DNA of 64,000 nucleotides from an uncultured Clostridia bacterium (GTDB lineage Bacteria; Bacillota; Clostridia; Lachnospirales; Lachnospiraceae): contig CAMYZE010000010.1 in the NCBI GenBank assembly GCA_947303805.1, positions 1-64,000 of the forward strand, read 5' to 3'. A program made the translations under genes and the position numbers. Within the stretch, counting starts at the first letter, position 1; each line of letters opens with the position of its first letter. The notes beneath the pieces are model-generated. The model was not told the DNA's origin. It was given only the letters and a program-made list of their open reading frames with translations, and made no database searches. Positions 1 through 64,000 of the stretch are shown here, piece by piece.

Positions 1-53
1 ATTCAAACGAATTTTTCGGGTTTGTGTGTTTATTCTATTTTCATTGTACAGAG

Positions 54-139
54 CGGACAGGCAGGGATTCGAACCCTGGTGGCATTGCTGCCCAACGGTT
101 TTCAAGACCGCCTCGTTATGACCACTTCGATACCTGTCC
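54..139 (-). tRNA. tRNA-Ser (anticodon UGA)
   Basis: Read on the minus strand, this is a class II tRNA with a 7-bp acceptor stem (GGACAGG at 133-139 pairing with CCTGTCC at 55-61). The anticodon loop CTTGAAA has its TGA at plus-strand 102-104. There is a long variable arm and a canonical T arm with the GGTTCGAATCC loop. The discriminator base is G and no CCA is encoded. The long variable arm and the UGA anticodon make it the serine tRNA for UCA/UCG-type codons. Confidence 0.95.
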
Positions 140-236
140 ATGTGACACTTACATATAAAGTAAAGTCAAAAAAACAAACCGCCGAAGAATATCGGCAAGT
201 TTTCATATTTTATAACAAAATAAGCCTTTTGTCAAT

Positions 237-276
237 AAAAAAAGTAGCAATTTTTCAACAAAAATTGCCACTTTTT
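237..276 (-). terminator. Rho-independent terminator, GT-C gene at 295
   Basis: An inverted repeat with 15-16 bp arms, one mismatch and the loop CAAC lies just after the stop codon of the minus-strand gene ending at 295. On the minus strand the outer arm is a run of T residues, which fits intrinsic termination. The A/T-rich arms would work in both directions. Confidence 0.75.
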
Positions 277-294
277 GCTAGTCAATATATGCTA

Positions 295-1887
295 TTATTG
301 GCGTTTTTTGCCGAAAACATAAAATCTATCAGTTTCGCCAATTTGGTCATAATAAAGATGCAACGCATATAAAATTTGCTTTCTCTGTCCTTCTGTAACT
401 AAGTCAAAATTCTGAATGCAAAAAATATCAGGTTCATGACTAATAATATACTTTACCTGCTCGTCTATAGCTACTTGATAAGTATTATAAGTTATAAATG
501 GTCGTATAAAATATTTATATTTTATATCTGCATCTAACCATAAATACACCTCTGGATGTAATCCCAGAGCAAAAACATTCAAGTTACTGAAGTCAGGTTC
601 ATATTCCCTTATTACATTTCTTAAACGTTCGGCATTATATTGATGTGATACTGCATCTTTATTGGTTCTTTGATAATTATAATAAAAATTAGCAGTTACA
701 AAAAATAATAGCAGTAAAATTATAACGATATTACATAATAATCTGAACTTTAATTTTGTATAAAAAACAAAATGATAATTCAAAATAACTTTTACAACAA
801 AAATATATATCACTATCAAGTATGGCAACAAACTATATAAATAATATGTATGTGGTCTTCCTACTACAAATATTGTCATACAAGTCAACAAGATCTGTAA
901 GCACAACGCAATTTTACAATGTCTATTATAATTCAAAATAAACAACAAAACAATTGATAAACCTATTGATACCATAATTTTAGTGCACTTAGTCATCAAA
1001 TCAAGCATTAAGGTTGCGAATCCTGTTTTTGATGATATTGAATTTGATAATTCACTGAGATTAGGTATGTAAATCATATCATCATGAGCATAAGCTAAAT
1101 TAGTATCCCACACAGCAAATATCATATCTCTGACACTGTCAGTAACTATCATATAAACTACATATGGAATAATTGCCACAGCCACTCCTAAAAGTCCTAG
1201 GCAAAAAGTCTTGAGTACTCCAGTCCAACATTTCTGCTTTATAAAATCATATAAAAGAGGAAGAACTAATGGGACGAATAATATTATGCCTTTTAGGTTA
1301 ATCATAAATACAAATCCAGCGAGTACGCCTATAATAAACATGTGCTTTGGTATATCTATGATGGAAATTTTACCATAATAATACTTGCACATTATATATA
1401 TTGACGGCATAACTAATGCTACAACATAAGGTTCTGTATTGTAATAGCCACCTACGATAGTATAATTACTTAATACAACTCCCATTATGATAATTCCAAT
1501 TAATATAATAGTAAAACGTAACTTTTTACTAGGCATTACTCCATTTTTAAATATCTCATTATCAAATACTAATATTAATATCTTATATATAAATAATAAA
1601 GTCACAAACAATATTGTAACTTCCATTAAAAATAATCCAGTATTATAATTCACAAGTGAAGCCAAACCGTTTGTGAAATAAATATATGGCATCTTGTGAT
1701 CAAATATGTCCTTATAAAGCACCTTTCCTTTTAAGATTTCTCTACCAATTGCAATATAACACGCCCCATCGCCACTTATCACATCTTTATTATATATCAA
1801 TGAATAAGTTGATGTTAAGAATCTTGTTAATATAGAATATATTAAAATTATCAATGCAATCATTCTATTTTCATTTTTATTATTCAT
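295..1887 (-). CDS. Polytopic membrane glycosyltransferase, GT-C/GT39-like (paralogue 1)
   Basis: About 530 residues with ten or more hydrophobic segments. The first extracytoplasmic loop carries GDGACYIAIGREILKGKVLY followed by KDIFDHKMPYIYF, the acidic-loop arrangement expected of GT-C enzymes that use polyprenyl-phosphate sugars. The C-terminal tail, with LWLDADIKYKYFIRPFITYN, is shared with three other genes here (1931, 45675, 60353). Start choice: the ATG at 1887 matches the paralogues' N-termini. An ATG at 1965 has a better SD (GGAGAG) but would overlap the upstream gene by 35 bp and add residues not seen in the paralogues. It lies 43 bp downstream of its tandem duplicate. The sugar and acceptor cannot be told from sequence; surface polysaccharide or protein glycosylation is inferred. 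Confidence 0.8.
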   Translation of the reverse strand: MNNKNENRMIALIILIYSILTRFLTSTYSLIYNKDVISGDGACYIAIGREILKGKVLYKDIFDHKMPYIYFTNGLASLVNYNTGLFLMEVTILFVTLLFIYKILILVFDNEIFKNGVMPSKKLRFTIILIGIIIMGVVLSNYTIVGGYYNTEPYVVALVMPSIYIMCKYYYGKISIIDIPKHMFIIGVLAGFVFMINLKGIILFVPLVLPLLYDFIKQKCWTGVLKTFCLGLLGVAVAIIPYVVYMIVTDSVRDMIFAVWDTNLAYAHDDMIYIPNLSELSNSISSKTGFATLMLDLMTKCTKIMVSIGLSIVLLFILNYNRHCKIALCLQILLTCMTIFVVGRPHTYYLYSLLPYLIVIYIFVVKVILNYHFVFYTKLKFRLLCNIVIILLLLFFVTANFYYNYQRTNKDAVSHQYNAERLRNVIREYEPDFSNLNVFALGLHPEVYLWLDADIKYKYFIRPFITYNTYQVAIDEQVKYIISHEPDIFCIQNFDLVTEGQRKQILYALHLYYDQIGETDRFYVFGKKRQ

Positions 1888-1930
1888 AATCAGTAAATTT
1901 TTACTTCCTAAAATCATGTTTGCTAAACAA

Positions 1931-3517
1931 TTATTTCCTGATTTTTCCATATAAATAATACTCATTAGTCTCTCCAATGAGATCATAATAATAATTCAAG
2001 ATAAACTTAATCTGCATTTCTAATTGTTTAGGCACAAACTCAAAATTTCGAACAACTATTATATCTGGATTTATATTGTTGATATAATTTGTTTGTTCAT
2101 TAAATGCAACTTTGAAACTATTATAAGTTATAAATGGTCTCACAAAATACTTATAATTAATATCTGCATCTAACCATAAATAAATGTCTGGTATATATGC
2201 GAATCCAAGTATTTTTAATTTACTATAATTAGAATCATACTGCTTTGCAACATCTTGTAATTCTTTAGCATCTTTCAAACTCTTTTCTGCCACTTTGCAA
2301 ATTTTTTTATCATTTAAACCAAAAATAATAGCCAATAGCAAAATAAAACTTAAGACAATGCTTATTACACTTGAGTACTTAAAATTAATGTGTCCTATAT
2401 TAAATACAACATTTATAAATAATTTTATAACAAAAGCAAAAATAACTACTATATAAGGTAATAAAGTGTATAAATAATATATATGTGGCCTTCCAATTGA
2501 TAAAGTAATTATGAGTGCAACTAAAAATTCAAAACATAAGCCTATTTTAAATTTTAAATTATACTTTAGTAAAAAAAGAATTGGTATGGATAAAATTATA
2601 AAAGATGTGGCAATCGGAGATTTAACGAAAAACAATAAAAGTAAGTTCTTTAATCCACCACTGGTGCTTATTACACCTGCTGCCGACTCAAATTTATAAT
2701 TTATATAATCATTTGCATACGCCAAATTGGTATCCCACACCGCAAATATCATGTCTTTTACACTGTCAGTAACTATCATATAAATTACATATGGCAAGAT
2801 AACAATAATTACTCCAAATAGCCCAAGGCAAAATGTCTTCAGCAAACCCAACCATTGTTTCTGCTTTATAAAATCAAATGCAAGAGGAATAACCAAAGGC
2901 ACAAATAGCACTATTCCCTTTAGATTAATCATAAATGTTAAACCAGCTAACAAACCTATAAAAAACATTTGTTTAGGTATATTCAAAATGTTTATTTTTC
3001 CATAATAATACTTAGCCATTATGTAAATCGCTGGCATAACTAGTGCTACAGCAAATGCTTCCGTCCTATAGTAACCTTCTGTTATAGCAAAATCACTTAA
3101 TATTATCCCCATAATAAAAGTTCCAATTAACGAAATTACATATAATTGCTTTTCTGTTAGTGATTCGCCATTTTTAAACTTTTCATTTTCAAAGAATAAT
3201 ATTAATATTTTAAATATAAAATACAATGTTACAAATAAAATTAGAACTTCAACTAAAAAAAGACCTATATGGTTATATTCGAGTAGCGAGGCAAGACCAT
3301 TTATAAAATAAATGTATGGGGTCTTGTGGTCAAATATGTCCTTATATAGGACTTTCCCCTGCATAATAGCTTTTCCAATCACATAAAAACAGGCCCCATC
3401 ACCATGCATCACATATTTATCAAATCTTATAGAGTGTATTGACGAAAAAAACCTCGTCGCCACCGAATACAGCAACAAAACTAAAGCCGCTATTCTATTT
3501 TTAGTTCTATCTTTCAT
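1931..3517 (-). CDS. Polytopic membrane glycosyltransferase, GT-C/GT39-like (paralogue 2)
   Basis: 528 residues, clearly homologous along its whole length to the next gene downstream. Both share the loop motif KGKVLYKDIFDHKTPYIYF, the segment YMIVTDSVKDMIFAVWDTNL and the C-terminal block with LWLDADINYKYF. The pair is a tandem duplication that has diverged. The N-terminus MKDRTKNRIAALVLLLYS begins directly before TM1, supporting this start. It follows the CPAC-motif gene by 15 bp and is probably cotranscribed with it. The function is inferred from the GT-C topology. No substrate can be assigned. Confidence 0.82.
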   Translation of the reverse strand: MKDRTKNRIAALVLLLYSVATRFFSSIHSIRFDKYVMHGDGACFYVIGKAIMQGKVLYKDIFDHKTPYIYFINGLASLLEYNHIGLFLVEVLILFVTLYFIFKILILFFENEKFKNGESLTEKQLYVISLIGTFIMGIILSDFAITEGYYRTEAFAVALVMPAIYIMAKYYYGKINILNIPKQMFFIGLLAGLTFMINLKGIVLFVPLVIPLAFDFIKQKQWLGLLKTFCLGLFGVIIVILPYVIYMIVTDSVKDMIFAVWDTNLAYANDYINYKFESAAGVISTSGGLKNLLLLFFVKSPIATSFIILSIPILFLLKYNLKFKIGLCFEFLVALIITLSIGRPHIYYLYTLLPYIVVIFAFVIKLFINVVFNIGHINFKYSSVISIVLSFILLLAIIFGLNDKKICKVAEKSLKDAKELQDVAKQYDSNYSKLKILGFAYIPDIYLWLDADINYKYFVRPFITYNSFKVAFNEQTNYINNINPDIIVVRNFEFVPKQLEMQIKFILNYYYDLIGETNEYYLYGKIRK

Positions 3518-3532
3518 TTATCAAAGTGCATT

Positions 3533-3865
3533 CTATATGTTCTTTAATACTACTTTCCCAGCCTGGCATGCAGGGCAGATACAAGTATCCTCGCCATTTG
3601 ACTTTGCATCTTCTGCAGCTTTCAAAACAGCATCTATCTTGTCTCCATATATTTGTTTTCCCATATCAGACTTCAAAAATCCAATACAAGAATCAATAGA
3701 AGAAACGCTTCCTTTTAAATATTCAATATACTTATTAAACTTTTCTGTTTCATCTGCCTTGTCCACAGAATTAAGCCAATCATTTGCTAGATTTTTAAGT
3801 TCGGCAAAGCAACTTGGTGCTGCTACCAATTCCTTAGTTTTTTCAATAATTATTTTCTTATCCAT
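3533..3865 (-). CDS. Small conserved CICPAC-motif protein
   Basis: 110 residues, soluble, mostly helical, ending with TCICPACQAGKVVLKNI. The CxCPAC cysteine pattern near the C-terminus could bind metal. I recall similar small proteins in Lachnospiraceae genomes, some misleadingly labelled Hsp90-like; nothing in this chain looks like an Hsp90 ATPase. The start is secure: a strong GGGAGGAG SD lies 7 nt upstream of the ATG. An extended -10 promoter lies at 3910-3938. The function is unknown. Confidence 0.75.
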   Translation of the reverse strand: MDKKIIIEKTKELVAAPSCFAELKNLANDWLNSVDKADETEKFNKYIEYLKGSVSSIDSCIGFLKSDMGKQIYGDKIDAVLKAAEDAKSNGEDTCICPACQAGKVVLKNI

Positions 3866-3909
3866 AAATTTTCTCCTCCCAAAATATACTTTTTACTAAA
3901 TTTGATGAA

Positions 3910-3938
3910 ATTATATCATAGATAAAATACCAATACAA
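3910..3938 (-). promoter_or_regulatory. Promoter for the CPAC-motif gene
   Basis: On the minus strand TTGTAT (3933-3938), a 17-bp spacer and TATAAT (3910-3915) preceded by TGA form a sigma-A promoter with an extended -10. The predicted start of transcription is near 3903, giving a short leader with the GGGAGGAG SD. Confidence 0.65.
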
Positions 3939-3960
3939 TCTATTATTTAATTACAATTTG

Positions 3961-3968
3961 TGATATAA
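3961..3968 (+). promoter_or_regulatory. Extended -10 promoter for the 75-residue protein
   Basis: TGATATAAT on the plus strand is an exact TGnTATAAT extended -10, about 25 bp upstream of the ATG at 3993. No good -35 box is visible 17 bp further up. It is divergent from the promoter at 3910-3938. Confidence 0.5.
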
Positions 3969-3992
3969 TTGATTGTACCAAGGAGGAAAAAT

Positions 3993-4220
3993 ATGGATAT
4001 AGGAATGATGCTAAAATTAGGTGGCCTCTGGGCGAAGTTTACAAAAAATCACCCAAAGTTTCCACAATTCATAAAAGCTGTTCAAAAAAATGGATTTAAG
4101 CCAGACACTGTAATTGATATTAAACTTACATATCCTGATGGGAATGTCGTAAATAGCAATTTGAAGATTACTGAATCAGATTTGGCGATAATTGAAGAAT
4201 TAAAGAAATTAAAAAAATAG
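3993..4220 (+). CDS. Hypothetical protein, 75 residues
   Basis: One of only two plus-strand genes. The start at 3993 is set by the SD AAGGAGG five to six bases upstream; an in-frame ATG at 3969 has no SD and overlaps the -10 box. The protein begins MDIGMMLKLGGLWAKFTKNH and ends in a lysine-rich helix. A PDG turn with flanking strands suggests a small alpha/beta fold. It resembles short uncharacterised proteins I recall from Clostridia. No function is assigned. Confidence 0.75.
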   Translation: MDIGMMLKLGGLWAKFTKNHPKFPQFIKAVQKNGFKPDTVIDIKLTYPDGNVVNSNLKITESDLAIIEELKKLKK

Positions 4221-4240
4221 TTCCACTTAGGAACTATTTT
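4214..4240. terminator. Bidirectional terminator between convergent genes
   Basis: An 11-bp perfect stem (AAAATAGTTCC / GGAACTATTTT, loop ACTTA) overlaps the stop codons of both convergent genes. T-rich tracts follow it on each strand, so one hairpin serves both transcripts. Confidence 0.8.
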
Positions 4241-4704
4241 ATTAACTTTTTTATGTCAGATGCCGACTTTGCCTCAGCCCTATTTTCGCCGTGCACTCTT
4301 ACCGCATACTCGTCATCGCCAAGTTTTCCACTATATGGAAGATCGGTATTGCAGAAGTTGAAAAGCTCTTCTATTACTTTCATATCATTTGTATTGACCT
4401 TTGTACAAATTGAAATATCTAGATGGATCTTATCAAGACTTAAGTCAACCTTAGACAAAGTTAAATAAATATTTTTCTTACACTTTTCCACAGCAGACAA
4501 CACCTTGCTTCTCTTCTCTACTAAATCCGCAGTAGGATTATCAAACACCATTATTTCGTTATAATTTGAAACTACTGTGTCTCCATCTATTCCCTGTATA
4601 GCCTCTGACAATTCTTCAAAAGTACTTGGCTTAACCTCTTTAAGTCCAAGTTCCTTATATAAATTTTTTAATCTTGAGCTATCACCTTTAAATCCAATTA
4701 CCAT
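4234..4704 (-). CDS. Hypothetical protein, 156 residues
   Basis: A soluble protein of 156 residues without signal peptide or membrane segments. It starts MVIGFKGDSSRLKNLYKELG and has a charged C-terminal tail. I do not recognise the family. The start is supported by AGGAGA seven bases upstream of the ATG and by a good promoter at 4742-4770, so it is probably transcribed alone. It shares its terminator with the convergent small gene. Confidence 0.7.
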   Translation of the reverse strand: MVIGFKGDSSRLKNLYKELGLKEVKPSTFEELSEAIQGIDGDTVVSNYNEIMVFDNPTADLVEKRSKVLSAVEKCKKNIYLTLSKVDLSLDKIHLDISICTKVNTNDMKVIEELFNFCNTDLPYSGKLGDDEYAVRVHGENRAEAKSASDIKKLIK

Positions 4705-4741
4705 ATATATCTCCTTTTAATATACTTATTTTCGCAACCTT

Positions 4742-4770
4742 ATTTTATCATAACTTAATAATTTTTTCAA
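4742..4770 (-). promoter_or_regulatory. Promoter for the 156-residue gene
   Basis: Minus strand: TTGAAA (4765-4770), a 17-bp spacer and TAAAAT (4742-4747), with TGA directly before the -10, giving an extended -10. The AGGAGA ribosome site lies downstream. Confidence 0.65.
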
Positions 4771-4783
4771 TTTTATAATTGTC

Positions 4784-5572
4784 TTATGACATTTCATACA
4801 TGAGTATTGATAATGCCGTCACTGCTGCGGTTTCTGTCCTAAGTATCCTTTCTCCAAGTGACAAAATGTAAATTCCCGAACTTTTCGCTATTTCAATTTC
4901 TTTTTCGGAAAATCCCCCCTCTGGACCTATTATCACATTTATAATCGGCTCATTGCTAGCATCCACTTTTTGCCTTATATTTTGTATGACTCTTTTCGTC
5001 TCATTAATTCTTGAAGCATTTTCATAAAACAGTAAGGTATATGATTCTTCTCCTTTAGACGTATTTTTTCCAGTTTCTTTTATTAACTCATCAAACTTCA
5101 CTGGTTCTTTAACTTCTGGTATTATATGTCTCTTACTTTGCTCTGCGGCAGATTTTGCAATTTTGTTAAACCTGTCAATTTTTTTCTCACTTTTCTTTTC
5201 ATCTATCTTAGCGATGCAGTATTCTGTCGAAAGAGGTGTTATGCTGCTCACTCCAAGTTCCACTGCCTTTTCTATTATAAACTCCAACTTATCCGACTTG
5301 CTTATTCCTTGATATAGATTTATCATTACAGGCAGTTCTCTTGCGGCAGTCTCTTCTAATATTGTGAGCATGACATATTCACTATCGACATTTTTAACCT
5401 CACAAAGGTAGTCAAATGACGATTTAAACGGCACAAGCGAGCAAAGTACCTTTTCTTTCTCATTTATCCTAAGCGACTTAACTAAATGATTAAATGCCTC
5501 ATCATCTTTTGAAAGTCTAATAACTTTAGCTTCTAAGTCGACTATATTTTCATTTACAAATATATGATGCAT
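4784..5572 (-). CDS. rsmE: 16S rRNA (uracil-1498-N3)-methyltransferase RsmE
   Basis: 262 residues, the normal length for RsmE, which methylates N3 of U1498 in helix 44 of 16S rRNA using S-adenosylmethionine. An N-terminal PUA-like domain (to about residue 75) precedes a SPOUT domain. Family signatures visible are KSDKLEFIIEKAVELGV, the AAEQSKR helix, IIGPEGGFSEKEIE, and the trefoil-knot segment SLGERILRTETAA near the C-terminus. The ATG lies only 6 bases past an extended -10 box and has no SD, so the transcript may be leaderless. Confidence 0.95.
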   Translation of the reverse strand: MHHIFVNENIVDLEAKVIRLSKDDEAFNHLVKSLRINEKEKVLCSLVPFKSSFDYLCEVKNVDSEYVMLTILEETAARELPVMINLYQGISKSDKLEFIIEKAVELGVSSITPLSTEYCIAKIDEKKSEKKIDRFNKIAKSAAEQSKRHIIPEVKEPVKFDELIKETGKNTSKGEESYTLLFYENASRINETKRVIQNIRQKVDASNEPIINVIIGPEGGFSEKEIEIAKSSGIYILSLGERILRTETAAVTALSILMYEMS

Positions 5573-5578
5573 ATTTTA

Positions 5579-5607
5579 ATTATATCACAAATGACTCATT
5601 ACTACAA
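5579..5607 (-). promoter_or_regulatory. Promoter of rsmE, predicted leaderless start
   Basis: Minus strand: TTGTAG (5602-5607), a 17-bp spacer and TATAAT (5579-5584) with a TGn extension. Seven bases downstream is 5572, the A of the rsmE start codon. No SD is present, so the mRNA would begin at or next to the ATG. Confidence 0.55.
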
Positions 5608-5612
5608 AATAA

Positions 5613-5634
5613 AAAGGATGCTGCTGCATCCTTT
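5613..5634 (-). terminator. Terminator after divIC
   Basis: The arms AAAGGATGC and GCATCCTTT form a 9-bp stem with a four-base loop. On the minus strand it is followed by TTTTTATTTT. It ends the hup-rqcP-divIC transcript just past the divIC stop. Confidence 0.85.
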
Positions 5635-5637
5635 ATA

Positions 5638-5958
5638 TTAATTTGGCCTTATAACGATTTCGTCTCTTTTGATAAGTCCTAATTCCTGTCTGGCTATCGC
5701 TTCGATATCTTCATCTGTTGTCACGCGTTTTTCTTGCTTTTTTAGTTGCTTGAGCCTATCGTCTTCTGCTGCTATCTGCTCTTCCAAATCTTCAATTCTA
5801 TCAAGTTTTTTAGCATATTCATCATTTTTCTCATTGAAGACCTTATATGAAAAACCAATGAGAGCCGCAAGCACCAATAAGACAAATAGCATGAAAACCC
5901 TTTTCACTGGGGAGTTTACAACTGCCCCGCCTCTACTTCTTTTTATCTCTTCGTTCAT
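5638..5958 (-). CDS. divIC: Septum formation initiator, FtsB/DivIC family
   Basis: 106 residues: a short basic cytoplasmic tail, one TM segment at about residues 20-42 (VFMLFVLLVLAALIGFSYKV), then an extracytoplasmic coiled coil rich in E/K/L, and the typical end ITDEDIEAIARQELGLI-like block (here TTDEDIEAIARQELGLIKRD). DivIC works with DivIB and FtsL in the divisome. It overlaps rqcP by 26 bp, so the two are translationally coupled. In sporulating Clostridia and Bacilli yabP and yabQ lie between these genes; they are absent here. Confidence 0.9.
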   Translation of the reverse strand: MNEEIKRSRGGAVVNSPVKRVFMLFVLLVLAALIGFSYKVFNEKNDEYAKKLDRIEDLEEQIAAEDDRLKQLKKQEKRVTTDEDIEAIARQELGLIKRDEIVIRPN

Positions 5959-6151
5959 ATGGCAATGTCACAACCTCGTGAGATATCTCACTATCTCCAT
6001 ACTTTATAGAAATCTTATCCCCAAGACAAACCTCGTATGAGGACTTCTTAACAACGCCGTTCACGGACACCTTTTCGCTGTCACATAAGGCATTTGCTAT
6101 TGTTCTTCTTTTAATAATTCTCGCTTCTTTAAGATATTTATCTAATCGCAT
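5933..6151 (-). CDS. rqcP: S4-domain RNA-binding protein RqcP (YabO family)
   Basis: 72 residues made of a single S4 RNA-binding fold. It begins MRLDKYLKEARIIKRRTIA, the conserved alpha-L basic helix, and continues VSVNGVVKKSSYEVCLGDKI. RqcP binds the 50S subunit and assists RqcH in alanine tailing of stalled nascent chains; that role comes from the family. It lies 3 bp after hup and overlaps divIC, a conserved Firmicutes order. Confidence 0.9.
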   Translation of the reverse strand: MRLDKYLKEARIIKRRTIANALCDSEKVSVNGVVKKSSYEVCLGDKISIKYGDSEISHEVVTLPYERRDKKK

Positions 6152-6154
6152 TGA

Positions 6155-6427
6155 TTAGTTCATCATATCCTTGAAAGACTTGCCAGCTTTGAACTTTGGA
6201 GTCTTAGAAGCTGCAATCTTAATTTCCTCGCCAGTTTGTGGGTTTCTACCAGTTCTAGCCTTTCTATTAGATACATCAAATGTACCAAATCCAGCTATAG
6301 CTACTTTCTCACCACTCTTAAGAGCTGCTTGGATAGTATCAACAAATGCATTTACAGATGCCTCACTGTCCTTCTTTGTTAATCCAGTAGCCTCAGCAAT
6401 TTTCTCAACTAAATCACCTTTATTCAT
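6155..6427 (-). CDS. hup: HU family nucleoid-associated DNA-binding protein
   Basis: 90 residues, the standard HU length. It starts [20 protein letters not shown] and has the beta-arm signature [20 protein letters not shown] and the end [13 protein letters not shown]. The start at 6427 is chosen because TATAGGAGG lies five bases upstream; the open frame extends further upstream only through noncoding promoter sequence. HU bends and compacts DNA. It is the first gene of the hup-rqcP-divIC operon. Confidence 0.96.
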
Positions 6428-6492
6428 AATTCCTCCTATATATAGGCTATTGCCTATTGATTTTATTGGACTTTTAAAGCCCTTAGACATAT

Positions 6493-6520
6493 ATTTTAAT
6501 ATAAAATTGCAAAAAGTCAA
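6493..6520 (-). promoter_or_regulatory. Promoter of hup
   Basis: Minus strand: TTGACT (6515-6520), a 16-bp spacer and TAAAAT (6493-6498). The predicted start is near 6486, leaving a leader of about 60 nt before the hup ATG. Confidence 0.65.
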
Positions 6521-6570
6521 GTAAAATCGGCATTTTTTTGATATTTTTTAACCACTACATATAGTGGCCG

Positions 6571-8226
6571 TTAAATGTATCTAGTTTCAATTATTTTCAT
6601 AGCAACCTTTACTCCATCTGCCGCACATGAAATAATTCCACCGCCATGGCCCAATCCTTCACCGCATGGATAGTAATTTTTGACATTACACATATAGTTT
6701 TCATCTCTATCAAGTTTCACAGGGCTACTTGTCCTTGTCTCTACCCCAGCAATTATAAATTGAGCACCTTCTTGTATTGGCGAGCTTTGCGAGCCCTTAT
6801 AGAACCCTGGAATAATCTTATTGAAATGTTTTAGTGCCTTCTCTATGTCTTCGTTAATATTAAACTTAAGTCCCAAATCATCAAACACAGTCTTAAGTTT
6901 TTCGCTATACTTCGCCTGCCCTTTAAAAACATCTTCAGGGCAAATGTCACTACCCTTACTCGACACATATGGAATAAAACCTTTTTCAAGCTCAAATGCC
7001 TTCTTCTCAATCATCTCTTGAAACTCAATCATTCGTACGGGCGAGTTATACGAGCACTCTCGTACGGGCGAGTTATACGAGCCCAATACATCTTCTGGCG
7101 TTATAGTCTCAACTATCGCCGAATTCGCATATTTCCCACTTCTATCATTATAGCTCATACCATTTATAGAAAGCATACCATTATAATTTGAAGAATTGAT
7201 AATATACCCTCCTGGACACATACAAAAACTATAAACAGAATGACCGTTGCCTACATCGTAAGTAAGTTTATAAGTCGCAGGCCCCAATTTATCTACGTAT
7301 GGGCGAGTTTTACAAGCCCCACCATACTGCGACTCATTAATCATCTCTTGTCTATGTGCAATTCTATATCCAATTGCAAATGGCTTAGGTTTCAAATCAA
7401 AACCATTCTCAATCAGCTCTCTAAATGTGTCGCGGCTACTATTCCCAATTGCCAAAATAATTGGAGCATTTGTAGGGGCGAGCTTTGCGAGCCCATTTTC
7501 AAAAACCAACTTCGTATTATAATGTACTTCTCCACCTAACTTTATTATCTCATCGCGAATACTTTTAATTACATCTACCAACTTATCTGTCCCGATATGT
7601 GGCATATTTTCATAAAGTATTCTCGCATCCGCGCCGAATTTCACAAAGGTCTCAAGTATAAAATGATAAATTCCTGTTTTATCTTTATTATTTGTATTTA
7701 GTTTACCATCTGAAAATGCTCCTGCACCGCCTTCACCAAAGCAGACATTTGACTCTTCATCAAGCTCCATAGTTTTGAAAAATTTATCTACGTCTTTAGT
7801 TCTATCGTCAAGAGATTTCCCACGTTCAATTATTATTGGTTTAAGACCGTTGAGTGCAAATATGTATGAAGCAAAAATTCCAGCTGGTCCGAAACCTACG
7901 ACAACAGGGCGGATAGTGGGATCGTGAAACTCGCCTGTACGAGATCTCGCAATTGGGTTAAAAGAAACTGGCTCGTAAAACTCGCACGTACGATGCCCTA
8001 CTGCGGGCTCGTGAAACTCGCCCCTACGAGTGCCTACAAAGTCAAAGGCGATGTTGTAGACAAATAAGATATTTTTTTGGTCGCGGGCGTCAATTGATTT
8101 ATGTAATATAATAAGCGTAGACCAATCAATGTCGGCAACACTCACACCAACTGTTTTAGCAATCTTCCTTTTGAAATCTTCATCACTATGATAAATATTC
8201 AATTTTATCTGATTCAACTTATACAA
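6571..8226 (-). CDS. NAD(P)/FAD-dependent dehydrogenase carrying dispersed-element insertions
   Basis: 551 residues. After an N-terminal domain of about 75 residues comes the FAD-binding Rossmann motif VVVGFGPAGIFASYIFA, followed by IIIERGKSLDDRT. GEGGAGAFSDGKL and the C-terminal CGEGLGHGGGIISCAADG complete the signature of the conserved FAD-dependent oxidoreductase family COG2509. The substrate is unknown. The gene carries eight in-frame copies of the dispersed element. Three (RTGEFHDP, RTCEFYEP, RRGEFHEP types) form a linker of about 45 residues before the Rossmann fold; the rest read GLAKLAPT, CKTRPYV, a tandem SYNSPVR pair and SQSSPI. The start is a TTG at 8226 with an in-frame stop just upstream and a poor SD. 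Confidence 0.87.
   Translation of the reverse strand: MYKLNQIKLNIYHSDEDFKRKIAKTVGVSVADIDWSTLIILHKSIDARDQKNILFVYNIAFDFVGTRRGEFHEPAVGHRTCEFYEPVSFNPIARSRTGEFHDPTIRPVVVGFGPAGIFASYIFALNGLKPIIIERGKSLDDRTKDVDKFFKTMELDEESNVCFGEGGAGAFSDGKLNTNNKDKTGIYHFILETFVKFGADARILYENMPHIGTDKLVDVIKSIRDEIIKLGGEVHYNTKLVFENGLAKLAPTNAPIILAIGNSSRDTFRELIENGFDLKPKPFAIGYRIAHRQEMINESQYGGACKTRPYVDKLGPATYKLTYDVGNGHSVYSFCMCPGGYIINSSNYNGMLSINGMSYNDRSGKYANSAIVETITPEDVLGSYNSPVRECSYNSPVRMIEFQEMIEKKAFELEKGFIPYVSSKGSDICPEDVFKGQAKYSEKLKTVFDDLGLKFNINEDIEKALKHFNKIIPGFYKGSQSSPIQEGAQFIIAGVETRTSSPVKLDRDENYMCNVKNYYPCGEGLGHGGGIISCAADGVKVAMKIIETRYI
6774..6796 (+). repeat. Dispersed element copy (in FAD gene)
   Basis: A variant with GGCGAGCTTTGCGAGCCC. 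The gene reads it antisense as GSQSSP. The outer arm is degenerate. Confidence 0.6.
7033..7084 (+). repeat. Dispersed element, two tandem copies (in FAD gene)
   Basis: Two nearly identical copies at a 27-bp period (nine codons). The gene reads the antisense strand as a repeated SYNSPVR. The TAG that would stop this frame in the consensus is TAT in both copies. Confidence 0.85.
7294..7320 (+). repeat. Dispersed element copy (in FAD gene)
   Basis: The core GGGCGAGTTTTAC-AAGCCCC is present; the gene reads it as GACKTRPYV in another frame than the copy at 7033. Confidence 0.75.
7471..7494 (+). repeat. Dispersed element copy (in FAD gene)
   Basis: GTAGGGGCGAGC followed by TTTGCGAGCCC, read by the gene as GLAKLAPT. 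Confidence 0.8.
7918..8029 (-). repeat. Dispersed element, three spaced copies (in FAD gene)
   Basis: Copies at 7918-7942, 7970-7993 and 8005-8029. They are offset by 51 and 36 bp, both whole codon numbers. All three are read in the same frame as R-x-x-E-F-x-x-P octapeptides (RTGEFHDP, RTCEFYEP, RRGEFHEP). Confidence 0.9.
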
Positions 8227-8289
8227 ATGATACCAAAAATGCTATAGGTTTTGGGGATTTTCCAACCAAATAAACGCACAGGCTCAACC

Positions 8290-8325
8290 TCTACATAGAG
8301 CTCGTGAAACTCACCCGTACTTAGT
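8290..8325 (-). repeat. Degenerate dispersed element after the giant gene
   Basis: CTCGTGAAACTCACCCGTAC is recognisable on the plus strand. The giant gene's TAG stop at 8329 lies in a CAGTAGGGG context that looks like the start of another decayed copy. No convincing intrinsic terminator is seen in 8227-8328. Confidence 0.55.
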
Positions 8326-8328
8326 CCC

Positions 8329-11300
8329 CTACTGAGCGTTGAGGGCATTGGTTAAGGCGACATTCTCGCGTCCTCGGTCGGCTGCATCTTCAGACATGTA
8401 GTGAAGTTTGCCGTTGTAAGTTATCACACCCACCTGCATAATTCCCTTTGCATCGAAGAAGAAATTGTCATATGAGCTTCCAGTGTTCTTTATAGCATAC
8501 ATTCCATTAGTGACAATCACTGGAGCACCTGCATCTGTAAATATTACAAAGCTCCACGAATTTCCTATAGGGTCGTATATCCATACACCTGCATCAATTT
8601 TCTTCACGCCATTAACTGGTTGTATATATTCACCATTAGCATCAAATTCATATACTATGCCATCTATTGTCTTTGCTCCAGAACATAGTGCTCCAACATA
8701 TCCTCCGCTTGTCTCTCCATAGTACATAGTGCCGTTAAATTTTATGAGTCCTACAAGCATTACACCATTTGAATTGAAGTAGTAATATCTTCCGCTACTC
8801 ATTCTATATATTCCGTTTGCAAGACAATCTAATCCATTCACTCTCACTGACTGATGTGGAATAGTTAAGTTTTCATATGCGTCTTCAGGTCTTACATTAA
8901 GTCCATATATCCAATAATTAATATTAGGATCATAAATCCAAGCACCCTTTGGTGGAATATTGTATACACCAGGTTTATTTTCAATCATTCCAACATATCC
9001 ACTTGACATAGCGCCACCAGGAAGTGTTCCTCCTCTGGCACCTCCTCCGCCGCCTCCGCCACCACCGCCTCCGCCGCCACCACCTCCGCCGCCGCCACCT
9101 CCGCCGCCACCACCATTATACTGCCAAATAGCGTAGATGTTTATTTCAGAAGTTCTAGGACTATCATTTTTATAATTACTATTAAGAGCATAATTCGTGC
9201 CACTTCCATTTGGATTAGAATTATATCTCAATAAAGTATAATTAGCTTCACTAAATGTCGCAACTAACAAATACTCTTCACCTCTCGCTAGTGCTACTAA
9301 TCGAGTTGCCGTTCCGCCGTGTCCATTTGGATTCATTACCAATGTATAGTTGTCATAAGACCAACATGCATAAATAGTTACATTTCCACTTTCAGCTTGA
9401 GCTCTTGTAAATGTGCCTCTAGGTAAAGTTGCAGCATCATTAAAGTCTATAGGGTTAGCCTCTCCACTAGTTTTACTCCAACCTTCGTATCTCATATCAG
9501 TACGGCTTATCGCACCAGTATTTGAAATTAAGTGTATAGGTTCACTTAGTGTTGCAGTCATGCTCATAGAACCAGAGCCACCATTATTGTCAAATGTAAT
9601 AGTGAAGAATATTTCATTGAATTTAGAATTGTACTCAACTGTGTAGCCATCTATCGCTGACAGTCTACTTACATTAGCATTTGCATTAATCTCAGAAACT
9701 GAAGCAGCAGTCACTGCAACGAACTTATCAAATCTCCTCCATGCATCAGATGGTGACGATGGTACAGTTACCACATCATTGTACTTTACATTATTAACTC
9801 GTTTTAATACTGTACTTCCATTCTTAAATATGACATTGTACTTTATCTCATCCCAAATAGCATAGAGTTTTATCTCTTTTCCGTCTATATCTTCCTTGAC
9901 CTTCGTTGGGTAAGTAAGTTCTCCTCCATCTGATAACCAAGCAGTAGTTGATGTAGAACTTAGTGCCCAACCTACAAACTTGTGTCCTGTCCTTGTAAAT
10001 GTATTTGCATTTACACGAGTAGTCACACTTAATGTTGCATGTTGTGGTGACATAGGCGTTCCACCATCTGCACCATTACTATGATATGCTATAGTGTATC
10101 TTACTTCATCGTATTCAACAATATAGTTAAATATCGCATCATCTTCTTCAGTGAGATTAGTTATCAAGTCATCTGGATTCAAAGTCTTATATTCATTTTT
10201 TGGCATTATTGAAGTAGTTGCTTCGCCATGATAAATAGTGTTTACCCACTTATATCGACCAAACTTATATTTTTCTTTCTTAAATCCATCGGCATTAGGC
10301 ACCGTAGCAGTTTTAGCATATTCAGTGTCTATCCTCTTATCAGCACCTTGTGTGCCTGTGCCCTTATTAAATACGAGTGAATACTTGTTTACTTCCCATA
10401 CAGCATAGAGTTTTATCTCCTTGCCATCTATAGTCTCATCAACCATTGTAGGGTACACAAAAGCCCCTTTATTAGAAATCCATATATTAGTTGCTGTAGA
10501 ACTCGTTGCCCAGCCAAGGAAGTGATATCCAGTTTTAGCAAACTTATTCTCATTTATATAAGTGTCAGTACTTAGTGTAGCTCTCTGAACTGACATAGAG
10601 CCACTAGTCGCACCATTTCCATCAAATGATATAGTATAAGTTATCTCATCAAATGTAGGCAAATAAGTCACAACCGCATCGTCAACCTCTATGAGACTTA
10701 CTACACTTTCATTTGCTTGTAATACTAATCTATCAGGTTTTGCTGTAGTAGCTACATGCAATATAGAAGTTGTAGAGTATGTAAAGTTTCTAAACTTATA
10801 TCTCTGTCTTACAAATGCCTCTGGCATAGTAGCAACTTCAAAATATGCGAGATCATTATACTCAGCTCTACTACTCTCGCTTTCGCTTTGTTCTATTATT
10901 ATAGAATAATTTATTTCTTCCCACATAGCTGTGAGTATAGCTTCGTCATTTGTAGTGAGATGATTATAGAGATTTATTTGCTCTCCCTCTTGGAGTAATC
11001 TATCTAAGCAGCTTGCCTTAAATCCTAAGAACTTAAATCCTCTAACTCTAAAGTCATTTTCAGGTATGGTAGTTATAGTATTTCTTGTAGCTCTAGAACT
11101 TGGTATGTTGCCAGTTATGATATGCTCTACTCCATTTATATCTCTTGCCACACCTCTATTATAGATTACGCTGTAAGAAGCAACATAGTCTATAACAACA
11201 TCATTTTCTCTACGATCTACAGTCAATGCTCTGCCTCTGCTCTTATCAGCACTAAATACTTGTTTATAAATATTAGTAGTGTATCCTTCTACATGTGAAG

Positions 11301-14300
11301 CATCCCAATTAGTGTATATAGTACCTGTAGCATCATCACTGTCAAATCCTATTCCAGTCATTTTAGAATTTACTGCATCTATCTTTGTGCCAGTTAATTG
11401 ATTGATAAATCCTGACGTGTTTTTAGATAAGATACCATATAGTACGTAGTTATCAGCTTCAGCACCATTGTATAATGCCTTAGCACCGTCAACTACTATG
11501 TGACCATTACCGATATCCAAAGTATCAATATCATTGCCGATATAAATCACAGCTCCTGTTGCATTTTTGTAAGTCTGTTTACTAAAGTTCTTGTAATCCA
11601 TCTTATTATCTTGCATCTCTAAAGATGAATCATCATTAAGACTTATCTTAGAAGTTGTTATGAATCTATCATGATTTGCAGTATTTTCTTTTAAGATGGT
11701 ATTGTTGTTAATCTTAACTACAGCATCATTATTCAAGATAAATTCATTTGCACCTATGTTTATGAGCATGCAAGCTTCTGCAGTTTCATTATTAATTATC
11801 TTTGTCTCTCCGCCATTAAATACCAGGTCATTATTTCCACTATAGATAAGTGCTGTAGTTAATCTCATACTTGGGTCAGTCCAACTATGAACCCATGCTC
11901 TACCAAACTTAAATCCATCTATAGTAGTGTCACCCTCAAATATAACCTTTCCTGACACAGATTTAATTACACCATAATCAAGCTTTGCCTCAGTAGTATT
12001 TATAAACTTAGTATCACCACTGAATACAAGTTCGCCTTCATTTTCAATTACTGCGTTTAATACCTTACCAGACCTTAAATTGTCTTTTATAGTAGCATCC
12101 CCATCAAATACAAGTTTTCCTGTGTCTGTTATGAATATTAATGAATATTCTTGGTTGGCATTATTTTGTATACTTATATCACCAGATAAATAAGTTTTGT
12201 TAGATACATTTATAAACTTATTTGATACGTTGGCCACATTGTTTTCCATTCTAAAGTTACTTATAGTAGCCACTACACCAAGATCAAGCATAGTATATAT
12301 TGATCTATTTGTATTATTATTTACGATGCTTAAATTTTCGGCACTCAACTTGAAGTCATCTCCGCCATTTGCTTTCAAGATTTCTCTAATCAAAGTATTG
12401 TTTTCAATAGTTAAATCATAAAGTTCTGTATCAACTTTATCAACATTTATCAAATCTAAATCTCTGTTATTAAACTTAGTTATACTTGCACTTGATAATA
12501 ATAGTCGTGCATCTTTGTCAGTTGCATAAGTCATATTAATCAACTTATGTTCGCCGCTTACCGCCCCAGCAGTCTTAGGCATTATAAACACATTGAATAA
12601 CTCCAAGTCATTCTTTGTACTTGCATTAGCATTAAACATCTTATCAGCACTAATTCTAATAGTGCGTTTGCAAGACACTATGTTTACATTTATATTTTCA
12701 AATAAAACATCATTTTCTCTTCCGGATATCTCACCATTGCCTACACAATCTGTTATATTAAGTTTATAGTTAGTACCGGCAGGCGCTGTGAACTTAGCAT
12801 TAGTTATCTTATGACCATTTAAGCAGAGACTTAAGTCGCCAGTAAGTTGACACTCACCGCCAATATCTAAATCTTCATCTAAGTAATATCTACCTTTCGT
12901 CTTTAATCCCGAAATGCTATTTTCATAAATAAAATATAGTATAGAAGATGCGTGTGGTGCTATGCCTTTATGAGTAGAGCAAATGCTAGTATCTTCTACT
13001 CCACAAAGAGTATGAGCCATAAGTTCAGGTCCTATATATACATTTCCAGCCAAAACTACAGTTTTAATGCTTGGTCTAAGGAATGTGCTTGCCACAAATA
13101 TCTGACTAGCAGATGCCTTATCTATATCCTTGACTTTTGCGGCAGACCAGTCTACATACACAGTTCCACTACCATTTTCTTCATCATTGTCAAATGCTAT
13201 ATCACTTATCACAGAGTTTACAGCATCAAACTTGGTTCCTGCTGTCTGCTCTATAATTCCATTTATATTCTTAGAATATATAGCAAACAAATGGTTGCTT
13301 GAATCTGACGCAGTATCATTTATAGGAGTATTATTTCTTATAACGACAGCGCTACTTGCTATCTTAAATGTCTCTGACTCTTTTAAGTATATTATAGTAG
13401 ACCTTGTAGCACCTACTACACCGGTGCAATCAATTTTATTGTTCTCTACATATAGACTTGAGTCTCCTTCAAGTGATAAATTATTAGTTTCTATAAATTC
13501 TTGCAAACTAGTAGCATTTCTCTTTATAGTATTTGAATCTATAGTAAGTTTAGAATCTACTAATCTTATCTCATTAGTGAAACTCAAGAACTTAGTAGAA
13601 GTGGTTGTATTACAATTCTTTATTGAAACATTTGCATCCTCTAAAAGTAAACTATTATTTGCAGTTTGCATCAATCCATAGTTTGCATCTTTATATTCCA
13701 CATTTTCTATAGATATTTCACCTCTGTATGTGATGCTATTTGCATTAATGAGTTTGTTGCACTTTACTAATTCTACATCAGTATCATTCATATATAGACT
13801 GCCTGATCGTAAATTTAAAAAGCAACCAGCTGAACTATCAATATCATATATATATGAATTATCTATAGTCACATCACCAGATAAAATATCTATAAGATTA
13901 TTCGCTTGATCATTGGAGATATTTATTAACTTAGAATTAATTATAGTCATGTCGCAATCTTGTAATACTATTAATCTGTTACTAAAAATACTTTCAATTT
14001 TTTCTAATGTAGATTCATATATAAGTATTTCTCCACTGCGTACAGTAATAAATGATCCATTACCACCAAAAATATCACTGAGTGTTGATTTAACAATCGA
14101 CAAATTGCCTGATTCTAACCATATCAACTCTGCAAGACTACTTTGAAGGCGAAGCAAATTAGAATTTTTTATCGAAATATCACCATTTTGCACATTAATA
14201 AATGCTTTTTGATACCCGCCAAGTAAAGCATCCATATTTGAATTTAATATAGTTAAATCTCCAGATTGCAAATCTATAAACTTATCATCAGACGATTGTA

Positions 14301-17300
14301 TATCAAAGTTAGCTATGCTGCTACTTGAAAGTATGATATCAGTTTTATTTGCTGTTATGAAACTTCCCTTAGCACCAGTAATTGCATCTTCTCTAAAGTC
14401 AACATTATAAAATGTCATGCTATTCGTACTTACTGTGTCTCTTGTCACATTTACAAATTTCTTTGTCTTTATAGTGATAGAACTTGTAGATAAGATATTT
14501 GGATATGTATCGTTGAACATAGGGGCATCACCATAATCTTTACTAATTGTGACATCATTTCCTCTACAGTTAGTTATATACACTTTATATCCATTTCCAT
14601 TAGTTATTCTAAGTCTATTTAGAGAATAACCATTTAGACATAGATATAAGTCTCCGCTCAAAGTAAATTGATTACCAGCCGGATTATCTATATTTTTAGC
14701 AAGGAAGAACTTACCTCCTGCCGCCAAAGTTTCTGCTCTATAGCAAGGTTTATAATTTAGCAACTCTTCATGAGGAGCTATTCCTTCATGATGGCACAAA
14801 CTACTTGTAGCAACTCCACAGGCAGTATGCTCGTGTCCTCCATATGCTACCCAAAGGTCTCCTTCTACCATTCTTATAGTGAGATATGGGTCATCAAATT
14901 TATAAGGTGTAAAGTGAGTCTTATACATAGTGTCTGTGTATCCACTTACATTTGTAGCATTGAAGTTTTCATAAACTTTACCCTCAATTGAATTGAGTGA
15001 TGGGCAGATACGAATATTTTCTATATAAGTATTCTCACCATCAAGTTTTGTGCCAGGAGCTTGTACTATAAATCCATTGGTTGCAATAGATTTAATACCT
15101 GAAACAACTAGAGCATCTGACTCCTCTAATATAGTATTGTTATCTTTAATATAAATATATCCATTTTCAATGTTGATATATTTGCCGTCTTTTATCTCTA
15201 CTATTCCACCATCAATATTGTACTTATTATGTATATTATTATCTTTAATTACTATACTTGAAGTTCCCTTTAAATTATATCCGCCATCCACAGATAGCAA
15301 TCCACCTTGCGAGTGCTTAACTTTATTGCCAGTTACACTTAGCAAACTATTATTCATCTCAAATTCTACAGCTCTAAGTACATAACTAAATGTTGTACTA
15401 TCTACGTCATATGTAGTATTAGAAATATTTAATATTGCATCATCCATCGATAATTTTCCAAGAGGGAAATAGAATATAGACGAATCCTCAGAACAATCGC
15501 CAAATTCAAAATCAGATATATTTACATTTCCACCAATCTGCATATTGCCTGCAATTTTAAATGCATGATATCCAAGTTTTTCCTGCTTAAATGTCGTGTT
15601 GCCTACTATACTTATAGTGGATTTATTAGGGTCACTAAACCACCTTTCTGCGAATATAATACTCTTTCCTCGTGCATGATTGTTATTTTGCACTAATGTA
15701 TTTCCATCAAATGTCACAGTAGCCGCTGGTGGTGTAGTAGATGAATCATATGGAATATACACAGTCTCTTGTCCAAAATTATTATCAGCTATAGTCGTAT
15801 CTACAAATGAAATATTAGCAAAACTAGTCTTTACAAGCATGTCAAGATTATTATTATTAAATTTAGAATCTATAATCTCTACATCACCCTTATCCAAATT
15901 CAAAATACTTCTACGATAAGGAGACTCTGTTTTTATACTATATCCTGCTACACTTATACTTGAAAGCACTACATTTCCTAGTACACTGCTCTTCATAAAG
16001 CCATAATTATTTGTAGTTATTTCGCCTGATTTTCTTTGACCAAACTTTACGTTATAATACTCTGCTTCATAATAATCTAATGAATAAGAATCACCATAGA
16101 AGAATAATTTGTCAGTTTTTACTTCTATAGTATTATTAGAAATTATGCCTCCTGACACATTAAAATAGAATGTACGATCTTCTGCCACTTCTATTGATCC
16201 TCCACCCACACAGTCAGTTATATAGACATTATATTTTACATCATAACTATTAGGATAAATTTCACAATTTACCATTTTATGACCTGCTAAACATAGATAT
16301 AAATCTCCCGTAATAGTCATTCGGATGCCAACCAAATCCTGTTCTAACACATAGCAGCCATTTTGTGGTGGATTTATGCTAAGATCTACATCCGAACTAG
16401 GGATATAATTCATAGTTGCTGTATGAACAGCTATTCCTCTATGTGTACAAGTATCGTGTTCGCTTGTCCCACAGAGCTTATGAACATGCGGCAGAACTCC
16501 GATCTTTACATCATTTCCATACATAAATGTTTCTACAAAGCTATATCTAACTGTATCAGGTCTAAATACTTCTTTGTGGATGTCAGGAGTATATCCTTCT
16601 ACTGTCTCACTAGTCCAATTCTTAATTACATACCCTTCACCATAAAGTTTTTTTGTAGCCTTACTATCATCGAAAATTATGCTATCTATTATACTGTCAT
16701 TTGCATTTATCTTGGTGCCGTCAGTTTGTTTCAACATATAATCTACAGTAGAGCCTGTCGCAATAGCATATAATCCAAATACGTGCTTTGAAATGCCAAA
16801 ACTTGCACCTACATCTATAGCACTATTACTTGCTATACGAATAATTGTATTTGAAAGAGTAATAGCATTGTCATTTTTTTCTACTAAATAAACACTTGTT
16901 CTCGCAGTAGATAAATTGTCTCTACCATAGAAACTAAAATTATTCTCGCTCAAATCAAATTTAGAATTTCCAACAAATGTCAATCCCTTGTAACCATTAA
17001 ATTGAATCATGCCAATATTTTTATCTTCAGACATATTTCCAGCAAATTTATTATTCTTGACATTTAATTCACCATTTCGTATCTCAAATATAACACCTGC
17101 TTCCCAATAATAACCACGATATCCAAAGAGGTTAAATAGAGTACTGTAGTCAAGATAGCCATTTGCATTGGTAGTATAAGTCAAATCACAGTTCTCTATA
17201 TTAAGGCTTCCACCCTCTATTATGAAACTATTTAGTCTACCACCATAAATAAAGTCAACTGAATTTGTATCCACTTTAGTTCTTAAGTTTTTAACTGTGG

Positions 17301-20300
17301 TATTACCTTTAATTCTAATATTTTTCGATGTGCCATGCCCCGGACTAGTATCAGTCACATTTATAAACCCATTGTTTATATAATGATTGCCATCATCTTC
17401 AAAAATACTTTCACCCGCAAAGTCTAATAGACCATTGCCATTAATATAGAAAATCGAACCTTTTTCTACACTATTATTTTTAAATCTAAATTGTCCATCA
17501 AGAGTAAGATTGATATCTCCGCTAACAGTGCCTGTTGTTCTAGTATTAAATACTCCGGAATTTGCATCAGTATTAGTTGTTCCAAAAGTATTATCATATA
17601 TACTATTGTCACCATATAATAAAACATCTGTACTTAGTCCAAGATTCATAAAAGTATTATTTACTATATTATCGTGAAAATCCAAACCAGTAATATTAAC
17701 TTTTTCATTGCTATTAGAGTAAATAAAACAATTCATTGTAGAATTATCAATAGTTATATTGCTAAGTGTTGCTGTATTTTTATGCTGTAGATGCATAAAT
17801 GTATCAAGATTACTACTTCTTGATATAAAGTTCTCAATACTAAAACTATCGCCTTTAACTAAATCAAAGAATCTACCATAAGTATTATTATAGTCCTTAA
17901 CATTAGTTATAGTGTGCTTCACATCGTCAGAATCACTAATTGGGCTGAACCAATACATATTTGGTCTATAAGTATTTGTGCCAAAAGGATTCATTGTATT
18001 ATTTATAAATTCTACATTATCAAATACATTTTCAGCATCTGAGTTTTGATATTCATACCCTTTTATCATATTACTGTACATAACGTTATCTATAAATTTA
18101 GTATCATAGATTTTCAAACACTTATTATATTGTGTAGAAATTATACCATCATACAAATATTCATTTGATCCTTTTATGCCTACAAAACTTACACTTGAAA
18201 TTATAATATTTGATGTAGGTAGACCGCTGCCTATTTTATCACTTATAAATCCACTTGTTGTTTGATCAGAATATTGTCTAAACTCTATATTATAGAATAA
18301 TAAATCACCCAATAGAGCACTTGAATCTGATGATACTCTAATTACTGCATCTCTTTGAGTAGCATTTATTTTTCCTCCAGATGACATCATACTATATTCT
18401 TTAACTTGATTTGAGTAATACCGAGTAGCAGGCATGTTGAAGCTTGCTTCATTTTCACTACAGTTACATATATAGACACCGTGTTCTTTTGATGTCAGAC
18501 GAAATGCAGTACTATTAAATGTCATGCTGTGACCATTTAGGCACAAATACAAATCACCATTCAAATTGATTTCTTGATCAGAAAATGAAGTATAATCCTT
18601 ATATAAGAAGAACTTGCCGCCATTTTTTACATTTGCCTCAAATGTTCTAGTCTCAGAATTAATTATGATTGGCTTATACTCCAATATCTCAGTGTGAGGG
18701 GCTATGCCTCTATGATTACATTCCTTATTCGGACTGCAACCACAGATTTTGTGATGTTGGAGAGCTACAGATATTTCAAGGTGTGTTGTAGATCCGTTTC
18801 TATTAACTCCTGCATAACCATGTGAGTAAGGGTCAGCTATAAATATGCCCTCATAACAATAATCAGAATAGTTTTCAACATGGTCAGCATCCCAATTTTT
18901 GTAGACAACTCCTCTTCCATCAGATGTGCCTATAGCCATAGTGTCAACGTAACATTTATCATACTTAATTTTTGTATTTGGTAACTGCTCTATAAATCCA
19001 TCATTTCTACCTGTTTCTGAATAAATACCAAAGACATGATTATTATACTCATACATATAAGAAACATTTATCGAGTCATTGCCTTTTATCACCATATATG
19101 AATTACCTATCTTATAAGTAGAACCTGCCGGTACATAGACAGCAGAAACTTTACCAGTAGGGGTAGAAGTGAGATCAGCACAATCAAACATATTTTCAAT
19201 TATTTCAAGTGCGCCAACATTATTAAATGAAACGTGTTTTGTATTGATAATGCATTGAGCATCAGTCTTTCTAATAATTTTATTATTAGAAATAACTACT
19301 TTTCCATTTATACCAATTGCAGGTTCTGGTGTCACTTCAAATATGTTTTTTGAAAATTTATTGTTTGTTATCTCTACATTATCAAGTGTCGCAGTTGCTG
19401 TATTAGGTATGCTTAAAAGACTAAATGTTTCATTGTCATAAAACTCTGAATTAGTTATAGCTAATCTATTACCACTTGCTGATGACATAAAATAGTTAAT
19501 AAAAGCAACATCACGACCATCCTCATATGAACCGTGTGGATCCATTTTATTACTAAATATTTTTAAATTATCTATGTCAACATCTATATTTATAAATCTC
19601 AACAAGTACAAATTATATGCATTAAAATGTTTGTAGTAATCTGTCATACTTACACTTGATATTATCACTTTTTCTGTAGCAACATAATCTTCCCGCATTT
19701 CGATTAAAGGATATATTGTGCCTGGTATCGCTGTATCATTTCCCGTGCCTTCAAATTCAATATTATATAGTGTAAACGCGTCAGTGATACCATCAGCAAA
19801 CATTTCACCTTTAAAATTTATAGTGCCATTATTTGCAATTACATTTGGCTCTACTTCACGAGCAAATACTAAGTTTCCGTTATCTATTGTAGCAGTTTCA
19901 TCCTTACAGTTAGTTACATATAATTTATAACCATATGGGTTTGGTTCAGTAAATCTCACATTCTTTAAAGTTTTTCCATTTAGACAAATATAAGTATTAG
20001 CTGACAAATTGAAAGTCTTTCCTCCAAAATCAAGAACTTGTCCGCAGTCGTCATCTATATAGTAATACCAGTCAAATGTAGCATTACTAATACTTGACAA
20101 CAACCATTGACTTAGTGGTACATAGTTAATCTCTGTTGTATGTGTAGAGATAAGATTGTGATTACATTCTGACGAATCACTTGCTCCACATTCAAGGTGG
20201 TCATGAGAAATAAAGCGAATAAGTACATTACTACCATCTTTAATCATCTCATAAACCTTAGTATTTTGATCTTGTCTCATAGCAAACACAGACTTATATA

Positions 20301-23300
20301 AGTCATCGGTATATCCAAGCACATGGCTACTGTCAAAGTTCTCTGCTATGATACCTCTGCCAGTACCAAAAAACTCACTCGTCTCATCTGCATAGTTATA
20401 AGCTATAGTAAGTTTAGATTCTGATGCTCTAAAACTTGTGCCAGTCATCTTAAATGTAGTAGGCATATTATTAGATGTTTTATAATCAGTGTTATTTCCA
20501 GCATCGTAGACTTGATAACAATACTTATTATATTTAGAATCAGCGCATGTATTGTTATATACATTTATAGTTCCGTTTCCAAGTGTGAAATCACCCGCTG
20601 TCTTAGATTTAAATATGCCAGTAAAAAATCTATTTGGATATTTAATACTTGTGAGATCATTTGTAACAGTATTGTTAGTTATCTCTATGTCGCCATTATT
20701 ATATACATTTGTATTATCGCCAAGATATAGACAAGATAATGCTTTATACTGCTTACTTGCTTGGTTAGCCATGCTACAATTAGATATTTTCAGTTTAGCA
20801 TTTTCATTTATTGTAAAATTAGTATTGTATAAAGATATAATATTTTGCGACCAAACTCTACCACTAACACTATTATTAAAGCTTAATTCTCCATCGTGTA
20901 TAGTTATATTTGTATTTCCACTAAGGTTAGAACGAGTTGCAGAAAATGCAGCATTACCGATATTATATACATCAAAATTATTTATTCTATTAACTCCATA
21001 GAAATTTAAATCAACATTATTGTTTAATGACAATATAGAATGGCGACAGTCCACAGTCTTAAAGAGAGTATTTTTAATATATACCTTCTTGCCATAATGA
21101 TTTTCAGGACTGTCATCGCCTATAGATGCAAGGCTTTTTACTTTAATATTATTTGCATAAACATTTTCCATGGCAAGATATGAATCCATAGCCGTCATGT
21201 CATTTTTAATATCGATATAGTTACAGTCATAAGCACTTTGAGTGTCATACGCAGGAGGTGCCCAAGTAAATTCTACATTACTGAATACTTTTTTATTCGT
21301 ACTAGTGCCTGTATGTAAAAGCAATGTATTAATTTTTAAATTATATACTGGTAAATCGTCAGTGCTCTGTGTATCGTCTTTTATACCATACACATATGCA
21401 TCTACATTTCTAAATGTCCTATGATCTTCTGCTGTAACTGGGTCAGTATAATCATATACAAAACCAGACTGTATAGTAGATTGATTTGTGCTACAGTTAC
21501 AAATAACTATCTTAGCATCTGTATTTCCAAATCTTGCATTTTTTAAACTATGACCATTTAAGCAAATATACAAATCACTTGTTGGGCTTATAAATCTCCT
21601 TGTCTGCAAATCAAAATCTTCTGTCAAGACATATCGACCGCCCTTCTTTATCTTACTTATATTTGTATCTGTGTCATCTACAAAAATCTCATAGCCTATA
21701 GTTTTAGTATGTTGTCCTATCGCATCTAAAGTGTGCTGGCAATCTCCAGTTACTCCACACTCTTTGTGGAAGTGATCTATAGGGAACATTTTTACTACTG
21801 TTCCTTCAAGTTTAAGTTGTCCACCAGCTACAGAAGGAGTTGTAGGCATCTGCACCTTAAATACATCTCCATAGTAAAGTTCGCTAAAGCTACTTACACA
21901 TTCTTCTTTCCATTGATTATATACATTTCCACTGTAAATAAATTCATCATCCTCATAATTATAAATCGCAAAATTGAATTTAGAGTTTGCATCAAGTTTA
22001 GTACTTGGGCTCTGAGTGAAAACATACATACTTGAGGTTCTAGTACTACCCTCATTACCTTTACCTATATCAAAAACTTGATGTCTATCATAGCCTTCTT
22101 GATTAAAATCAGTAATCTTAGTATATCCATCATCTTTATAAGAATAATTATCTTTAACTATGATTTTTCCATTACCGAAGTCTATATTTTTTTGAGCGCC
22201 ACTTGTGCTACCATCATAATCATAAAAAGCGAATATACGATTAGCATTATTTGTAGTCGCACAATTAATTATTTTGTTGTCAGTGACTGACAGATCACCA
22301 TATAGACGAGACCAAACAGTAGGTTCAACTTTTACTACAGTAGTGACATCGTCACTTTTTCTTATAACTTTATTGTTACTTATAGTTAATTTTGTATTTT
22401 CAGTGATATAAAATTCTGTTTGAGAAGCGCCTGTTAGATTCAATGTTTCTTGACCACTTGAACAATCGTGGATATTTAACTCACCATCAGCAACTATTAA
22501 ATATTTAGCACGTAAAATATTTCCATGTGCTACATTCATATCATGAATATCAACTTTTCCATAAGTTTTAAGTTTAGTCTCATCACGCCAACCATCAAAA
22601 ACTAATGGTGTAGCATCTGCCAGGGTGGTATTATAAGAGCCGAAATTGCAAATCTCTACATCTTTTAGTTTCATATCTAAGCTTGGCACACGAGCACCTC
22701 CATCTGCAGTTGAAGTAGATACAAAAGTTTTGGAATTGTTGCTTCCTGCAATAAATCCATCTACATATCCATTTTCAATACTTACATGACTGTCCCAACT
22801 TATATGAATAAATTTTGAATTATCACCAGAATCTGCTGAAGTTATATTAACACCATACATATGTAAGTGACTTGAAGTCCAGATAACTCGGAAAAAGTCA
22901 TTTGCCTTAATTTTTAAATTTGATGCTGAAGCAGTAGTACCTTGTCCAGATACATAATTCTTAGTAACTCCATATACATTGGCACTAATATCATAAAATG
23001 TTTGTCTATTTGAATCTATAGTAGCCTCTTGATCTAAACAGTTTGTTATATTAATTATTTTACCAGTACTATTACCATTTGACCTAAAATTTACATTCCT
23101 AAGGACATGACCATTTAAACATAAATTTATGACAGAATTTATATACATTGCTGTAGAATAATCAGTAATAGTTATATCACTTGAAAGCACATAATTCTTT
23201 GGTGAGTATGATGCCATCAAATTTATAAATTCAGATTGAGTTATGTCAGGACTAAGAAATTCAAAAGTAATTCCATTATCATGAGATGCTATCTGAGTAT

Positions 23301-26300
23301 GTTGACATGCTTCATTTGCAGCCACACCACAAACTTTATGATAATGTTTATTGATATAAACTCTCGCACCACTTAAAAGAACACTTGATCCAAGTCTTCT
23401 ACCACCAAAGCTATAGATATCTGGCACAAATGTATTTTTATAATTAGCTGATGTAAATTCTTTTACATACTCATCAGACCACTGTGAGAATACCGTTCCC
23501 TTGCAATTAGCATTGTCAAAGCCGAATCTTATTAAAGAATTTTTAGCATCCAATTTCTTACCATCCGTCACTCTAAAGATACTGTAGATTGGATCATCTT
23601 CCATAACAGATATGATGCCATTAATTTTGTGAGCAGGGTAATTATCAAAATCAGTCCACTCAGTAGTAGCAGCTACATCACTATAAGATTTATTATTATC
23701 AATGTAAATTATAGAATTTCCCACATTTATAGGTGTGGTTGCAGAATTATATTTTATGAGGATGACATCTCCGACTGCATTTTCAGTAGTACAATCTACA
23801 AGTTTATTGTTTGTCAAATATAAGTTACCATATACATTGAAATTATTTACTATATCAATAAGTGAATATGTGCTATTATGTCTATATATTTTGTTGTTAT
23901 CCACATAGAAACTTGCACCTTCAGCAATAGTGAAATTCTTTCCAGAGTTAATAAGTGGATTATATCCATCTACAGTGTTATTTCTAATATAAAGACTACC
24001 TGAATTTATTGTTAATTCGCCTCCAGGTTCATCATTACTAATATTGAATATTTCACCATACATATTGTTGTTGTCTATGTAATTGTCTGCTTCGAATAAT
24101 AACCTGTTTCTATTTCTAAGATTGAAAAATTTTGACTTTTCGTTGATATTAAGTGCTGTCTTACTAATAGATGCAATAGTTACATTCTTAAAATAGTTGT
24201 TTATTACATTTGTATTGTCGCCTATTAATTCAAATAAATATCCCTGTTTGTTGCCCCAGTTCATATCTCCCACATATACATCTTCTACATATATGTCATC
24301 ATTTGATTCAACATGGAACATAGGATATGAAGTATTATATAAAGTATTACTTACCCTTATATCTGTCTTATATAAACTAAACTCATCTTGACTCATATCA
24401 TAATATACATGATGGCTATTGATATTTATATTATTAACTTCCAGATCATCATAAGCTGAACCATAGACTTCCAAGTCTAGATTTTTAAACATAGGATATT
24501 CATTTTCTTGTACTAATGTCTTTACAGGGAATGTCATATTTGCAGTAGTAAACTTACAATTAGTTATTACTAGATGAGAATTATTACCACCATTAAAACT
24601 TACACCGCTAAGACTGTGACCATTTAAGCATAAATACAAATCAACATTTTCATTCACTTGTAGTAATTCATTGTCATCAAGTTCTATATTATCCATCAAA
24701 TAATAAGCTCCGCCTGTGTTGCCTATATTTCTCAAATCTGTAAGACTCGTCACAGCTACATATGAATATGTGGCAGTGTGCCTAGTGCCATATGTATGGG
24801 TACAAGGACTACCCTCTGGATTTCCGCAAGCAGTATGTTCGTGAAATAATCCAAGCGACAAAGTAACATTTGTTAAATTTCTATTCATATATACATCTTG
24901 GAATTGTCTAGCAGTATCGCCATCATAATAATCAACTATTATGCTTTTATTAAATGCGGCAGTATCTATATTCTTTATATGACTTGCATCATAAGGGGCA
25001 AGTACATTACCAGTTACATTTTCAAATGCTATATAGAAGTTTACTTTTGACATATCAAGTAAATATCCATCAAGTACAGTAAACACTGTATCCTCAGTAC
25101 TGCTATCATCAATAGTAGAATAAACTTGATACAAATATTGATTTGGATATGTAGTAAAATCTGTAAACTCTGTAACTCCATCATCAGTATAGTTCTTATT
25201 TCCCTTAACTGTTACTGAAGATGAACCGATATTAATTGTTTTGTTGTTTCCATTTAATGCTGAGAGTCCAACACCCAAACCAAGATCCGTGTTAGCATTT
25301 ATAACTTTATTGTCAACTATTTCAAGTTCACCATAGATGTTGGCTTCTCCATTTGTATAAGTGCTATCAGTATTATTTAATGATAGTATGCTTTGATAAT
25401 CAGAAGTACTACGAGGAAGTTTATTGTAAGCAATATGCAGACCGCCATCCTCTGCTACATTTAAATTAGTAATTTGTATAAGATTTTTTGTATCAAGTGT
25501 AGCATCTTCTATATAAGAGTTGTGCATGATGAGTGTGTCACCATTTTCAAATTTAACTAAACTATTAGTGCCACTTGTCTCTGCATGATATATAATCTTG
25601 TCAGCGACAGTATTATTTGAGATTATATTTTCTCCCTTAAATGTCAAATCAATACCATCAAGATATACCAATCTATGTTTAAGTTCATTCTCTATAAAGG
25701 CTGTGTCTTTTATATTTACAACTGAGCGGTGTGACATATCTCCTTCAAGTTGAAGCATAGCAGTCTTTTCAAACGCAACTGGTGATGGATAGTTATAGTG
25801 AACTTTAAAATCTTCAAAATTACATTTTTCTATATACACAGTCTGAGATTTTTCATTTGATGTCTTAATCTCTATAGGAGAACCTGATGCAGTAGTTTCA
25901 TCATAATTTCCCACAAAATCAATATTGAAGAGTGCTAAAATATCATCTGGCTTAGTTCCAGAAGTTGCAGTATCCATATGTGCAAAATAAATCTGATTGA
26001 CATTTGCTACTAAATTAGTGCCACTGCCATCTTCTAAATCAACACCAAATACATTATATGAAACATTTGATGCGAGATATGACCCACGACCATCTACTCC
26101 ATCTCCTCTATTGTTCTTCAAATAAGATTTAGTATCTATAGAACAATTGCAAATATATACATGCTTATCTAAATTAGTTGAAGTGAACTCATAATTTTCT
26201 AAAGTGTAGCCGTCGAGACAAAGATATAAATCGTTTTGCAACTCTAATTTAGTAGGCGAAGTACTTTCATTTGCAACATTTTCCAACAAATAATAATATC

Positions 26301-28911
26301 CACCTTGAACTACAGTACTTCCAAAATCCTCTGCTACGAGAGGTTTATATAATGAGGTACCAGTATGACTAGGTATGTCTTCGTGGGCACAGTTAGAATC
26401 AGATGCCACTCCACAAATCTTATGATCGTGTGGTGGTAAAATTCTTATTTCTTCATGAAATTTTGTCAACTCTAATCTTGGATCTAAGAAATTATCAACA
26501 TGGAAGACATCATTATATGTAACATCATTGAAATGAGCTATATATGTATCATTCCACTGATTCGTTATGAGTCTGCTCTCATCTGACTTTGTATATATAC
26601 TAAACGAATTATTAAGATAATCAAACTTTGAGCCTTCCAATATCTCAAAGATAGGATAGTCAAGACCAGTGCTTAAAGCAGTCGCAAACTCATGAGGATA
26701 ATATCTTGGATAAGTATCAAAGTCTGTAACTTCTACAGTCATATCTCCATCTGAATATGATTTGGTATTAGAAATTGTAATACTACAAGTACCAAGTTTT
26801 ATAGGTTTCTGACTATCTTTAACTATGGCTCCAAGTACAGCATTTTCAAAATTTGGGTTAACATATTTCTCTGAATTACAATTAAAGAACTTTGTATTTG
26901 TTATATTTAGTTTACCAAGTATCTTAATATTCTCTACATCACCACCTGTATATATTAAAGCAGCATGTGGTCTCTTACTATCACCCTCATTTGTCGCAGG
27001 AACATTCATTCCAATGTTATCAAAGTTTACTATCGCATCTTCAGCAATATTCAAATTTGCATTTTCACCTTTAAGCATTATAAATATATTTGAACGAATC
27101 GCACAGTCATGAATGTTTGTTGTTCCAGATTTAAAGCTCAAATCAAGAGGTAGGCTTTCATCAGTACTACGTCTAAGCCAATCTATAAATGCACTTAGAA
27201 ACATAACTGAATCCTCAGTATCGATGTTATATATATCATTATTTCCAATAAATTTTATACTATGTTTCCTTCTATAGTCATCATTACAATAAAAGAATGA
27301 ATGTCGCAACTTAATGTCACGAGCAGTTACGTTTTTAAATGTTACGTTACAGACTTCATAGCCAGAAGTTTCTATGAATTTATTAGTGTATATATTTTCA
27401 AAAAGACAGTTTTCAATATTGTCATTATACGATTGTGAAATACAATAATCGGTAAAGCCTTCAGTATTTACATCAGCCACTCTCACACCGTATAAATCAA
27501 TATGACCTACATTTGAGGGATCTTGTGAACGATATAACTTTTGGGTAACAAATTGCAAATTGTAGCCATCTTCTATAGATTTTTCATTTTCACTCATTTT
27601 AAGACCAAATGCATAAAGATTAACATTTCCAAATAATCTTTGACTGGTATACCAATAACCTTTATCAGTGCTTACTGTTGACAAAGTTGTTGTACAATTT
27701 GTGAAACATAATTTTTTAAAATTACTAGACATTGCAGCATTACGAATATTAAAACCGTTTAGGCATAAATTTATATCATGATTGATTGTCACATCTGTAT
27801 ATGTTGTCATAGATAAATCATGGGTTAGATAATAACTTCCATCAGCATTCTCAAAAAAATCTTCAATTTCATTGTTGAGATTTCCATCACCATCTGTATC
27901 AGTGAGAATGACAGGTGTATAGTCTATGCTTTCATCATGGCTTGCCACCAAAGTATGAGTACATGCACTAGTAGATGCAACACCACAGAGTTTATGATTA
28001 TGCTCCCCTGTATTTCCAAATAATTTGTCGATACCTTTCACTTTAATTTCAGACTTTGATGCCAAATCAAAAACAACTGGCTCTGAAGGCGAAGCAGTAT
28101 CACCCTCCAGATCAGTTGTCTCTTCTATATTTGATTCAGTTGCTACCTCTGTTGTCTCTTCTATATTTGATTCAGTTGCTACCTCAGTTGACTCATCTAA
28201 ATTAAAATCCGAAGTGCTCTCTTCTTCTGCACTTTCTACTTCAGAACTTGTAGCTTCTAAACTTTCTTCATCTAAATTTTCTTCTTCAGGGCTCGTAAAA
28301 CTCGCCCCTACATCTTCTTTTGCCTTCTCTTCATCAAAACTCTCAGATGATTCACTCTCATCACTTGAGCTTTCTTCATCTAAATTTTCTTCATCTGAAC
28401 TTTCAGATGATTCACTCTCATCACTTGAGCTCTCTTCATCTAAATTTTCTTCATCAGAACTTTCAGGTGATTCTACCTCATCCTCTTCTGGTTCCTCTTC
28501 ATAATTTTCAAAGGCATTTTCTTCCCCATCATCATCTTGCTCGTCAGGTTTATCCATATTATCATTTTCATCCAGGTTTTTATCAGGGCTAATTGAACTT
28601 TCATCAGAATTATCTAGATTACTTGAGTCATTAGATTGATTCTGCTTGTCCAATTCATCCAAATCAATAGAATCTTGACTTTGGCTCTCTAAATCCTCCG
28701 AATCACTATCGTTAAATAAATAACTGCTAGTTTTGTATATAGCACTATAGTGTTCGTAGTAGTATCCTACTCCTTTCGACTCAGCAACCAAATCATTTGA
28801 TTCTGCACCCAAAGTTTTCACAATGGAAACAGCAAAAACACTCATTCCATTGGTCGTTAATAACATTGCCACAATTAAAAATGTGGCAAGAAATCTTTTT
28901 AAATTACCCAT
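8329..28911 (-). CDS. Giant secreted modular surface protein, 6,860 residues
   Basis: A single uninterrupted frame of 20.6 kb. Order: Sec signal peptide (residues 1-28, ending SVFAVS); acidic Ser/Glu/Asp stalk (about 60-290); ten modules of 480-760 residues (about 300-5900); eight InlB/Flg_new-like repeats (about 5907-6597); 25 glycines (6600-6624); and C-terminal cell-wall/choline-binding-type aromatic repeats (about 6650-6845). Each module opens with an HxHxxCG...CxH motif, then a strand motif of the type DLYLCLNGHSL, then Asn-rich strand repeats typical of right-handed beta-helices, and closes with a GTVYxNW...GYT..IYK.VF block. No sortase LPXTG motif is present, so wall attachment is probably noncovalent. 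The start has AGGAGA four to five bases upstream. A role as adhesin or surface fibre is inferred. Its stop codon lies in element-like sequence. Confidence 0.93.
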   Translation of the reverse strand: MGNLKRFLATFLIVAMLLTTNGMSVFAVSIVKTLGAESNDLVAESKGVGYYYEHYSAIYKTSSYLFNDSDSEDLESQSQDSIDLDELDKQNQSNDSSNLDNSDESSISPDKNLDENDNMDKPDEQDDDGEENAFENYEEEPEEDEVESPESSDEENLDEESSSDESESSESSDEENLDEESSSDESESSESFDEEKAKEDVGASFTSPEEENLDEESLEATSSEVESAEEESTSDFNLDESTEVATESNIEETTEVATESNIEETTDLEGDTASPSEPVVFDLASKSEIKVKGIDKLFGNTGEHNHKLCGVASTSACTHTLVASHDESIDYTPVILTDTDGDGNLNNEIEDFFENADGSYYLTHDLSMTTYTDVTINHDINLCLNGFNIRNAAMSSNFKKLCFTNCTTTLSTVSTDKGYWYTSQRLFGNVNLYAFGLKMSENEKSIEDGYNLQFVTQKLYRSQDPSNVGHIDLYGVRVADVNTEGFTDYCISQSYNDNIENCLFENIYTNKFIETSGYEVCNVTFKNVTARDIKLRHSFFYCNDDYRRKHSIKFIGNNDIYNIDTEDSVMFLSAFIDWLRRSTDESLPLDLSFKSGTTNIHDCAIRSNIFIMLKGENANLNIAEDAIVNFDNIGMNVPATNEGDSKRPHAALIYTGGDVENIKILGKLNITNTKFFNCNSEKYVNPNFENAVLGAIVKDSQKPIKLGTCSITISNTKSYSDGDMTVEVTDFDTYPRYYPHEFATALSTGLDYPIFEILEGSKFDYLNNSFSIYTKSDESRLITNQWNDTYIAHFNDVTYNDVFHVDNFLDPRLELTKFHEEIRILPPHDHKICGVASDSNCAHEDIPSHTGTSLYKPLVAEDFGSTVVQGGYYYLLENVANESTSPTKLELQNDLYLCLDGYTLENYEFTSTNLDKHVYICNCSIDTKSYLKNNRGDGVDGRGSYLASNVSYNVFGVDLEDGSGTNLVANVNQIYFAHMDTATSGTKPDDILALFNIDFVGNYDETTASGSPIEIKTSNEKSQTVYIEKCNFEDFKVHYNYPSPVAFEKTAMLQLEGDMSHRSVVNIKDTAFIENELKHRLVYLDGIDLTFKGENIISNNTVADKIIYHAETSGTNSLVKFENGDTLIMHNSYIEDATLDTKNLIQITNLNVAEDGGLHIAYNKLPRSTSDYQSILSLNNTDSTYTNGEANIYGELEIVDNKVINANTDLGLGVGLSALNGNNKTINIGSSSVTVKGNKNYTDDGVTEFTDFTTYPNQYLYQVYSTIDDSSTEDTVFTVLDGYLLDMSKVNFYIAFENVTGNVLAPYDASHIKNIDTAAFNKSIIVDYYDGDTARQFQDVYMNRNLTNVTLSLGLFHEHTACGNPEGSPCTHTYGTRHTATYSYVAVTSLTDLRNIGNTGGAYYLMDNIELDDNELLQVNENVDLYLCLNGHSLSGVSFNGGNNSHLVITNCKFTTANMTFPVKTLVQENEYPMFKNLDLEVYGSAYDDLEVNNININSHHVYYDMSQDEFSLYKTDIRVSNTLYNTSYPMFHVESNDDIYVEDVYVGDMNWGNKQGYLFELIGDNTNVINNYFKNVTIASISKTALNINEKSKFFNLRNRNRLLFEADNYIDNNNMYGEIFNISNDEPGGELTINSGSLYIRNNTVDGYNPLINSGKNFTIAEGASFYVDNNKIYRHNSTYSLIDIVNNFNVYGNLYLTNNKLVDCTTENAVGDVILIKYNSATTPINVGNSIIYIDNNKSYSDVAATTEWTDFDNYPAHKINGIISVMEDDPIYSIFRVTDGKKLDAKNSLIRFGFDNANCKGTVFSQWSDEYVKEFTSANYKNTFVPDIYSFGGRRLGSSVLLSGARVYINKHYHKVCGVAANEACQHTQIASHDNGITFEFLSPDITQSEFINLMASYSPKNYVLSSDITITDYSTAMYINSVINLCLNGHVLRNVNFRSNGNSTGKIINITNCLDQEATIDSNRQTFYDISANVYGVTKNYVSGQGTTASASNLKIKANDFFRVIWTSSHLHMYGVNITSADSGDNSKFIHISWDSHVSIENGYVDGFIAGSNNSKTFVSTSTADGGARVPSLDMKLKDVEICNFGSYNTTLADATPLVFDGWRDETKLKTYGKVDIHDMNVAHGNILRAKYLIVADGELNIHDCSSGQETLNLTGASQTEFYITENTKLTISNNKVIRKSDDVTTVVKVEPTVWSRLYGDLSVTDNKIINCATTNNANRIFAFYDYDGSTSGAQKNIDFGNGKIIVKDNYSYKDDGYTKITDFNQEGYDRHQVFDIGKGNEGSTRTSSMYVFTQSPSTKLDANSKFNFAIYNYEDDEFIYSGNVYNQWKEECVSSFSELYYGDVFKVQMPTTPSVAGGQLKLEGTVVKMFPIDHFHKECGVTGDCQHTLDAIGQHTKTIGYEIFVDDTDTNISKIKKGGRYVLTEDFDLQTRRFISPTSDLYICLNGHSLKNARFGNTDAKIVICNCSTNQSTIQSGFVYDYTDPVTAEDHRTFRNVDAYVYGIKDDTQSTDDLPVYNLKINTLLLHTGTSTNKKVFSNVEFTWAPPAYDTQSAYDCNYIDIKNDMTAMDSYLAMENVYANNIKVKSLASIGDDSPENHYGKKVYIKNTLFKTVDCRHSILSLNNNVDLNFYGVNRINNFDVYNIGNAAFSATRSNLSGNTNITIHDGELSFNNSVSGRVWSQNIISLYNTNFTINENAKLKISNCSMANQASKQYKALSCLYLGDNTNVYNNGDIEITNNTVTNDLTSIKYPNRFFTGIFKSKTAGDFTLGNGTINVYNNTCADSKYNKYCYQVYDAGNNTDYKTSNNMPTTFKMTGTSFRASESKLTIAYNYADETSEFFGTGRGIIAENFDSSHVLGYTDDLYKSVFAMRQDQNTKVYEMIKDGSNVLIRFISHDHLECGASDSSECNHNLISTHTTEINYVPLSQWLLSSISNATFDWYYYIDDDCGQVLDFGGKTFNLSANTYICLNGKTLKNVRFTEPNPYGYKLYVTNCKDETATIDNGNLVFAREVEPNVIANNGTINFKGEMFADGITDAFTLYNIEFEGTGNDTAIPGTIYPLIEMREDYVATEKVIISSVSMTDYYKHFNAYNLYLLRFINIDVDIDNLKIFSNKMDPHGSYEDGRDVAFINYFMSSASGNRLAITNSEFYDNETFSLLSIPNTATATLDNVEITNNKFSKNIFEVTPEPAIGINGKVVISNNKIIRKTDAQCIINTKHVSFNNVGALEIIENMFDCADLTSTPTGKVSAVYVPAGSTYKIGNSYMVIKGNDSINVSYMYEYNNHVFGIYSETGRNDGFIEQLPNTKIKYDKCYVDTMAIGTSDGRGVVYKNWDADHVENYSDYCYEGIFIADPYSHGYAGVNRNGSTTHLEISVALQHHKICGCSPNKECNHRGIAPHTEILEYKPIIINSETRTFEANVKNGGKFFLYKDYTSFSDQEINLNGDLYLCLNGHSMTFNSTAFRLTSKEHGVYICNCSENEASFNMPATRYYSNQVKEYSMMSSGGKINATQRDAVIRVSSDSSALLGDLLFYNIEFRQYSDQTTSGFISDKIGSGLPTSNIIISSVSFVGIKGSNEYLYDGIISTQYNKCLKIYDTKFIDNVMYSNMIKGYEYQNSDAENVFDNVEFINNTMNPFGTNTYRPNMYWFSPISDSDDVKHTITNVKDYNNTYGRFFDLVKGDSFSIENFISRSSNLDTFMHLQHKNTATLSNITIDNSTMNCFIYSNSNEKVNITGLDFHDNIVNNTFMNLGLSTDVLLYGDNSIYDNTFGTTNTDANSGVFNTRTTGTVSGDINLTLDGQFRFKNNSVEKGSIFYINGNGLLDFAGESIFEDDGNHYINNGFINVTDTSPGHGTSKNIRIKGNTTVKNLRTKVDTNSVDFIYGGRLNSFIIEGGSLNIENCDLTYTTNANGYLDYSTLFNLFGYRGYYWEAGVIFEIRNGELNVKNNKFAGNMSEDKNIGMIQFNGYKGLTFVGNSKFDLSENNFSFYGRDNLSTARTSVYLVEKNDNAITLSNTIIRIASNSAIDVGASFGISKHVFGLYAIATGSTVDYMLKQTDGTKINANDSIIDSIIFDDSKATKKLYGEGYVIKNWTSETVEGYTPDIHKEVFRPDTVRYSFVETFMYGNDVKIGVLPHVHKLCGTSEHDTCTHRGIAVHTATMNYIPSSDVDLSINPPQNGCYVLEQDLVGIRMTITGDLYLCLAGHKMVNCEIYPNSYDVKYNVYITDCVGGGSIEVAEDRTFYFNVSGGIISNNTIEVKTDKLFFYGDSYSLDYYEAEYYNVKFGQRKSGEITTNNYGFMKSSVLGNVVLSSISVAGYSIKTESPYRRSILNLDKGDVEIIDSKFNNNNLDMLVKTSFANISFVDTTIADNNFGQETVYIPYDSSTTPPAATVTFDGNTLVQNNNHARGKSIIFAERWFSDPNKSTISIVGNTTFKQEKLGYHAFKIAGNMQIGGNVNISDFEFGDCSEDSSIFYFPLGKLSMDDAILNISNTTYDVDSTTFSYVLRAVEFEMNNSLLSVTGNKVKHSQGGLLSVDGGYNLKGTSSIVIKDNNIHNKYNIDGGIVEIKDGKYINIENGYIYIKDNNTILEESDALVVSGIKSIATNGFIVQAPGTKLDGENTYIENIRICPSLNSIEGKVYENFNATNVSGYTDTMYKTHFTPYKFDDPYLTIRMVEGDLWVAYGGHEHTACGVATSSLCHHEGIAPHEELLNYKPCYRAETLAAGGKFFLAKNIDNPAGNQFTLSGDLYLCLNGYSLNRLRITNGNGYKVYITNCRGNDVTISKDYGDAPMFNDTYPNILSTSSITIKTKKFVNVTRDTVSTNSMTFYNVDFREDAITGAKGSFITANKTDIILSSSSIANFDIQSSDDKFIDLQSGDLTILNSNMDALLGGYQKAFINVQNGDISIKNSNLLRLQSSLAELIWLESGNLSIVKSTLSDIFGGNGSFITVRSGEILIYESTLEKIESIFSNRLIVLQDCDMTIINSKLINISNDQANNLIDILSGDVTIDNSYIYDIDSSAGCFLNLRSGSLYMNDTDVELVKCNKLINANSITYRGEISIENVEYKDANYGLMQTANNSLLLEDANVSIKNCNTTTSTKFLSFTNEIRLVDSKLTIDSNTIKRNATSLQEFIETNNLSLEGDSSLYVENNKIDCTGVVGATRSTIIYLKESETFKIASSAVVIRNNTPINDTASDSSNHLFAIYSKNINGIIEQTAGTKFDAVNSVISDIAFDNDEENGSGTVYVDWSAAKVKDIDKASASQIFVASTFLRPSIKTVVLAGNVYIGPELMAHTLCGVEDTSICSTHKGIAPHASSILYFIYENSISGLKTKGRYYLDEDLDIGGECQLTGDLSLCLNGHKITNAKFTAPAGTNYKLNITDCVGNGEISGRENDVLFENINVNIVSCKRTIRISADKMFNANASTKNDLELFNVFIMPKTAGAVSGEHKLINMTYATDKDARLLLSSASITKFNNRDLDLINVDKVDTELYDLTIENNTLIREILKANGGDDFKLSAENLSIVNNNTNRSIYTMLDLGVVATISNFRMENNVANVSNKFINVSNKTYLSGDISIQNNANQEYSLIFITDTGKLVFDGDATIKDNLRSGKVLNAVIENEGELVFSGDTKFINTTEAKLDYGVIKSVSGKVIFEGDTTIDGFKFGRAWVHSWTDPSMRLTTALIYSGNNDLVFNGGETKIINNETAEACMLINIGANEFILNNDAVVKINNNTILKENTANHDRFITTSKISLNDDSSLEMQDNKMDYKNFSKQTYKNATGAVIYIGNDIDTLDIGNGHIVVDGAKALYNGAEADNYVLYGILSKNTSGFINQLTGTKIDAVNSKMTGIGFDSDDATGTIYTNWDASHVEGYTTNIYKQVFSADKSRGRALTVDRRENDVVIDYVASYSVIYNRGVARDINGVEHIITGNIPSSRATRNTITTIPENDFRVRGFKFLGFKASCLDRLLQEGEQINLYNHLTTNDEAILTAMWEEINYSIIIEQSESESSRAEYNDLAYFEVATMPEAFVRQRYKFRNFTYSTTSILHVATTAKPDRLVLQANESVVSLIEVDDAVVTYLPTFDEITYTISFDGNGATSGSMSVQRATLSTDTYINENKFAKTGYHFLGWATSSTATNIWISNKGAFVYPTMVDETIDGKEIKLYAVWEVNKYSLVFNKGTGTQGADKRIDTEYAKTATVPNADGFKKEKYKFGRYKWVNTIYHGEATTSIMPKNEYKTLNPDDLITNLTEEDDAIFNYIVEYDEVRYTIAYHSNGADGGTPMSPQHATLSVTTRVNANTFTRTGHKFVGWALSSTSTTAWLSDGGELTYPTKVKEDIDGKEIKLYAIWDEIKYNVIFKNGSTVLKRVNNVKYNDVVTVPSSPSDAWRRFDKFVAVTAASVSEINANANVSRLSAIDGYTVEYNSKFNEIFFTITFDNNGGSGSMSMTATLSEPIHLISNTGAISRTDMRYEGWSKTSGEANPIDFNDAATLPRGTFTRAQAESGNVTIYACWSYDNYTLVMNPNGHGGTATRLVALARGEEYLLVATFSEANYTLLRYNSNPNGSGTNYALNSNYKNDSPRTSEINIYAIWQYNGGGGGGGGGGGGGGGGGGGGGGGGGARGGTLPGGAMSSGYVGMIENKPGVYNIPPKGAWIYDPNINYWIYGLNVRPEDAYENLTIPHQSVRVNGLDCLANGIYRMSSGRYYYFNSNGVMLVGLIKFNGTMYYGETSGGYVGALCSGAKTIDGIVYEFDANGEYIQPVNGVKKIDAGVWIYDPIGNSWSFVIFTDAGAPVIVTNGMYAIKNTGSSYDNFFFDAKGIMQVGVITYNGKLHYMSEDAADRGRENVALTNALNAQ
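8400..8990 (-). repeat. C-terminal wall/choline-binding-type repeats of the giant protein
   Basis: Several aromatic repeats of the CW_binding_1 style (residues about 6640-6835). Examples are NGIYRMSSGRYYYFNSNGVM, GLIKFNGTMYYG and FFDAKGIMQVGVITYNGKLHY. The alternation of Trp/Tyr pairs and Gly-Val/Met turns matches modules that hold proteins on choline-decorated polymers. Choline itself as ligand is inferred. Confidence 0.8.
9040..9114 (-). repeat. 25-codon polyglycine tract
   Basis: Twenty-five consecutive GGN codons, mixed GGT/GGC/GGA, separate the InlB-like region from the wall-binding repeats. It is the most GC-rich stretch of the gene and a likely flexible linker. Mixed codons argue against simple trinucleotide slippage as the only origin. 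Confidence 0.95.
9118..11190 (-). repeat. Eight InlB/Flg_new-like repeats in the giant protein
   Basis: Eight units of about 80-90 residues (residues 5907-6597). Units such as YTISFDGNGATSGSMS...FLGWA...IKLYAVWE alternate with a second type such as YSLVFNKGTGTQGADK...KYKFGRYKW. The first type matches the Listeria-Bacteroides (InlB B) repeat. The strict alternation suggests expansion as pairs. Confidence 0.85.
11200..28010 (-). repeat. Ten large beta-helix-like modules in the giant protein
   Basis: His/Cys module openers lie near 27955-28008, 26383-26434, 24784-24846, 23280-23347, 21721-21775, 20161-20207, 18703-18760, 16430-16490, 14778-14838 and 12958-13020. Module lengths run from about 1.45 to 2.3 kb. 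Module 1 starts HNHKLCGVASTSACTH and module 9 starts HEHTACGVATSSLCHH. Each has one LCLNG-type strand: CLNGF, CLDGY, CLNGH (six times, counting modules 3, 4, 5, 7 and 10 and CLAGH in 8), CLNGK and CLNGY. The modules are well diverged, so the expansion is old. Confidence 0.88.
28115..28189 (-). repeat. 36-bp tandem repeat in the acidic stalk
   Basis: Two near-identical 36-bp units encode the dodecapeptide ESNIEETTEVAT. The nucleotide identity is much higher than between the large modules, so this duplication is recent. Confidence 0.85.
28289..28311 (-). repeat. Dispersed element copy in the giant gene
   Basis: An intact copy read as VGASFTSP. It is the only copy in the 20.6-kb gene and breaks the acidic Ser/Glu stalk with uncharged residues. 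Confidence 0.88.
28325..28480 (-). repeat. 60-bp tandem repeat in the acidic stalk
   Basis: About two and a half units with a 60-bp period, encoding the 20-residue unit SSDEENLDEESSSDESESSE. The high DNA identity points to recent expansion and probable length variation between strains. Confidence 0.88.
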
Positions 28912-28973
28912 GCCCTCTCCTACAAAATAATGATACTTTTTGTAAAAAGTCCAATTACTTATAATTCATATAT

Positions 28974-29003
28974 ATTATAACAAAAAATCGCGTGAAAATA
29001 CAA
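28974..29003 (-). promoter_or_regulatory. Promoter of the giant gene
   Basis: Minus strand: TTGTAT (28998-29003), an 18-bp spacer and TATAAT (28974-28979). The -35 box coincides with the loop of the upstream mfd terminator hairpin. The predicted leader is about 55 nt and ends in the AGGAGA SD. Confidence 0.6.
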
Positions 29004-29011
29004 TTTCACGC
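28990..29011 (-). terminator. Terminator of the rmuC-mfd operon
   Basis: The perfect 8-bp arms GCGTGAAA and TTTCACGC, with a six-base loop, are followed on the minus strand by GATTTTTTG. It lies about 70 bp after the mfd stop and overlaps the promoter of the giant gene. Confidence 0.8.
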
Positions 29012-29058
29012 ATTATTTTAGGCTAATTTTAATGATTTTTTAATATTTTTACGGGGAT

Positions 29059-29083
29059 GGGGCTCGTAAAACTCGCCCCTACG
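29059..29083 (-). repeat. Dispersed element supplying the mfd stop
   Basis: An intact copy. The mfd frame runs CAG-TCG-TAG into the element, so its last codon and stop come from the element's first arm. Confidence 0.88.
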
Positions 29084-32000
29084 ACTGTAGTTTTAGGGAG
29101 TTGATTATTGTCTCAGCGATTTTTAAGGATTTGTCGATGCTTGGGTTATCCTCTATATTTGCGCGATAAGTAAGCGACACCTGAGTGCCATTTATAACTC
29201 TGATCGCACCGCAAAACTTGTTGACTATGTCAACAACCGACTGCCCATCAATCTTGTGATGTTCTGCAAATGTGATTGTCACAAGTTTCCTTTTGACATT
29301 TATATGCGACACATAGAATTTATGAGCTCTTATTTTGAGTTTAGCAATGAAAATTAAATTTTCTAGTTCCTTCGGGAAGGCACCAAACCGATCTATAATT
29401 TCTTCTTTTAGATCATCAAACTCTTCTTCCTTCTCGCACTTTGAAATCTTTCTGTATACATCTAGTTTTACTTCCTCATCGTCTATATAAGAATTAGGTA
29501 TGAATGCATCTATATCTATGTCAACTATAGTGTCAAATTCATTAATATAATCATCTGTGTTGATAGTGTCGACATTTTCATTTTCGCTGCTTTTCTCTCT
29601 TAAATATTTCACTGCCTCATTTAAAAGTTTAATATACAAATCATAGCCAACAGCATCTATGTGCCCACTCTGTGAGAGGCCGAGAACATTTCCTGCGCCT
29701 CTCATCTCAAGGTCCTTCATCGCAATCTTAAGTCCTGATCCTAGAGCAGTATTTTCCTTTATAGCTTTGAGTCTTGCAAGTTCATCTTCAGTAAGTTCCT
29801 TATTTTTTCTGTACATGAAAAATGCATATGCTGTCCTGTTACTTCTTCCAACCCTTCCACGAAGCTGATAGAGCTGAGCAAGTCCAAATTGTTCAGAATT
29901 ATCTATTATCAATGTATTTGCATTTTGAATATCAAGTCCCGTCTCTATAATCGTAGTAGTCACTAATACATTAAACTTCTTGTCTATGAAATCCATCATA
30001 GTCTCTGACAGTTCGTCCTCTTTTAGTTTTCCATGTGCTACTCCAACTTTTGCATAAGGACAAAGATTGGAAATCTTTTCGGCAAATGCATAGATGTCAG
30101 AAACTCTATTATGAACTATAAATACCTGTCCGTCTCTTTTTAATTCTCTATTGACTGCCTCTCTTATAAGCTCTTCGTTATATTCAAGTACATAGGTCTT
30201 TATCGGCATTCTCTCAGGTGGTGCCTCTGTAAGCATAGACATATCTCTTATGCCAGATAATGACATATATAGAGTCCTTGGTATTGGAGTAGCTGTGAGA
30301 GTGAGTACATCTACATTATGTCTAAGTCTCTTAATTTTTTCTTTGTGACTAACTCCAAATCGTTGTTCTTCATCAACTATGAGAAGTCCTAGATTTTTAA
30401 ACTCTACATCAGTTGATAAAAGTCTATGTGTACCGATGACGATATCTACATCACCATTTTTCAACTTTTTAAGAACTACTTCGTTTTCTTTTTTAGAGTT
30501 AAATCTTGATAAAAACTCTGTCTTCACAGGATACTTTAAAAATCTATCTACAAAAGTTCTATAATGTTGCATACACAAAACTGTGGTTGGCACAAGGTAT
30601 GCGACCTGCTTTCCATCCTGCACTGCTTTAAATGCAGCACGGATTGCAACTTCAGTTTTACCAAAGCCTACATCTCCGCAGATAAGTCTATCCATAGTTT
30701 TATCTGACTGCATGTCGTTTTTTACCGCCTCTATAGCAAGTAGCTGATCATAAGTCTCTATATATGGAAATGTCTCTTCAAACTCTTTCTGCCATATCGA
30801 GTCACTGCTAAATACAAAACCTTTTGACTCCTGCCTCTTAGCATATAGCTCTATCAGGTCTTTTGCAGTTTCTAATATGTCAATTTTAACTTTCTTTTTT
30901 AACTTTAAGAAGTCGTTGCTTCCAAGTTTATTTAACTTTGGAATTTTGGCTGTCTTAGATGCAAATCTCTCAAGACTTTCAAGTTTTGTAGCGAGAACAT
31001 ATAAGAATCCGCCATCAGCATACTCTACTTTTACATAGTCTTTTTCTATGTCATCAGTCTCAAGTCTTACTATTCCTTTAAATATGCCGACTCCGTAGTT
31101 GTCGTGGATTACATAATCTCCAAGCTTAAGTTCACCTAGATCATTAATAGGTGCATATCCTTCACGACGTTTATTTTTAAGTATTCTTCTCTTTCTTTCA
31201 GGCTCGATACCAAATAAATCTTTTTCTGTAAATATAAAGAACCTGTCAGTCTCATCTATAAATCCACTTGAGAGTTCTCCTACATATATGCCTATGCTAG
31301 CTTCACTTATTTTTTCATCTAAAGTATTAGTGATAAATGCATTTATTCCTTCATCTTGAAACTCAGCAGCGAGTCTCTCTGCTCTCGTATGTGAATTTAA
31401 AATTATAAGTCCTGAAAAGCCTCTTGCTAGATATGACTTAATTTCAGTCTTAGTTTTAGCATAATCTTTCTTGTCAAATATAGGCGTGGTCATCATGAAG
31501 TCAAAGTCATAATCCCACGAACCTTTTTGCAAACTAAACTTTTCTTCATTTACATAAGGCGAATCATCAAGGCTTGTAAGCTGTATACAGTTCTTTTCTG
31601 TAAGTCTATCAAAAATATATTTTGAATCAAAAAGCTCTACAGGCCTTATCTTATCTTGGTCTTCATAGTCAAAGTCTTTTTCTATCATCTGTCTACTCTC
31701 ATAACTTTCTCTCAACATATCTATTATGAGATTGATTCTATCACTAAGTCTTTTTGGCTCATCAAAAAACACAAGAGCATCTTTAGAAAAATAATCAAGT
31801 ATAAAAGTATTTCCACTTTTCTTTTTGTCATCTACTATCGGCAAAATATCTATATCATCGATATTTTCAGTTGACCTTTTTGTGTCAATATTAAAATATC
31901 TTATACTCTCTATTATATCTCCGACAAATTCAATACGAATTGGGTCATCATTTGAAACTTCATACACATCAATGATACCACCACGGACTGCAAACTCACC

Positions 32001-32489
32001 TGGTACCTCAACTTCGCTTACTCTCTCATAGCCAAGATCGATAAGTTTTGTTATAAACTCGTCATAGACAATCTCTTTATTCTTAGAGAGTTTTATAATT
32101 CTATTCATCACATTGTCAAGAGAAGGAAGTTTCTCAAGACAGGCAGAAATAGTAGTTACAAGAGTTATATTCTCTTCATTTAATAATTTTTTTAATACTA
32201 CTGTCCTATCTTTAAGTAACTTTTCATCGTCCACACTTGCAGCCGCAAATAAAAGATCCTTCTCACCAAAGTAGTGAATGTTTTTATCATAAAACTTGCC
32301 ATCTTCATAAAATAAAATAGCACTCCTCTCATCAGGGAGCACTACAAGTTTCTGCCGATCGGCAAAAGTTGCGACAAAATTAACCTTTGCATTGTCACAG
32401 ATATTACGCACTAAAACGGACCTCGGATTTTCTCCAAGGCACTTTTTCAATTTCAAGTAATCTCGATTGCTATTTATGTTATAGTACAT
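29079..32489 (-). CDS. mfd: Transcription-repair coupling factor Mfd
   Basis: 1,136 residues, normal for Mfd, which removes stalled RNA polymerase at lesions and recruits UvrA. A UvrB-like N-terminal region is followed by the CarD-like RNA polymerase-interacting domain at about residue 470 (LGDYVIHDNYGVGIFKG) and RecG-like motor motifs. These include CGDVGFGKTEVAIRAAFKAV (Walker A), DEEQRFGV (motif II), TATPIPRTLYMS (motif III) and QLRGRVGRSNRTAYAF (motif VI). The C-terminal TRCF domain follows. It ends an operon with pth 17 bp upstream. Its last residues come from a dispersed element. Confidence 0.97.
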   Translation of the reverse strand: MYYNINSNRDYLKLKKCLGENPRSVLVRNICDNAKVNFVATFADRQKLVVLPDERSAILFYEDGKFYDKNIHYFGEKDLLFAAASVDDEKLLKDRTVVLKKLLNEENITLVTTISACLEKLPSLDNVMNRIIKLSKNKEIVYDEFITKLIDLGYERVSEVEVPGEFAVRGGIIDVYEVSNDDPIRIEFVGDIIESIRYFNIDTKRSTENIDDIDILPIVDDKKKSGNTFILDYFSKDALVFFDEPKRLSDRINLIIDMLRESYESRQMIEKDFDYEDQDKIRPVELFDSKYIFDRLTEKNCIQLTSLDDSPYVNEEKFSLQKGSWDYDFDFMMTTPIFDKKDYAKTKTEIKSYLARGFSGLIILNSHTRAERLAAEFQDEGINAFITNTLDEKISEASIGIYVGELSSGFIDETDRFFIFTEKDLFGIEPERKRRILKNKRREGYAPINDLGELKLGDYVIHDNYGVGIFKGIVRLETDDIEKDYVKVEYADGGFLYVLATKLESLERFASKTAKIPKLNKLGSNDFLKLKKKVKIDILETAKDLIELYAKRQESKGFVFSSDSIWQKEFEETFPYIETYDQLLAIEAVKNDMQSDKTMDRLICGDVGFGKTEVAIRAAFKAVQDGKQVAYLVPTTVLCMQHYRTFVDRFLKYPVKTEFLSRFNSKKENEVVLKKLKNGDVDIVIGTHRLLSTDVEFKNLGLLIVDEEQRFGVSHKEKIKRLRHNVDVLTLTATPIPRTLYMSLSGIRDMSMLTEAPPERMPIKTYVLEYNEELIREAVNRELKRDGQVFIVHNRVSDIYAFAEKISNLCPYAKVGVAHGKLKEDELSETMMDFIDKKFNVLVTTTIIETGLDIQNANTLIIDNSEQFGLAQLYQLRGRVGRSNRTAYAFFMYRKNKELTEDELARLKAIKENTALGSGLKIAMKDLEMRGAGNVLGLSQSGHIDAVGYDLYIKLLNEAVKYLREKSSENENVDTINTDDYINEFDTIVDIDIDAFIPNSYIDDEEVKLDVYRKISKCEKEEEFDDLKEEIIDRFGAFPKELENLIFIAKLKIRAHKFYVSHINVKRKLVTITFAEHHKIDGQSVVDIVNKFCGAIRVINGTQVSLTYRANIEDNPSIDKSLKIAETIINSLKLQS

Positions 32490-32506
32490 TTACAAATTTT
32501 GGGATT

Positions 32507-33073
32507 CTATAAGCCGTTAAAATCATTCATAGTTTTATCTATGCCGTTTTTAATTATGCTCTCTATGGCATCCACCGCTCTATCTATATTTTCTTTTTGA
32601 ACTTTCAATTCTTCTGGTGAATATTTCATTAGCACGAAATCAATTTGACTTATCATTGGTTTATCATCTTTTATACCAATGCGGACTTTGATAAACTTTT
32701 CTGTGCCGAGATTTGCAATGATGGATTTAATTCCATTATGACCTGCGGCAGAACCTTCTTTTGTTACTTTTACTTTTCCCACAGGAAGAGCAAGTTCATC
32801 ATACACTACTATTATGTCTTTCGGATCTATCTTGTAAAAATCTGCAAGTGGTCTTATAAACTCTCCACTTAGATTCATATATGTCATTGGTTTTGCTATT
32901 ATCACATCTTCGTCTTGGATTTTTGTTTTTGTATAAAGTCCTTTAAATTTATCTTTGTCAAGCTCGACATTGCCGAGTCTATGGAGTAATTCGTCTATAG
33001 CAAGAAAACCAGTATTATGTCTGGTGAATGCATATTTTATTTCTGGATTTCCTAGACCTACGATTAATTTCAT
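32507..33073 (-). CDS. pth: Peptidyl-tRNA hydrolase
   Basis: 188 residues, full length. It begins MKLIVGLGNPEIKYAFTRHN, with the family's Asn (GLGNP) and catalytic His (TRHNTGF). KPMTYMNLSGE and VVYDELALPVGKVKV also match, as does AAGHNGIKSI. Pth recycles tRNA from peptidyl-tRNA dropped by ribosomes. The pth-mfd order is conserved in Firmicutes. It lies 15 bp after the CapA-like gene with little SD, so translational coupling is likely. Confidence 0.96.
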   Translation of the reverse strand: MKLIVGLGNPEIKYAFTRHNTGFLAIDELLHRLGNVELDKDKFKGLYTKTKIQDEDVIIAKPMTYMNLSGEFIRPLADFYKIDPKDIIVVYDELALPVGKVKVTKEGSAAGHNGIKSIIANLGTEKFIKVRIGIKDDKPMISQIDFVLMKYSPEELKVQKENIDRAVDAIESIIKNGIDKTMNDFNGL

Positions 33074-33088
33074 TTATTATATTTTAAT

Positions 33089-34354
33089 TTATTTGAATTT
33101 ATTTTGCAAGGCTTCTGCTACTTGCTCCATAGTGAATATGTAGCCATTATCGCCTATATAGCAGGTGCTGCTTTTATCTTGCAATTCTTTTATTTTTGCT
33201 GCTATTTCATCCTTATTCCAATCTTTCTTTACTCTTTCATAGCTTGATATTCCTGGGTAAATAATAAGCTGTAGCTGACCATTTTTATCTATACTATAGT
33301 CAAATGTAGCAGTGACAAGCATAGTATCTCGCATAGTCCCACCATATATAAAATTTCCAAGGCTATACACTATAGGAACATTTTTGTAATACTCTATTTC
33401 TTGAACTATGTGAGGGTGCGAACCCACAACTAAGTCGGCACCTGCATCAACTATTCTTCTCGCATATTGTTTTTGCCAAGTATTTGACACCGTCTCAAGC
33501 TCTCTTCCCCAATGCATATAGACGATAACTTTATCGACATATGGTTTCACTTCTTTTATCTCATAACAAAGTTCTCTTATGTCATATCCGTTAAAAACTC
33601 CTGCATCTTCATCTGTCGCCTTCCAACTATCTGCAGGTAATACCGATGATGCTGCAAGAAAGGCATATCTCTTTCCTTCTATTTCTTTTATATATGCTCT
33701 TTTTGCCTCTTGAATATTATTTCCGGCACCGATATAGTATATATCGTTTTCTTTTAAAACTTTAATTGTATTTTCAAGTGCCGCCACACCATAATCAAGT
33801 ACATGATTATTTGCCAAAGTGAATAAATTGATACCTATTTCTTTTATCGGTTCTATATATTTAGTAGGAAGTGCAAATGTAAATGTCTTGTTCTCTGCAT
33901 TTTCAGTGTCGTCAGTTATAGAACATTCGAGATTTGCGATATTAAAATCACTTTCATTTAAGATTTTAAGGTAGCCGTCATCAATTATGCCACTAAGACC
34001 TTTTTCATCATATGCTGCTTGTGGCTTCTTTGATAAAAACACATCCCCTACAAAGCAAAATGTGTCTTTCTTTTCTCTATTTTCAACTTTTACGAAATCG
34101 TCACTTGCTTTGTACTTTTCGTCGCTTGATAAGATCTTTACTTTTAAAGTGGCGTCTCCTATTTCAGTTTCAGTTTCAATAATAACATCGTTATTGTTTT
34201 TTATGTCATCAAGATATATGTTTTTTGATTTAGTTGTATCTATGACGTTTACATTGTTGTCCATCTTTCCATATAAAGCAAACATCACCGCAGCAAAGCA
34301 GATAACGATTAAAACTGATACAGTGATTATTATGTTTTTATATATTCTTGACAT
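33089..34354 (-). CDS. CapA/PgsA-like metallophosphatase family membrane protein
   Basis: 421 residues with an N-terminal TM anchor (about 8-28) and an extracytoplasmic domain of the CapA (PGA_cap) type. Motifs are FCFVGDVFLS, NIANLECSITDD, FTLANNHVLDYG, VYMHWGRE and VVGSHPHIVQ followed by YSLGNFIYGG; these are the metal-binding Asp, Asn and His positions of the calcineurin-like fold. CapA proteins are linked to poly-gamma-glutamate capsule, but many lone members have unknown roles, and no capB/capC genes are visible. It overlaps aroC by 17 bp. Confidence 0.85.
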   Translation of the reverse strand: MSRIYKNIIITVSVLIVICFAAVMFALYGKMDNNVNVIDTTKSKNIYLDDIKNNNDVIIETETEIGDATLKVKILSSDEKYKASDDFVKVENREKKDTFCFVGDVFLSKKPQAAYDEKGLSGIIDDGYLKILNESDFNIANLECSITDDTENAENKTFTFALPTKYIEPIKEIGINLFTLANNHVLDYGVAALENTIKVLKENDIYYIGAGNNIQEAKRAYIKEIEGKRYAFLAASSVLPADSWKATDEDAGVFNGYDIRELCYEIKEVKPYVDKVIVYMHWGRELETVSNTWQKQYARRIVDAGADLVVGSHPHIVQEIEYYKNVPIVYSLGNFIYGGTMRDTMLVTATFDYSIDKNGQLQLIIYPGISSYERVKKDWNKDEIAAKIKELQDKSSTCYIGDNGYIFTMEQVAEALQNKFK

Positions 34355-35330
34355 TTATATTTTGTAAATAAGAATCCAAAATTGTCATTGCTACCATTGA
34401 TTCCACTACAACGACCACTCTATCTACTATGCAGACATCGTTTCTTCCTTTTAGTTCTACTTCTGTCTCATTGCCATATATGTCTATGGTTTTTTGCTTC
34501 TTTGCAATCGTTGGTGTTGGCTTTATCGCAAGTCTTATAACTATGTCATTTCCATTACTTATGCCACCTAAGATGCCACCTGAATTATTGGACAAAAACT
34601 TTTCGCCAACTGTCATCTGGTCATTGTTCTCTGAGCCGAGCATATTTGCCACATCAAAGCCTGCACCAATTTCAACTCCCTTCACAGCACCTATTGACAT
34701 ACAAGCCTTCGCAAGTTCTGCATCAAGTTTATCAAACACTGGCTCTCCAAGTCCGGCAGGACAACCTTTCACTACGCATTCAACTATGCCGCCTATTGAG
34801 TCGTCAACATTTTCATAATCGACTTCATCTGCACCATTTGCAAGCCTTGACAAATCATAATTTCCACGAGCAGAGACTATGATATTTTTTTCTTTCAAAA
34901 CTTTTATTGCTATTGCACCACCGATGACTCTACCAATAGTTTCTCTACCAGATGACCTTCCTCCACTTCTATAATCTCGTATGCCATATTTTTTTTCGTA
35001 AGTGTAGTCAGCGTGACCTGGTCTAAAAATATTTTTTAAAACTCCATATTCCGAAGTTCCAATATCTTCATTTCTAACTATTGCACAAATTGGAGTGCCA
35101 AGTGTCTTTCCTTCAAATACACCTGACAAAATCTCAACTTTGTCTTTCTCTTTTCTTGGAGTGGATAACTCAGAATCATTTGGCCGTCTTCTGTTGAGAT
35201 AGAGCTGAATATCTTCCTCGTTGAGCGCAACATTACTTGGACAGCCATCGATGATGGCACCGAGAGCAGCGCCGTGAGATTCGCCGAAGGTGGTGACTCT
35301 ATAAAATTTTCCAAAAGTGTTTCCTGACAT
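34338..35330 (-). CDS. aroC: Chorismate synthase
   Basis: 330 residues. It converts 5-enolpyruvylshikimate-3-phosphate to chorismate, needing reduced FMN. Signatures are the N-terminal TTFGESHGAALGAIIDGCPS, RRRPNDSELSTPRKEKD, FRPGHADYTYEKKYGIRDYR with GGRSSGRETIGR, and GGISNGNDIVIRLAIKPTPT. It is a little shorter than many homologues at the C-terminus but all core motifs are present. The start is supported by GAGGAG five bases upstream. Confidence 0.96.
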   Translation of the reverse strand: MSGNTFGKFYRVTTFGESHGAALGAIIDGCPSNVALNEEDIQLYLNRRRPNDSELSTPRKEKDKVEILSGVFEGKTLGTPICAIVRNEDIGTSEYGVLKNIFRPGHADYTYEKKYGIRDYRSGGRSSGRETIGRVIGGAIAIKVLKEKNIIVSARGNYDLSRLANGADEVDYENVDDSIGGIVECVVKGCPAGLGEPVFDKLDAELAKACMSIGAVKGVEIGAGFDVANMLGSENNDQMTVGEKFLSNNSGGILGGISNGNDIVIRLAIKPTPTIAKKQKTIDIYGNETEVELKGRNDVCIVDRVVVVVESMVAMTILDSYLQNINVKNI

Positions 35331-35350
35331 TTTTACTCCTCGCTAAATAT

Positions 35351-36013
35351 TTATAAATAATTAACTTTACTATTGGATAAATAATATGTTCTTCTATCGT
35401 TGTTGGCTAACACCGTCTTACCTTTAGTTAAATCTGTGATTTCGTTTTTAAACTTTTCAAAAATTCCAATATCAATTAAGTATTTTAATTTTACTACATC
35501 CTCAAATGTTTTATCAAGGGAATAAATACTATTTTGCTCGACATTTGAATTATTATAATTTTGAATTAATTTTTCTATCTTGCCATAGTCATCATAACTC
35601 ACATCAAATGCTACCTCATAAGCATTTTTTATCTCAGCAAGTTTCGCATTTGCAATTGCTGCCTTTAAACTATCACTATATGCTCTCACAAGACCGCCAG
35701 TGCCAAGAAGCGTGCCCCCAAAATATCTTGTCACTATAGCAATACAGTTAATCAGCTCATTGCCTTTTAGTATATCTAGCATCGGATGGCCTGCTGTGCC
35801 TTGCGGCTCACCATCGTCGCTTGATTTTACTTGCTCGCCATTTACACCTATGACGTATGCGAAGCAGTTGTGTTTTGCGTCATAATACTTTTTTTTTGTT
35901 TCACTTAACTTCTGTTCTGCTGCTTCAATATTTTCCACATAAAATATGTTCGCTATGAAGCGGGATTTTTTTTCGACAATTTCTGCGGTTGTGGGTTCTA
36001 TAATAACTTTCAT
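35351..36013 (-). CDS. YigZ/IMPACT family protein
   Basis: 220 residues. The N-terminal UPF0029 domain has KSRFIANIFYVENIEAAEQ, the signature SSDDGEPQGTAGHPMLDIL and TRYFGGTLLGTGGLVRAYSD; a smaller C-terminal DUF1949-like domain follows. Members of this family are homologous to the eukaryotic Gcn2 regulator IMPACT; the bacterial role is not settled. The ATG overlaps the rmuC stop by one base (TAATG), so the two are coupled. Confidence 0.92.
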   Translation of the reverse strand: MKVIIEPTTAEIVEKKSRFIANIFYVENIEAAEQKLSETKKKYYDAKHNCFAYVIGVNGEQVKSSDDGEPQGTAGHPMLDILKGNELINCIAIVTRYFGGTLLGTGGLVRAYSDSLKAAIANAKLAEIKNAYEVAFDVSYDDYGKIEKLIQNYNNSNVEQNSIYSLDKTFEDVVKLKYLIDIGIFEKFKNEITDLTKGKTVLANNDRRTYYLSNSKVNYL

Positions 36014-37227
36014 TATTCATCTATCTCTAGTATGTTGTTTGATTCCTCAACACCTATGGCATCAAAACCTTTTAACTTACTTGTAATCATTGAGTTCCTC
36101 TTAGATAATTGCTCTGTAGACTTTGCAGCTGAATCTATGCTTCTCTTAGTTTTTTCTATCTCCTCTTCAAACTTTCCATATTGAGCTTTGATGGCTTGAA
36201 GAATTTCGGCTATCTTCTTACTATTTTTATTAATTTGTAAAAATCTAAAGCCGACACTAAAACTATTTATAAGTGCGGTAATGGTTGTAGGACCTGCTAG
36301 TAAAATTCTATAGTTCCTTTGACAGTCATCTGCCAAGCCATCAATCCTTAAGCACTCTGCATATAAACCCTCTGTAGGCAAAAACATAATTGCAAATTCA
36401 GTTGTAAGTGGTGGCTCAATATACTTTTCCGAAATACTTTTAGCCTGAAAAATTATAGCATCTTTTAAACTTTTTATTGCAGCATTTAAAAGATTTTCAT
36501 CTCTGCTATTTGCAGCATTTACTACATCCATATATCTATCATTTGGGAACTTTGCATCTATAGGGAGATATACGAAGCCATCGTCATCTTTATTAGGTAT
36601 CTTTATGGCAAAGTCAACTTTTTCATCTGAATTCTTTTTTACTTTGAACTGCTTTTCAAACATGTTGCTAGTCATGATGCTTTCAAGTATATTCTCCAGT
36701 TGCTTTTCGCCAAATATACCGCGAGCTTTTACACTAGATAATGACTTTTGAAGGTCTGTTATCGTTCCAGACATACTGAGGAGTTGTCCATTTGTCACTT
36801 GCAAACTTTGAAGCTGCTCGCCGATAGTTTTAAAACTGTTGTCGAGTCGCTCATTTAAAGACTTGTCAAGTTTTTCATTTATGTTTCTTTCTATAATACC
36901 GAGTTTTTCTTCATTTGCTGAACGTATCTCATTTAATTTTTTCTCGTTTGTATCATTTATCTTGTCAAGAGACTCTTGCATACCCTTAGTCAAATTATTT
37001 GAATTAATCTGATTTTGATTTAATATTTTAACAAAATTCTCATTAGATTCCTTTATTATATTTTTCTCAAGATCACCTATCATACGAGCAATGTATCTTG
37101 ATTCGTCTTTTCTTTTATTGTTGCTTATCATTGAAATGAATATCAGTATTAAAACTATTAATAGCAAAATAAATAATACTAATATTGGTATAAATAATTC
37201 GTTGTTAAAAAAATTAACTAATTTCAT
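36013..37227 (-). CDS. rmuC: DNA recombination protein RmuC
   Basis: 404 residues: one N-terminal TM segment (about 12-32), a long coiled coil (about 45-150), then the RmuC nuclease-like domain. Visible signatures are KARGIFGEKQLENILES, VDFAIKIPNKDDDGFVYLPIDAKFP (DAKFP with catalytic acidic residues), FLPTEGLYAE and LAGPTTITALINSFSVGFRF. RmuC limits DNA inversions in E. coli and is predicted to be nuclease-related. It is the first gene of the six-gene operon down to mfd; GAGGTAAC upstream supports the start. Confidence 0.95.
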   Translation of the reverse strand: MKLVNFFNNELFIPILVLFILLLIVLILIFISMISNNKRKDESRYIARMIGDLEKNIIKESNENFVKILNQNQINSNNLTKGMQESLDKINDTNEKKLNEIRSANEEKLGIIERNINEKLDKSLNERLDNSFKTIGEQLQSLQVTNGQLLSMSGTITDLQKSLSSVKARGIFGEKQLENILESIMTSNMFEKQFKVKKNSDEKVDFAIKIPNKDDDGFVYLPIDAKFPNDRYMDVVNAANSRDENLLNAAIKSLKDAIIFQAKSISEKYIEPPLTTEFAIMFLPTEGLYAECLRIDGLADDCQRNYRILLAGPTTITALINSFSVGFRFLQINKNSKKIAEILQAIKAQYGKFEEEIEKTKRSIDSAAKSTEQLSKRNSMITSKLKGFDAIGVEESNNILEIDE

Positions 37228-37297
37228 ATTGTTACCTCGCTAATTATTTATTTAATTCATTATTATAATACACAAATACGTTATGCCATACAAATTG

Positions 37298-37326
37298 TTG
37301 CAAAATATTTATATATAATGTAAAAT
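37298..37326 (+). promoter_or_regulatory. Promoter of the YihY gene, predicted leaderless start
   Basis: TTGCAA (37298-37303), a 17-bp spacer and TAAAAT (37321-37326). The ATG at 37334 lies eight bases after the -10 and there is no SD, so the mRNA would be leaderless or nearly so. Confidence 0.5.
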
Positions 37327-37333
37327 ATAGTCT

Positions 37334-38356
37334 ATGCGCGAAAAGTTCAAAAAAATATATAAAAAGTTACCTAAATGGCTTAGAACATTTATAAGGTTTG
37401 TAAAGAATATAGTGGCACTTTATATGTCAAACGACATACCGATATATTCTGCTAGTTCAGCATTCTTCCTTATTATATCAACTATACCACTATTCATGCT
37501 AGTTTTTTCAACCATCACTTTGATTCCGCAGGTTCGCATAGAGGACATTATAGCCAATGTTACGCTTTTATTTCCAAATCTACCTTATATCACTGAGATT
37601 GTTAATTACACTTTAATGATTGCAAGGGGACTTGCTAAGTCAAATGTCATTTACATAAACATAATTACTGCGCTAGTCTCTGGTTCTACCTGTCTATTTG
37701 CATTTATAGTTGGCATAAGAAAAATTCATGATATAGATTATACAAGCAACTATGCTCTTTTAAAAATACTTACTATTCTAAATATGCTTATACTTTATCT
37801 TACTGTCATTGTTACATTTATACTTATAATACTAGGTGGTATGATAGTAGGATATGTAAAACTTTATATTCCATTCGAAACTGATATAATTGACCGAGTG
37901 CTTAGTTACAAATATTTGGTATCTGGCGTCGCGCTTATAATTCTTACGATGTCTCTTTATACTACGAGTACAAATTTTGAAAGATCTTTTTTAAAAAATA
38001 TTTATGGTGCGATTTTTACAACTTTCGCTTGGATAATAGTTTCTAATTTGATATCTATTTACTTTACAAGATTTCCTATCAGCACAAGTACTTATGGGTC
38101 TCTTACTGGAATAATTGTCGTGTTCCTTTGGATTTTTGTCTGCATCAATATCATATTTATTGGTGCCTGTGTAAATGAAGCCGTATATCCTCAGCAGAGA
38201 ATCATAGATAAGCAAAAAGCTAAGATTCGTAAAGAAATTGAGGAAGGTAAATACAGCGAAGCTGATTACGAAATCAATAGACGAAGTAAGTTTACAAAAA
38301 TATTTAAGTTTAAAAGACCTGAACTCAACAAAGATGACTTGTATGATGACGAATGA
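37334..38356 (+). CDS. YihY/virulence factor BrkB family membrane protein
   Basis: 340 residues with six predicted TM segments. The N-terminal YSASSAFFLIISTIPLFMLV and the C-terminal TYGSLTGIIVVFLWIFVCIN, ending GACVNEAVY, are the family signature. The tail of about 55 residues is charged and probably cytoplasmic. The family was once called ribonuclease BN by mistake; its real function is not established. It is one of two plus-strand genes, divergent from rmuC across about 105 bp and convergent with the U32 genes. Confidence 0.93.
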   Translation: MREKFKKIYKKLPKWLRTFIRFVKNIVALYMSNDIPIYSASSAFFLIISTIPLFMLVFSTITLIPQVRIEDIIANVTLLFPNLPYITEIVNYTLMIARGLAKSNVIYINIITALVSGSTCLFAFIVGIRKIHDIDYTSNYALLKILTILNMLILYLTVIVTFILIILGGMIVGYVKLYIPFETDIIDRVLSYKYLVSGVALIILTMSLYTTSTNFERSFLKNIYGAIFTTFAWIIVSNLISIYFTRFPISTSTYGSLTGIIVVFLWIFVCINIIFIGACVNEAVYPQQRIIDKQKAKIRKEIEEGKYSEADYEINRRSKFTKIFKFKRPELNKDDLYDDE

Positions 38357-39289
38357 TTACTTTATAGAGTTCTTTATATGTCCCCGGGTGAAACTCTCGG
38401 GGATTTTTTTATTTAAAATGTCTCGGACTTCATTTTCAGTTTCAAAACTAAAGTCAATTCTGTATGCGGGCTCGTGTAACTCGTATGTAGAAAGCGACCT
38501 CGCAAACTTTGCCCCTAAGGTTTTGAATTCATCAATTTTGTCGAGTAAGTAAATTGGTTCTGTGTTAAAAATTTTGTTGTAGCAATATTTGCAGTAAGTT
38601 TTGTAGTGTAGTTTTTTACCTTTTCTATCTATGATGTATGATGAAAAGTCGTAGACATTTTCAAAATTAAATTTATATTTACATGTGGGCTCGTTGAACT
38701 CGCCATTACGGGCTAGGCAAGAGGTATCCGACACTGCGAGATTTTTACGAAGGCAGTTTGCTGAAACCATAGTGTCTATATAACTATATACAATCATTGT
38801 GTCGTAGCCGACTTCTGACAACTCATAAATATTCAACTCAACTGGCGCAGTGAAAAGAAGTGGCACAATGCTAGCATTATTTCTTTTTTCATTATACAAA
38901 TTTTGATATACCTTTTTTGTCTCATCGTTGTAACAGTTCATTGTGTAGTTTAACTCTACCTTTAGATTTTCATTTGCGACTTTATTGATTTTACGAAGTG
39001 TATATGCAAATGAGTCTAAATTTTGAACTATAATCCCGTCAAGGTTTTTAATCTCAAATAATTTGTCGGTACTTATTCTTAAATCCATTGGTTTTTCTTC
39101 AAAACGAGAGATTCGCTCCATCAGTATCCAAGGAGACTTGCCTTTTGATTTTATTTCATTTGTAAGTTTTATTAAGTCTTTTTCGGCAAAGGAATCACGA
39201 GAAATGATAATTTCTTTTACATTTTCAGACTTAAGAACGATATTAAATTGCTGGATGTTTTCAATTTTTACTTTATAGTCTAGTTTCAT
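38357..39289 (-). CDS. U32 peptidase-associated C-terminal protein (DUF3656-like half)
   Basis: 310 residues. The body matches the region that follows the U32 domain in long Clostridia proteins: APVELNIYELSEVGYDTMIV, VSANCLRK, the cysteine block KTYCKYCYNKIFNTEPIYL, YRIDFSFETENEVRDIL and the end TRGHIKNSIK. The start overlaps the stop of the upstream U32 gene in an ATGA, so translation is coupled. It carries three in-frame dispersed elements (RNGEFNEP, GAKFARS and TYELHEP). Together with the upstream gene it looks like one split protein. It is probably involved in RNA modification, as for RlhA/TrhP, which is inferred. Confidence 0.82.
   Translation of the reverse strand: MKLDYKVKIENIQQFNIVLKSENVKEIIISRDSFAEKDLIKLTNEIKSKGKSPWILMERISRFEEKPMDLRISTDKLFEIKNLDGIIVQNLDSFAYTLRKINKVANENLKVELNYTMNCYNDETKKVYQNLYNEKRNNASIVPLLFTAPVELNIYELSEVGYDTMIVYSYIDTMVSANCLRKNLAVSDTSCLARNGEFNEPTCKYKFNFENVYDFSSYIIDRKGKKLHYKTYCKYCYNKIFNTEPIYLLDKIDEFKTLGAKFARSLSTYELHEPAYRIDFSFETENEVRDILNKKIPESFTRGHIKNSIK
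38467..38520 (-). repeat. Two degenerate dispersed elements (in U32 C-terminal gene)
   Basis: Two decayed copies in tandem, read as TYELHEP and GAKFARS. The second has TTTGCCCCTAAG in place of the consensus. Confidence 0.65.
38686..38711 (-). repeat. Dispersed element copy (in U32 C-terminal gene)
   Basis: Read as RNGEFNEP, just before the cysteine cluster region. Confidence 0.85.
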
Positions 39290-40248
39290 TTCTTTTTCTT
39301 TCGCTCGTATCTTTGAATCATATCTGGGCTATTGTGGAAACCATAGTAGTTGGTGAAGCCGCCTTTGTTGTAAAGTTGTAATAAATATTGCTCGTCTTTT
39401 TTTATGTCAGGCTCGTGAAACTCGCCCACACTGTGTAGGTGGATGATTGAATCTAGATACTTACGGTAGGTTTTTGTTACGCCGTAAACATAGTCGGCTT
39501 GACGCATACGACCTTCTATTTTAAAAGATGTGACACCAGCATTTATTAAGCCTGAAAGAGAGTTTAGGGCGCACATATCTTTCATCGAGAGAATATAAGG
39601 AGCGGGCTCGTGTAACTCGCCCCTACGGTATGGTAGGCGGCAGGGGCCTTTGCAACGTCCACGATTTCCAGACTCGCCACCTATGAAACTTGACATGAGG
39701 CAAGCACCACTATAACTATAGCACATTGAACCATGAACGAATGCTTCAAGTTTTATGTCATCGCCAATTTCTTTTTTGATTGCTTTTATTTCTTTTATGC
39801 TAAGTTCTCTTGCTAAGACGACTTGGGTAAATCCAAGTGGCTTGATTAAATTTATTGCTTTACTTGATGTAATAGTCATCTGAGTGGATGCGTGAAGTTC
39901 GACATTTGGGTACTTGCTTTTTAGAAGCATTGCAACTCCTAGGTCCTGAACAATAAATGCATCAACTCCGACGTCAACTATCGGATCTAAAAATAAAAAA
40001 ATCTCTTTAAGTTCTCGTTGCTTAAAGAGAGTGTTGACTGTAAGATAAAACTTTTTGCCATTTTCTTTGACAAACTTTATCGTATCTATTATTGAATTAT
40101 CATTGGTTGATTTTGCAAAAGCCCTTGCACCATACTTTGCACCACCCATATAGATGGCATCGGCACCAGCATCAATAGCAGCTTTCGCACATTCAAAACT
40201 TCCGGCTGGTGAAAGTAATTCTAATTTATCTAAAAATTTATTCATCAT
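39286..40248 (-). CDS. U32 family peptidase (N-terminal half)
   Basis: 320 residues of the U32 catalytic type: LELLSPAGSFECAKAAIDAG, GARAFAKS, LHASTQMTITSSKA and the cysteine motif SGNRGRCKGPCRLPYR, then SMKDMCALNSLSGLINAG and SFKIEGRMRQADYVYGVTK. The Fe-S-type cysteines of the family (CYSYSGACLMS and CKGPC) are present. Members act in prephenate-dependent RNA hydroxylation (TrhP/RlhA), so RNA modification is likelier than proteolysis. Two dispersed elements are read as RRGELHEP and VGEFHEP. The ATG overlaps the ruvB stop by four bases. Confidence 0.92.
   Translation of the reverse strand: MMNKFLDKLELLSPAGSFECAKAAIDAGADAIYMGGAKYGARAFAKSTNDNSIIDTIKFVKENGKKFYLTVNTLFKQRELKEIFLFLDPIVDVGVDAFIVQDLGVAMLLKSKYPNVELHASTQMTITSSKAINLIKPLGFTQVVLARELSIKEIKAIKKEIGDDIKLEAFVHGSMCYSYSGACLMSSFIGGESGNRGRCKGPCRLPYRRGELHEPAPYILSMKDMCALNSLSGLINAGVTSFKIEGRMRQADYVYGVTKTYRKYLDSIIHLHSVGEFHEPDIKKDEQYLLQLYNKGGFTNYYGFHNSPDMIQRYERKKKK
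39410..39430 (-). repeat. Dispersed element copy (in U32 gene)
   Basis: Read as SVGEFHEPD, after the conserved YVYGVTK helix. The 5' arm has diverged. Confidence 0.8.
39603..39627 (-). repeat. Dispersed element copy (in U32 gene)
   Basis: Intact copy read as RRGELHEP, placed directly after the conserved CKGPCRLPY cysteine motif. Confidence 0.9.
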
Positions 40249-41252
40249 AAAAATGTAGTTTGATATGGGATATCTAAATGTTTATAAGCAAGTTCTGTCG
40301 CTACTCTTCCTTGCTTTGTTCTCTTTATGAGACCTTTCATAATTAGAAATGGCTCATAAACTTCTTCTATAGTGCCCGAGTCTTCTCCAAGAGTTACGGC
40401 GAGAGTCTCTATGCCTACACCTTTGCCATTTGAATTACTGATTAAAACTTGCAGATATTTTCTGTCATTTTCATCAAGACCAAGTTTGTCGATATCAAGT
40501 GTATCAAGAGTTTCATCTGCTACTTTCTTTGTAATCACTCCATCGTATTTTACTTCAGCAAAATCTCTTATTCTTTTCACAAGGCGATTTGCTATTCTTG
40601 GTGTGCCACGAGAGCGCATACCAATTTCTTTTGCACCATCTTTATCTATTTTCACATTTAAAACTTTTGCCGTCCTATGTGCTATCTTTTCAAGTTCTGA
40701 ATCTTCATAGTATTCAAGCTTTGAAATAATACCAAATCTATCACGAAGCGGTGCAGATAAAAGTCCTGGCATAGTTGTCGCACCTACAAGAGTAAATCTT
40801 GGAAGGTCAAGTCGGACTGAGTGAGCAGTACCTTCACTGCCAAGTACTATATCTATATAAAAATCTTCCATCGCCGAATATAACACTTCTTCAACCGCTG
40901 AATTTATCCTGTGTATCTCATCAATGAATAGTACATCTCCTTCTTCGAGATTTGAAAGAATAGATGCAATGTCTGCTGGCTTTTCAAAAGTCGGTCCACT
41001 TGTGGTTTTTATATTTACGCCCATCTCATGAGCAATTATAAATGCAAGAGTCGTCTTACCAAGTCCTGGTGGACCATAGAATAAACAGTGGTCAAGCTGA
41101 TCTTTTCTCTTTTTAGCCGCATCAATATAAATGCCAAGTTGGCTTTTAAGTTTTTCTTGACCTATATATTCATCTAAAGTTGAAGGGCGAAGCTTAGCAT
41201 CGTCCTTTCTGTCATCTGCTGTACTATTTACATTTAATATTTTCTTTTTCAT
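40245..41252 (-). CDS. ruvB: Holliday junction branch migration helicase RuvB
   Basis: 335 residues, standard length. RuvB is the AAA+ motor that drives branch migration with RuvA. LRPSTLDEYIGQEKLKSQLG opens the core; Walker A is FYGPPGLGKTTLA, then TSGPTFEKPADIASIL, Walker B LFIDEIHRI, sensor GATTMPGLLSAPLRDRFG and the winged-helix C-terminus GVGIETLAVTLGEDSGTIE. It is separated from ruvA by a dispersed element and coupled to the U32 gene by an ATGA overlap. Confidence 0.98.
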   Translation of the reverse strand: MKKKILNVNSTADDRKDDAKLRPSTLDEYIGQEKLKSQLGIYIDAAKKRKDQLDHCLFYGPPGLGKTTLAFIIAHEMGVNIKTTSGPTFEKPADIASILSNLEEGDVLFIDEIHRINSAVEEVLYSAMEDFYIDIVLGSEGTAHSVRLDLPRFTLVGATTMPGLLSAPLRDRFGIISKLEYYEDSELEKIAHRTAKVLNVKIDKDGAKEIGMRSRGTPRIANRLVKRIRDFAEVKYDGVITKKVADETLDTLDIDKLGLDENDRKYLQVLISNSNGKGVGIETLAVTLGEDSGTIEEVYEPFLIMKGLIKRTKQGRVATELAYKHLDIPYQTTFL

Positions 41253-41260
41253 TTATTTTA

Positions 41261-41285
41261 GGGGCTCGTAAAACTTAGCCTTACA
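41261..41285 (-). repeat. Dispersed element between ruvA and ruvB
   Basis: A diverged copy filling the intercistronic gap. The ruvA stop (TAA in TTG-TAA-GGC) lies at the position of the consensus TAG. Confidence 0.8.
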
Positions 41286-41889
41286 AGTTGTTTTTGAGGG
41301 CGAGCTTCAAGATCTCGCTTGAGCTTTCATCGCCTTTTATGTCAAGAGTCGCAAGTATTTCACGAGCTCTATTTTCTTTGAAGCCAAGTTTTACCATGGC
41401 TTCCACCACTTCATCCTTTAATGCATTTATCTTTTGATTCTCAGTATTATTTTGTTTTATAATATCCACTTTGCCATCAAAATTCATCTTCCTCACTTTG
41501 TCACCAAGTTCTATACATATTTTACTTGCCGTCTTTGCTCCTATACCTTGAACTGAAGAAATAAGCTTGCTGTCTTCACTCGCGATTGCTTTCATAAGAG
41601 TAGAGAAGCCAAGAGTAGAAATGATATTTAGAGCACCCTTAGGTCCCACACCATTTACAGTTAGAAGTTTTAAAAACATTTCTCTATCTTCTCTTGTGAG
41701 AAAGCCATAGAGACTTAGTTCATCTTCTTTCACATTAGTATATGTAAAAACTTTTATATCGTCATCAATTGTTGGTAAGTTTTTAAAATTTGAAGCAGGA
41801 AAAAAAATACCGAAACCAATACCGTTGGTTTCTACTACAATGCTGTCTTGCAAAACTTCTTTTAATTTTCCATTTATAAAACTAATCAT
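41281..41889 (-). CDS. ruvA: Holliday junction DNA helicase subunit RuvA
   Basis: 202 residues. It binds four-way junctions as a tetramer. The N-terminal OB fold starts MISFINGKLKEVLQDSIVVE, followed by LYGFLTREDREMFLKLLTVN, GVGPKGALNIIST and GIGAKTASKICIEL (the two HhH motifs), and the C-terminal RuvB-binding domain after about residue 150. The start follows a dispersed element and lacks a strong SD; GGGGCGAG within the element is the only purine-rich stretch. Its stop codon comes from another element copy. Confidence 0.96.
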   Translation of the reverse strand: MISFINGKLKEVLQDSIVVETNGIGFGIFFPASNFKNLPTIDDDIKVFTYTNVKEDELSLYGFLTREDREMFLKLLTVNGVGPKGALNIISTLGFSTLMKAIASEDSKLISSVQGIGAKTASKICIELGDKVRKMNFDGKVDIIKQNNTENQKINALKDEVVEAMVKLGFKENRAREILATLDIKGDESSSEILKLALKNNL

Positions 41890-41896
41890 AATTATT

Positions 41897-41921
41897 GGGA
41901 TCGTAAAACTCGCCCCTACGA
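41897..41921 (-). repeat. Dispersed element between the YhaM-like gene and ruvA
   Basis: An intact copy. The upstream gene ends AAA-TCG-TAG inside it, and the ruvA ATG lies eight bases beyond its far end. Confidence 0.9.
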
Positions 41922-42878
41922 TTTGAGTTTGGTTTCGCGGAAGTTCGTGCCAAGGAACTTATTGGCTATGAATCCATTCGAATCCATTTTGTTGGTTATC
42001 TTGGCATTTGCAATATTTTCTCTCATGAGTTCAAGTTTTGCATCAGTGTTATCAGCCTGAGAAACTATATATGCTTCCATGAGCATCGGTTGCTTTGGAG
42101 AACCAAACTCTGGAGTTCCGTGGTGAGATAGAATACTATGCAATAGCTCATATTTTTCAATCTCAGTAAAGCCACCAAGTTCATCTATTTTTTTACTTAT
42201 AATCTCATAGCCTAGCACAATATGTCCTACGAGCATACCCTCATCTGTGTATTCATTAAGTGGATATGGTGCTATTTCATCAATCTTCGCTATATCGTGA
42301 AGCAAAGCTGTAGTGATAACTAAATCAAGATTTATGTCATCATAGTTATTTGCCATCGCAATAGCTAATTTAGTAGTAGATATGGTATGCTCTACTAGCC
42401 CACTTACAAATGAATGATGAACTGTCTTTGCAGCCTGGTGAGATAAAAACTTTTCTCTAAAACTCTTATCTTCAATAAAAAATGATTTTAAAAGTTTGTT
42501 GTAATTTTTGTTTTTAACTTTAGCGATCAATAAGTCTATTTCCTTTGCCATATCATCCTTATTATATTTAGATGTGGCAAAATAGTCTTCAGTGTTGAAC
42601 TCATCTTTATCGGCAACTCTTAATCTTGCTACTTTTACTTGGAGCTGATTGTTGTATGATATTACATCACCCTCTACAAATACAAAATCTCCAGCTTTAA
42701 ACTCTTCTATGCCAGGAGCGTTTACATCCCAGATTTTTGCATCGATTGATCCAGTCTTGTCAGAGAGGCTTACATTAAAATATTCCTTTCCTGTCTTAGC
42801 TGTTGCTTGAGACTTCGTCTTCACATGGTAGACTGATTTTAGTTCGTCGCCGTCTTTAAGTTTATTTATAAATTGCAT
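41916..42878 (-). CDS. YhaM-like OB-fold/HD-domain 3'-5' exoribonuclease
   Basis: About 320 residues. The N-terminal OB fold (about 1-95) has FNVSLSDKTGSIDAKIWD and GDFVFVEGDVISYNNQLQ; the HD domain (about 140-300) has HHSFVSGLVEHTIST, the metal-binding LLHDIAKIDEI and LSHHGTPEFGSPKQPMLMEA with SQADNTDAKLE. This is the architecture of YhaM, which degrades RNA ends. The ATG at 42878 follows GAGGAG; a GTG four codons earlier overlaps that SD and is less likely. The stop TAG is inside a dispersed element. Confidence 0.9.
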   Translation of the reverse strand: MQFINKLKDGDELKSVYHVKTKSQATAKTGKEYFNVSLSDKTGSIDAKIWDVNAPGIEEFKAGDFVFVEGDVISYNNQLQVKVARLRVADKDEFNTEDYFATSKYNKDDMAKEIDLLIAKVKNKNYNKLLKSFFIEDKSFREKFLSHQAAKTVHHSFVSGLVEHTISTTKLAIAMANNYDDINLDLVITTALLHDIAKIDEIAPYPLNEYTDEGMLVGHIVLGYEIISKKIDELGGFTEIEKYELLHSILSHHGTPEFGSPKQPMLMEAYIVSQADNTDAKLELMRENIANAKITNKMDSNGFIANKFLGTNFRETKLKS

Positions 42879-42900
42879 CTTGCTCCTCACTTTTATAAAT

Positions 42901-42925
42901 TATGGTCGACAAGATGTCGACCATA
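42901..42925. other. Perfect hairpin between SH3-protein and YhaM-like genes
   Basis: Perfect 11-bp arms (TATGGTCGACA and TGTCGACCATA) with a three-base loop, just after the stop of the SH3 gene. The T-tail (AATTTATAAAA) is weak, so it may be a leaky terminator or an mRNA-processing hairpin that sets the ratio of the two genes. Confidence 0.75.
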
Positions 42926-42928
42926 TGA

Positions 42929-43921
42929 TTATTGTTCTTCGAGAATTGGTGAAAGATTTTCGTCTTTCTTTATATACCTTCTTGATATGTAGGCTTCTTT
43001 GCCATCATATACTATTACTGCCCATTCATTATTATAAAATGATTTTACTTGGACTTTTCCACCTCGACTAACTGTACCAAGAACTTTTGAACCTTCTGTT
43101 GTAGCAGCATCTCTTATTTTCACTAGGTCGCCAGTAACATCATAGTAACCTGCCTCTGGTGGAGGTGGTGGCGTAGTTGGTTCTGTTTCGATAACCTCAG
43201 TTGGTGTTTCTTCTATAATCGGTGGTGTAGTAGGTTCAGGTCTTTTTGTTGCAGTTCCACTAAAGAACATTCCTCTCACTACAAACACTATCAATAAAAC
43301 TAAAACAATTGGTATAACTATCGCAGCAAGTTTTGTAAATTTAAACTTTCCACTTTTTCTTTCACTTTCGAGCATCTGTTCTCTCATTCTTTCTTTTTTT
43401 CTAAAATCTGCATCGTCGACACCTCTCTGCATAAATGCTGGTGTCGCTCCATCTGTCGTCATATCTTTACTAAAATCACCTGCATATGGTTCTTCATCTT
43501 CATCATATTCGTAAACTGGCTTATCTGTATTTGCATTGAATTTTGATTTCTCTTCAAGATTTTCTGAGAAAGTTGGATTAATATCTTCATTTTTAAATAT
43601 TAGATCAAGCTCATTGGTCAAAACTTGTAAAGCCTGCTCTGCATGCTCTTTTGGAATGTCGACACCATTATGAGCCTGCACACCACTTATAATCAAAGTT
43701 TCAAAGTTGTGAACTGTGTCATCTGCAAGTGTTCCATTCGCACGAAGTGTTTTCAAATCTTCCTCATAACCTTTTGACACTATAAGAGCCTCATCAGTTA
43801 AGTGTTCAATTACATCCATAGTAATTTGAGCCATGAGCATCATGGCTTCGTTGTACTTATTTAAGATAAGATGTTCTCTTACTTCTCCAAGAGCTTCTTG
43901 GATTCTATTTTTGTTGGCCAT
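42929..43921 (-). CDS. Membrane protein with C-terminal SH3 domain
   Basis: 330 residues: a helical cytoplasmic N-terminal half (about 1-115), an acidic linker, one TM segment (about 196-216, LAAIVIPIVLVLLIVFVV), a Pro/Thr-rich spacer (about 225-255, with PPPPPE) and a bacterial SH3-type domain (about 258-320, with GDLVKIRDAATTEGSKVLGT and AVIVYDGKEAYISRRYI). The topology puts the SH3 domain outside, where such domains bind peptidoglycan. GGAGG six bases upstream sets the start. I do not recognise the N-terminal part. Confidence 0.78.
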   Translation of the reverse strand: MANKNRIQEALGEVREHLILNKYNEAMMLMAQITMDVIEHLTDEALIVSKGYEEDLKTLRANGTLADDTVHNFETLIISGVQAHNGVDIPKEHAEQALQVLTNELDLIFKNEDINPTFSENLEEKSKFNANTDKPVYEYDEDEEPYAGDFSKDMTTDGATPAFMQRGVDDADFRKKERMREQMLESERKSGKFKFTKLAAIVIPIVLVLLIVFVVRGMFFSGTATKRPEPTTPPIIEETPTEVIETEPTTPPPPPEAGYYDVTGDLVKIRDAATTEGSKVLGTVSRGGKVQVKSFYNNEWAVIVYDGKEAYISRRYIKKDENLSPILEEQ

Positions 43922-43996
43922 ATAAGCCTCCGAAAAAATTATTTATTATATATCATTTTATTATAACATACATATGCTGGAATTTCCACACACAAT

Positions 43997-44018
43997 GGCT
44001 CGTATAACTCGCCCCTAC
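43997..44018 (-). repeat. Dispersed element after the GT-C operon
   Basis: A copy about 10 bp past the stop of the GT-C gene at 44028, in the 106-bp gap that precedes the SH3-protein gene. Confidence 0.85.
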
Positions 44019-44027
44019 ATGCAATCA

Positions 44028-45671
44028 CTATGAGAGGCGGTAGACGTGATAATAGGTGGTGAAATATATGCGATTTGCAGTAGATACATTATTCTTTTTC
44101 ATAATATAATTGATAAATTTTTGGTCATCTTCTGAGGTATATATCACGAGAAATAGGTCATTATAGCCCTCTATGGTCTTATTTGAGAAGTTTGCAAGAG
44201 CGTCTTCATTACTTATATCAACGAAAGTCATATTCTCCATATCTTTAAAGACATATAGTGGTGTTGGCAACTTCCATAGACTGGTATTCACTGAGTTTCG
44301 ATTTAATGATTTATCCACAGTTCTATATAGCAAAATAACCTTGGTGTCTTTATTATTACGAAGGTACTCAGAAAATAGTGCATCTTCGGTATTTAAAGAT
44401 GTAGGGCTATTTTTGTATGTGGTCGTCACACTAAGGATACACATGAGCAAAATAGGAATAAAAGCAAAATATTTATTGATACTAGTAAAAATAAAATAGA
44501 TCGGACAAATGACTAATATAAATATAAAGGGATAAATATTATACAAATATCGATGGAAAGATAATTTTACTGTGCAGCAAATTAATATAAAGTATACAAT
44601 CACAAATAAGAGGATTAAAAAATATAAATGATTATCAAATATAAAACTCTTAATTGACTTTTTTTCTAATTTTTTACTTGCAATTAAAATAATTATTCCA
44701 ATAATAATCAAAACCAAATACACAATTATCCCAGGTCCAAAGAAGGCTTTATATAATCCAATAAAAAGTTTTGACACCTTTTCGGCAAATGAGTCTGCAC
44801 TTGAAAAAGAACTTAAGGAATGTGCACTATTCCCACCTCCGAAGATGTGAGATATCATTGGTGGGAAAATTATTATAGATGTAAGTATCGAAAAAATACC
44901 TGACACAAATGTAGCAAATAGCATCGGGAAACTTTTTCTTTTTATCATATTGACAGCGAGGACTAGTGAAAAGAATCCTGCCACAATTATAATATGATAC
45001 TGGGTGAGGATGCCGAGGACGCAGATTAAATAAAATGAAATCAAAAACTTATAATCAAATCTTTCTTTTATATTGCTTGAGACTTTTGTTTGGTCAATAT
45101 AGTTTATTATGAGAGAAACGAAAAGCAAACTCATAGCCGATAACATTACATACATTCTTGTGAAAGAATAATTATTTATAAATCCATATAGTGTAAGCGC
45201 AATAAGAGTTAAGATAGTTGCCGAAATTTTATCTTTTATAAGTTTATAGAGTAAATGTCTTGTAGTCCAAAATAGAATAATTAGAAAAAAAATATTGATA
45301 CTAAGTCCATACCACATTGAAAATTTATTTTTATTTATAGAACTAATAAAATTGACTAACAAAAAATATAGTGGTGGGTGGGTGTCCATTTTTTGATTAA
45401 AGAACACATTGTCTACGTCAAATAAATGGCCATCTTTCGACGCTGTATAATCAAGCAAAAGTTCCTCTCCACTATACTCCTTAAAGTTTTCTATATTTAA
45501 TTGAAAAGTATTATTTGAAAGACCATAAGTGTAAAACTCATCTATGTCAAGATTAGCCTTTTTTGATATGAAAAAGGTGGCTATTAAGATTACGACGACT
45601 GATAATAAAATACATTTTATAATGTTTAGCGCATCTATTTTGTTGTTCAAGTTTGATATATTGTTTTTCAT
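44028..45671 (-). CDS. Polytopic membrane glycosyltransferase, GT39/PMT-like
   Basis: 547 residues, about 11 TM segments. The first extracytoplasmic loop has NLDIDEFYTYGLSNN and later FNQKMDTHPPLYFLLVNF; the DE pair and HPPLY motif are typical of GT39-like GT-C transferases using lipid-linked sugars. It differs from the KDIFDHK paralogue family. It starts four bases after the previous gene and ends the three-gene GT-C operon. The substrate is unknown. Confidence 0.82.
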   Translation of the reverse strand: MKNNISNLNNKIDALNIIKCILLSVVVILIATFFISKKANLDIDEFYTYGLSNNTFQLNIENFKEYSGEELLLDYTASKDGHLFDVDNVFFNQKMDTHPPLYFLLVNFISSINKNKFSMWYGLSINIFFLIILFWTTRHLLYKLIKDKISATILTLIALTLYGFINNYSFTRMYVMLSAMSLLFVSLIINYIDQTKVSSNIKERFDYKFLISFYLICVLGILTQYHIIIVAGFFSLVLAVNMIKRKSFPMLFATFVSGIFSILTSIIIFPPMISHIFGGGNSAHSLSSFSSADSFAEKVSKLFIGLYKAFFGPGIIVYLVLIIIGIIILIASKKLEKKSIKSFIFDNHLYFLILLFVIVYFILICCTVKLSFHRYLYNIYPFIFILVICPIYFIFTSINKYFAFIPILLMCILSVTTTYKNSPTSLNTEDALFSEYLRNNKDTKVILLYRTVDKSLNRNSVNTSLWKLPTPLYVFKDMENMTFVDISNEDALANFSNKTIEGYNDLFLVIYTSEDDQKFINYIMKKNNVSTANRIYFTTYYHVYRLS

Positions 45672-45674
45672 TAC

Positions 45675-47180
45675 TTATTGCTTCTTTATAAATATATAGT
45701 TTGTACCAAGATTTTCGTTTGTCTTATACTCATCTACTAAATCATAATCCACACTTAAAACATATCTCATCTGGTCAAACTTTCTCTTGTCCATATCACC
45801 AGCTACAGTTGAATGTTGGTATATAACTACATCTGGATCTCTCTCCATAATATATTCATACTGCGCATCATAGATGGTGCTATCTTCTTTATAAGAAATA
45901 TTTGGAATGAAAAAATATTTATATACTGGCACTGTACCTGTAAAAATATAGATATCTGGATTAAAGCCAAAAGACAATATTCTTGCATTCCTCTTATTGC
46001 CGAGCTTTTTAAACAAATTATTGTTAATTCTCATAGTCATATAGCTGCAATAATTATATCTACTATCTATACTCCTATTTATAAATATGTTTAGGACTAT
46101 GAAAACTACTGCACTTGCTATATAAACTATTCTCTTCCAGTTTTCGAATATTTTTTTAGCAAATTTTGCAATCAAAAAGTATATAGATAATAAATATGGC
46201 ATAAAAATTACAAGATAATACACATTCGTCCGTTGTGAAAATACAACATAATAAAAAGTGATTACAAATGCTACAATGATTGGAATCTTTATCATTTTAT
46301 TAAACTTAAGCGGAAACCAACAGAAAAAAGAGATAAATAAGAAAATAAAAAACTTTAAATCTACCACTATAAAATTTAGTGCACCTTCAAGAACATTATG
46401 CCCCAATGTAAAGTTTGATCTTGCATAATTGATATTTGTAGTTATTATGGCATAATAAGCATCCTTCACGCTATCAGTCGCTAGGGCATAAATTATGTAG
46501 GGCACTATTGACACGACTACTCCGAGAAGCCCCGCGACAAATATAGCTAATATATTTTTATAACTTTTGCTTTTTACAAGTCTAACTAAAACTGATACAG
46601 CAAATGGCACAAATATAACTATCGCACGAATATTGGTCATAAAAGTAATACCTGCAAGAATGCCAATTATAAACATTTGCTTTGGTATAAATGGCTCATT
46701 TTCAGATGTTGTTTCAAAATACTTAGTAAACATAAAGATAGCTATCATAAGGCAAGCTATGGCATAGACCTCTGTCCTGCTATAGCCGAATGAAATATTT
46801 GGAATACTCATAAGAGTGCCGAGTATCAGTGGTGCTATAAATGCAACTTCTTTTGACAAATAAAATCTACAAATCTTGTATAGATATATAGATATAATTG
46901 AAAATAACAATATCTCTAATATAAATAATCCAAGGTGGTTTTTTTCAAAGAGAGCAGCGAAGGCATTAAAAAAATAAATATAAGGCGTCTTATGGTCAAA
47001 GATGTCCTTATACAATACCTTTCCTTTAATCATCGCCTTTCCTATCGTAAAAAATATAGCTTGGTCTGTATCAGTGAATACTTCATTGAATCTTATAGAG
47101 TTTATTGATACAAAAAATCGAAGCATTATAGAGTATGCAATTAGTAAAAAATATTCTATTTTGCTGTTTTTTTTATTCAT
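45675..47180 (-). CDS. Polytopic membrane glycosyltransferase, GT-C-like (paralogue 3)
   Basis: 501 residues, homologous to the genes at 295 and 1931. It shares GKVLYKDIFDHKTPYIYFFN, the segment YALATDSVKDAYYAIITTN and the C-terminal shape FGFNPDIYIFTGTVPVYKYF. About ten TM segments are visible. AAAGGATAG upstream of the ATG supports the start. It lies 3 bp from its upstream neighbour and 3 bp from its downstream neighbour, so the three genes are one operon. Confidence 0.82.
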   Translation of the reverse strand: MNKKNSKIEYFLLIAYSIMLRFFVSINSIRFNEVFTDTDQAIFFTIGKAMIKGKVLYKDIFDHKTPYIYFFNAFAALFEKNHLGLFILEILLFSIISIYLYKICRFYLSKEVAFIAPLILGTLMSIPNISFGYSRTEVYAIACLMIAIFMFTKYFETTSENEPFIPKQMFIIGILAGITFMTNIRAIVIFVPFAVSVLVRLVKSKSYKNILAIFVAGLLGVVVSIVPYIIYALATDSVKDAYYAIITTNINYARSNFTLGHNVLEGALNFIVVDLKFFIFLFISFFCWFPLKFNKMIKIPIIVAFVITFYYVVFSQRTNVYYLVIFMPYLLSIYFLIAKFAKKIFENWKRIVYIASAVVFIVLNIFINRSIDSRYNYCSYMTMRINNNLFKKLGNKRNARILSFGFNPDIYIFTGTVPVYKYFFIPNISYKEDSTIYDAQYEYIMERDPDVVIYQHSTVAGDMDKRKFDQMRYVLSVDYDLVDEYKTNENLGTNYIFIKKQ

Positions 47181-47183
47181 AAA

Positions 47184-48821
47184 CTATCCTTTATATCTTA
47201 CTACGATATATGAATTCATTTCTTTAATATCAAATATTGTTGAATCTATAACCTTAGCCATGCCCTTTTCCAAAATATACACATATCCTGGATCCATCAC
47301 AAGTGTTGATGGCTGATCAAAATGCCAATTGCCATAAACTTTTACTGCATTAAATATCGCATCTTTATATAACAACTCATGATTTTTATAATAATCAATT
47401 GGGCTTTTTTTCAAATAATATAATACATATATATACGATTCTCTTATTGATGTGTAAAAACATATCTCTTTAGCATTCAAACTATCTACATATTTAATAA
47501 CAGGTTCTATGCCTACAGCAAAACAATCATACTGAGCATCGTTAATTCCCTCTATAAGTATTCCTTTTTCTTTTTTAATGCTCGCATCAACATAGGTGTA
47601 AGAAAAATTAATAAAACTAAGTGTAAGCAATATAAGTGAAAAAACTTTCATAACTTTTACATTAAATAATAATGTAAAACCTTTAATTACAAAATAAATA
47701 AATGGAATGATTATAAAATTAGCGCGATTTATATTTATCTCTTGATGAAACAAGTTTAATATAAAAGCTGAAGTAAACCAAATGAAAAACAAATCATCAA
47801 CCACATTTTTATTATCTATTTTTATTATAAATCTCTCTCTTATAAATGATACTATACCTATTAAGCATATAGGAAATGAATAGATGTAGCACATGCCTAT
47901 ACCCTTTAAACCATTCCAATAAATATCATCATTTTGTGTGATATATAGTTTAAAAGATGCAATTAAATTATGTGCCAAAGATAAAAAAATGTTGCTACTT
48001 GACAATATACTACTTCCTAACATTCGGTTTGCTCTGAGTCTTGGTATGGTTAGGAAAGGTAGCTCTATACTATCTAAATTAAAGAAATTAACTATGACAA
48101 ATAGTATTAGTGGCCAAGTCAAGAGAAGTGTAATCATTATAGTACATAAAACCTGCTTTAAAGATATTTTGTGGTTTGTAAGTCCATATATGTATATTAA
48201 TATGCAAAAAATTGCAAGCCCAAGATAGGCGGTCGCATATGAATATGCTGATATAGAAAACATAACAAAGGCTAAAATCAGGTTAAAGCTACTTTTTTTA
48301 TCATCATATTTGAAAAATTTAATTAAAAAATAAACTCCATATAGCACTAGGTCTGGAAGAAGATTGCAATCTAATCCCCATCTACTTTTCATTATATGCC
48401 ATGGATTTAATACAAAAAACAGTGTTCCAAATAAAATATAAAACTTGCCATTACTCTTGTCGTCATCAAAACATAATTTTAATATCTTATAAAATACTAA
48501 TATAGACATTGATGAAATTATAGCCATAGGGAGTCTTGTAGTGATGATATTTAGTCCAAAGATCTTAATAAAAGGTATCATAATATATGTGAGCAATGAG
48601 CTCTGACCACTTCCCCAGGCAAGCAAGTACACTGGCAAAAATACGTTATTCCTATCCCTAAGAGTAGTAAGTATGCTATACGAATCATAGGCAGCAGATG
48701 CCTCGTCGCAATTTAAACCTATAGGTAGTTTATCAATACCAATAACTCTTATAACAATCCCAAGTAAAATCATTAAACTAATTATAATGTTGTAAATTTT
48801 ATTGTTTTTATATATACTCAC
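47184..48821 (-). CDS. Polytopic membrane glycosyltransferase, GT39/PMT-like
   Basis: 545 residues, about 11 TM segments. The first loop has GIDKLPIGLNCDEASAAYD and SWGSGQSSLLTY-like sequence (LLAWGSGQSSLLTYIMIPF), as in bacterial PMT/GT39 proteins; the DE in CDEA is the likely catalytic acid. The start codon is GTG at 48821 with no SD. An extended -10 box (TGTTATAAT) sits exactly seven bases before it, so the mRNA may be leaderless. It is the first gene of the GT-C operon. Confidence 0.8.
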   Translation of the reverse strand: MSIYKNNKIYNIIISLMILLGIVIRVIGIDKLPIGLNCDEASAAYDSYSILTTLRDRNNVFLPVYLLAWGSGQSSLLTYIMIPFIKIFGLNIITTRLPMAIISSMSILVFYKILKLCFDDDKSNGKFYILFGTLFFVLNPWHIMKSRWGLDCNLLPDLVLYGVYFLIKFFKYDDKKSSFNLILAFVMFSISAYSYATAYLGLAIFCILIYIYGLTNHKISLKQVLCTIMITLLLTWPLILFVIVNFFNLDSIELPFLTIPRLRANRMLGSSILSSSNIFLSLAHNLIASFKLYITQNDDIYWNGLKGIGMCYIYSFPICLIGIVSFIRERFIIKIDNKNVVDDLFFIWFTSAFILNLFHQEININRANFIIIPFIYFVIKGFTLLFNVKVMKVFSLILLTLSFINFSYTYVDASIKKEKGILIEGINDAQYDCFAVGIEPVIKYVDSLNAKEICFYTSIRESYIYVLYYLKKSPIDYYKNHELLYKDAIFNAVKVYGNWHFDQPSTLVMDPGYVYILEKGMAKVIDSTIFDIKEMNSYIVVRYKG

Positions 48822-48827
48822 GAAAAT

Positions 48828-48856
48828 ATTATAACATATTTTTACATCTTTTTCTA
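48828..48856 (-). promoter_or_regulatory. Promoter of the GT-C operon, predicted leaderless start
   Basis: Minus strand: a weak -35 TAGAAA (48851-48856), a 17-bp spacer and TATAAT (48828-48833) with a TGn extension. The predicted +1 falls on the GTG start codon at 48821. Confidence 0.5.
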
Positions 48857-48873
48857 TAAATTATATTCGCAAG

Positions 48874-48907
48874 AAAAAACTCCTAACCCGAAGGCTAGGA
48901 GTTTTTT
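48874..48907. terminator. Strong terminator after the wall-binding protein gene
   Basis: 12-bp arms (AAAAAACTCCTA and TAGGAGTTTTTT) around a CC-GAA-GG inner loop, with T tracts on both strands. It follows the stop of the minus-strand gene at 48931. Confidence 0.92.
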
Positions 48908-48930
48908 TATGATATCTTTAACGCTATAAA

Positions 48931-51147
48931 TTAGCCAATGCTAATCCAGTAGCAGTTAAGGAAGTAATCATTATTTGGTTTTACTTCGTAAGCGTGAGCT
49001 CTCTTCTCGTCTTGAGATGTATTGCCAAGAGTCTCATACTTTAATGTAACTGTCTTATTAGCATTGTCAATTACACCAAATGGAATCCACTTATTAGCTT
49101 GGTCATTGATATCTGATTGATATCCATAACCAGTAGTGCTTGCTACTAAAGTAAACCATACTGAATTAGAGTTCTCAGATGCTCTGTGAGCTGTCCAAGT
49201 CATATCATCTAACTCAGTCTCTGCTTGAGCTTCTCTCATAAGGAACATATCTCCAGCATTAAGGAGAGAAATTGATGCTGTTTTAACTTCACCACCATCA
49301 AATGCTCCATATCTCTTAAGTGTGTTGATATCAGAATTATCAAGTCTTACAGATCTTGTCTTGAAGTTAGTTCCGAAGCTTGCATTTTGTTTTACGTTTA
49401 CAGTCCAGATACCCTTAAGTGTATCTGTACCTTTGTCAATTAACCAGTAGTTTCCATCAGCATCCTTCTTAGCTCCGTATTGACCTTTTTGCTTAGATCC
49501 ACCAGTATTTAATACTGAATAGAATCCGTTCTCCATATTCCATCTATATACAGAATCGTCACCCTTGGTTGCTTGTGGTTGTAATGGTTGTCCAATAGCA
49601 GCAGATAATACACCTGGCTCAGCAGGAGTTGCTAAGTTATAGATACCATATCTGATATCTGCATTAGCTTTTAATTGAACACCTAATGAATAGTACTTCT
49701 TAGAGAATGTTCCTGAACCCTTATCACCAGAAGAAGTAGTATATACACCGAAAGTATCATCTGCGAATTCTACATTATTAACGCCAGTCTTTCTTGCACC
49801 ATCAGCAGCGAAGTTATGCCACTTTAATTGTGTTCCTGGAGTGATCTCTGCTGGGAACATAACTTTGTATCCTTCTCTATTAGCAGTTGTTCTCCAAGTA
49901 GCTTTATTCATTCCTGCTCTAGTAGTAGCGTTATAAGCATAATCAGATCCACCTAAGTAATTTGCTGCTACTTCACCAGTTGAATAAACATAGAAATACT
50001 CTTCATTTTCGTCACCATATCTAACTAATCCCTTCTTAGAAAGCTCTTCACCAGTTGCCCAGTCAAGTTCAAATGTTCCTACAAACTTATAGTCAGAGTA
50101 GTTATATTGGTTATTGAAATATCCATCATAGCTATTTACTCCATCTGGAGCCCAGATAACGAGACCAGTTTTCATGATACCGCCTCTGTTGAATGCATAG
50201 TACTTACCATTAATCTTCTTGAATGTATCTCTTACGATCTCACCAGAAGCATTGAAATACATATACTTCTCTTCATCATCAGCATAAGCCTTTGGATCAA
50301 TATCAGAAGCTGGAACTGCATATACCCAACCCTTCTTAACTTGATGACCATCATCATCATTTGAGAAGTAAGCAGTACCATCGTTGATAAGATCACGAGC
50401 ATTATTATATACATCCCATCCTGACATCATAACACCATTGTCATCGAATGCATAAGTTCTGCCGTTGATCTTCTTTGTTTGGTTAGAATACTTAGTGTTG
50501 TTTGATGTGTTGAAATAGAAGTAGAGATTAGTATACTCTGCTGCATATCCATCTCCATCATAACCATCATAGTATGTTACCCAACCTGCTCTAAGAACAC
50601 CATCGTTGTCTCCACCAGCATAGTAAACAGCTGTCTCGAATGGGTTCTCATTGTCGTCTGGGTTGATAGTCTTTCCACTTGAATCTACCCATCCAGTAAC
50701 CATTTGACCATACTCATTGAAACCATATTTCTTTCCATCGATTGTAGTCTTCTTCATGCCTGCAGTTTGGCCTTTCATAGCCTTACCTGAAGCTTGGAAA
50801 TAGTACCAATAATTGTCTGGTACATATTCGTCTTGGTTCTCTACTCTTGATGACTCAACAGCTACCCAAGTATTAGTAACCATTGCACCATTTTGTCCAA
50901 AGTAGTAAGAATTTCCATTGTAGTCCTCAAGGAAGTAGTCTCTTTGCATTGTACCATCTTCGCCTAAGTAGAACTTAGCGTTTCCAGATGATTGGATAGT
51001 CTCAGTTACATATTCACCAGCGTTATCTACGTAGTACCAGTCAGCACCATTTTGTACCCAGCCTCTAGCTGATACAAGTGAAGCAACTGAAACAGAAATA
51101 ACGGCTGCTGCAGCTAAAACTAAGCCGAGTTTTGTTTGTTTCTTCAT
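48931..51147 (-). CDS. Secreted protein with N-terminal wall/choline-binding repeats (paralogue A)
   Basis: 738 residues. Signal peptide MKKQTKLGLVLAAAAVISVS with cleavage near SLVSA-RG. Residues about 30-410 hold eight or so wall-binding-type repeats, such as WVQNGADWYYVDNAGEYV, YFGQNGAMVTNTWVAV and INGRTYAFDDNGVMMSGWD. Residues about 420-738 form a domain I do not recognise, rich in aromatic and Asn/Asp residues. A near-consensus promoter, an AGGAG SD and a strong terminator suggest high, independent expression. The repeats at the N-terminus rather than the C-terminus, and homology to the next gene (51344), are notable. A structural surface-layer role is possible but inferred. Confidence 0.85.
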   Translation of the reverse strand: MKKQTKLGLVLAAAAVISVSVASLVSARGWVQNGADWYYVDNAGEYVTETIQSSGNAKFYLGEDGTMQRDYFLEDYNGNSYYFGQNGAMVTNTWVAVESSRVENQDEYVPDNYWYYFQASGKAMKGQTAGMKKTTIDGKKYGFNEYGQMVTGWVDSSGKTINPDDNENPFETAVYYAGGDNDGVLRAGWVTYYDGYDGDGYAAEYTNLYFYFNTSNNTKYSNQTKKINGRTYAFDDNGVMMSGWDVYNNARDLINDGTAYFSNDDDGHQVKKGWVYAVPASDIDPKAYADDEEKYMYFNASGEIVRDTFKKINGKYYAFNRGGIMKTGLVIWAPDGVNSYDGYFNNQYNYSDYKFVGTFELDWATGEELSKKGLVRYGDENEEYFYVYSTGEVAANYLGGSDYAYNATTRAGMNKATWRTTANREGYKVMFPAEITPGTQLKWHNFAADGARKTGVNNVEFADDTFGVYTTSSGDKGSGTFSKKYYSLGVQLKANADIRYGIYNLATPAEPGVLSAAIGQPLQPQATKGDDSVYRWNMENGFYSVLNTGGSKQKGQYGAKKDADGNYWLIDKGTDTLKGIWTVNVKQNASFGTNFKTRSVRLDNSDINTLKRYGAFDGGEVKTASISLLNAGDMFLMREAQAETELDDMTWTAHRASENSNSVWFTLVASTTGYGYQSDINDQANKWIPFGVIDNANKTVTLKYETLGNTSQDEKRAHAYEVKPNNDYFLNCYWISIG

Positions 51148-51203
51148 AAGATTTAAATCTCCTTTTTTTTATTTCTAAGCTGTACACTTAGTTTGATAGT
51201 AAG

Positions 51204-51232
51204 ATAATAATACAATAGGGGGTGTTTTTCAA
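51204..51232 (-). promoter_or_regulatory. Promoter of wall-binding protein A
   Basis: Minus strand: TTGAAA (51227-51232), a 17-bp spacer and TATTAT (51204-51209). The leader contains a small CTAAG/CTTAG hairpin (51174-51190) and a poly-A/AGGAG ribosome site. Confidence 0.65.
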
Positions 51233-51287
51233 TATAATTTTTAATAAGATTAACTTACAATTTTCTTAAGGGCTGAAACTTATATAT

Positions 51288-51312
51288 GGGCTCGCATAGT
51301 TCGCCCCTACGA
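51288..51312 (-). repeat. Dispersed element between wall-binding genes A and B
   Basis: A variant copy (GGGCTCGCATAGTTCGCCCC on the plus strand) downstream of the terminator of gene B and upstream of the promoter of gene A. Confidence 0.82.
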
Positions 51313-51317
51313 AGCAA

Positions 51318-51340
51318 TAAAATAGGGGCTTAAAGCCCCC
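51318..51340 (-). terminator. Terminator of wall-binding protein B
   Basis: GGGGCT and AGCCCC arms with a three-base loop, followed on the minus strand by TATTTTATT, directly after the stop codon. Confidence 0.75.
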
Positions 51341-51343
51341 AAA

Positions 51344-53236
51344 TTAATCATCTGAAAATCTGAAGTTTATGCAGTAAGTTTCATCAAGTGTAAGACCATA
51401 TTCTCCCGGATCAGTCCTACTGAGTCTGCATGTCTTGCCATACTCGTCTTTTATGCCAAAATCTATCCACTGGGTCTTCACCCTTTTGCCTCCATCATCA
51501 AGTTTATCACTCTGGAATTGCCATACCTGTTCCCCGTCTATTTTCTTCCTTCTTACAGGCACCTCGTATATATTGACAAGTGTAGCACCATTGCCAAAAA
51601 GCCAATAATTACCAGTTTTATCCTTTTTCACATAGTTTTCTCTTGATATTCTATTGCCTGATGACTCTACGGCCGCAAAAACAGGGTACACACCCTCTTT
51701 AACCCAATCACTTATCTTCCTTAATACTATATAATCGCTTTTTACATTTTCGTGGTTTCTATCAGGTCTAGCCCAAGTATTTGCTGGGTCAGTAACTATA
51801 TACTCTGGCTGATGGTCTACAACTTCTGCATACTCGCTATCAGAATATCCAAGAAAAACTAGACCAAGTCCTAGTGCAGGGTCGGCCCTTAATTGTAAGC
51901 CATTTTGATAATATTTCTTTTTATAAAGCCCTTCGTGCTGGCCACTTGCCTTAGATGCAAATGTGTAATCATCATCAGCAAATGATACTCTATCCTCACC
52001 AAGATTTCTTTTACCTAAGATAATATTTCCTTCGTTGTCCTCATCTACACCCTCGCTAAAATAATATATAGACTGCGTGCTATTATCAAATTGTTCATAG
52101 AGCTTGGTCCCAGAAGATTTGTCTACACTTATGTATTGTCTACTTATTATAAAATCTTTTCCATCCGTCTTTTCTGCATCTATGCAATCTATATATCTTC
52201 TAGTTTCTTTATCAACTATACAAAGACCTGTCTTCATTATTCCTTGCTTGTTGAAAATATAGTAGTTGTTGTTGATCTTTTTCATCTCACCTTTTACTAT
52301 ATTTCCGCCGCCCACAGAATAAAACCATCTCTCTATCTCTTGGTCGTGGTCATCAAGATTTTGTTTCATAGAAGGAACTGCAAATACCCACTCTCTCTTT
52401 GCAAGACGACCTTTATCAGCCTCATCCTCCATATAGTACTTCTTAGTTTGAATTAAGCCATCTAAATTATTTACATCAAGAGTATCACTATCCCAACCTT
52501 CGACCATGACACCATTTTCATCAAAGGCATAGTGCTTACCATTAATCACTTTGGTATTTAACTCACCTACACGGTCTGCTTGAACCTTTTTATTATCGCC
52601 TGGTCTAAAGTAGAACCAAAGAGTCTGTCTGAGATAATATCTATCTTCAACCGAGCCATCCTCATAGGCAGTCCATCCTTCGCGAAGCACACCATCTGTC
52701 TCATCACCAGCATAGTAGCAATATCCCATGAATGGATCGTTGTCTACATCATACTCATCGTATCTATTTCCTTGCTCATCTATCCAACCCGAAAGCATCT
52801 GACCGCCTTCATTAAATAAATACTTTTTTCCATCAATTGTCTTTCTTACAACTCCAGCCTGTGCCTTGTATGCTCTTCCGTTATTCCCGAAGTAATATAA
52901 ATAAATAGTTGGAGGATTATCCATCTGATTATAAACTTGACTTGGTTCAACTGCTACCCAGGTATTACGAACCATCTTGCCCGAATCATCGAAATAATAA
53001 ACCGCGTCGTTATAATCTTCCAATAAATAATCTCTAACCATCATGCCATTTTCATCAAGATAAAATCTATCTTCCCCTGAATTCTTTATAGAGTCAGTCA
53101 AAAGAGTGCCGTCAGCTTCAATATATGACCAGTTATCACCACCATCATTAACCCATCCGGCAGCAAAACTAATCACACTATATAACAACACCATAATTAC
53201 TGATAATATAATTGTCTTTGACAACACTTTCTTCAT
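51344..53236 (-). CDS. Secreted protein with N-terminal wall/choline-binding repeats (paralogue B)
   Basis: About 630 residues. Signal peptide MKKVLSKTIILSVIMVLLYS with likely cleavage after SFA. Residues about 30-345 carry wall-binding-type repeats (WSYIEADGTLLTDSI, YYFDDSGKMVRNTWVAVE, INGKHYAFDENGVMVEGWD) that align with those of the gene at 48931. A C-terminal region of about 280 residues is also related (YKKKYYQNGLQLRADPALGL compared with SKKYYSLGVQLKANADIRYG). The start at 53236 has AAGGAA ten bases upstream and places the signal peptide correctly; the open frame further upstream is noncoding leader. Confidence 0.83.
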   Translation of the reverse strand: MKKVLSKTIILSVIMVLLYSVISFAAGWVNDGGDNWSYIEADGTLLTDSIKNSGEDRFYLDENGMMVRDYLLEDYNDAVYYFDDSGKMVRNTWVAVEPSQVYNQMDNPPTIYLYYFGNNGRAYKAQAGVVRKTIDGKKYLFNEGGQMLSGWIDEQGNRYDEYDVDNDPFMGYCYYAGDETDGVLREGWTAYEDGSVEDRYYLRQTLWFYFRPGDNKKVQADRVGELNTKVINGKHYAFDENGVMVEGWDSDTLDVNNLDGLIQTKKYYMEDEADKGRLAKREWVFAVPSMKQNLDDHDQEIERWFYSVGGGNIVKGEMKKINNNYYIFNKQGIMKTGLCIVDKETRRYIDCIDAEKTDGKDFIISRQYISVDKSSGTKLYEQFDNSTQSIYYFSEGVDEDNEGNIILGKRNLGEDRVSFADDDYTFASKASGQHEGLYKKKYYQNGLQLRADPALGLGLVFLGYSDSEYAEVVDHQPEYIVTDPANTWARPDRNHENVKSDYIVLRKISDWVKEGVYPVFAAVESSGNRISRENYVKKDKTGNYWLFGNGATLVNIYEVPVRRKKIDGEQVWQFQSDKLDDGGKRVKTQWIDFGIKDEYGKTCRLSRTDPGEYGLTLDETYCINFRFSDD

Positions 53237-53296
53237 TATTTTATGTTCCTTTTCAATAAAAAAATACACGATAAATCGCCACCTATCAATTTTACA

Positions 53297-54706
53297 CTAT
53301 TTAAGCCGCTTTTGCAAGCATTTTATAGCTATGCTTATGGCAAAAGCAAGTGTAATATAGGCTATATAGCGATAATTTGAGTTACAAGAATATGGGTATT
53401 TGTAGTTAAATCCCACATAAGCTGCTATCGCTAGTATAAATAGCATAATTGACATTATTTTCAAATTGAGTACTGGGTCACTACATTTTAATCCTATATT
53501 TCTTATATCTTTTATGACATCCTTAATATTTAGCACTATAGTAACCAAGCCCAAAGCATGGAAAATGTAATTTGCCGCATATAATACCACACATAGCGGG
53601 TGCCACATGGTATCTTTAAAATAAAACTCATCAAAGGTTGCTGTCTTTATCAAATCTATCCATACATTGTATTCTACTTTACTGTGATAAATGCCAAATG
53701 GCTTTATTTGAATTACATTTACTTTTGATACATCTATAAGTAACTTTTCAACATTAATTTTCGTTTCAACTATTCTATCAATTGGCAATGATAAAAATCT
53801 ATCTACCAATGTCCAGCTCCAATATTTCATCGCCATAAGAGTCCCTATCGCAATTTCAGCAATGGCTCCAAACTTTGTATCAAACATGATGTAGTTTCTT
53901 ATTGAGAAAGAAAGGCCTATAGGGAATACGATTAGTCCAAAAACAATAAGTTGTAAAGTAATTGATGGGCTCGTAGAACTCGCCCCTACGGAATTCGGGC
54001 TCGTAGAACGAGGCTTCATAAGCGATCTAATCCAAATAACTATCATCATAGGTCCTGTGATAAATGCGATAAGCCCCACAGAAATTTTTGTGAGCATGCC
54101 AAAACCTATAGAAAGTGCAAGCAATATAATAATAGAGAGTTTTTTATTTTTACACCATTTGACTGTCAAATAGAGAGATAAATAGAAAAACATATATGAT
54201 ATAGCATCATTACTATACTGTGTCGTTAAAATAACTTGTCCTGGATATAGTGCCATGATTAGCAGCACAGTATTTTTCATTATTCTTGGTATATCAAACT
54301 CATCCAACATCTTATAAATTATTATAAGGGTTAGAGAAGTCCATATGAGCATCAGTATTTTTGTATATGAAAATAGTTCAAGATAGTTGCTACTATAATC
54401 TTTAAACAAACTTAAAAATTTCATCACTAAAGCTTGTGAGATTGCATTTAGTGGGGGTTGAGCAAATTCATACACCCAAGCATTTGGCAAATTCCAATTT
54501 TTAAACATATAGACAGCATAGTCAAAGTGTCCATATCTTGGGATCACATCATGCTGATTTATAGTAGTGTTTGTAAGCAAAAAAGCAATAAACCTTATGA
54601 AAAATCCTATTCCAAATATAATCTTAGTCGCAAGGAGCGAATCAAAAAAACCTCCTACTTTTTTTAATAGACCGCTCTCTTTATTTTTTATAGTTCCATT
54701 TCCCAT
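53297..54706 (-). CDS. Polytopic membrane glycosyltransferase, PMT_2-like
   Basis: 469 residues with about ten TM segments. The first loop has QHDVIPRYGHFDYAVYMFKNW followed by FAQPPLNAISQALVMKF; the acidic residue and Q-PPL motif resemble PMT_2-type GT-C transferases. A cytoplasmic loop near residue 235 contains a partial and a full dispersed element read as RSTSP and VGASSTSP. Its ATG overlaps the stop of the upstream lipoprotein by one base. It is the last gene of the surface operon in this window. Confidence 0.8.
   Translation of the reverse strand: MGNGTIKNKESGLLKKVGGFFDSLLATKIIFGIGFFIRFIAFLLTNTTINQHDVIPRYGHFDYAVYMFKNWNLPNAWVYEFAQPPLNAISQALVMKFLSLFKDYSSNYLELFSYTKILMLIWTSLTLIIIYKMLDEFDIPRIMKNTVLLIMALYPGQVILTTQYSNDAISYMFFYLSLYLTVKWCKNKKLSIIILLALSIGFGMLTKISVGLIAFITGPMMIVIWIRSLMKPRSTSPNSVGASSTSPSITLQLIVFGLIVFPIGLSFSIRNYIMFDTKFGAIAEIAIGTLMAMKYWSWTLVDRFLSLPIDRIVETKINVEKLLIDVSKVNVIQIKPFGIYHSKVEYNVWIDLIKTATFDEFYFKDTMWHPLCVVLYAANYIFHALGLVTIVLNIKDVIKDIRNIGLKCSDPVLNLKIMSIMLFILAIAAYVGFNYKYPYSCNSNYRYIAYITLAFAISIAIKCLQKRLK
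53967..54016 (-). repeat. Dispersed element, one full and one truncated copy (in GT-C gene)
   Basis: A full copy (53967-53990) read as VGASSTSP, then a truncated copy read as RSTSP. Both lie in a predicted cytoplasmic loop between TM segments. Confidence 0.88.
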
Positions 54707-55302
54707 TAATTATTAACCATCTCTGCCTTTCTATCTTTTAAAGTCATTACTTCTACATTTTCTGCCACTAAAAATAAAAATTTCTGCACTTCACCCTCTG
54801 AATCTGTGTGTTCATAGATAAATGGCTTGCCTTTCACTTTAATCCAATCATTTAGATGATAAAGTTCTTGATTGATATTTACAAGATAAAAGCCACCATA
54901 TTGGTCATCGCCATATTCAGCTGGACCATTTCTATATACTATTGGGAATGTAAATGTCTCGTCCCACGATTTATATATCCCATACATGCCCTCAACTATT
55001 ATACTTGAATTTTCAAATTTTTCAATATTATTAAAAATGTAATTGATCTTTGTCAAAAACTGTTTTTCACCTATCACAACCTCTGTGTCTGGTGTAAGTT
55101 TAAAGTCTGCCGGATACTCTCTATGAGCTTTTGTAGGTTCCAAAGTTTCAACTTCTGTCTCTTTATCCATAGCAAATTGGTTTGCAGGCTCCGGCATGAA
55201 AACATCTGTGGCTTCAACATCATGCATAATTTCTGTGCGACATGATGAAAATAGCATTGCTGATAATAATATTAAAATAATTGTTTTAGTTGTTTTAAAC
55301 AA
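54706..55302 (-). CDS. Lipoprotein, 198 residues
   Basis: A lipoprotein signal peptide (LILLSAMLFSSC) with Cys about 21, then a Pro/Glu-rich spacer and a compact C-terminal domain: SIIVEGMYGIYKSWDETF, a Gly-rich turn around YGDDQYGGFYLV, DWIKVKGKPFIYE and FLFLVAENVEVM. The domain has the look of the OB-like C-terminal part of TIGR03943/YcgQ-type proteins, an uncertain match. The start is a TTG with AGGAG five bases upstream; that SD overlaps the stop of the amidase gene. It may help the neighbouring glycosyltransferase. Confidence 0.72.
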   Translation of the reverse strand: MFKTTKTIILILLSAMLFSSCRTEIMHDVEATDVFMPEPANQFAMDKETEVETLEPTKAHREYPADFKLTPDTEVVIGEKQFLTKINYIFNNIEKFENSSIIVEGMYGIYKSWDETFTFPIVYRNGPAEYGDDQYGGFYLVNINQELYHLNDWIKVKGKPFIYEHTDSEGEVQKFLFLVAENVEVMTLKDRKAEMVNN

Positions 55303-55310
55303 ATATACTC

Positions 55311-56303
55311 CTACTGATTAGTGAAATAAATATCTAATCCATTTTTAATTCCTTCAGCGAATGTATCCGCTTTTTCATGTGTTAGAACTGTCTTTCTATC
55401 ACCAAGTTCTATGTCAATACTTGCATTGGTTGAAAATGAAAGCTGTGTGAGATCCCCTTGCATTATACCACTATCCTTCCAGATTTTTTCACCCATTTCT
55501 CTAAATGATTCTATGACACCATCGCCGAGTTTTTTGATATTTTCATAATTGGATTTAAGTGGTTCCATATTTAGATATCTCTCATCATTATATGGAACTA
55601 TATAAAAAATTCCTTTGTCAGAATTAGTTGAGTCAAAATGTATAGCGATATGGGCATCGGCATCAGTATTTGCTATGACAGTCCTCGCAATATTATCAAG
55701 CCTACAATCGTCATTTTCCCTAATCATAAGAACTGAATAGCCTGCATCAAGTAATTTATCTTTCAAGGCATAGGCTACTACAAGGTTTGCATTTGCCTCA
55801 GTCATACCATTTTCAAACGTCATGCCTGAAGTTACGGCTGCAGATAGAATGCTGCCTGCTGCATTGGAACCACCGGTATATTTTGGAGAAAAATCGGGGT
55901 GGGCAAATGTCTTTATATTTGCACCTCCCTTGGTACCGTGACCTGCATTTACTGCCACAGTTTTATTCTTATAGTTATCTACTTTACTTTTATCAATCTT
56001 GTATAATACTGCATAGCCATCATTAATTATAGAATAAGTAGCATATGGAGCAGAGAAATCAATGTATATTTTTTCAGTAGTATATTTCTCATCATCAACA
56101 ATTTCATCAATTACTTCAATCTCTATTTCATCATTACTTTCTACATTTTCTGTACTAGTTATCTCAATTGCATCATCTGTAATATCTATAGACTCAATAG
56201 TACTCAATGTTTCGACTTTTGGTGTACATGATGTCAAATTGGCCATAACTGATATTAATATTATTATTACATATATTCGATTTACTCTTGTTTCAATTTT
56301 CAT
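55311..56303 (-). CDS. N-acetylmuramoyl-L-alanine amidase (Amidase_3) lipoprotein
   Basis: About 330 residues. A lipobox (ISVMANLTSC) anchors it outside the membrane; an acidic linker follows. The Amidase_3 zinc fold has VAVNAGHGTKGG (first His), GMTEANANLVVAYALKDKLL (Glu), MIRENDD and DAHIAIHFDSTN (second His), with the catalytic Glu in SIDIELGDRKTV near the end. It cleaves the bond between MurNAc and the peptide stem. The chosen ATG is 7 bp after the mnmA stop; no strong SD is seen, so coupling to mnmA is likely. Confidence 0.88.
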   Translation of the reverse strand: MKIETRVNRIYVIIILISVMANLTSCTPKVETLSTIESIDITDDAIEITSTENVESNDEIEIEVIDEIVDDEKYTTEKIYIDFSAPYATYSIINDGYAVLYKIDKSKVDNYKNKTVAVNAGHGTKGGANIKTFAHPDFSPKYTGGSNAAGSILSAAVTSGMTFENGMTEANANLVVAYALKDKLLDAGYSVLMIRENDDCRLDNIARTVIANTDADAHIAIHFDSTNSDKGIFYIVPYNDERYLNMEPLKSNYENIKKLGDGVIESFREMGEKIWKDSGIMQGDLTQLSFSTNASIDIELGDRKTVLTHEKADTFAEGIKNGLDIYFTNQ

Positions 56304-56310
56304 TTTATTA

Positions 56311-57543
56311 TTATAGTATAATCCCCCCAAACATTACTCTCCCCTCATCATCGTAGAATACAGCTGACTGTCCTGGTGTGATAGCTCTAACTGGCGAGTC
56401 AAGGTGACAAATATAAACTATATTGTCGGATTGGTTATCAGTATTAATAATCTCACAGAGTGTACCATCATGTCGATATCTAAGTTTTGCATAAAACTTT
56501 TTCCCTGTTACATTTTCATCGTGACCACTAAAAACTACATCTTTCATCTTAAACTCAGATGCCATGAGGTCGTCATTACTTCCTAAAACTACTTGGTTCT
56601 TCTCTGCGTCTATCTTTACTGCAAACTTTCTTTCGCCAAATGCTATATTAAAACCTTTTCTCTGACCTATGGTGTAATTTATAATACCATCATGAAAACC
56701 TAGTACCTTGCCATCAAGATCTACAAACTCACCACGTTTAAAATATGGTTTTGATAAAATGTCTTCTTCTTTTAGTTGACCTCGAGCAATTTTTTCTTTG
56801 TAGTCGGGGCCAAATTCATATCTTTTTATGAACTCTTTATAATTAATTGGGCTCGTAGAACTCGCCCCTACGATTTCACTCGCCCCTACAAATTCACTCG
56901 CCCCTACAATTTCACTTACTCCTACGAAGCAGACATCTTGGGAATCTTTTTTGTCGGCTACTTTTAATCCAAGTTCTGAAGCAATCTTTCTCACTTCATT
57001 TTTGTCCATGTCGGCAAGTGGAAAAATAATGTGTGATAACTGATCTTGACTTAATCTATAAAGCATATATGATTGGTCTTTTTGAGAGTTACCACTTTTC
57101 TTTATACAATACCGTGCTGGGCTCGTAGAACTCGCCCCTACGGTTTCACTCGCTCCTATGATGTCTACATTTGCATAGTGACCTGTAGCTACCATATCGC
57201 AGTTTTCTTCCCTCATTACTTGTAGAAGCTTTGCAAACTTCATTGTAGGGTTACATATGGCGCATGGATTTGGTGTTCTGCCATTTTCATATTCTGTGAC
57301 AAAATATTTTATAATATTATCATGGAATTCTTGTGAATAATCTTTATAAATAATTTTTATATTTAATTTTTCTGCTATTTCATCTAGTTCGGGCTCGTGG
57401 AACTCGCCCCGACGGATTGACTCGCCCCTTCGGAGTTGGATAAAATTGAAGTTGACCCCTATAACTTCGTGGCCTTCTTTTTTTAATAAGTATGCAGTGA
57501 CTGTTGAGTCAACGCCACCTGACATGGCTACTAATATTTTCAT
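56311..57543 (-). CDS. mnmA: tRNA-specific 2-thiouridylase MnmA with three in-frame element insertions
   Basis: About 410 residues; MnmA is usually about 355-370. It thiolates U34 of Lys, Glu and Gln tRNAs. The P-loop MKILVAMSGGVDSTVTAYLL, the CxxC region PNPCAICNPTMKF with the first catalytic Cys, and KKDSQDVCFVG-type sequence (here DKKDSQDVCFVG) with the second Cys are intact; the C-terminus GGIIL is near normal. The extra length is accounted for by three element clusters: RRGESI-RRGEFHEP after the VNFNF strand, GASETVGASSTSP before the ARYC segment, and four VGxSxx hexapeptides directly after the second catalytic Cys. The start at 57543 follows the previous stop by one base. Confidence 0.95.
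   Translation of the reverse strand: MKILVAMSGGVDSTVTAYLLKKEGHEVIGVNFNFIQLRRGESIRRGEFHEPELDEIAEKLNIKIIYKDYSQEFHDNIIKYFVTEYENGRTPNPCAICNPTMKFAKLLQVMREENCDMVATGHYANVDIIGASETVGASSTSPARYCIKKSGNSQKDQSYMLYRLSQDQLSHIIFPLADMDKNEVRKIASELGLKVADKKDSQDVCFVGVSEIVGASEFVGASEIVGASSTSPINYKEFIKRYEFGPDYKEKIARGQLKEEDILSKPYFKRGEFVDLDGKVLGFHDGIINYTIGQRKGFNIAFGERKFAVKIDAEKNQVVLGSNDDLMASEFKMKDVVFSGHDENVTGKKFYAKLRYRHDGTLCEIINTDNQSDNIVYICHLDSPVRAITPGQSAVFYDDEGRVMFGGIIL
56849..56927 (-). repeat. Dispersed element with 18-bp tandem tail (in mnmA)
   Basis: A full copy (56849-56873) followed by three more 18-bp units of the ACTCGCCCCTAC-plus-six-bases type. The protein reads VGVSEI, VGASEF, VGASEI, VGASSTSP. Confidence 0.93.
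57119..57161 (-). repeat. Dispersed element with one 18-bp tail unit (in mnmA)
   Basis: A full copy plus one diverged 18-bp unit, read as IGASET-VGASSTSP. Confidence 0.9.
57391..57435 (-). repeat. Dispersed element with one 18-bp tail unit (in mnmA)
   Basis: A full copy plus one 18-bp unit, read in the other open frame as RRGESI-RRGEFHEP. Confidence 0.9.
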
Positions 57544-57544
57544 A

Positions 57545-58468
57545 TTATTTTGGTCCAGTAGTTGAGCCTGATTGAAGTGGCTGATTTTGTTGCTGCTCAT
57601 ATTGGAAACTGGTGGTGCCACCAACTCCTACACCAAGACCTGGCGATACACCTATGTTTACTCCATAGACTGTTTCATTACCTTTAATACCTAGAAGTCC
57701 AGAAGTCATATAGTTAGAATTTCCATTTGCATCTCCAAGATAAGAATACTGATCTTTAGCTATGCATTTTCCTTGCGCATCAAATGTGTAATATCTACCA
57801 CTTATTTGAATAGTAGTATTTACAGCAAGGCTACCATCAACCTCTGACAAATAATACTCATTACCGTATTGATCCTGTATCCATCCCTTAGTAAGTGAAC
57901 CATTACTTGCATTGAAATAAAACATTTTTCCATTTGCATTTATCCAACCTGTATCCATCGCACCATTTACTCCAAAGTGATACCAGATACCATTTACTGC
58001 TGCAAATGTATTCACGAGACATTTGCCATTGTAAAAATAGAACCAAGAATCTCCAATCTTCTGCCACCCAATACACATTACACCATCATTCGAAAAATAA
58101 TAGTAATCTAAGATGCCATCAGTATATGTCTGAATCCATCCTGTGACCATCTGACCATTTTGAGGGTCAAGATAATATTTCTTACCATTAAATTCTAAAA
58201 ATCCAACTTGCATAAGACCATTTTGGTCAAAGAAATAGTATTTTCCATTTATTAGATACCAACCTGTGACAGCATAACCGGCTGCATCAAAATAATAAAA
58301 TCCATTTCCTGTCTGAAGCCAATTATTAACTACATATTGACCTGCCGCAGAATTAAAATATTTATAACGATTATTATCATCTTTTATCCAATCTGCAAAC
58401 ACAGCATTTGCAAATGAAATGCTGATAAAAATTGAAATCAATGATACAATTATTTTTTTGCTCTTCAT
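57545..58468 (-). CDS. Secreted wall/choline-binding repeat protein, 307 residues
   Basis: Signal peptide (1-26, ending NAVFA-DW). Residues about 27-245 are almost entirely wall-binding-type repeats of about 20 residues, such as WLQTGNGFYYFDAAGYAVTG, WYLINGKYYFFDQNGLMQVG and WINANGKMFYFNASNGSLTK. The C-terminal 60 residues are Gly/Asn/Gln-rich, with GVSPGLGVGVGGTTSF, and may be disordered. There is no enzymatic domain. GAAAGGATC before the ATG gives a good SD and directly follows a dispersed element. It sits beside the LicC/LicA fusion, which would make the ligand. Confidence 0.88.
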   Translation of the reverse strand: MKSKKIIVSLISIFISISFANAVFADWIKDDNNRYKYFNSAAGQYVVNNWLQTGNGFYYFDAAGYAVTGWYLINGKYYFFDQNGLMQVGFLEFNGKKYYLDPQNGQMVTGWIQTYTDGILDYYYFSNDGVMCIGWQKIGDSWFYFYNGKCLVNTFAAVNGIWYHFGVNGAMDTGWINANGKMFYFNASNGSLTKGWIQDQYGNEYYLSEVDGSLAVNTTIQISGRYYTFDAQGKCIAKDQYSYLGDANGNSNYMTSGLLGIKGNETVYGVNIGVSPGLGVGVGGTTSFQYEQQQNQPLQSGSTTGPK

Positions 58469-58482
58469 ATTTGATCCTTTCA

Positions 58483-58545
58483 GGGCTCGTATAACTCGCC
58501 CCTACGATTTTGCTTGCTTCTACGATTTTGCTATTTACTACGATT
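58483..58545 (-). repeat. Dispersed element with 18-bp tail supplying the LicC/A stop
   Basis: One full copy and two diverged 18-bp units fill the gap between two genes. The upstream gene ends CAA-TCG-TAG inside the outer unit, and the SD of the next gene starts right after the element. Confidence 0.9.
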
Positions 58546-60352
58546 GTATTAATTTTGAATAACAATTTTTAAAAACTCTGTAACCATCCATTCCAAAAGT
58601 TCCGTACTCTACATTTCCAAGAGCTCCGCGGACTACTGCCCAAAGAGCATTATATAGACCTGCGAGTGCCATGTAACAGATGATTAGTTTTTTTGCAAGC
58701 TCGTCATTTTTAGGAATTATGTCAGGCTCGTGGCTAGTATTTAGTGGCTTTGCCTCTTTATACATTTTATATAAATCATATGTCTTTTCTGTGTCAAATT
58801 TCACATAGGCGCCAAAAAGTGCTATATCAGATAGTGGGTCAGCCATGCCGCCATATTCTAGGTCTATAAGTCTAAAGCCAACTTTTGTCACTAGCACATT
58901 ATTGGGATTTGGATCACCGTGACATATGGTTACTGGTCTCTTTGCACTTATAATTATTTTCTCAATGTCTTTCGCATGTTTTAAGACTTCATCAAAATCT
59001 TCATATGGAATGTAAATTTCCTTCTTTTTTACTATCTTCAAGTACTCATCTATCATGTCTATTATATCACAACTTCCCTTTACTTTCACTCCACTTGTAT
59101 GAAATTTTTTATATAATTCCATACACTTTTTTAGTTCGTCGTGCTTCGTTATATCTAAAGGCCTTGAGTCTTCAAAAAACTTTGAGATCATATAGCCTGT
59201 ATTTTTATCAAAATAGACTATGTCTTCAGCAATATCTTTACCTTTAAGTTTATCAAATATTTCAAACTCATTTTTTCTATCTATATAAGTATCTGTTCCA
59301 TCTCCTGGCACTCTCGCTATATAGGTCTTGCCATCATAAGTAAACTTGTATGAGTGGTTAGTCATGCCCTCTTTTATGCATGAAATGTTTTCAATCTCAT
59401 TGTCCTTAATCTTAAATACCTTTGAGACAAAAGTTATTGCCTCAGATCCAAACTCTGTATTTTCCTTATCATATTTCTTTATATCACTTAGATTATCAAA
59501 CTCAAAAATTATTCCTTCATCGAGTTTGTAAAGATACATAGTTGGAAGAGCCTTAAAATTTTTAACCAACACATCTTCCCAGTAATAATTATCCGTAGAA
59601 GTTCTATGATAATAGTCATCAATCATAGGTAAAAATTTTGACAAAAAATCTTTAGTCAGAAAGCAAGGACCTACTAGGTGGTAGTCATTTTTACCACCCA
59701 CTTCTACCGCCTTTATCTCATTTTTACTATTAGTGATGTATCGCCATTCATTTCTCAAATCTTCTATATATGCACCTATATAATATGGCTCACATTCGTA
59801 TCTATGATAAATGTTTTCAGTCATATATACATCTGACACGCAGACATACATATTTTTATTTCTTAAAACTTCACTCGCATGATAAAAAGTAGACAAGGTG
59901 TTTTTATCTTTATACTCTGGATTGTAAATGAGTTTTACACCATACTTATCTATCAGATAATCAAACTTCTCTTTAAGGTATCCGACCATTATAATTATAT
60001 TGTCAATCCCTGCTGATTTAAGCTGTTCTATCTGCCTCTCTATCATTCGCTCGCCTTTAATTTTTATGAAGCACTTTGGTGTGTCATAGGTTAAAGGTGC
60101 AAGCCTTATGCCCATACCACAAGCAAGAATAATTGCTCCGTCAACTTTATATTTTTCCACAAAACTTTTTCCCTTTGAGGTTATCTTATATGAGCTATTT
60201 TTTACATCCTGCTTTAAATACCCATCATTCTCTGCCTCTTTTATAATAGAATTTATTTTACCGAGTGACACAGCAAATTTTTTCGCAATAACTCTCTGCG
60301 AAATATTTGGCTCTTCATATATACTTCTTGTTACTAAAAATTTAAGATTCAT
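58538..60352 (-). CDS. HTH - CTP:phosphocholine cytidylyltransferase (LicC) - choline kinase (LicA) fusion
   Basis: 604 residues in three parts. Residues 1-70 form a winged helix (ISQRVIAKKFAVSLGKINSI and YKITSKGKSF). Residues about 72-300 are a LicC-like nucleotidyltransferase (GAIILACGMGIRLAPLT, then TPKCFIKIKGERMIERQIEQ, VCVSDVYM and a YYWEDVL acidic site). Residues about 310-604 are a LicA-like choline/ethanolamine kinase with the Brenner motif CHGDPNPNNVLV and LIDLEYGGMADPLSDIA. It would phosphorylate choline and activate it to CDP-choline. Choline as substrate is inferred from the families. The start follows the GT-C stop with no gap. Its own stop codon lies in a dispersed element. Confidence 0.88.
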   Translation of the reverse strand: MNLKFLVTRSIYEEPNISQRVIAKKFAVSLGKINSIIKEAENDGYLKQDVKNSSYKITSKGKSFVEKYKVDGAIILACGMGIRLAPLTYDTPKCFIKIKGERMIERQIEQLKSAGIDNIIIMVGYLKEKFDYLIDKYGVKLIYNPEYKDKNTLSTFYHASEVLRNKNMYVCVSDVYMTENIYHRYECEPYYIGAYIEDLRNEWRYITNSKNEIKAVEVGGKNDYHLVGPCFLTKDFLSKFLPMIDDYYHRTSTDNYYWEDVLVKNFKALPTMYLYKLDEGIIFEFDNLSDIKKYDKENTEFGSEAITFVSKVFKIKDNEIENISCIKEGMTNHSYKFTYDGKTYIARVPGDGTDTYIDRKNEFEIFDKLKGKDIAEDIVYFDKNTGYMISKFFEDSRPLDITKHDELKKCMELYKKFHTSGVKVKGSCDIIDMIDEYLKIVKKKEIYIPYEDFDEVLKHAKDIEKIIISAKRPVTICHGDPNPNNVLVTKVGFRLIDLEYGGMADPLSDIALFGAYVKFDTEKTYDLYKMYKEAKPLNTSHEPDIIPKNDELAKKLIICYMALAGLYNALWAVVRGALGNVEYGTFGMDGYRVFKNCYSKLIQS

Positions 60353-61939
60353 TTATTTTCTTACTAAAACTTTAGGGTTTTTTGCGGTATCACTAAAAAT
60401 ATTTAAGTCTCCGAGATATTTATAATTACTATCTACGGCTTCTCTAAACTCCTTAAAATACTGAGTTGGTATATTGGTATAATTTCCAAAAGCGAATACT
60501 AAAATATCTGGCAATGCTTCTTTTATATACTCTATCTGTCTAAGATATGGTTCGCTATAATATTTAAATGTGATGTTTGGTATTATAAAATATTTAAACG
60601 AAATCTTTTTATTTAAATACATATAGTACTCAGGCGAAAAACCATAAGCTAATACACGAGTATTGTCATCAATTTTTACTTCTTGACCAAGCCTCTCATA
60701 TAATTGCTCTTTCTCGATAAGGTTACTTTCATACTTGTAGCTTGTGACGGTGAAGCCTAAGGGGAAGTTGATGGCAAACATTATCAACATAATAATTATT
60801 GAAATTATACGGACACTGGGGCTCGTAGAACTCGCCCGTACGATTCGGGGGCTCGTAGAACTCGCCCCTACGATTTCACTCGTTCCTATTGTCTTACTTG
60901 TACCTATAAATTTACTTATCGCTACGAGAAATACTGGTATTAAGTAAGGAATTATGATGGTGTAGTAATATGTGTATGGTCTATTTAAAATAATTGTATA
61001 TGCAAGGCAAAATATAAATGATACGAGCACTGAGTATTTAATAGTTTTTTTTGTTTTATATATGATTATTGAAACTAATTCCAATATAATAATAATTGAA
61101 ATTACAGGATGTAATATTAATATTGTCAATATAGTTTCAATATTTTTTTCGTGTAATGTATTTACCGCCGAATCATAATTAGAGTATATAGCATTTATGC
61201 CGATAATTGCATCCATAGCCTCTTTCACACAATCATTCTTAATTAAGTAGATGACTGCGGGCATAACAGCGATTATCACTCCAAAAAGTCCACTAATGAA
61301 ACATAAAATTATATTTTTGTAATTCTTATTTTTCAAAAGGACTACAAGTGTAGCAATTGCAAATGGCAGATATAAGACAGCTGCTTTTACATTTATGAGT
61401 AAGGTAATCCCAGCTAAGATGCCAATAATAAACATATACAAAAGTGGGAAACCTTTCCCATCAGACAAAAAATATTTTATAAATAAATATGCTGAAGGTA
61501 ATAACAGCGATACGGCATAGCCCTCAGTTCTCAAGAAGCCTAGTGTAAGATTTGCATTGTTTAAAAATAGACAGATGAAGGCAGCGCCTACTATTGATAA
61601 AAGTTTGTCTTTTATAAATAGATTGACTATTTTATATGTAAAATAAAGTGCTACAAATAATACTAGGCTGGTGATAATATATAAGCCTACATGTCGCTTA
61701 TCAAAAATAGATGCAATTGCATTTATAAAATATATATAGGGTGCCTTATGGTCAAACATATCTTTATACAACACTTTTCCTTGAAGCATTGCTTTTCCCA
61801 TGAGGTAGAATACTGCATTGTCAGAAAAAATAGCAGCATCATCAAATCTCACGGAGTTAAATGAGTGCAAAAAAGTCATCAAAAAACTATATACGAACAA
61901 AAATATAATATGTATTTTATTTTTAATCCAATTCTTCAA
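60353..61939 (-). CDS. Polytopic membrane glycosyltransferase, GT-C-like (paralogue 4)
   Basis: 528 residues, a paralogue of the genes at 295, 1931 and 45675 with GKVLYKDMFDHKAPYIYFIN and the C-terminal YGFSPEYYMYLNKKISFKYF. About 10 TM segments are visible. An insertion of about 35 residues between TM segments (FIGTSKTIGTSEI, VGASSTSP and VRASSTSP) is made of dispersed elements. The start is a TTG overlapping the rfbG stop by 17 bp, without a clear SD. The gene is part of the surface operon. Confidence 0.82.
   Translation of the reverse strand: MKNWIKNKIHIIFLFVYSFLMTFLHSFNSVRFDDAAIFSDNAVFYLMGKAMLQGKVLYKDMFDHKAPYIYFINAIASIFDKRHVGLYIITSLVLFVALYFTYKIVNLFIKDKLLSIVGAAFICLFLNNANLTLGFLRTEGYAVSLLLPSAYLFIKYFLSDGKGFPLLYMFIIGILAGITLLINVKAAVLYLPFAIATLVVLLKNKNYKNIILCFISGLFGVIIAVMPAVIYLIKNDCVKEAMDAIIGINAIYSNYDSAVNTLHEKNIETILTILILHPVISIIIILELVSIIIYKTKKTIKYSVLVSFIFCLAYTIILNRPYTYYYTIIIPYLIPVFLVAISKFIGTSKTIGTSEIVGASSTSPRIVRASSTSPSVRIISIIIMLIMFAINFPLGFTVTSYKYESNLIEKEQLYERLGQEVKIDDNTRVLAYGFSPEYYMYLNKKISFKYFIIPNITFKYYSEPYLRQIEYIKEALPDILVFAFGNYTNIPTQYFKEFREAVDSNYKYLGDLNIFSDTAKNPKVLVRK
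60818..60928 (-). repeat. Two full dispersed elements plus 18-bp tail (in GT-C gene)
   Basis: Two full copies at a 30-bp period, then about three diverged 18-bp units. The gene reads IGTSKT-IGTSEI-VGASSTSP-RI-VRASSTSP. All periods are whole codon numbers. Confidence 0.92.
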
Positions 61940-63077
61940 TTATTTCTATAATACTTCTATATATATTGTTATTTTTTAGCATGTCATAGTAGACCTTCGC
62001 AGTATATTCCATAGTCTTATTCATGTTGAAAATTTCTTTATATTTAAAAACTTTTTTAATTAATGAATTGTCAAGGCGAAGGAACTTTGATTCATGCAAG
62101 GACTTACTCAATTTAGCAATACGAATGCTTTGATGATGTCCAAAATCAAGTGCACTCCAAGCTTCAAAAAACTTTTTGGTTAAAACTTCTGTAGTGAGAC
62201 AGGCTTTTTTATCTGGTCCTATATTATAGTTTCCTTCAAACTTTTTGTCCTTTTTTTGAAGAGCCATGATATTTAAATAAAGAATAAGTGGCTCAAGTAC
62301 AAATTGATATGGTCTTATGCTCTTAGGATTTCGTATAAGCATTTCTTTTTTATTTTTAATTGACCGGTAGCAATCTGGGATTATACGGTTTGCATTTAAG
62401 TCACCGCCACCTATCACATTACCGGCTCTTGCTGTTGACACTCTATATATATTCTTATCTGCAAAAAATGATTTTTCATATGCATAAGTCGCAAGTTCCG
62501 AGCAAGATTTTGAGTTGGCATATGGGTCTCTGCCACAGAGTTTATCTTTTTCTTTGAAGGCGTAGTTTGAGAGGTCGTTATTTTCGTAGACCTTATCGGT
62601 GGTGACATTTAATATAGATATGGGCTCGTAAAACTCGCCCTTACGATTTTGGGGCTCGTGGAACTCGCCCTTACGAATTGCTTCGAGTAAATTTACTGTT
62701 CCCATCACATTTACTTCGTAGGTGTAGCGAGGTTCATCGTAGCCAAGAAGTACAAGTGGTTGAGCAGCCATATGTAATACATAGTCGGGTTTTACTTTTT
62801 TTACAAATGCTGTAAGTTTTTTTATGTCGCGGATATCGGCGAATACTTCACCTGTAACTAAAGGCTCGTAAGCTTCGTCCCGACGATGTTGCAGCTTTGC
62901 ACCTTTTTTTAGTAACTCGTAAAGGCTGCCCTTTTCAGGTTTTAGTGCATAGCCATAGACTTTCGCGCCAAGGTATTTTAAAAGTACACACATGTATGAA
63001 CCTTTGAAACCTGTGTGGCCGGTTATTAAAACTCTCTTTCCGCTATAATATTTTTTTAATTCATTAATTTTTAACAT
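61923..63077 (-). CDS. rfbG: CDP-glucose 4,6-dehydratase
   Basis: 384 residues, slightly long for the family (about 360). It converts CDP-glucose to CDP-4-keto-6-deoxyglucose. The NAD motif is VLITGHTGFKGSYMCVLLKY; VLHMAAQPLV, the SILNVTTDKVYEN strand and catalytic YANSKSCSELATYAYE (YxxxK variant DPYANSK), and GNVIGGGDLNANRIIPDCYR are typical. Two clusters of dispersed elements account for the extra length: RRDEAYEP near residue 66 and RKGEFHEPQN-RKGEFYEP near residue 140, just before the catalytic strand. AAAAGGA is the SD. Later CDP-dideoxyhexose genes are not in the window. Confidence 0.94.
   Translation of the reverse strand: MLKINELKKYYSGKRVLITGHTGFKGSYMCVLLKYLGAKVYGYALKPEKGSLYELLKKGAKLQHRRDEAYEPLVTGEVFADIRDIKKLTAFVKKVKPDYVLHMAAQPLVLLGYDEPRYTYEVNVMGTVNLLEAIRKGEFHEPQNRKGEFYEPISILNVTTDKVYENNDLSNYAFKEKDKLCGRDPYANSKSCSELATYAYEKSFFADKNIYRVSTARAGNVIGGGDLNANRIIPDCYRSIKNKKEMLIRNPKSIRPYQFVLEPLILYLNIMALQKKDKKFEGNYNIGPDKKACLTTEVLTKKFFEAWSALDFGHHQSIRIAKLSKSLHESKFLRLDNSLIKKVFKYKEIFNMNKTMEYTAKVYYDMLKNNNIYRSIIEIIEELD
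62622..62676 (-). repeat. Two tandem dispersed elements (in rfbG)
   Basis: Two full copies at a 30-bp period, read as RKGEFHEPQN and RKGEFYEPIS. Confidence 0.92.
62863..62886 (-). repeat. Dispersed element copy (in rfbG)
   Basis: A diverged copy read as RRDEAYEP, in the loop between the second helix and strand of the Rossmann fold. Confidence 0.8.
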
Positions 63078-63088
63078 TATTTCCTTTT

Positions 63089-63113
63089 GGGCTCACATAG
63101 CTCGCCCCTACGA
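63089..63113 (-). repeat. Dispersed element between rfbF and rfbG
   Basis: A copy between the rfbF stop and the AAAAGGA SD of rfbG. It starts within a few bases of the stop. Confidence 0.88.
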
Positions 63114-63115
63114 GA

Positions 63116-63886
63116 TTACCATATTTTCCATGGCGCATTTCCGTCATTCCAAAGTTTGTTTAAGAGTTTCATCTCTCTTTGAGTGTCCATACATTGCCAG
63201 AAACCTTTATGTCTAAAACTCATAAGTTCTCGTTCTTCTGCTAGTTTTGTAAATGGCTCCTTCTCAAGAGCAATCTCGTCGCCTGCAATATAATTTTTTA
63301 TTTTTTTATTTAAAACCATATAGCCGCCATTTATTATTGCAGCATCACTCTCTTGCTTCTCTCTAAATGAAGTTATCACCCCGTTATTATCTATATCAAG
63401 CACTCCTTTCATATTGGCAATTGATACAGTTGTGATTGTGGCGATTTTTTTATGCGACTTATGAAACTCTATAAGTTTATTTAAATCAACATTTGAAAGT
63501 CCATCACCATATGTAAGTAAGAAATCGTCATCTGGTATGTAATCAAGCACTCTCTTTACACGACCGCCTGTCATGGTATTTAGACCTGTATCTATGAGAG
63601 TAACCTTCCAATTCTCACCATTTTTATTTAAAACTTTTATATCGTTATTTGCTAAATCAATTGTGACATCTGATGTGTGTAAAAAGTATTCAGCAAAAAA
63701 TTCCTTTATCACATATTGTTTGTAGCCTAGACAAATTATAAATTCATTAAAGCCAAAACTACTGTAATATTTCATGATATGCCAAATGATAGGCATGTCG
63801 CCTATCTCTATCATTGGTTTTGGTTTTAGATGACTTTCCTCGCTTATGCGAGTGCCAAAGCCACCGGCTAAAATTACTACTTTCAT
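63116..63886 (-). CDS. rfbF: Glucose-1-phosphate cytidylyltransferase
   Basis: 256 residues, full length. It makes CDP-glucose from CTP and glucose-1-phosphate, the substrate for the next gene. The signature is MKVVILAGGFGTRISEESHL with KPKPMIEIGDMPIIWHIMKY; GYKQYVIKEFF, LLTYGDGLSNVDLN and the C-terminal GFWQCMDTQREMKLLNKLW also match RfbF. AAAGGATAATT before the ATG gives the SD and directly follows a degenerate element. Confidence 0.96.
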   Translation of the reverse strand: MKVVILAGGFGTRISEESHLKPKPMIEIGDMPIIWHIMKYYSSFGFNEFIICLGYKQYVIKEFFAEYFLHTSDVTIDLANNDIKVLNKNGENWKVTLIDTGLNTMTGGRVKRVLDYIPDDDFLLTYGDGLSNVDLNKLIEFHKSHKKIATITTVSIANMKGVLDIDNNGVITSFREKQESDAAIINGGYMVLNKKIKNYIAGDEIALEKEPFTKLAEERELMSFRHKGFWQCMDTQREMKLLNKLWNDGNAPWKIW

Positions 63887-63898
63887 AATTATCCTTTC

Positions 63899-63917
63899 GG
63901 GCTCGCGCCCCCCTACT
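63899..63917 (-). repeat. Truncated dispersed element upstream of rfbF
   Basis: On the minus strand TAGGGGGGCGCGAGCCC keeps both ends of the element but lacks its centre. It supplies the TAG stop of the upstream incomplete gene. Confidence 0.65.
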
Positions 63918-64000
63918 CTCTAAATATATTTAAGTGTTGTTTTTTTAGTGTATAGAGCGCCGCTCTTATGTGATCGGGATTTCTTCTATACTCAAAGGCA
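63913..64000 (-). CDS. C-terminal end of an incomplete gene, possible glycosyltransferase
   Basis: The minus-strand frame ending TAG at 63913 stays open to the window edge and encodes a 28-residue tail, AFEYRRNPDHIRAALYTLKK followed by QHLNIFRE. The amphipathic composition and the spacing to rfbF (27 bp) fit the end of an upstream operon gene. Surface polysaccharide context makes a glycosyltransferase plausible, but the fragment is too short to identify. The stop codon comes from a dispersed element. Confidence 0.55.
   Translation of the reverse strand, partial: AFEYRRNPDHIRAALYTLKKQHLNIFRE

Follow-up and report, generated by a model that had tools for sequence, protein, structure and literature searches.

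A putative wall-anchored, fibrillar adhesin-like giant protein with ten divergent beta-helix modules in a Lachnospiraceae genome

Results and Discussion

Organisation of the giant gene

The window analysed here is a stretch of 64,000 nucleotides from an uncultured Lachnospiraceae bacterium. Next to mfd, it carries a single unbroken frame of 6,860 amino acids that runs on the minus strand from an ATG at 28911 to one terminal stop at 8329; the five alternative frames over the same interval hold 300 to 1,072 stops each (Table 1). Translation bears out the frame announced by the original prediction, which had left the strand out. The terminator-like stem between mfd and the giant gene suggests that the latter is probably a transcription unit of its own, transcribed separately from mfd. 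The same stem is kept in a related genome (G006), where the ribosome-binding site of the orthologous giant gene is conserved as well.

Table 1. Position of the giant gene, its parts and its upstream neighbourhood in the window
Feature	Residues	Position	Strand	Basis or remark
mfd (transcription-repair coupling factor), neighbour of the giant gene		29079..32489	-	
Terminator-like stem, nearly symmetrical, then T-rich tail, between mfd and giant gene		28989..29012	-	consensus match only
Ribosome-binding site AGGAG, few bases 5' of the ATG		28917..28921	-	read from upstream sequence
Giant gene	1-6860	8329..28911	-	translation
Signal peptide (MGNLKRFLATFLIVAMLLTTNGMSVFA)	1-27	28831..28911	-	read from sequence
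Acidic E/S/D/T-rich region	28-302	28006..28830	-	composition
Module 1	303-826	26434..28005	-	
Module 2	827-1356	24844..26433	-	
Module 3	1357-1854	23350..24843	-	
Module 4	1855-2379	21775..23349	-	
Module 5	2380-2900	20212..21774	-	folded by AlphaFold2: right-handed parallel beta-helix
Module 6	2901-3383	18763..20211	-	
Module 7	3384-4139	16495..18762	-	longest (756 residues)
Module 8	4140-4691	14839..16494	-	
Module 9	4692-5297	13021..14838	-	
Module 10	5298-5913	11173..13020	-	
Eight InlB-type (Flg_new, PF09479) repeats	5914-6598	9118..11172	-	Pfam E 3.1e-24
25 consecutive glycine codons, mixed GGT/GGC/GGA	6600-6624	9040..9114	-	
Choline-binding-type (cell-wall-binding) repeats	6625-6860	8332..9039	-	Choline_bind_3, below cut-off

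The signal peptide claimed for the N-terminus could be read directly from the sequence, and the same type of secretion start opens all the giant proteins of this genome. The acidic region that follows begins with a tyrosine-rich patch (YYYEHY...LFNDSDS), similar in form in other giants, contains 84 D/E versus 7 K/R in 210 residues and is E/S/D-rich by composition, not SRR-like; it is probably disordered. The original prediction had described here an acidic stalk of nearly identical repeats. The acidic region is indeed present, but its repeats amount to two units, one of 20 residues (93% DNA identity) and one of 12-13 residues, both present in two copies, and the name of stalk suits better the InlB repeats on the anchor side. 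Apart from this small number of repeats and the strand, that inventory was correct throughout.

A palindrome-like short repeat (GTAGGGGCGAGTTTTACGAGCCC) occurs in at least 102 copies in the genome when up to 2 mismatches are allowed, versus 0 in the reversed control. Its copies in the window lie at 28289-28311, 29060-29082, 7062-8027 and 39604-62644; one copy is in frame within the acidic region of the giant, where it encodes VGASFTSP, and several are located within the adjoining FAD-dependent frame. The repeat resembles an element of the REP or MITE type that enters coding sequence.

A divergent module with an invariant header

The ten modules expected between the acidic region and the C-terminal repeats were recovered, with lengths of 483 to 756 residues, about 500 being typical. 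They are well diverged, as had been stated: identity to the nearest neighbour within the protein is 25-30% and identity to module 1 is 16-26%, yet 10 columns are invariant. In a wider alignment of 33 modules from five species, numbered by module 5 and with approximately 22% identity to the reference, nine residues are invariant, namely H3, C6, G7, C12 and H14 in the header, then C71, L72, G74 and C94, and the header residue H22 is kept in 32 of the 33. Every one of these modules opens with a header of the form HxxCG...CxH...H, followed by LCLNG...C. The spacing between C71 and C94 is mostly 22 to 27 residues, which corresponds to about one beta-helix coil, so that both cysteines are probably stacked on neighbouring coils. 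The header pattern itself is suggestive of a His/Cys metal or disulfide site.

The modules, whether searched singly or as the 33-row profile, matched no family in Pfam or NCBIfam; isolated weak single hits to DUF7659, Pox_RNA_pol, DUF2969 and EspA were rejected as chance matches. A sequence profile search of solved structures (PDB) with the same 33 rows returned nothing convincing, and no work on these proteins in Lachnospiraceae was present in the literature library searched.

Predicted structure of the modules

Module 5 was modelled by AlphaFold2 from the 33-row alignment with a pLDDT of 84.6 (near 96 in the header) and a pTM of 0.90. Foldseek scores of this model were weak (best E 0.018, TM 0.2-0.3), the top matches being right-handed parallel beta-helices. 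VIA-align gave Z values of 20.2 with pertactin, 19.5 with the L. reuteri SRRP (5nxk), 18.5 with PfbA (3zpp) and 16-20 with tailspikes and polysaccharide lyases, PL6 lyases among them; Z values of 16-20 span about 260-340 residues, in most rows the aligned range starts at about residue 25, and the header mostly falls outside the fold region common to module 5 and known beta-helices. The original prediction had anticipated beta-helix modules, and the model of module 5, aligned with right-handed beta-helices, is in agreement with it: the predicted fold of the module is a right-handed parallel beta-helix. When viral structures were searched by Foldseek, tailspikes and other beta-helices were also matched; a phage origin of the modules was not adopted and these matches are read as a common fold.

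A prediction of modules 5 and 6 together (12 rows) shows the beta pattern in both, with a pLDDT of 71 and a pTM of 0.60; the final strand of module 5 (516-521) is followed immediately by the strand of the module 6 header (524-526). A single stiff rod is plausible from this model, in which the orientation from module to module is given at low confidence. As a rough estimate, ten modules with about 20 coils of 0.48 nm apiece, together with the stalk, would make a fibre on the order of 100 nm.

Many of the closest structural matches are polysaccharide lyases, hydrolases and tailspike depolymerases, and relatives come from the ruminant forestomach, both of which would fit an array of beta-helix polysaccharide lyases or hydrolases forming a cell-bound machine for fibre degradation. 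That the modules are enzymes seems nevertheless very improbable to us, as no PL or GH family model was matched and as no catalytic-looking set of residues other than the header and the LCLNG...C coil is conserved among the 33 modules; moreover, function cannot be told from the fold alone.

C-terminal repeats and putative wall anchor

Eight InlB-type repeats had been claimed after the modules; eight are readable by eye and three are individually significant as Flg_new. The glycine linker is made of exactly 25 codons of mixed GGN type, as announced. For the terminal wall-binding repeats the claim stands in part: Choline_bind_3 is matched with an E-value of 5e-5, but its 23.6 bits stay below the Pfam cut-off of 27. 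Choline-binding repeats pass the cut-off in sister giants of 12,889 and 6,212 amino acids, and each genome of the genus has them at 28-60 places. No LPXTG-like sorting motif was found in the last 60 residues of the window giant, and a Pfam scan of its C-terminal 947 residues detected no DUF5776 and no SLH or known S-layer domain. The presence of choline-binding-type repeats together with the lack of a C-terminal LPXTG-like motif supports the surface location and the noncovalent hold on the wall proposed earlier; with such an anchor at the C-terminus, the N-terminus would point outward.

LicD is the usual phosphocholine transferase. It was found in the window genome (G000) and in nine of the 12 genomes of the genus, but two 95%-complete genomes of the genus lack it although they carry choline-binding repeats; choline may therefore not be the ligand of the C-terminal repeats.

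Choline-binding repeats are also found in the right half of the window, where several proteins of approximately 300-740 amino acids between 48931 and 58468 contain them (matches at 50866-50997, 52958-53089 and 57815-58270), which points to a further group of clustered surface proteins that are probably bound to the wall.

A set of giants expanded in one genus

The window genome (Lachnospiraceae, 1.9 Mb, 17 contigs, 98.6% complete) is matched by the module profile at 61 places, in seven long frames, and the window giant is thus one of at least seven. The others are frames of 12,889, 6,212, 5,542 and 14,230 amino acids on contig C1 and two frames of 3,115 and 3,079 amino acids cut by contig ends, all measured from stop to stop, the actual proteins being slightly shorter. 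The seven giants total 155.8 kb, or 8.2% of the genome bases. All of them have a secretion start and an acidic region (28-45% D/E), and the complete ones carry InlB repeats, choline-binding-type repeats or both, in numbers that differ from one giant to another; the second half of the 5,542-aa frame gave no choline-binding match, and the 14,230-aa frame has an InlB repeat between successive modules.

The two cut giants, at the right end of C1 (L018) and on C13 (L019), have near-identical starts and both stop at contig ends. They share 50-71% identity module by module and 96.5% DNA identity over the first 200 codons, which argues for duplicates or allelic copies. Perhaps the assembler failed to pass the repeat at these places, and the genes are truly longer or are alleles of one locus. 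Identity between modules reaches 75% within the 14,230-aa protein, versus 25-30% within the window giant, and the module tree indicates duplication within proteins; these contrasting values suggest that the arrays grew by duplication at different ages.

The genus comprises anaerobes of ruminant stomachs; named records, searched with a four-module alignment, place it among Lachnospiraceae MAGs that include a goat reticulum and a sheep omasum sample. The module is present in 10 of the 11 other genomes (species) of the genus, with open frames of up to 14,398 amino acids. Outside the genus, a survey with a header-plus-LCLNG profile showed that the module is rare: it turned up in 18 of 298 further genera in the family, in 22 of 390 further genomes sampled from the class and in 6 of 397 sampled from the phylum, mostly in proteins of less than 3,000 amino acids. 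The LCLNG beta-helix modules of other Clostridia (e.g., L085, L100-L108) have a comparable header, of the HxHxxCG...H..H type, and an LCLNG...C coil, but they are present in one to few copies, with no giant arrays in the sampled genomes, and their header is a weaker variant such as HKHCYCGG...GDHTSH or HKHPICG...H. The module is a surface unit of Clostridia without a family name, which this genus has expanded.

Probable exchange between species at the mfd locus

The start of an orthologous giant gene lies behind mfd in the sheep omasum genome G006. Over 2,014 codons, dS between the two genes is 0.146 and dN/dS is 0.285, with 12-13% of synonymous sites differing and approximately 94% identity over the coding part. 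As this frame with the same start was assembled independently, at least the first 30% of the window giant is no assembly artefact. By block, dN/dS ranges from 0.07 to 0.54, the maximum belonging to the N-terminal block, which includes the acidic region; the modules are under purifying selection (w 0.07-0.36 by 250-codon block). The neighbouring genes, in contrast, are near synonymous saturation between the window and G006 (dS 1.51 for mfd, 1.63 for pth, 1.22 for aroC and 2.0 for PGA_cap), and identity jumps sharply in the final 150-200 bases of mfd. The other giants are also near saturation between genomes, with pS of about 0.5-0.7 where alignable, so the low divergence is particular to the window giant gene. 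In G001, G007 and G011, the gene after mfd is the FAD gene, and no giant lies between the two. These data are in agreement with a probable recent exchange of the window giant between species by homologous recombination, one end of the exchanged tract being in mfd. Base composition gives no support to an import from a distant donor of different composition: the GC content of the gene (32.8%) is similar to that of its surroundings, with a somewhat lower GC3 (22% vs 27-33%). At the G001 site behind mfd (L069 16864-17695), there is no clean junction and about 800 bases of other sequence are present.

The main rival concerns the exchange only and attributes the low divergence to chimeric assembly of the G006 MAG, which is 55% complete, fragmented and has about 2% contamination, whose contig stops inside the giant gene, and in which a short fully identical run is located at the divergence break. 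We regard such a chimera as rather unlikely, since a tract approximately 94% identical is no copy from the window strain and its donor would need to be a third lineage, since mfd is intact across the break, and since absence of the gene at the same site in the three other genomes indicates gain or loss at the locus. This probable interspecies exchange, the presence of at least seven giants and the invariant His/Cys header all go beyond the original prediction.

The many giants per genome, the strong divergence of their modules, their very acidic N-terminal ends and the exchange at a fixed locus could also be expected of a mainly passive array with no specific ligands, acting as a shield, a spacer or a coat that varies antigenically, whether S-layer-like or as a decoy for phages or protists. 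This appears improbable: the purifying selection in the modules and the conserved headers favour a structure-bound function, and no SLH or known S-layer domain is present in the scanned C-terminus.

Comparison with known proteins and putative function

Huge bacterial proteins of more than 5,000 amino acids are known and are often surface proteins (PMC11573180). By its architecture, the window giant would work like a fibrillar adhesin. It shares with the fibrillar adhesin-like proteins of Firmicutes the great length, the signal peptide, an unannotated distal part, stalk repeats among which is Flg_new, a known stalk domain of fibrillar adhesins, and a putative envelope anchor, but here the distal part consists of ten large predicted beta-helices from a family without a name and not of one adhesive domain, and the anchor would be noncovalent (PMC9210967). 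By genome burden, the closest known set is Giant1-5 of Apilactobacillus kunkeei, several giants of 3,000-8,000 amino acids that take up about 6% of a small genome, with which the signal peptide, the beta-solenoid, the richness in asparagine, the C-terminus of wall-binding type and, apparently, the sequence exchange between lineages are shared (PMC12863079). In A. kunkeei, however, a single N-terminal beta-solenoid is placed on alpha-helical or other repeats, the ends are DUF5776 and the genes form one cluster, whereas in the present giants the unit repeated in tandem is the beta-helix itself, the ends are of the choline-binding type, the genes are scattered and the frames reach 14,230 amino acids (PMC12863079). 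The L. reuteri SRRP (5nxk) and S. pneumoniae PfbA (3zpp, 4mr0) are likewise right-handed beta-helices of Gram-positive surfaces, with 14-15% identity to module 5 in the aligned part. Apparent novelties are the header-bearing module family, its tandem use in very long proteins, the scale within one genus and the exchange that a whole giant gene seems to have undergone. To our knowledge, SRRP and PfbA have neither a ten-fold tandem array nor the His/Cys header.

Taken together, we think that the window giant is probably a secreted, wall-anchored, fibrillar adhesin-like protein with divergent beta-helix modules, belonging to a lineage-specific set of giants, and that its gene has probably moved between species. 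This is suggested by the beta-helix fold, with Z values of 15-20 to adhesins and polysaccharide-binding beta-helices, by an intact frame under purifying selection with the same layout in paralogues, and by Flg_new repeats together with choline-binding repeats found genus-wide. Pfam and NCBIfam recognised no known adhesive domain in the window giant, and this counts against an adhesin, as do the weak Foldseek scores and the missing LicD in two genomes. The protein would be exported by Sec and held noncovalently on the envelope by its C-terminal choline-binding-type repeats, while the InlB repeats and the Gly25 linker would form the stalk that carries the ten predicted right-handed beta-helix modules beyond the wall. 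In each module, the His/Cys header and the first coil pair with its stacked cysteines may act as a cap or join. Each module may bind or display something different, as would be expected from the strong divergence, and from the known uses of the fold the likeliest ligands would be glycans from plant fibre, from host mucus or from other microbes. The set would have grown by module duplication and divergence within the lineage, and the window giant probably moved between species by homologous recombination.

More tentatively, the header (H..CG...C.H...H) could possibly be a metal or disulfide joint capping every beta-helix and locking it to its predecessor, which would define a new class of self-jointed giant fibres and a swappable repertoire of the genus, with whole genes exchanged, here behind mfd. 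The header provides a testable hypothesis for how beta-helices could be linked in series to form very long rods. This 1.9 Mb genome devotes at least 8% of its length to giant surface proteins from a module family absent from Pfam and NCBIfam, and one giant gene is seemingly mobile at a single locus between rumen species, so that a role in the choice of niche or partner could be tested with strains that have the gene and strains that lack it.
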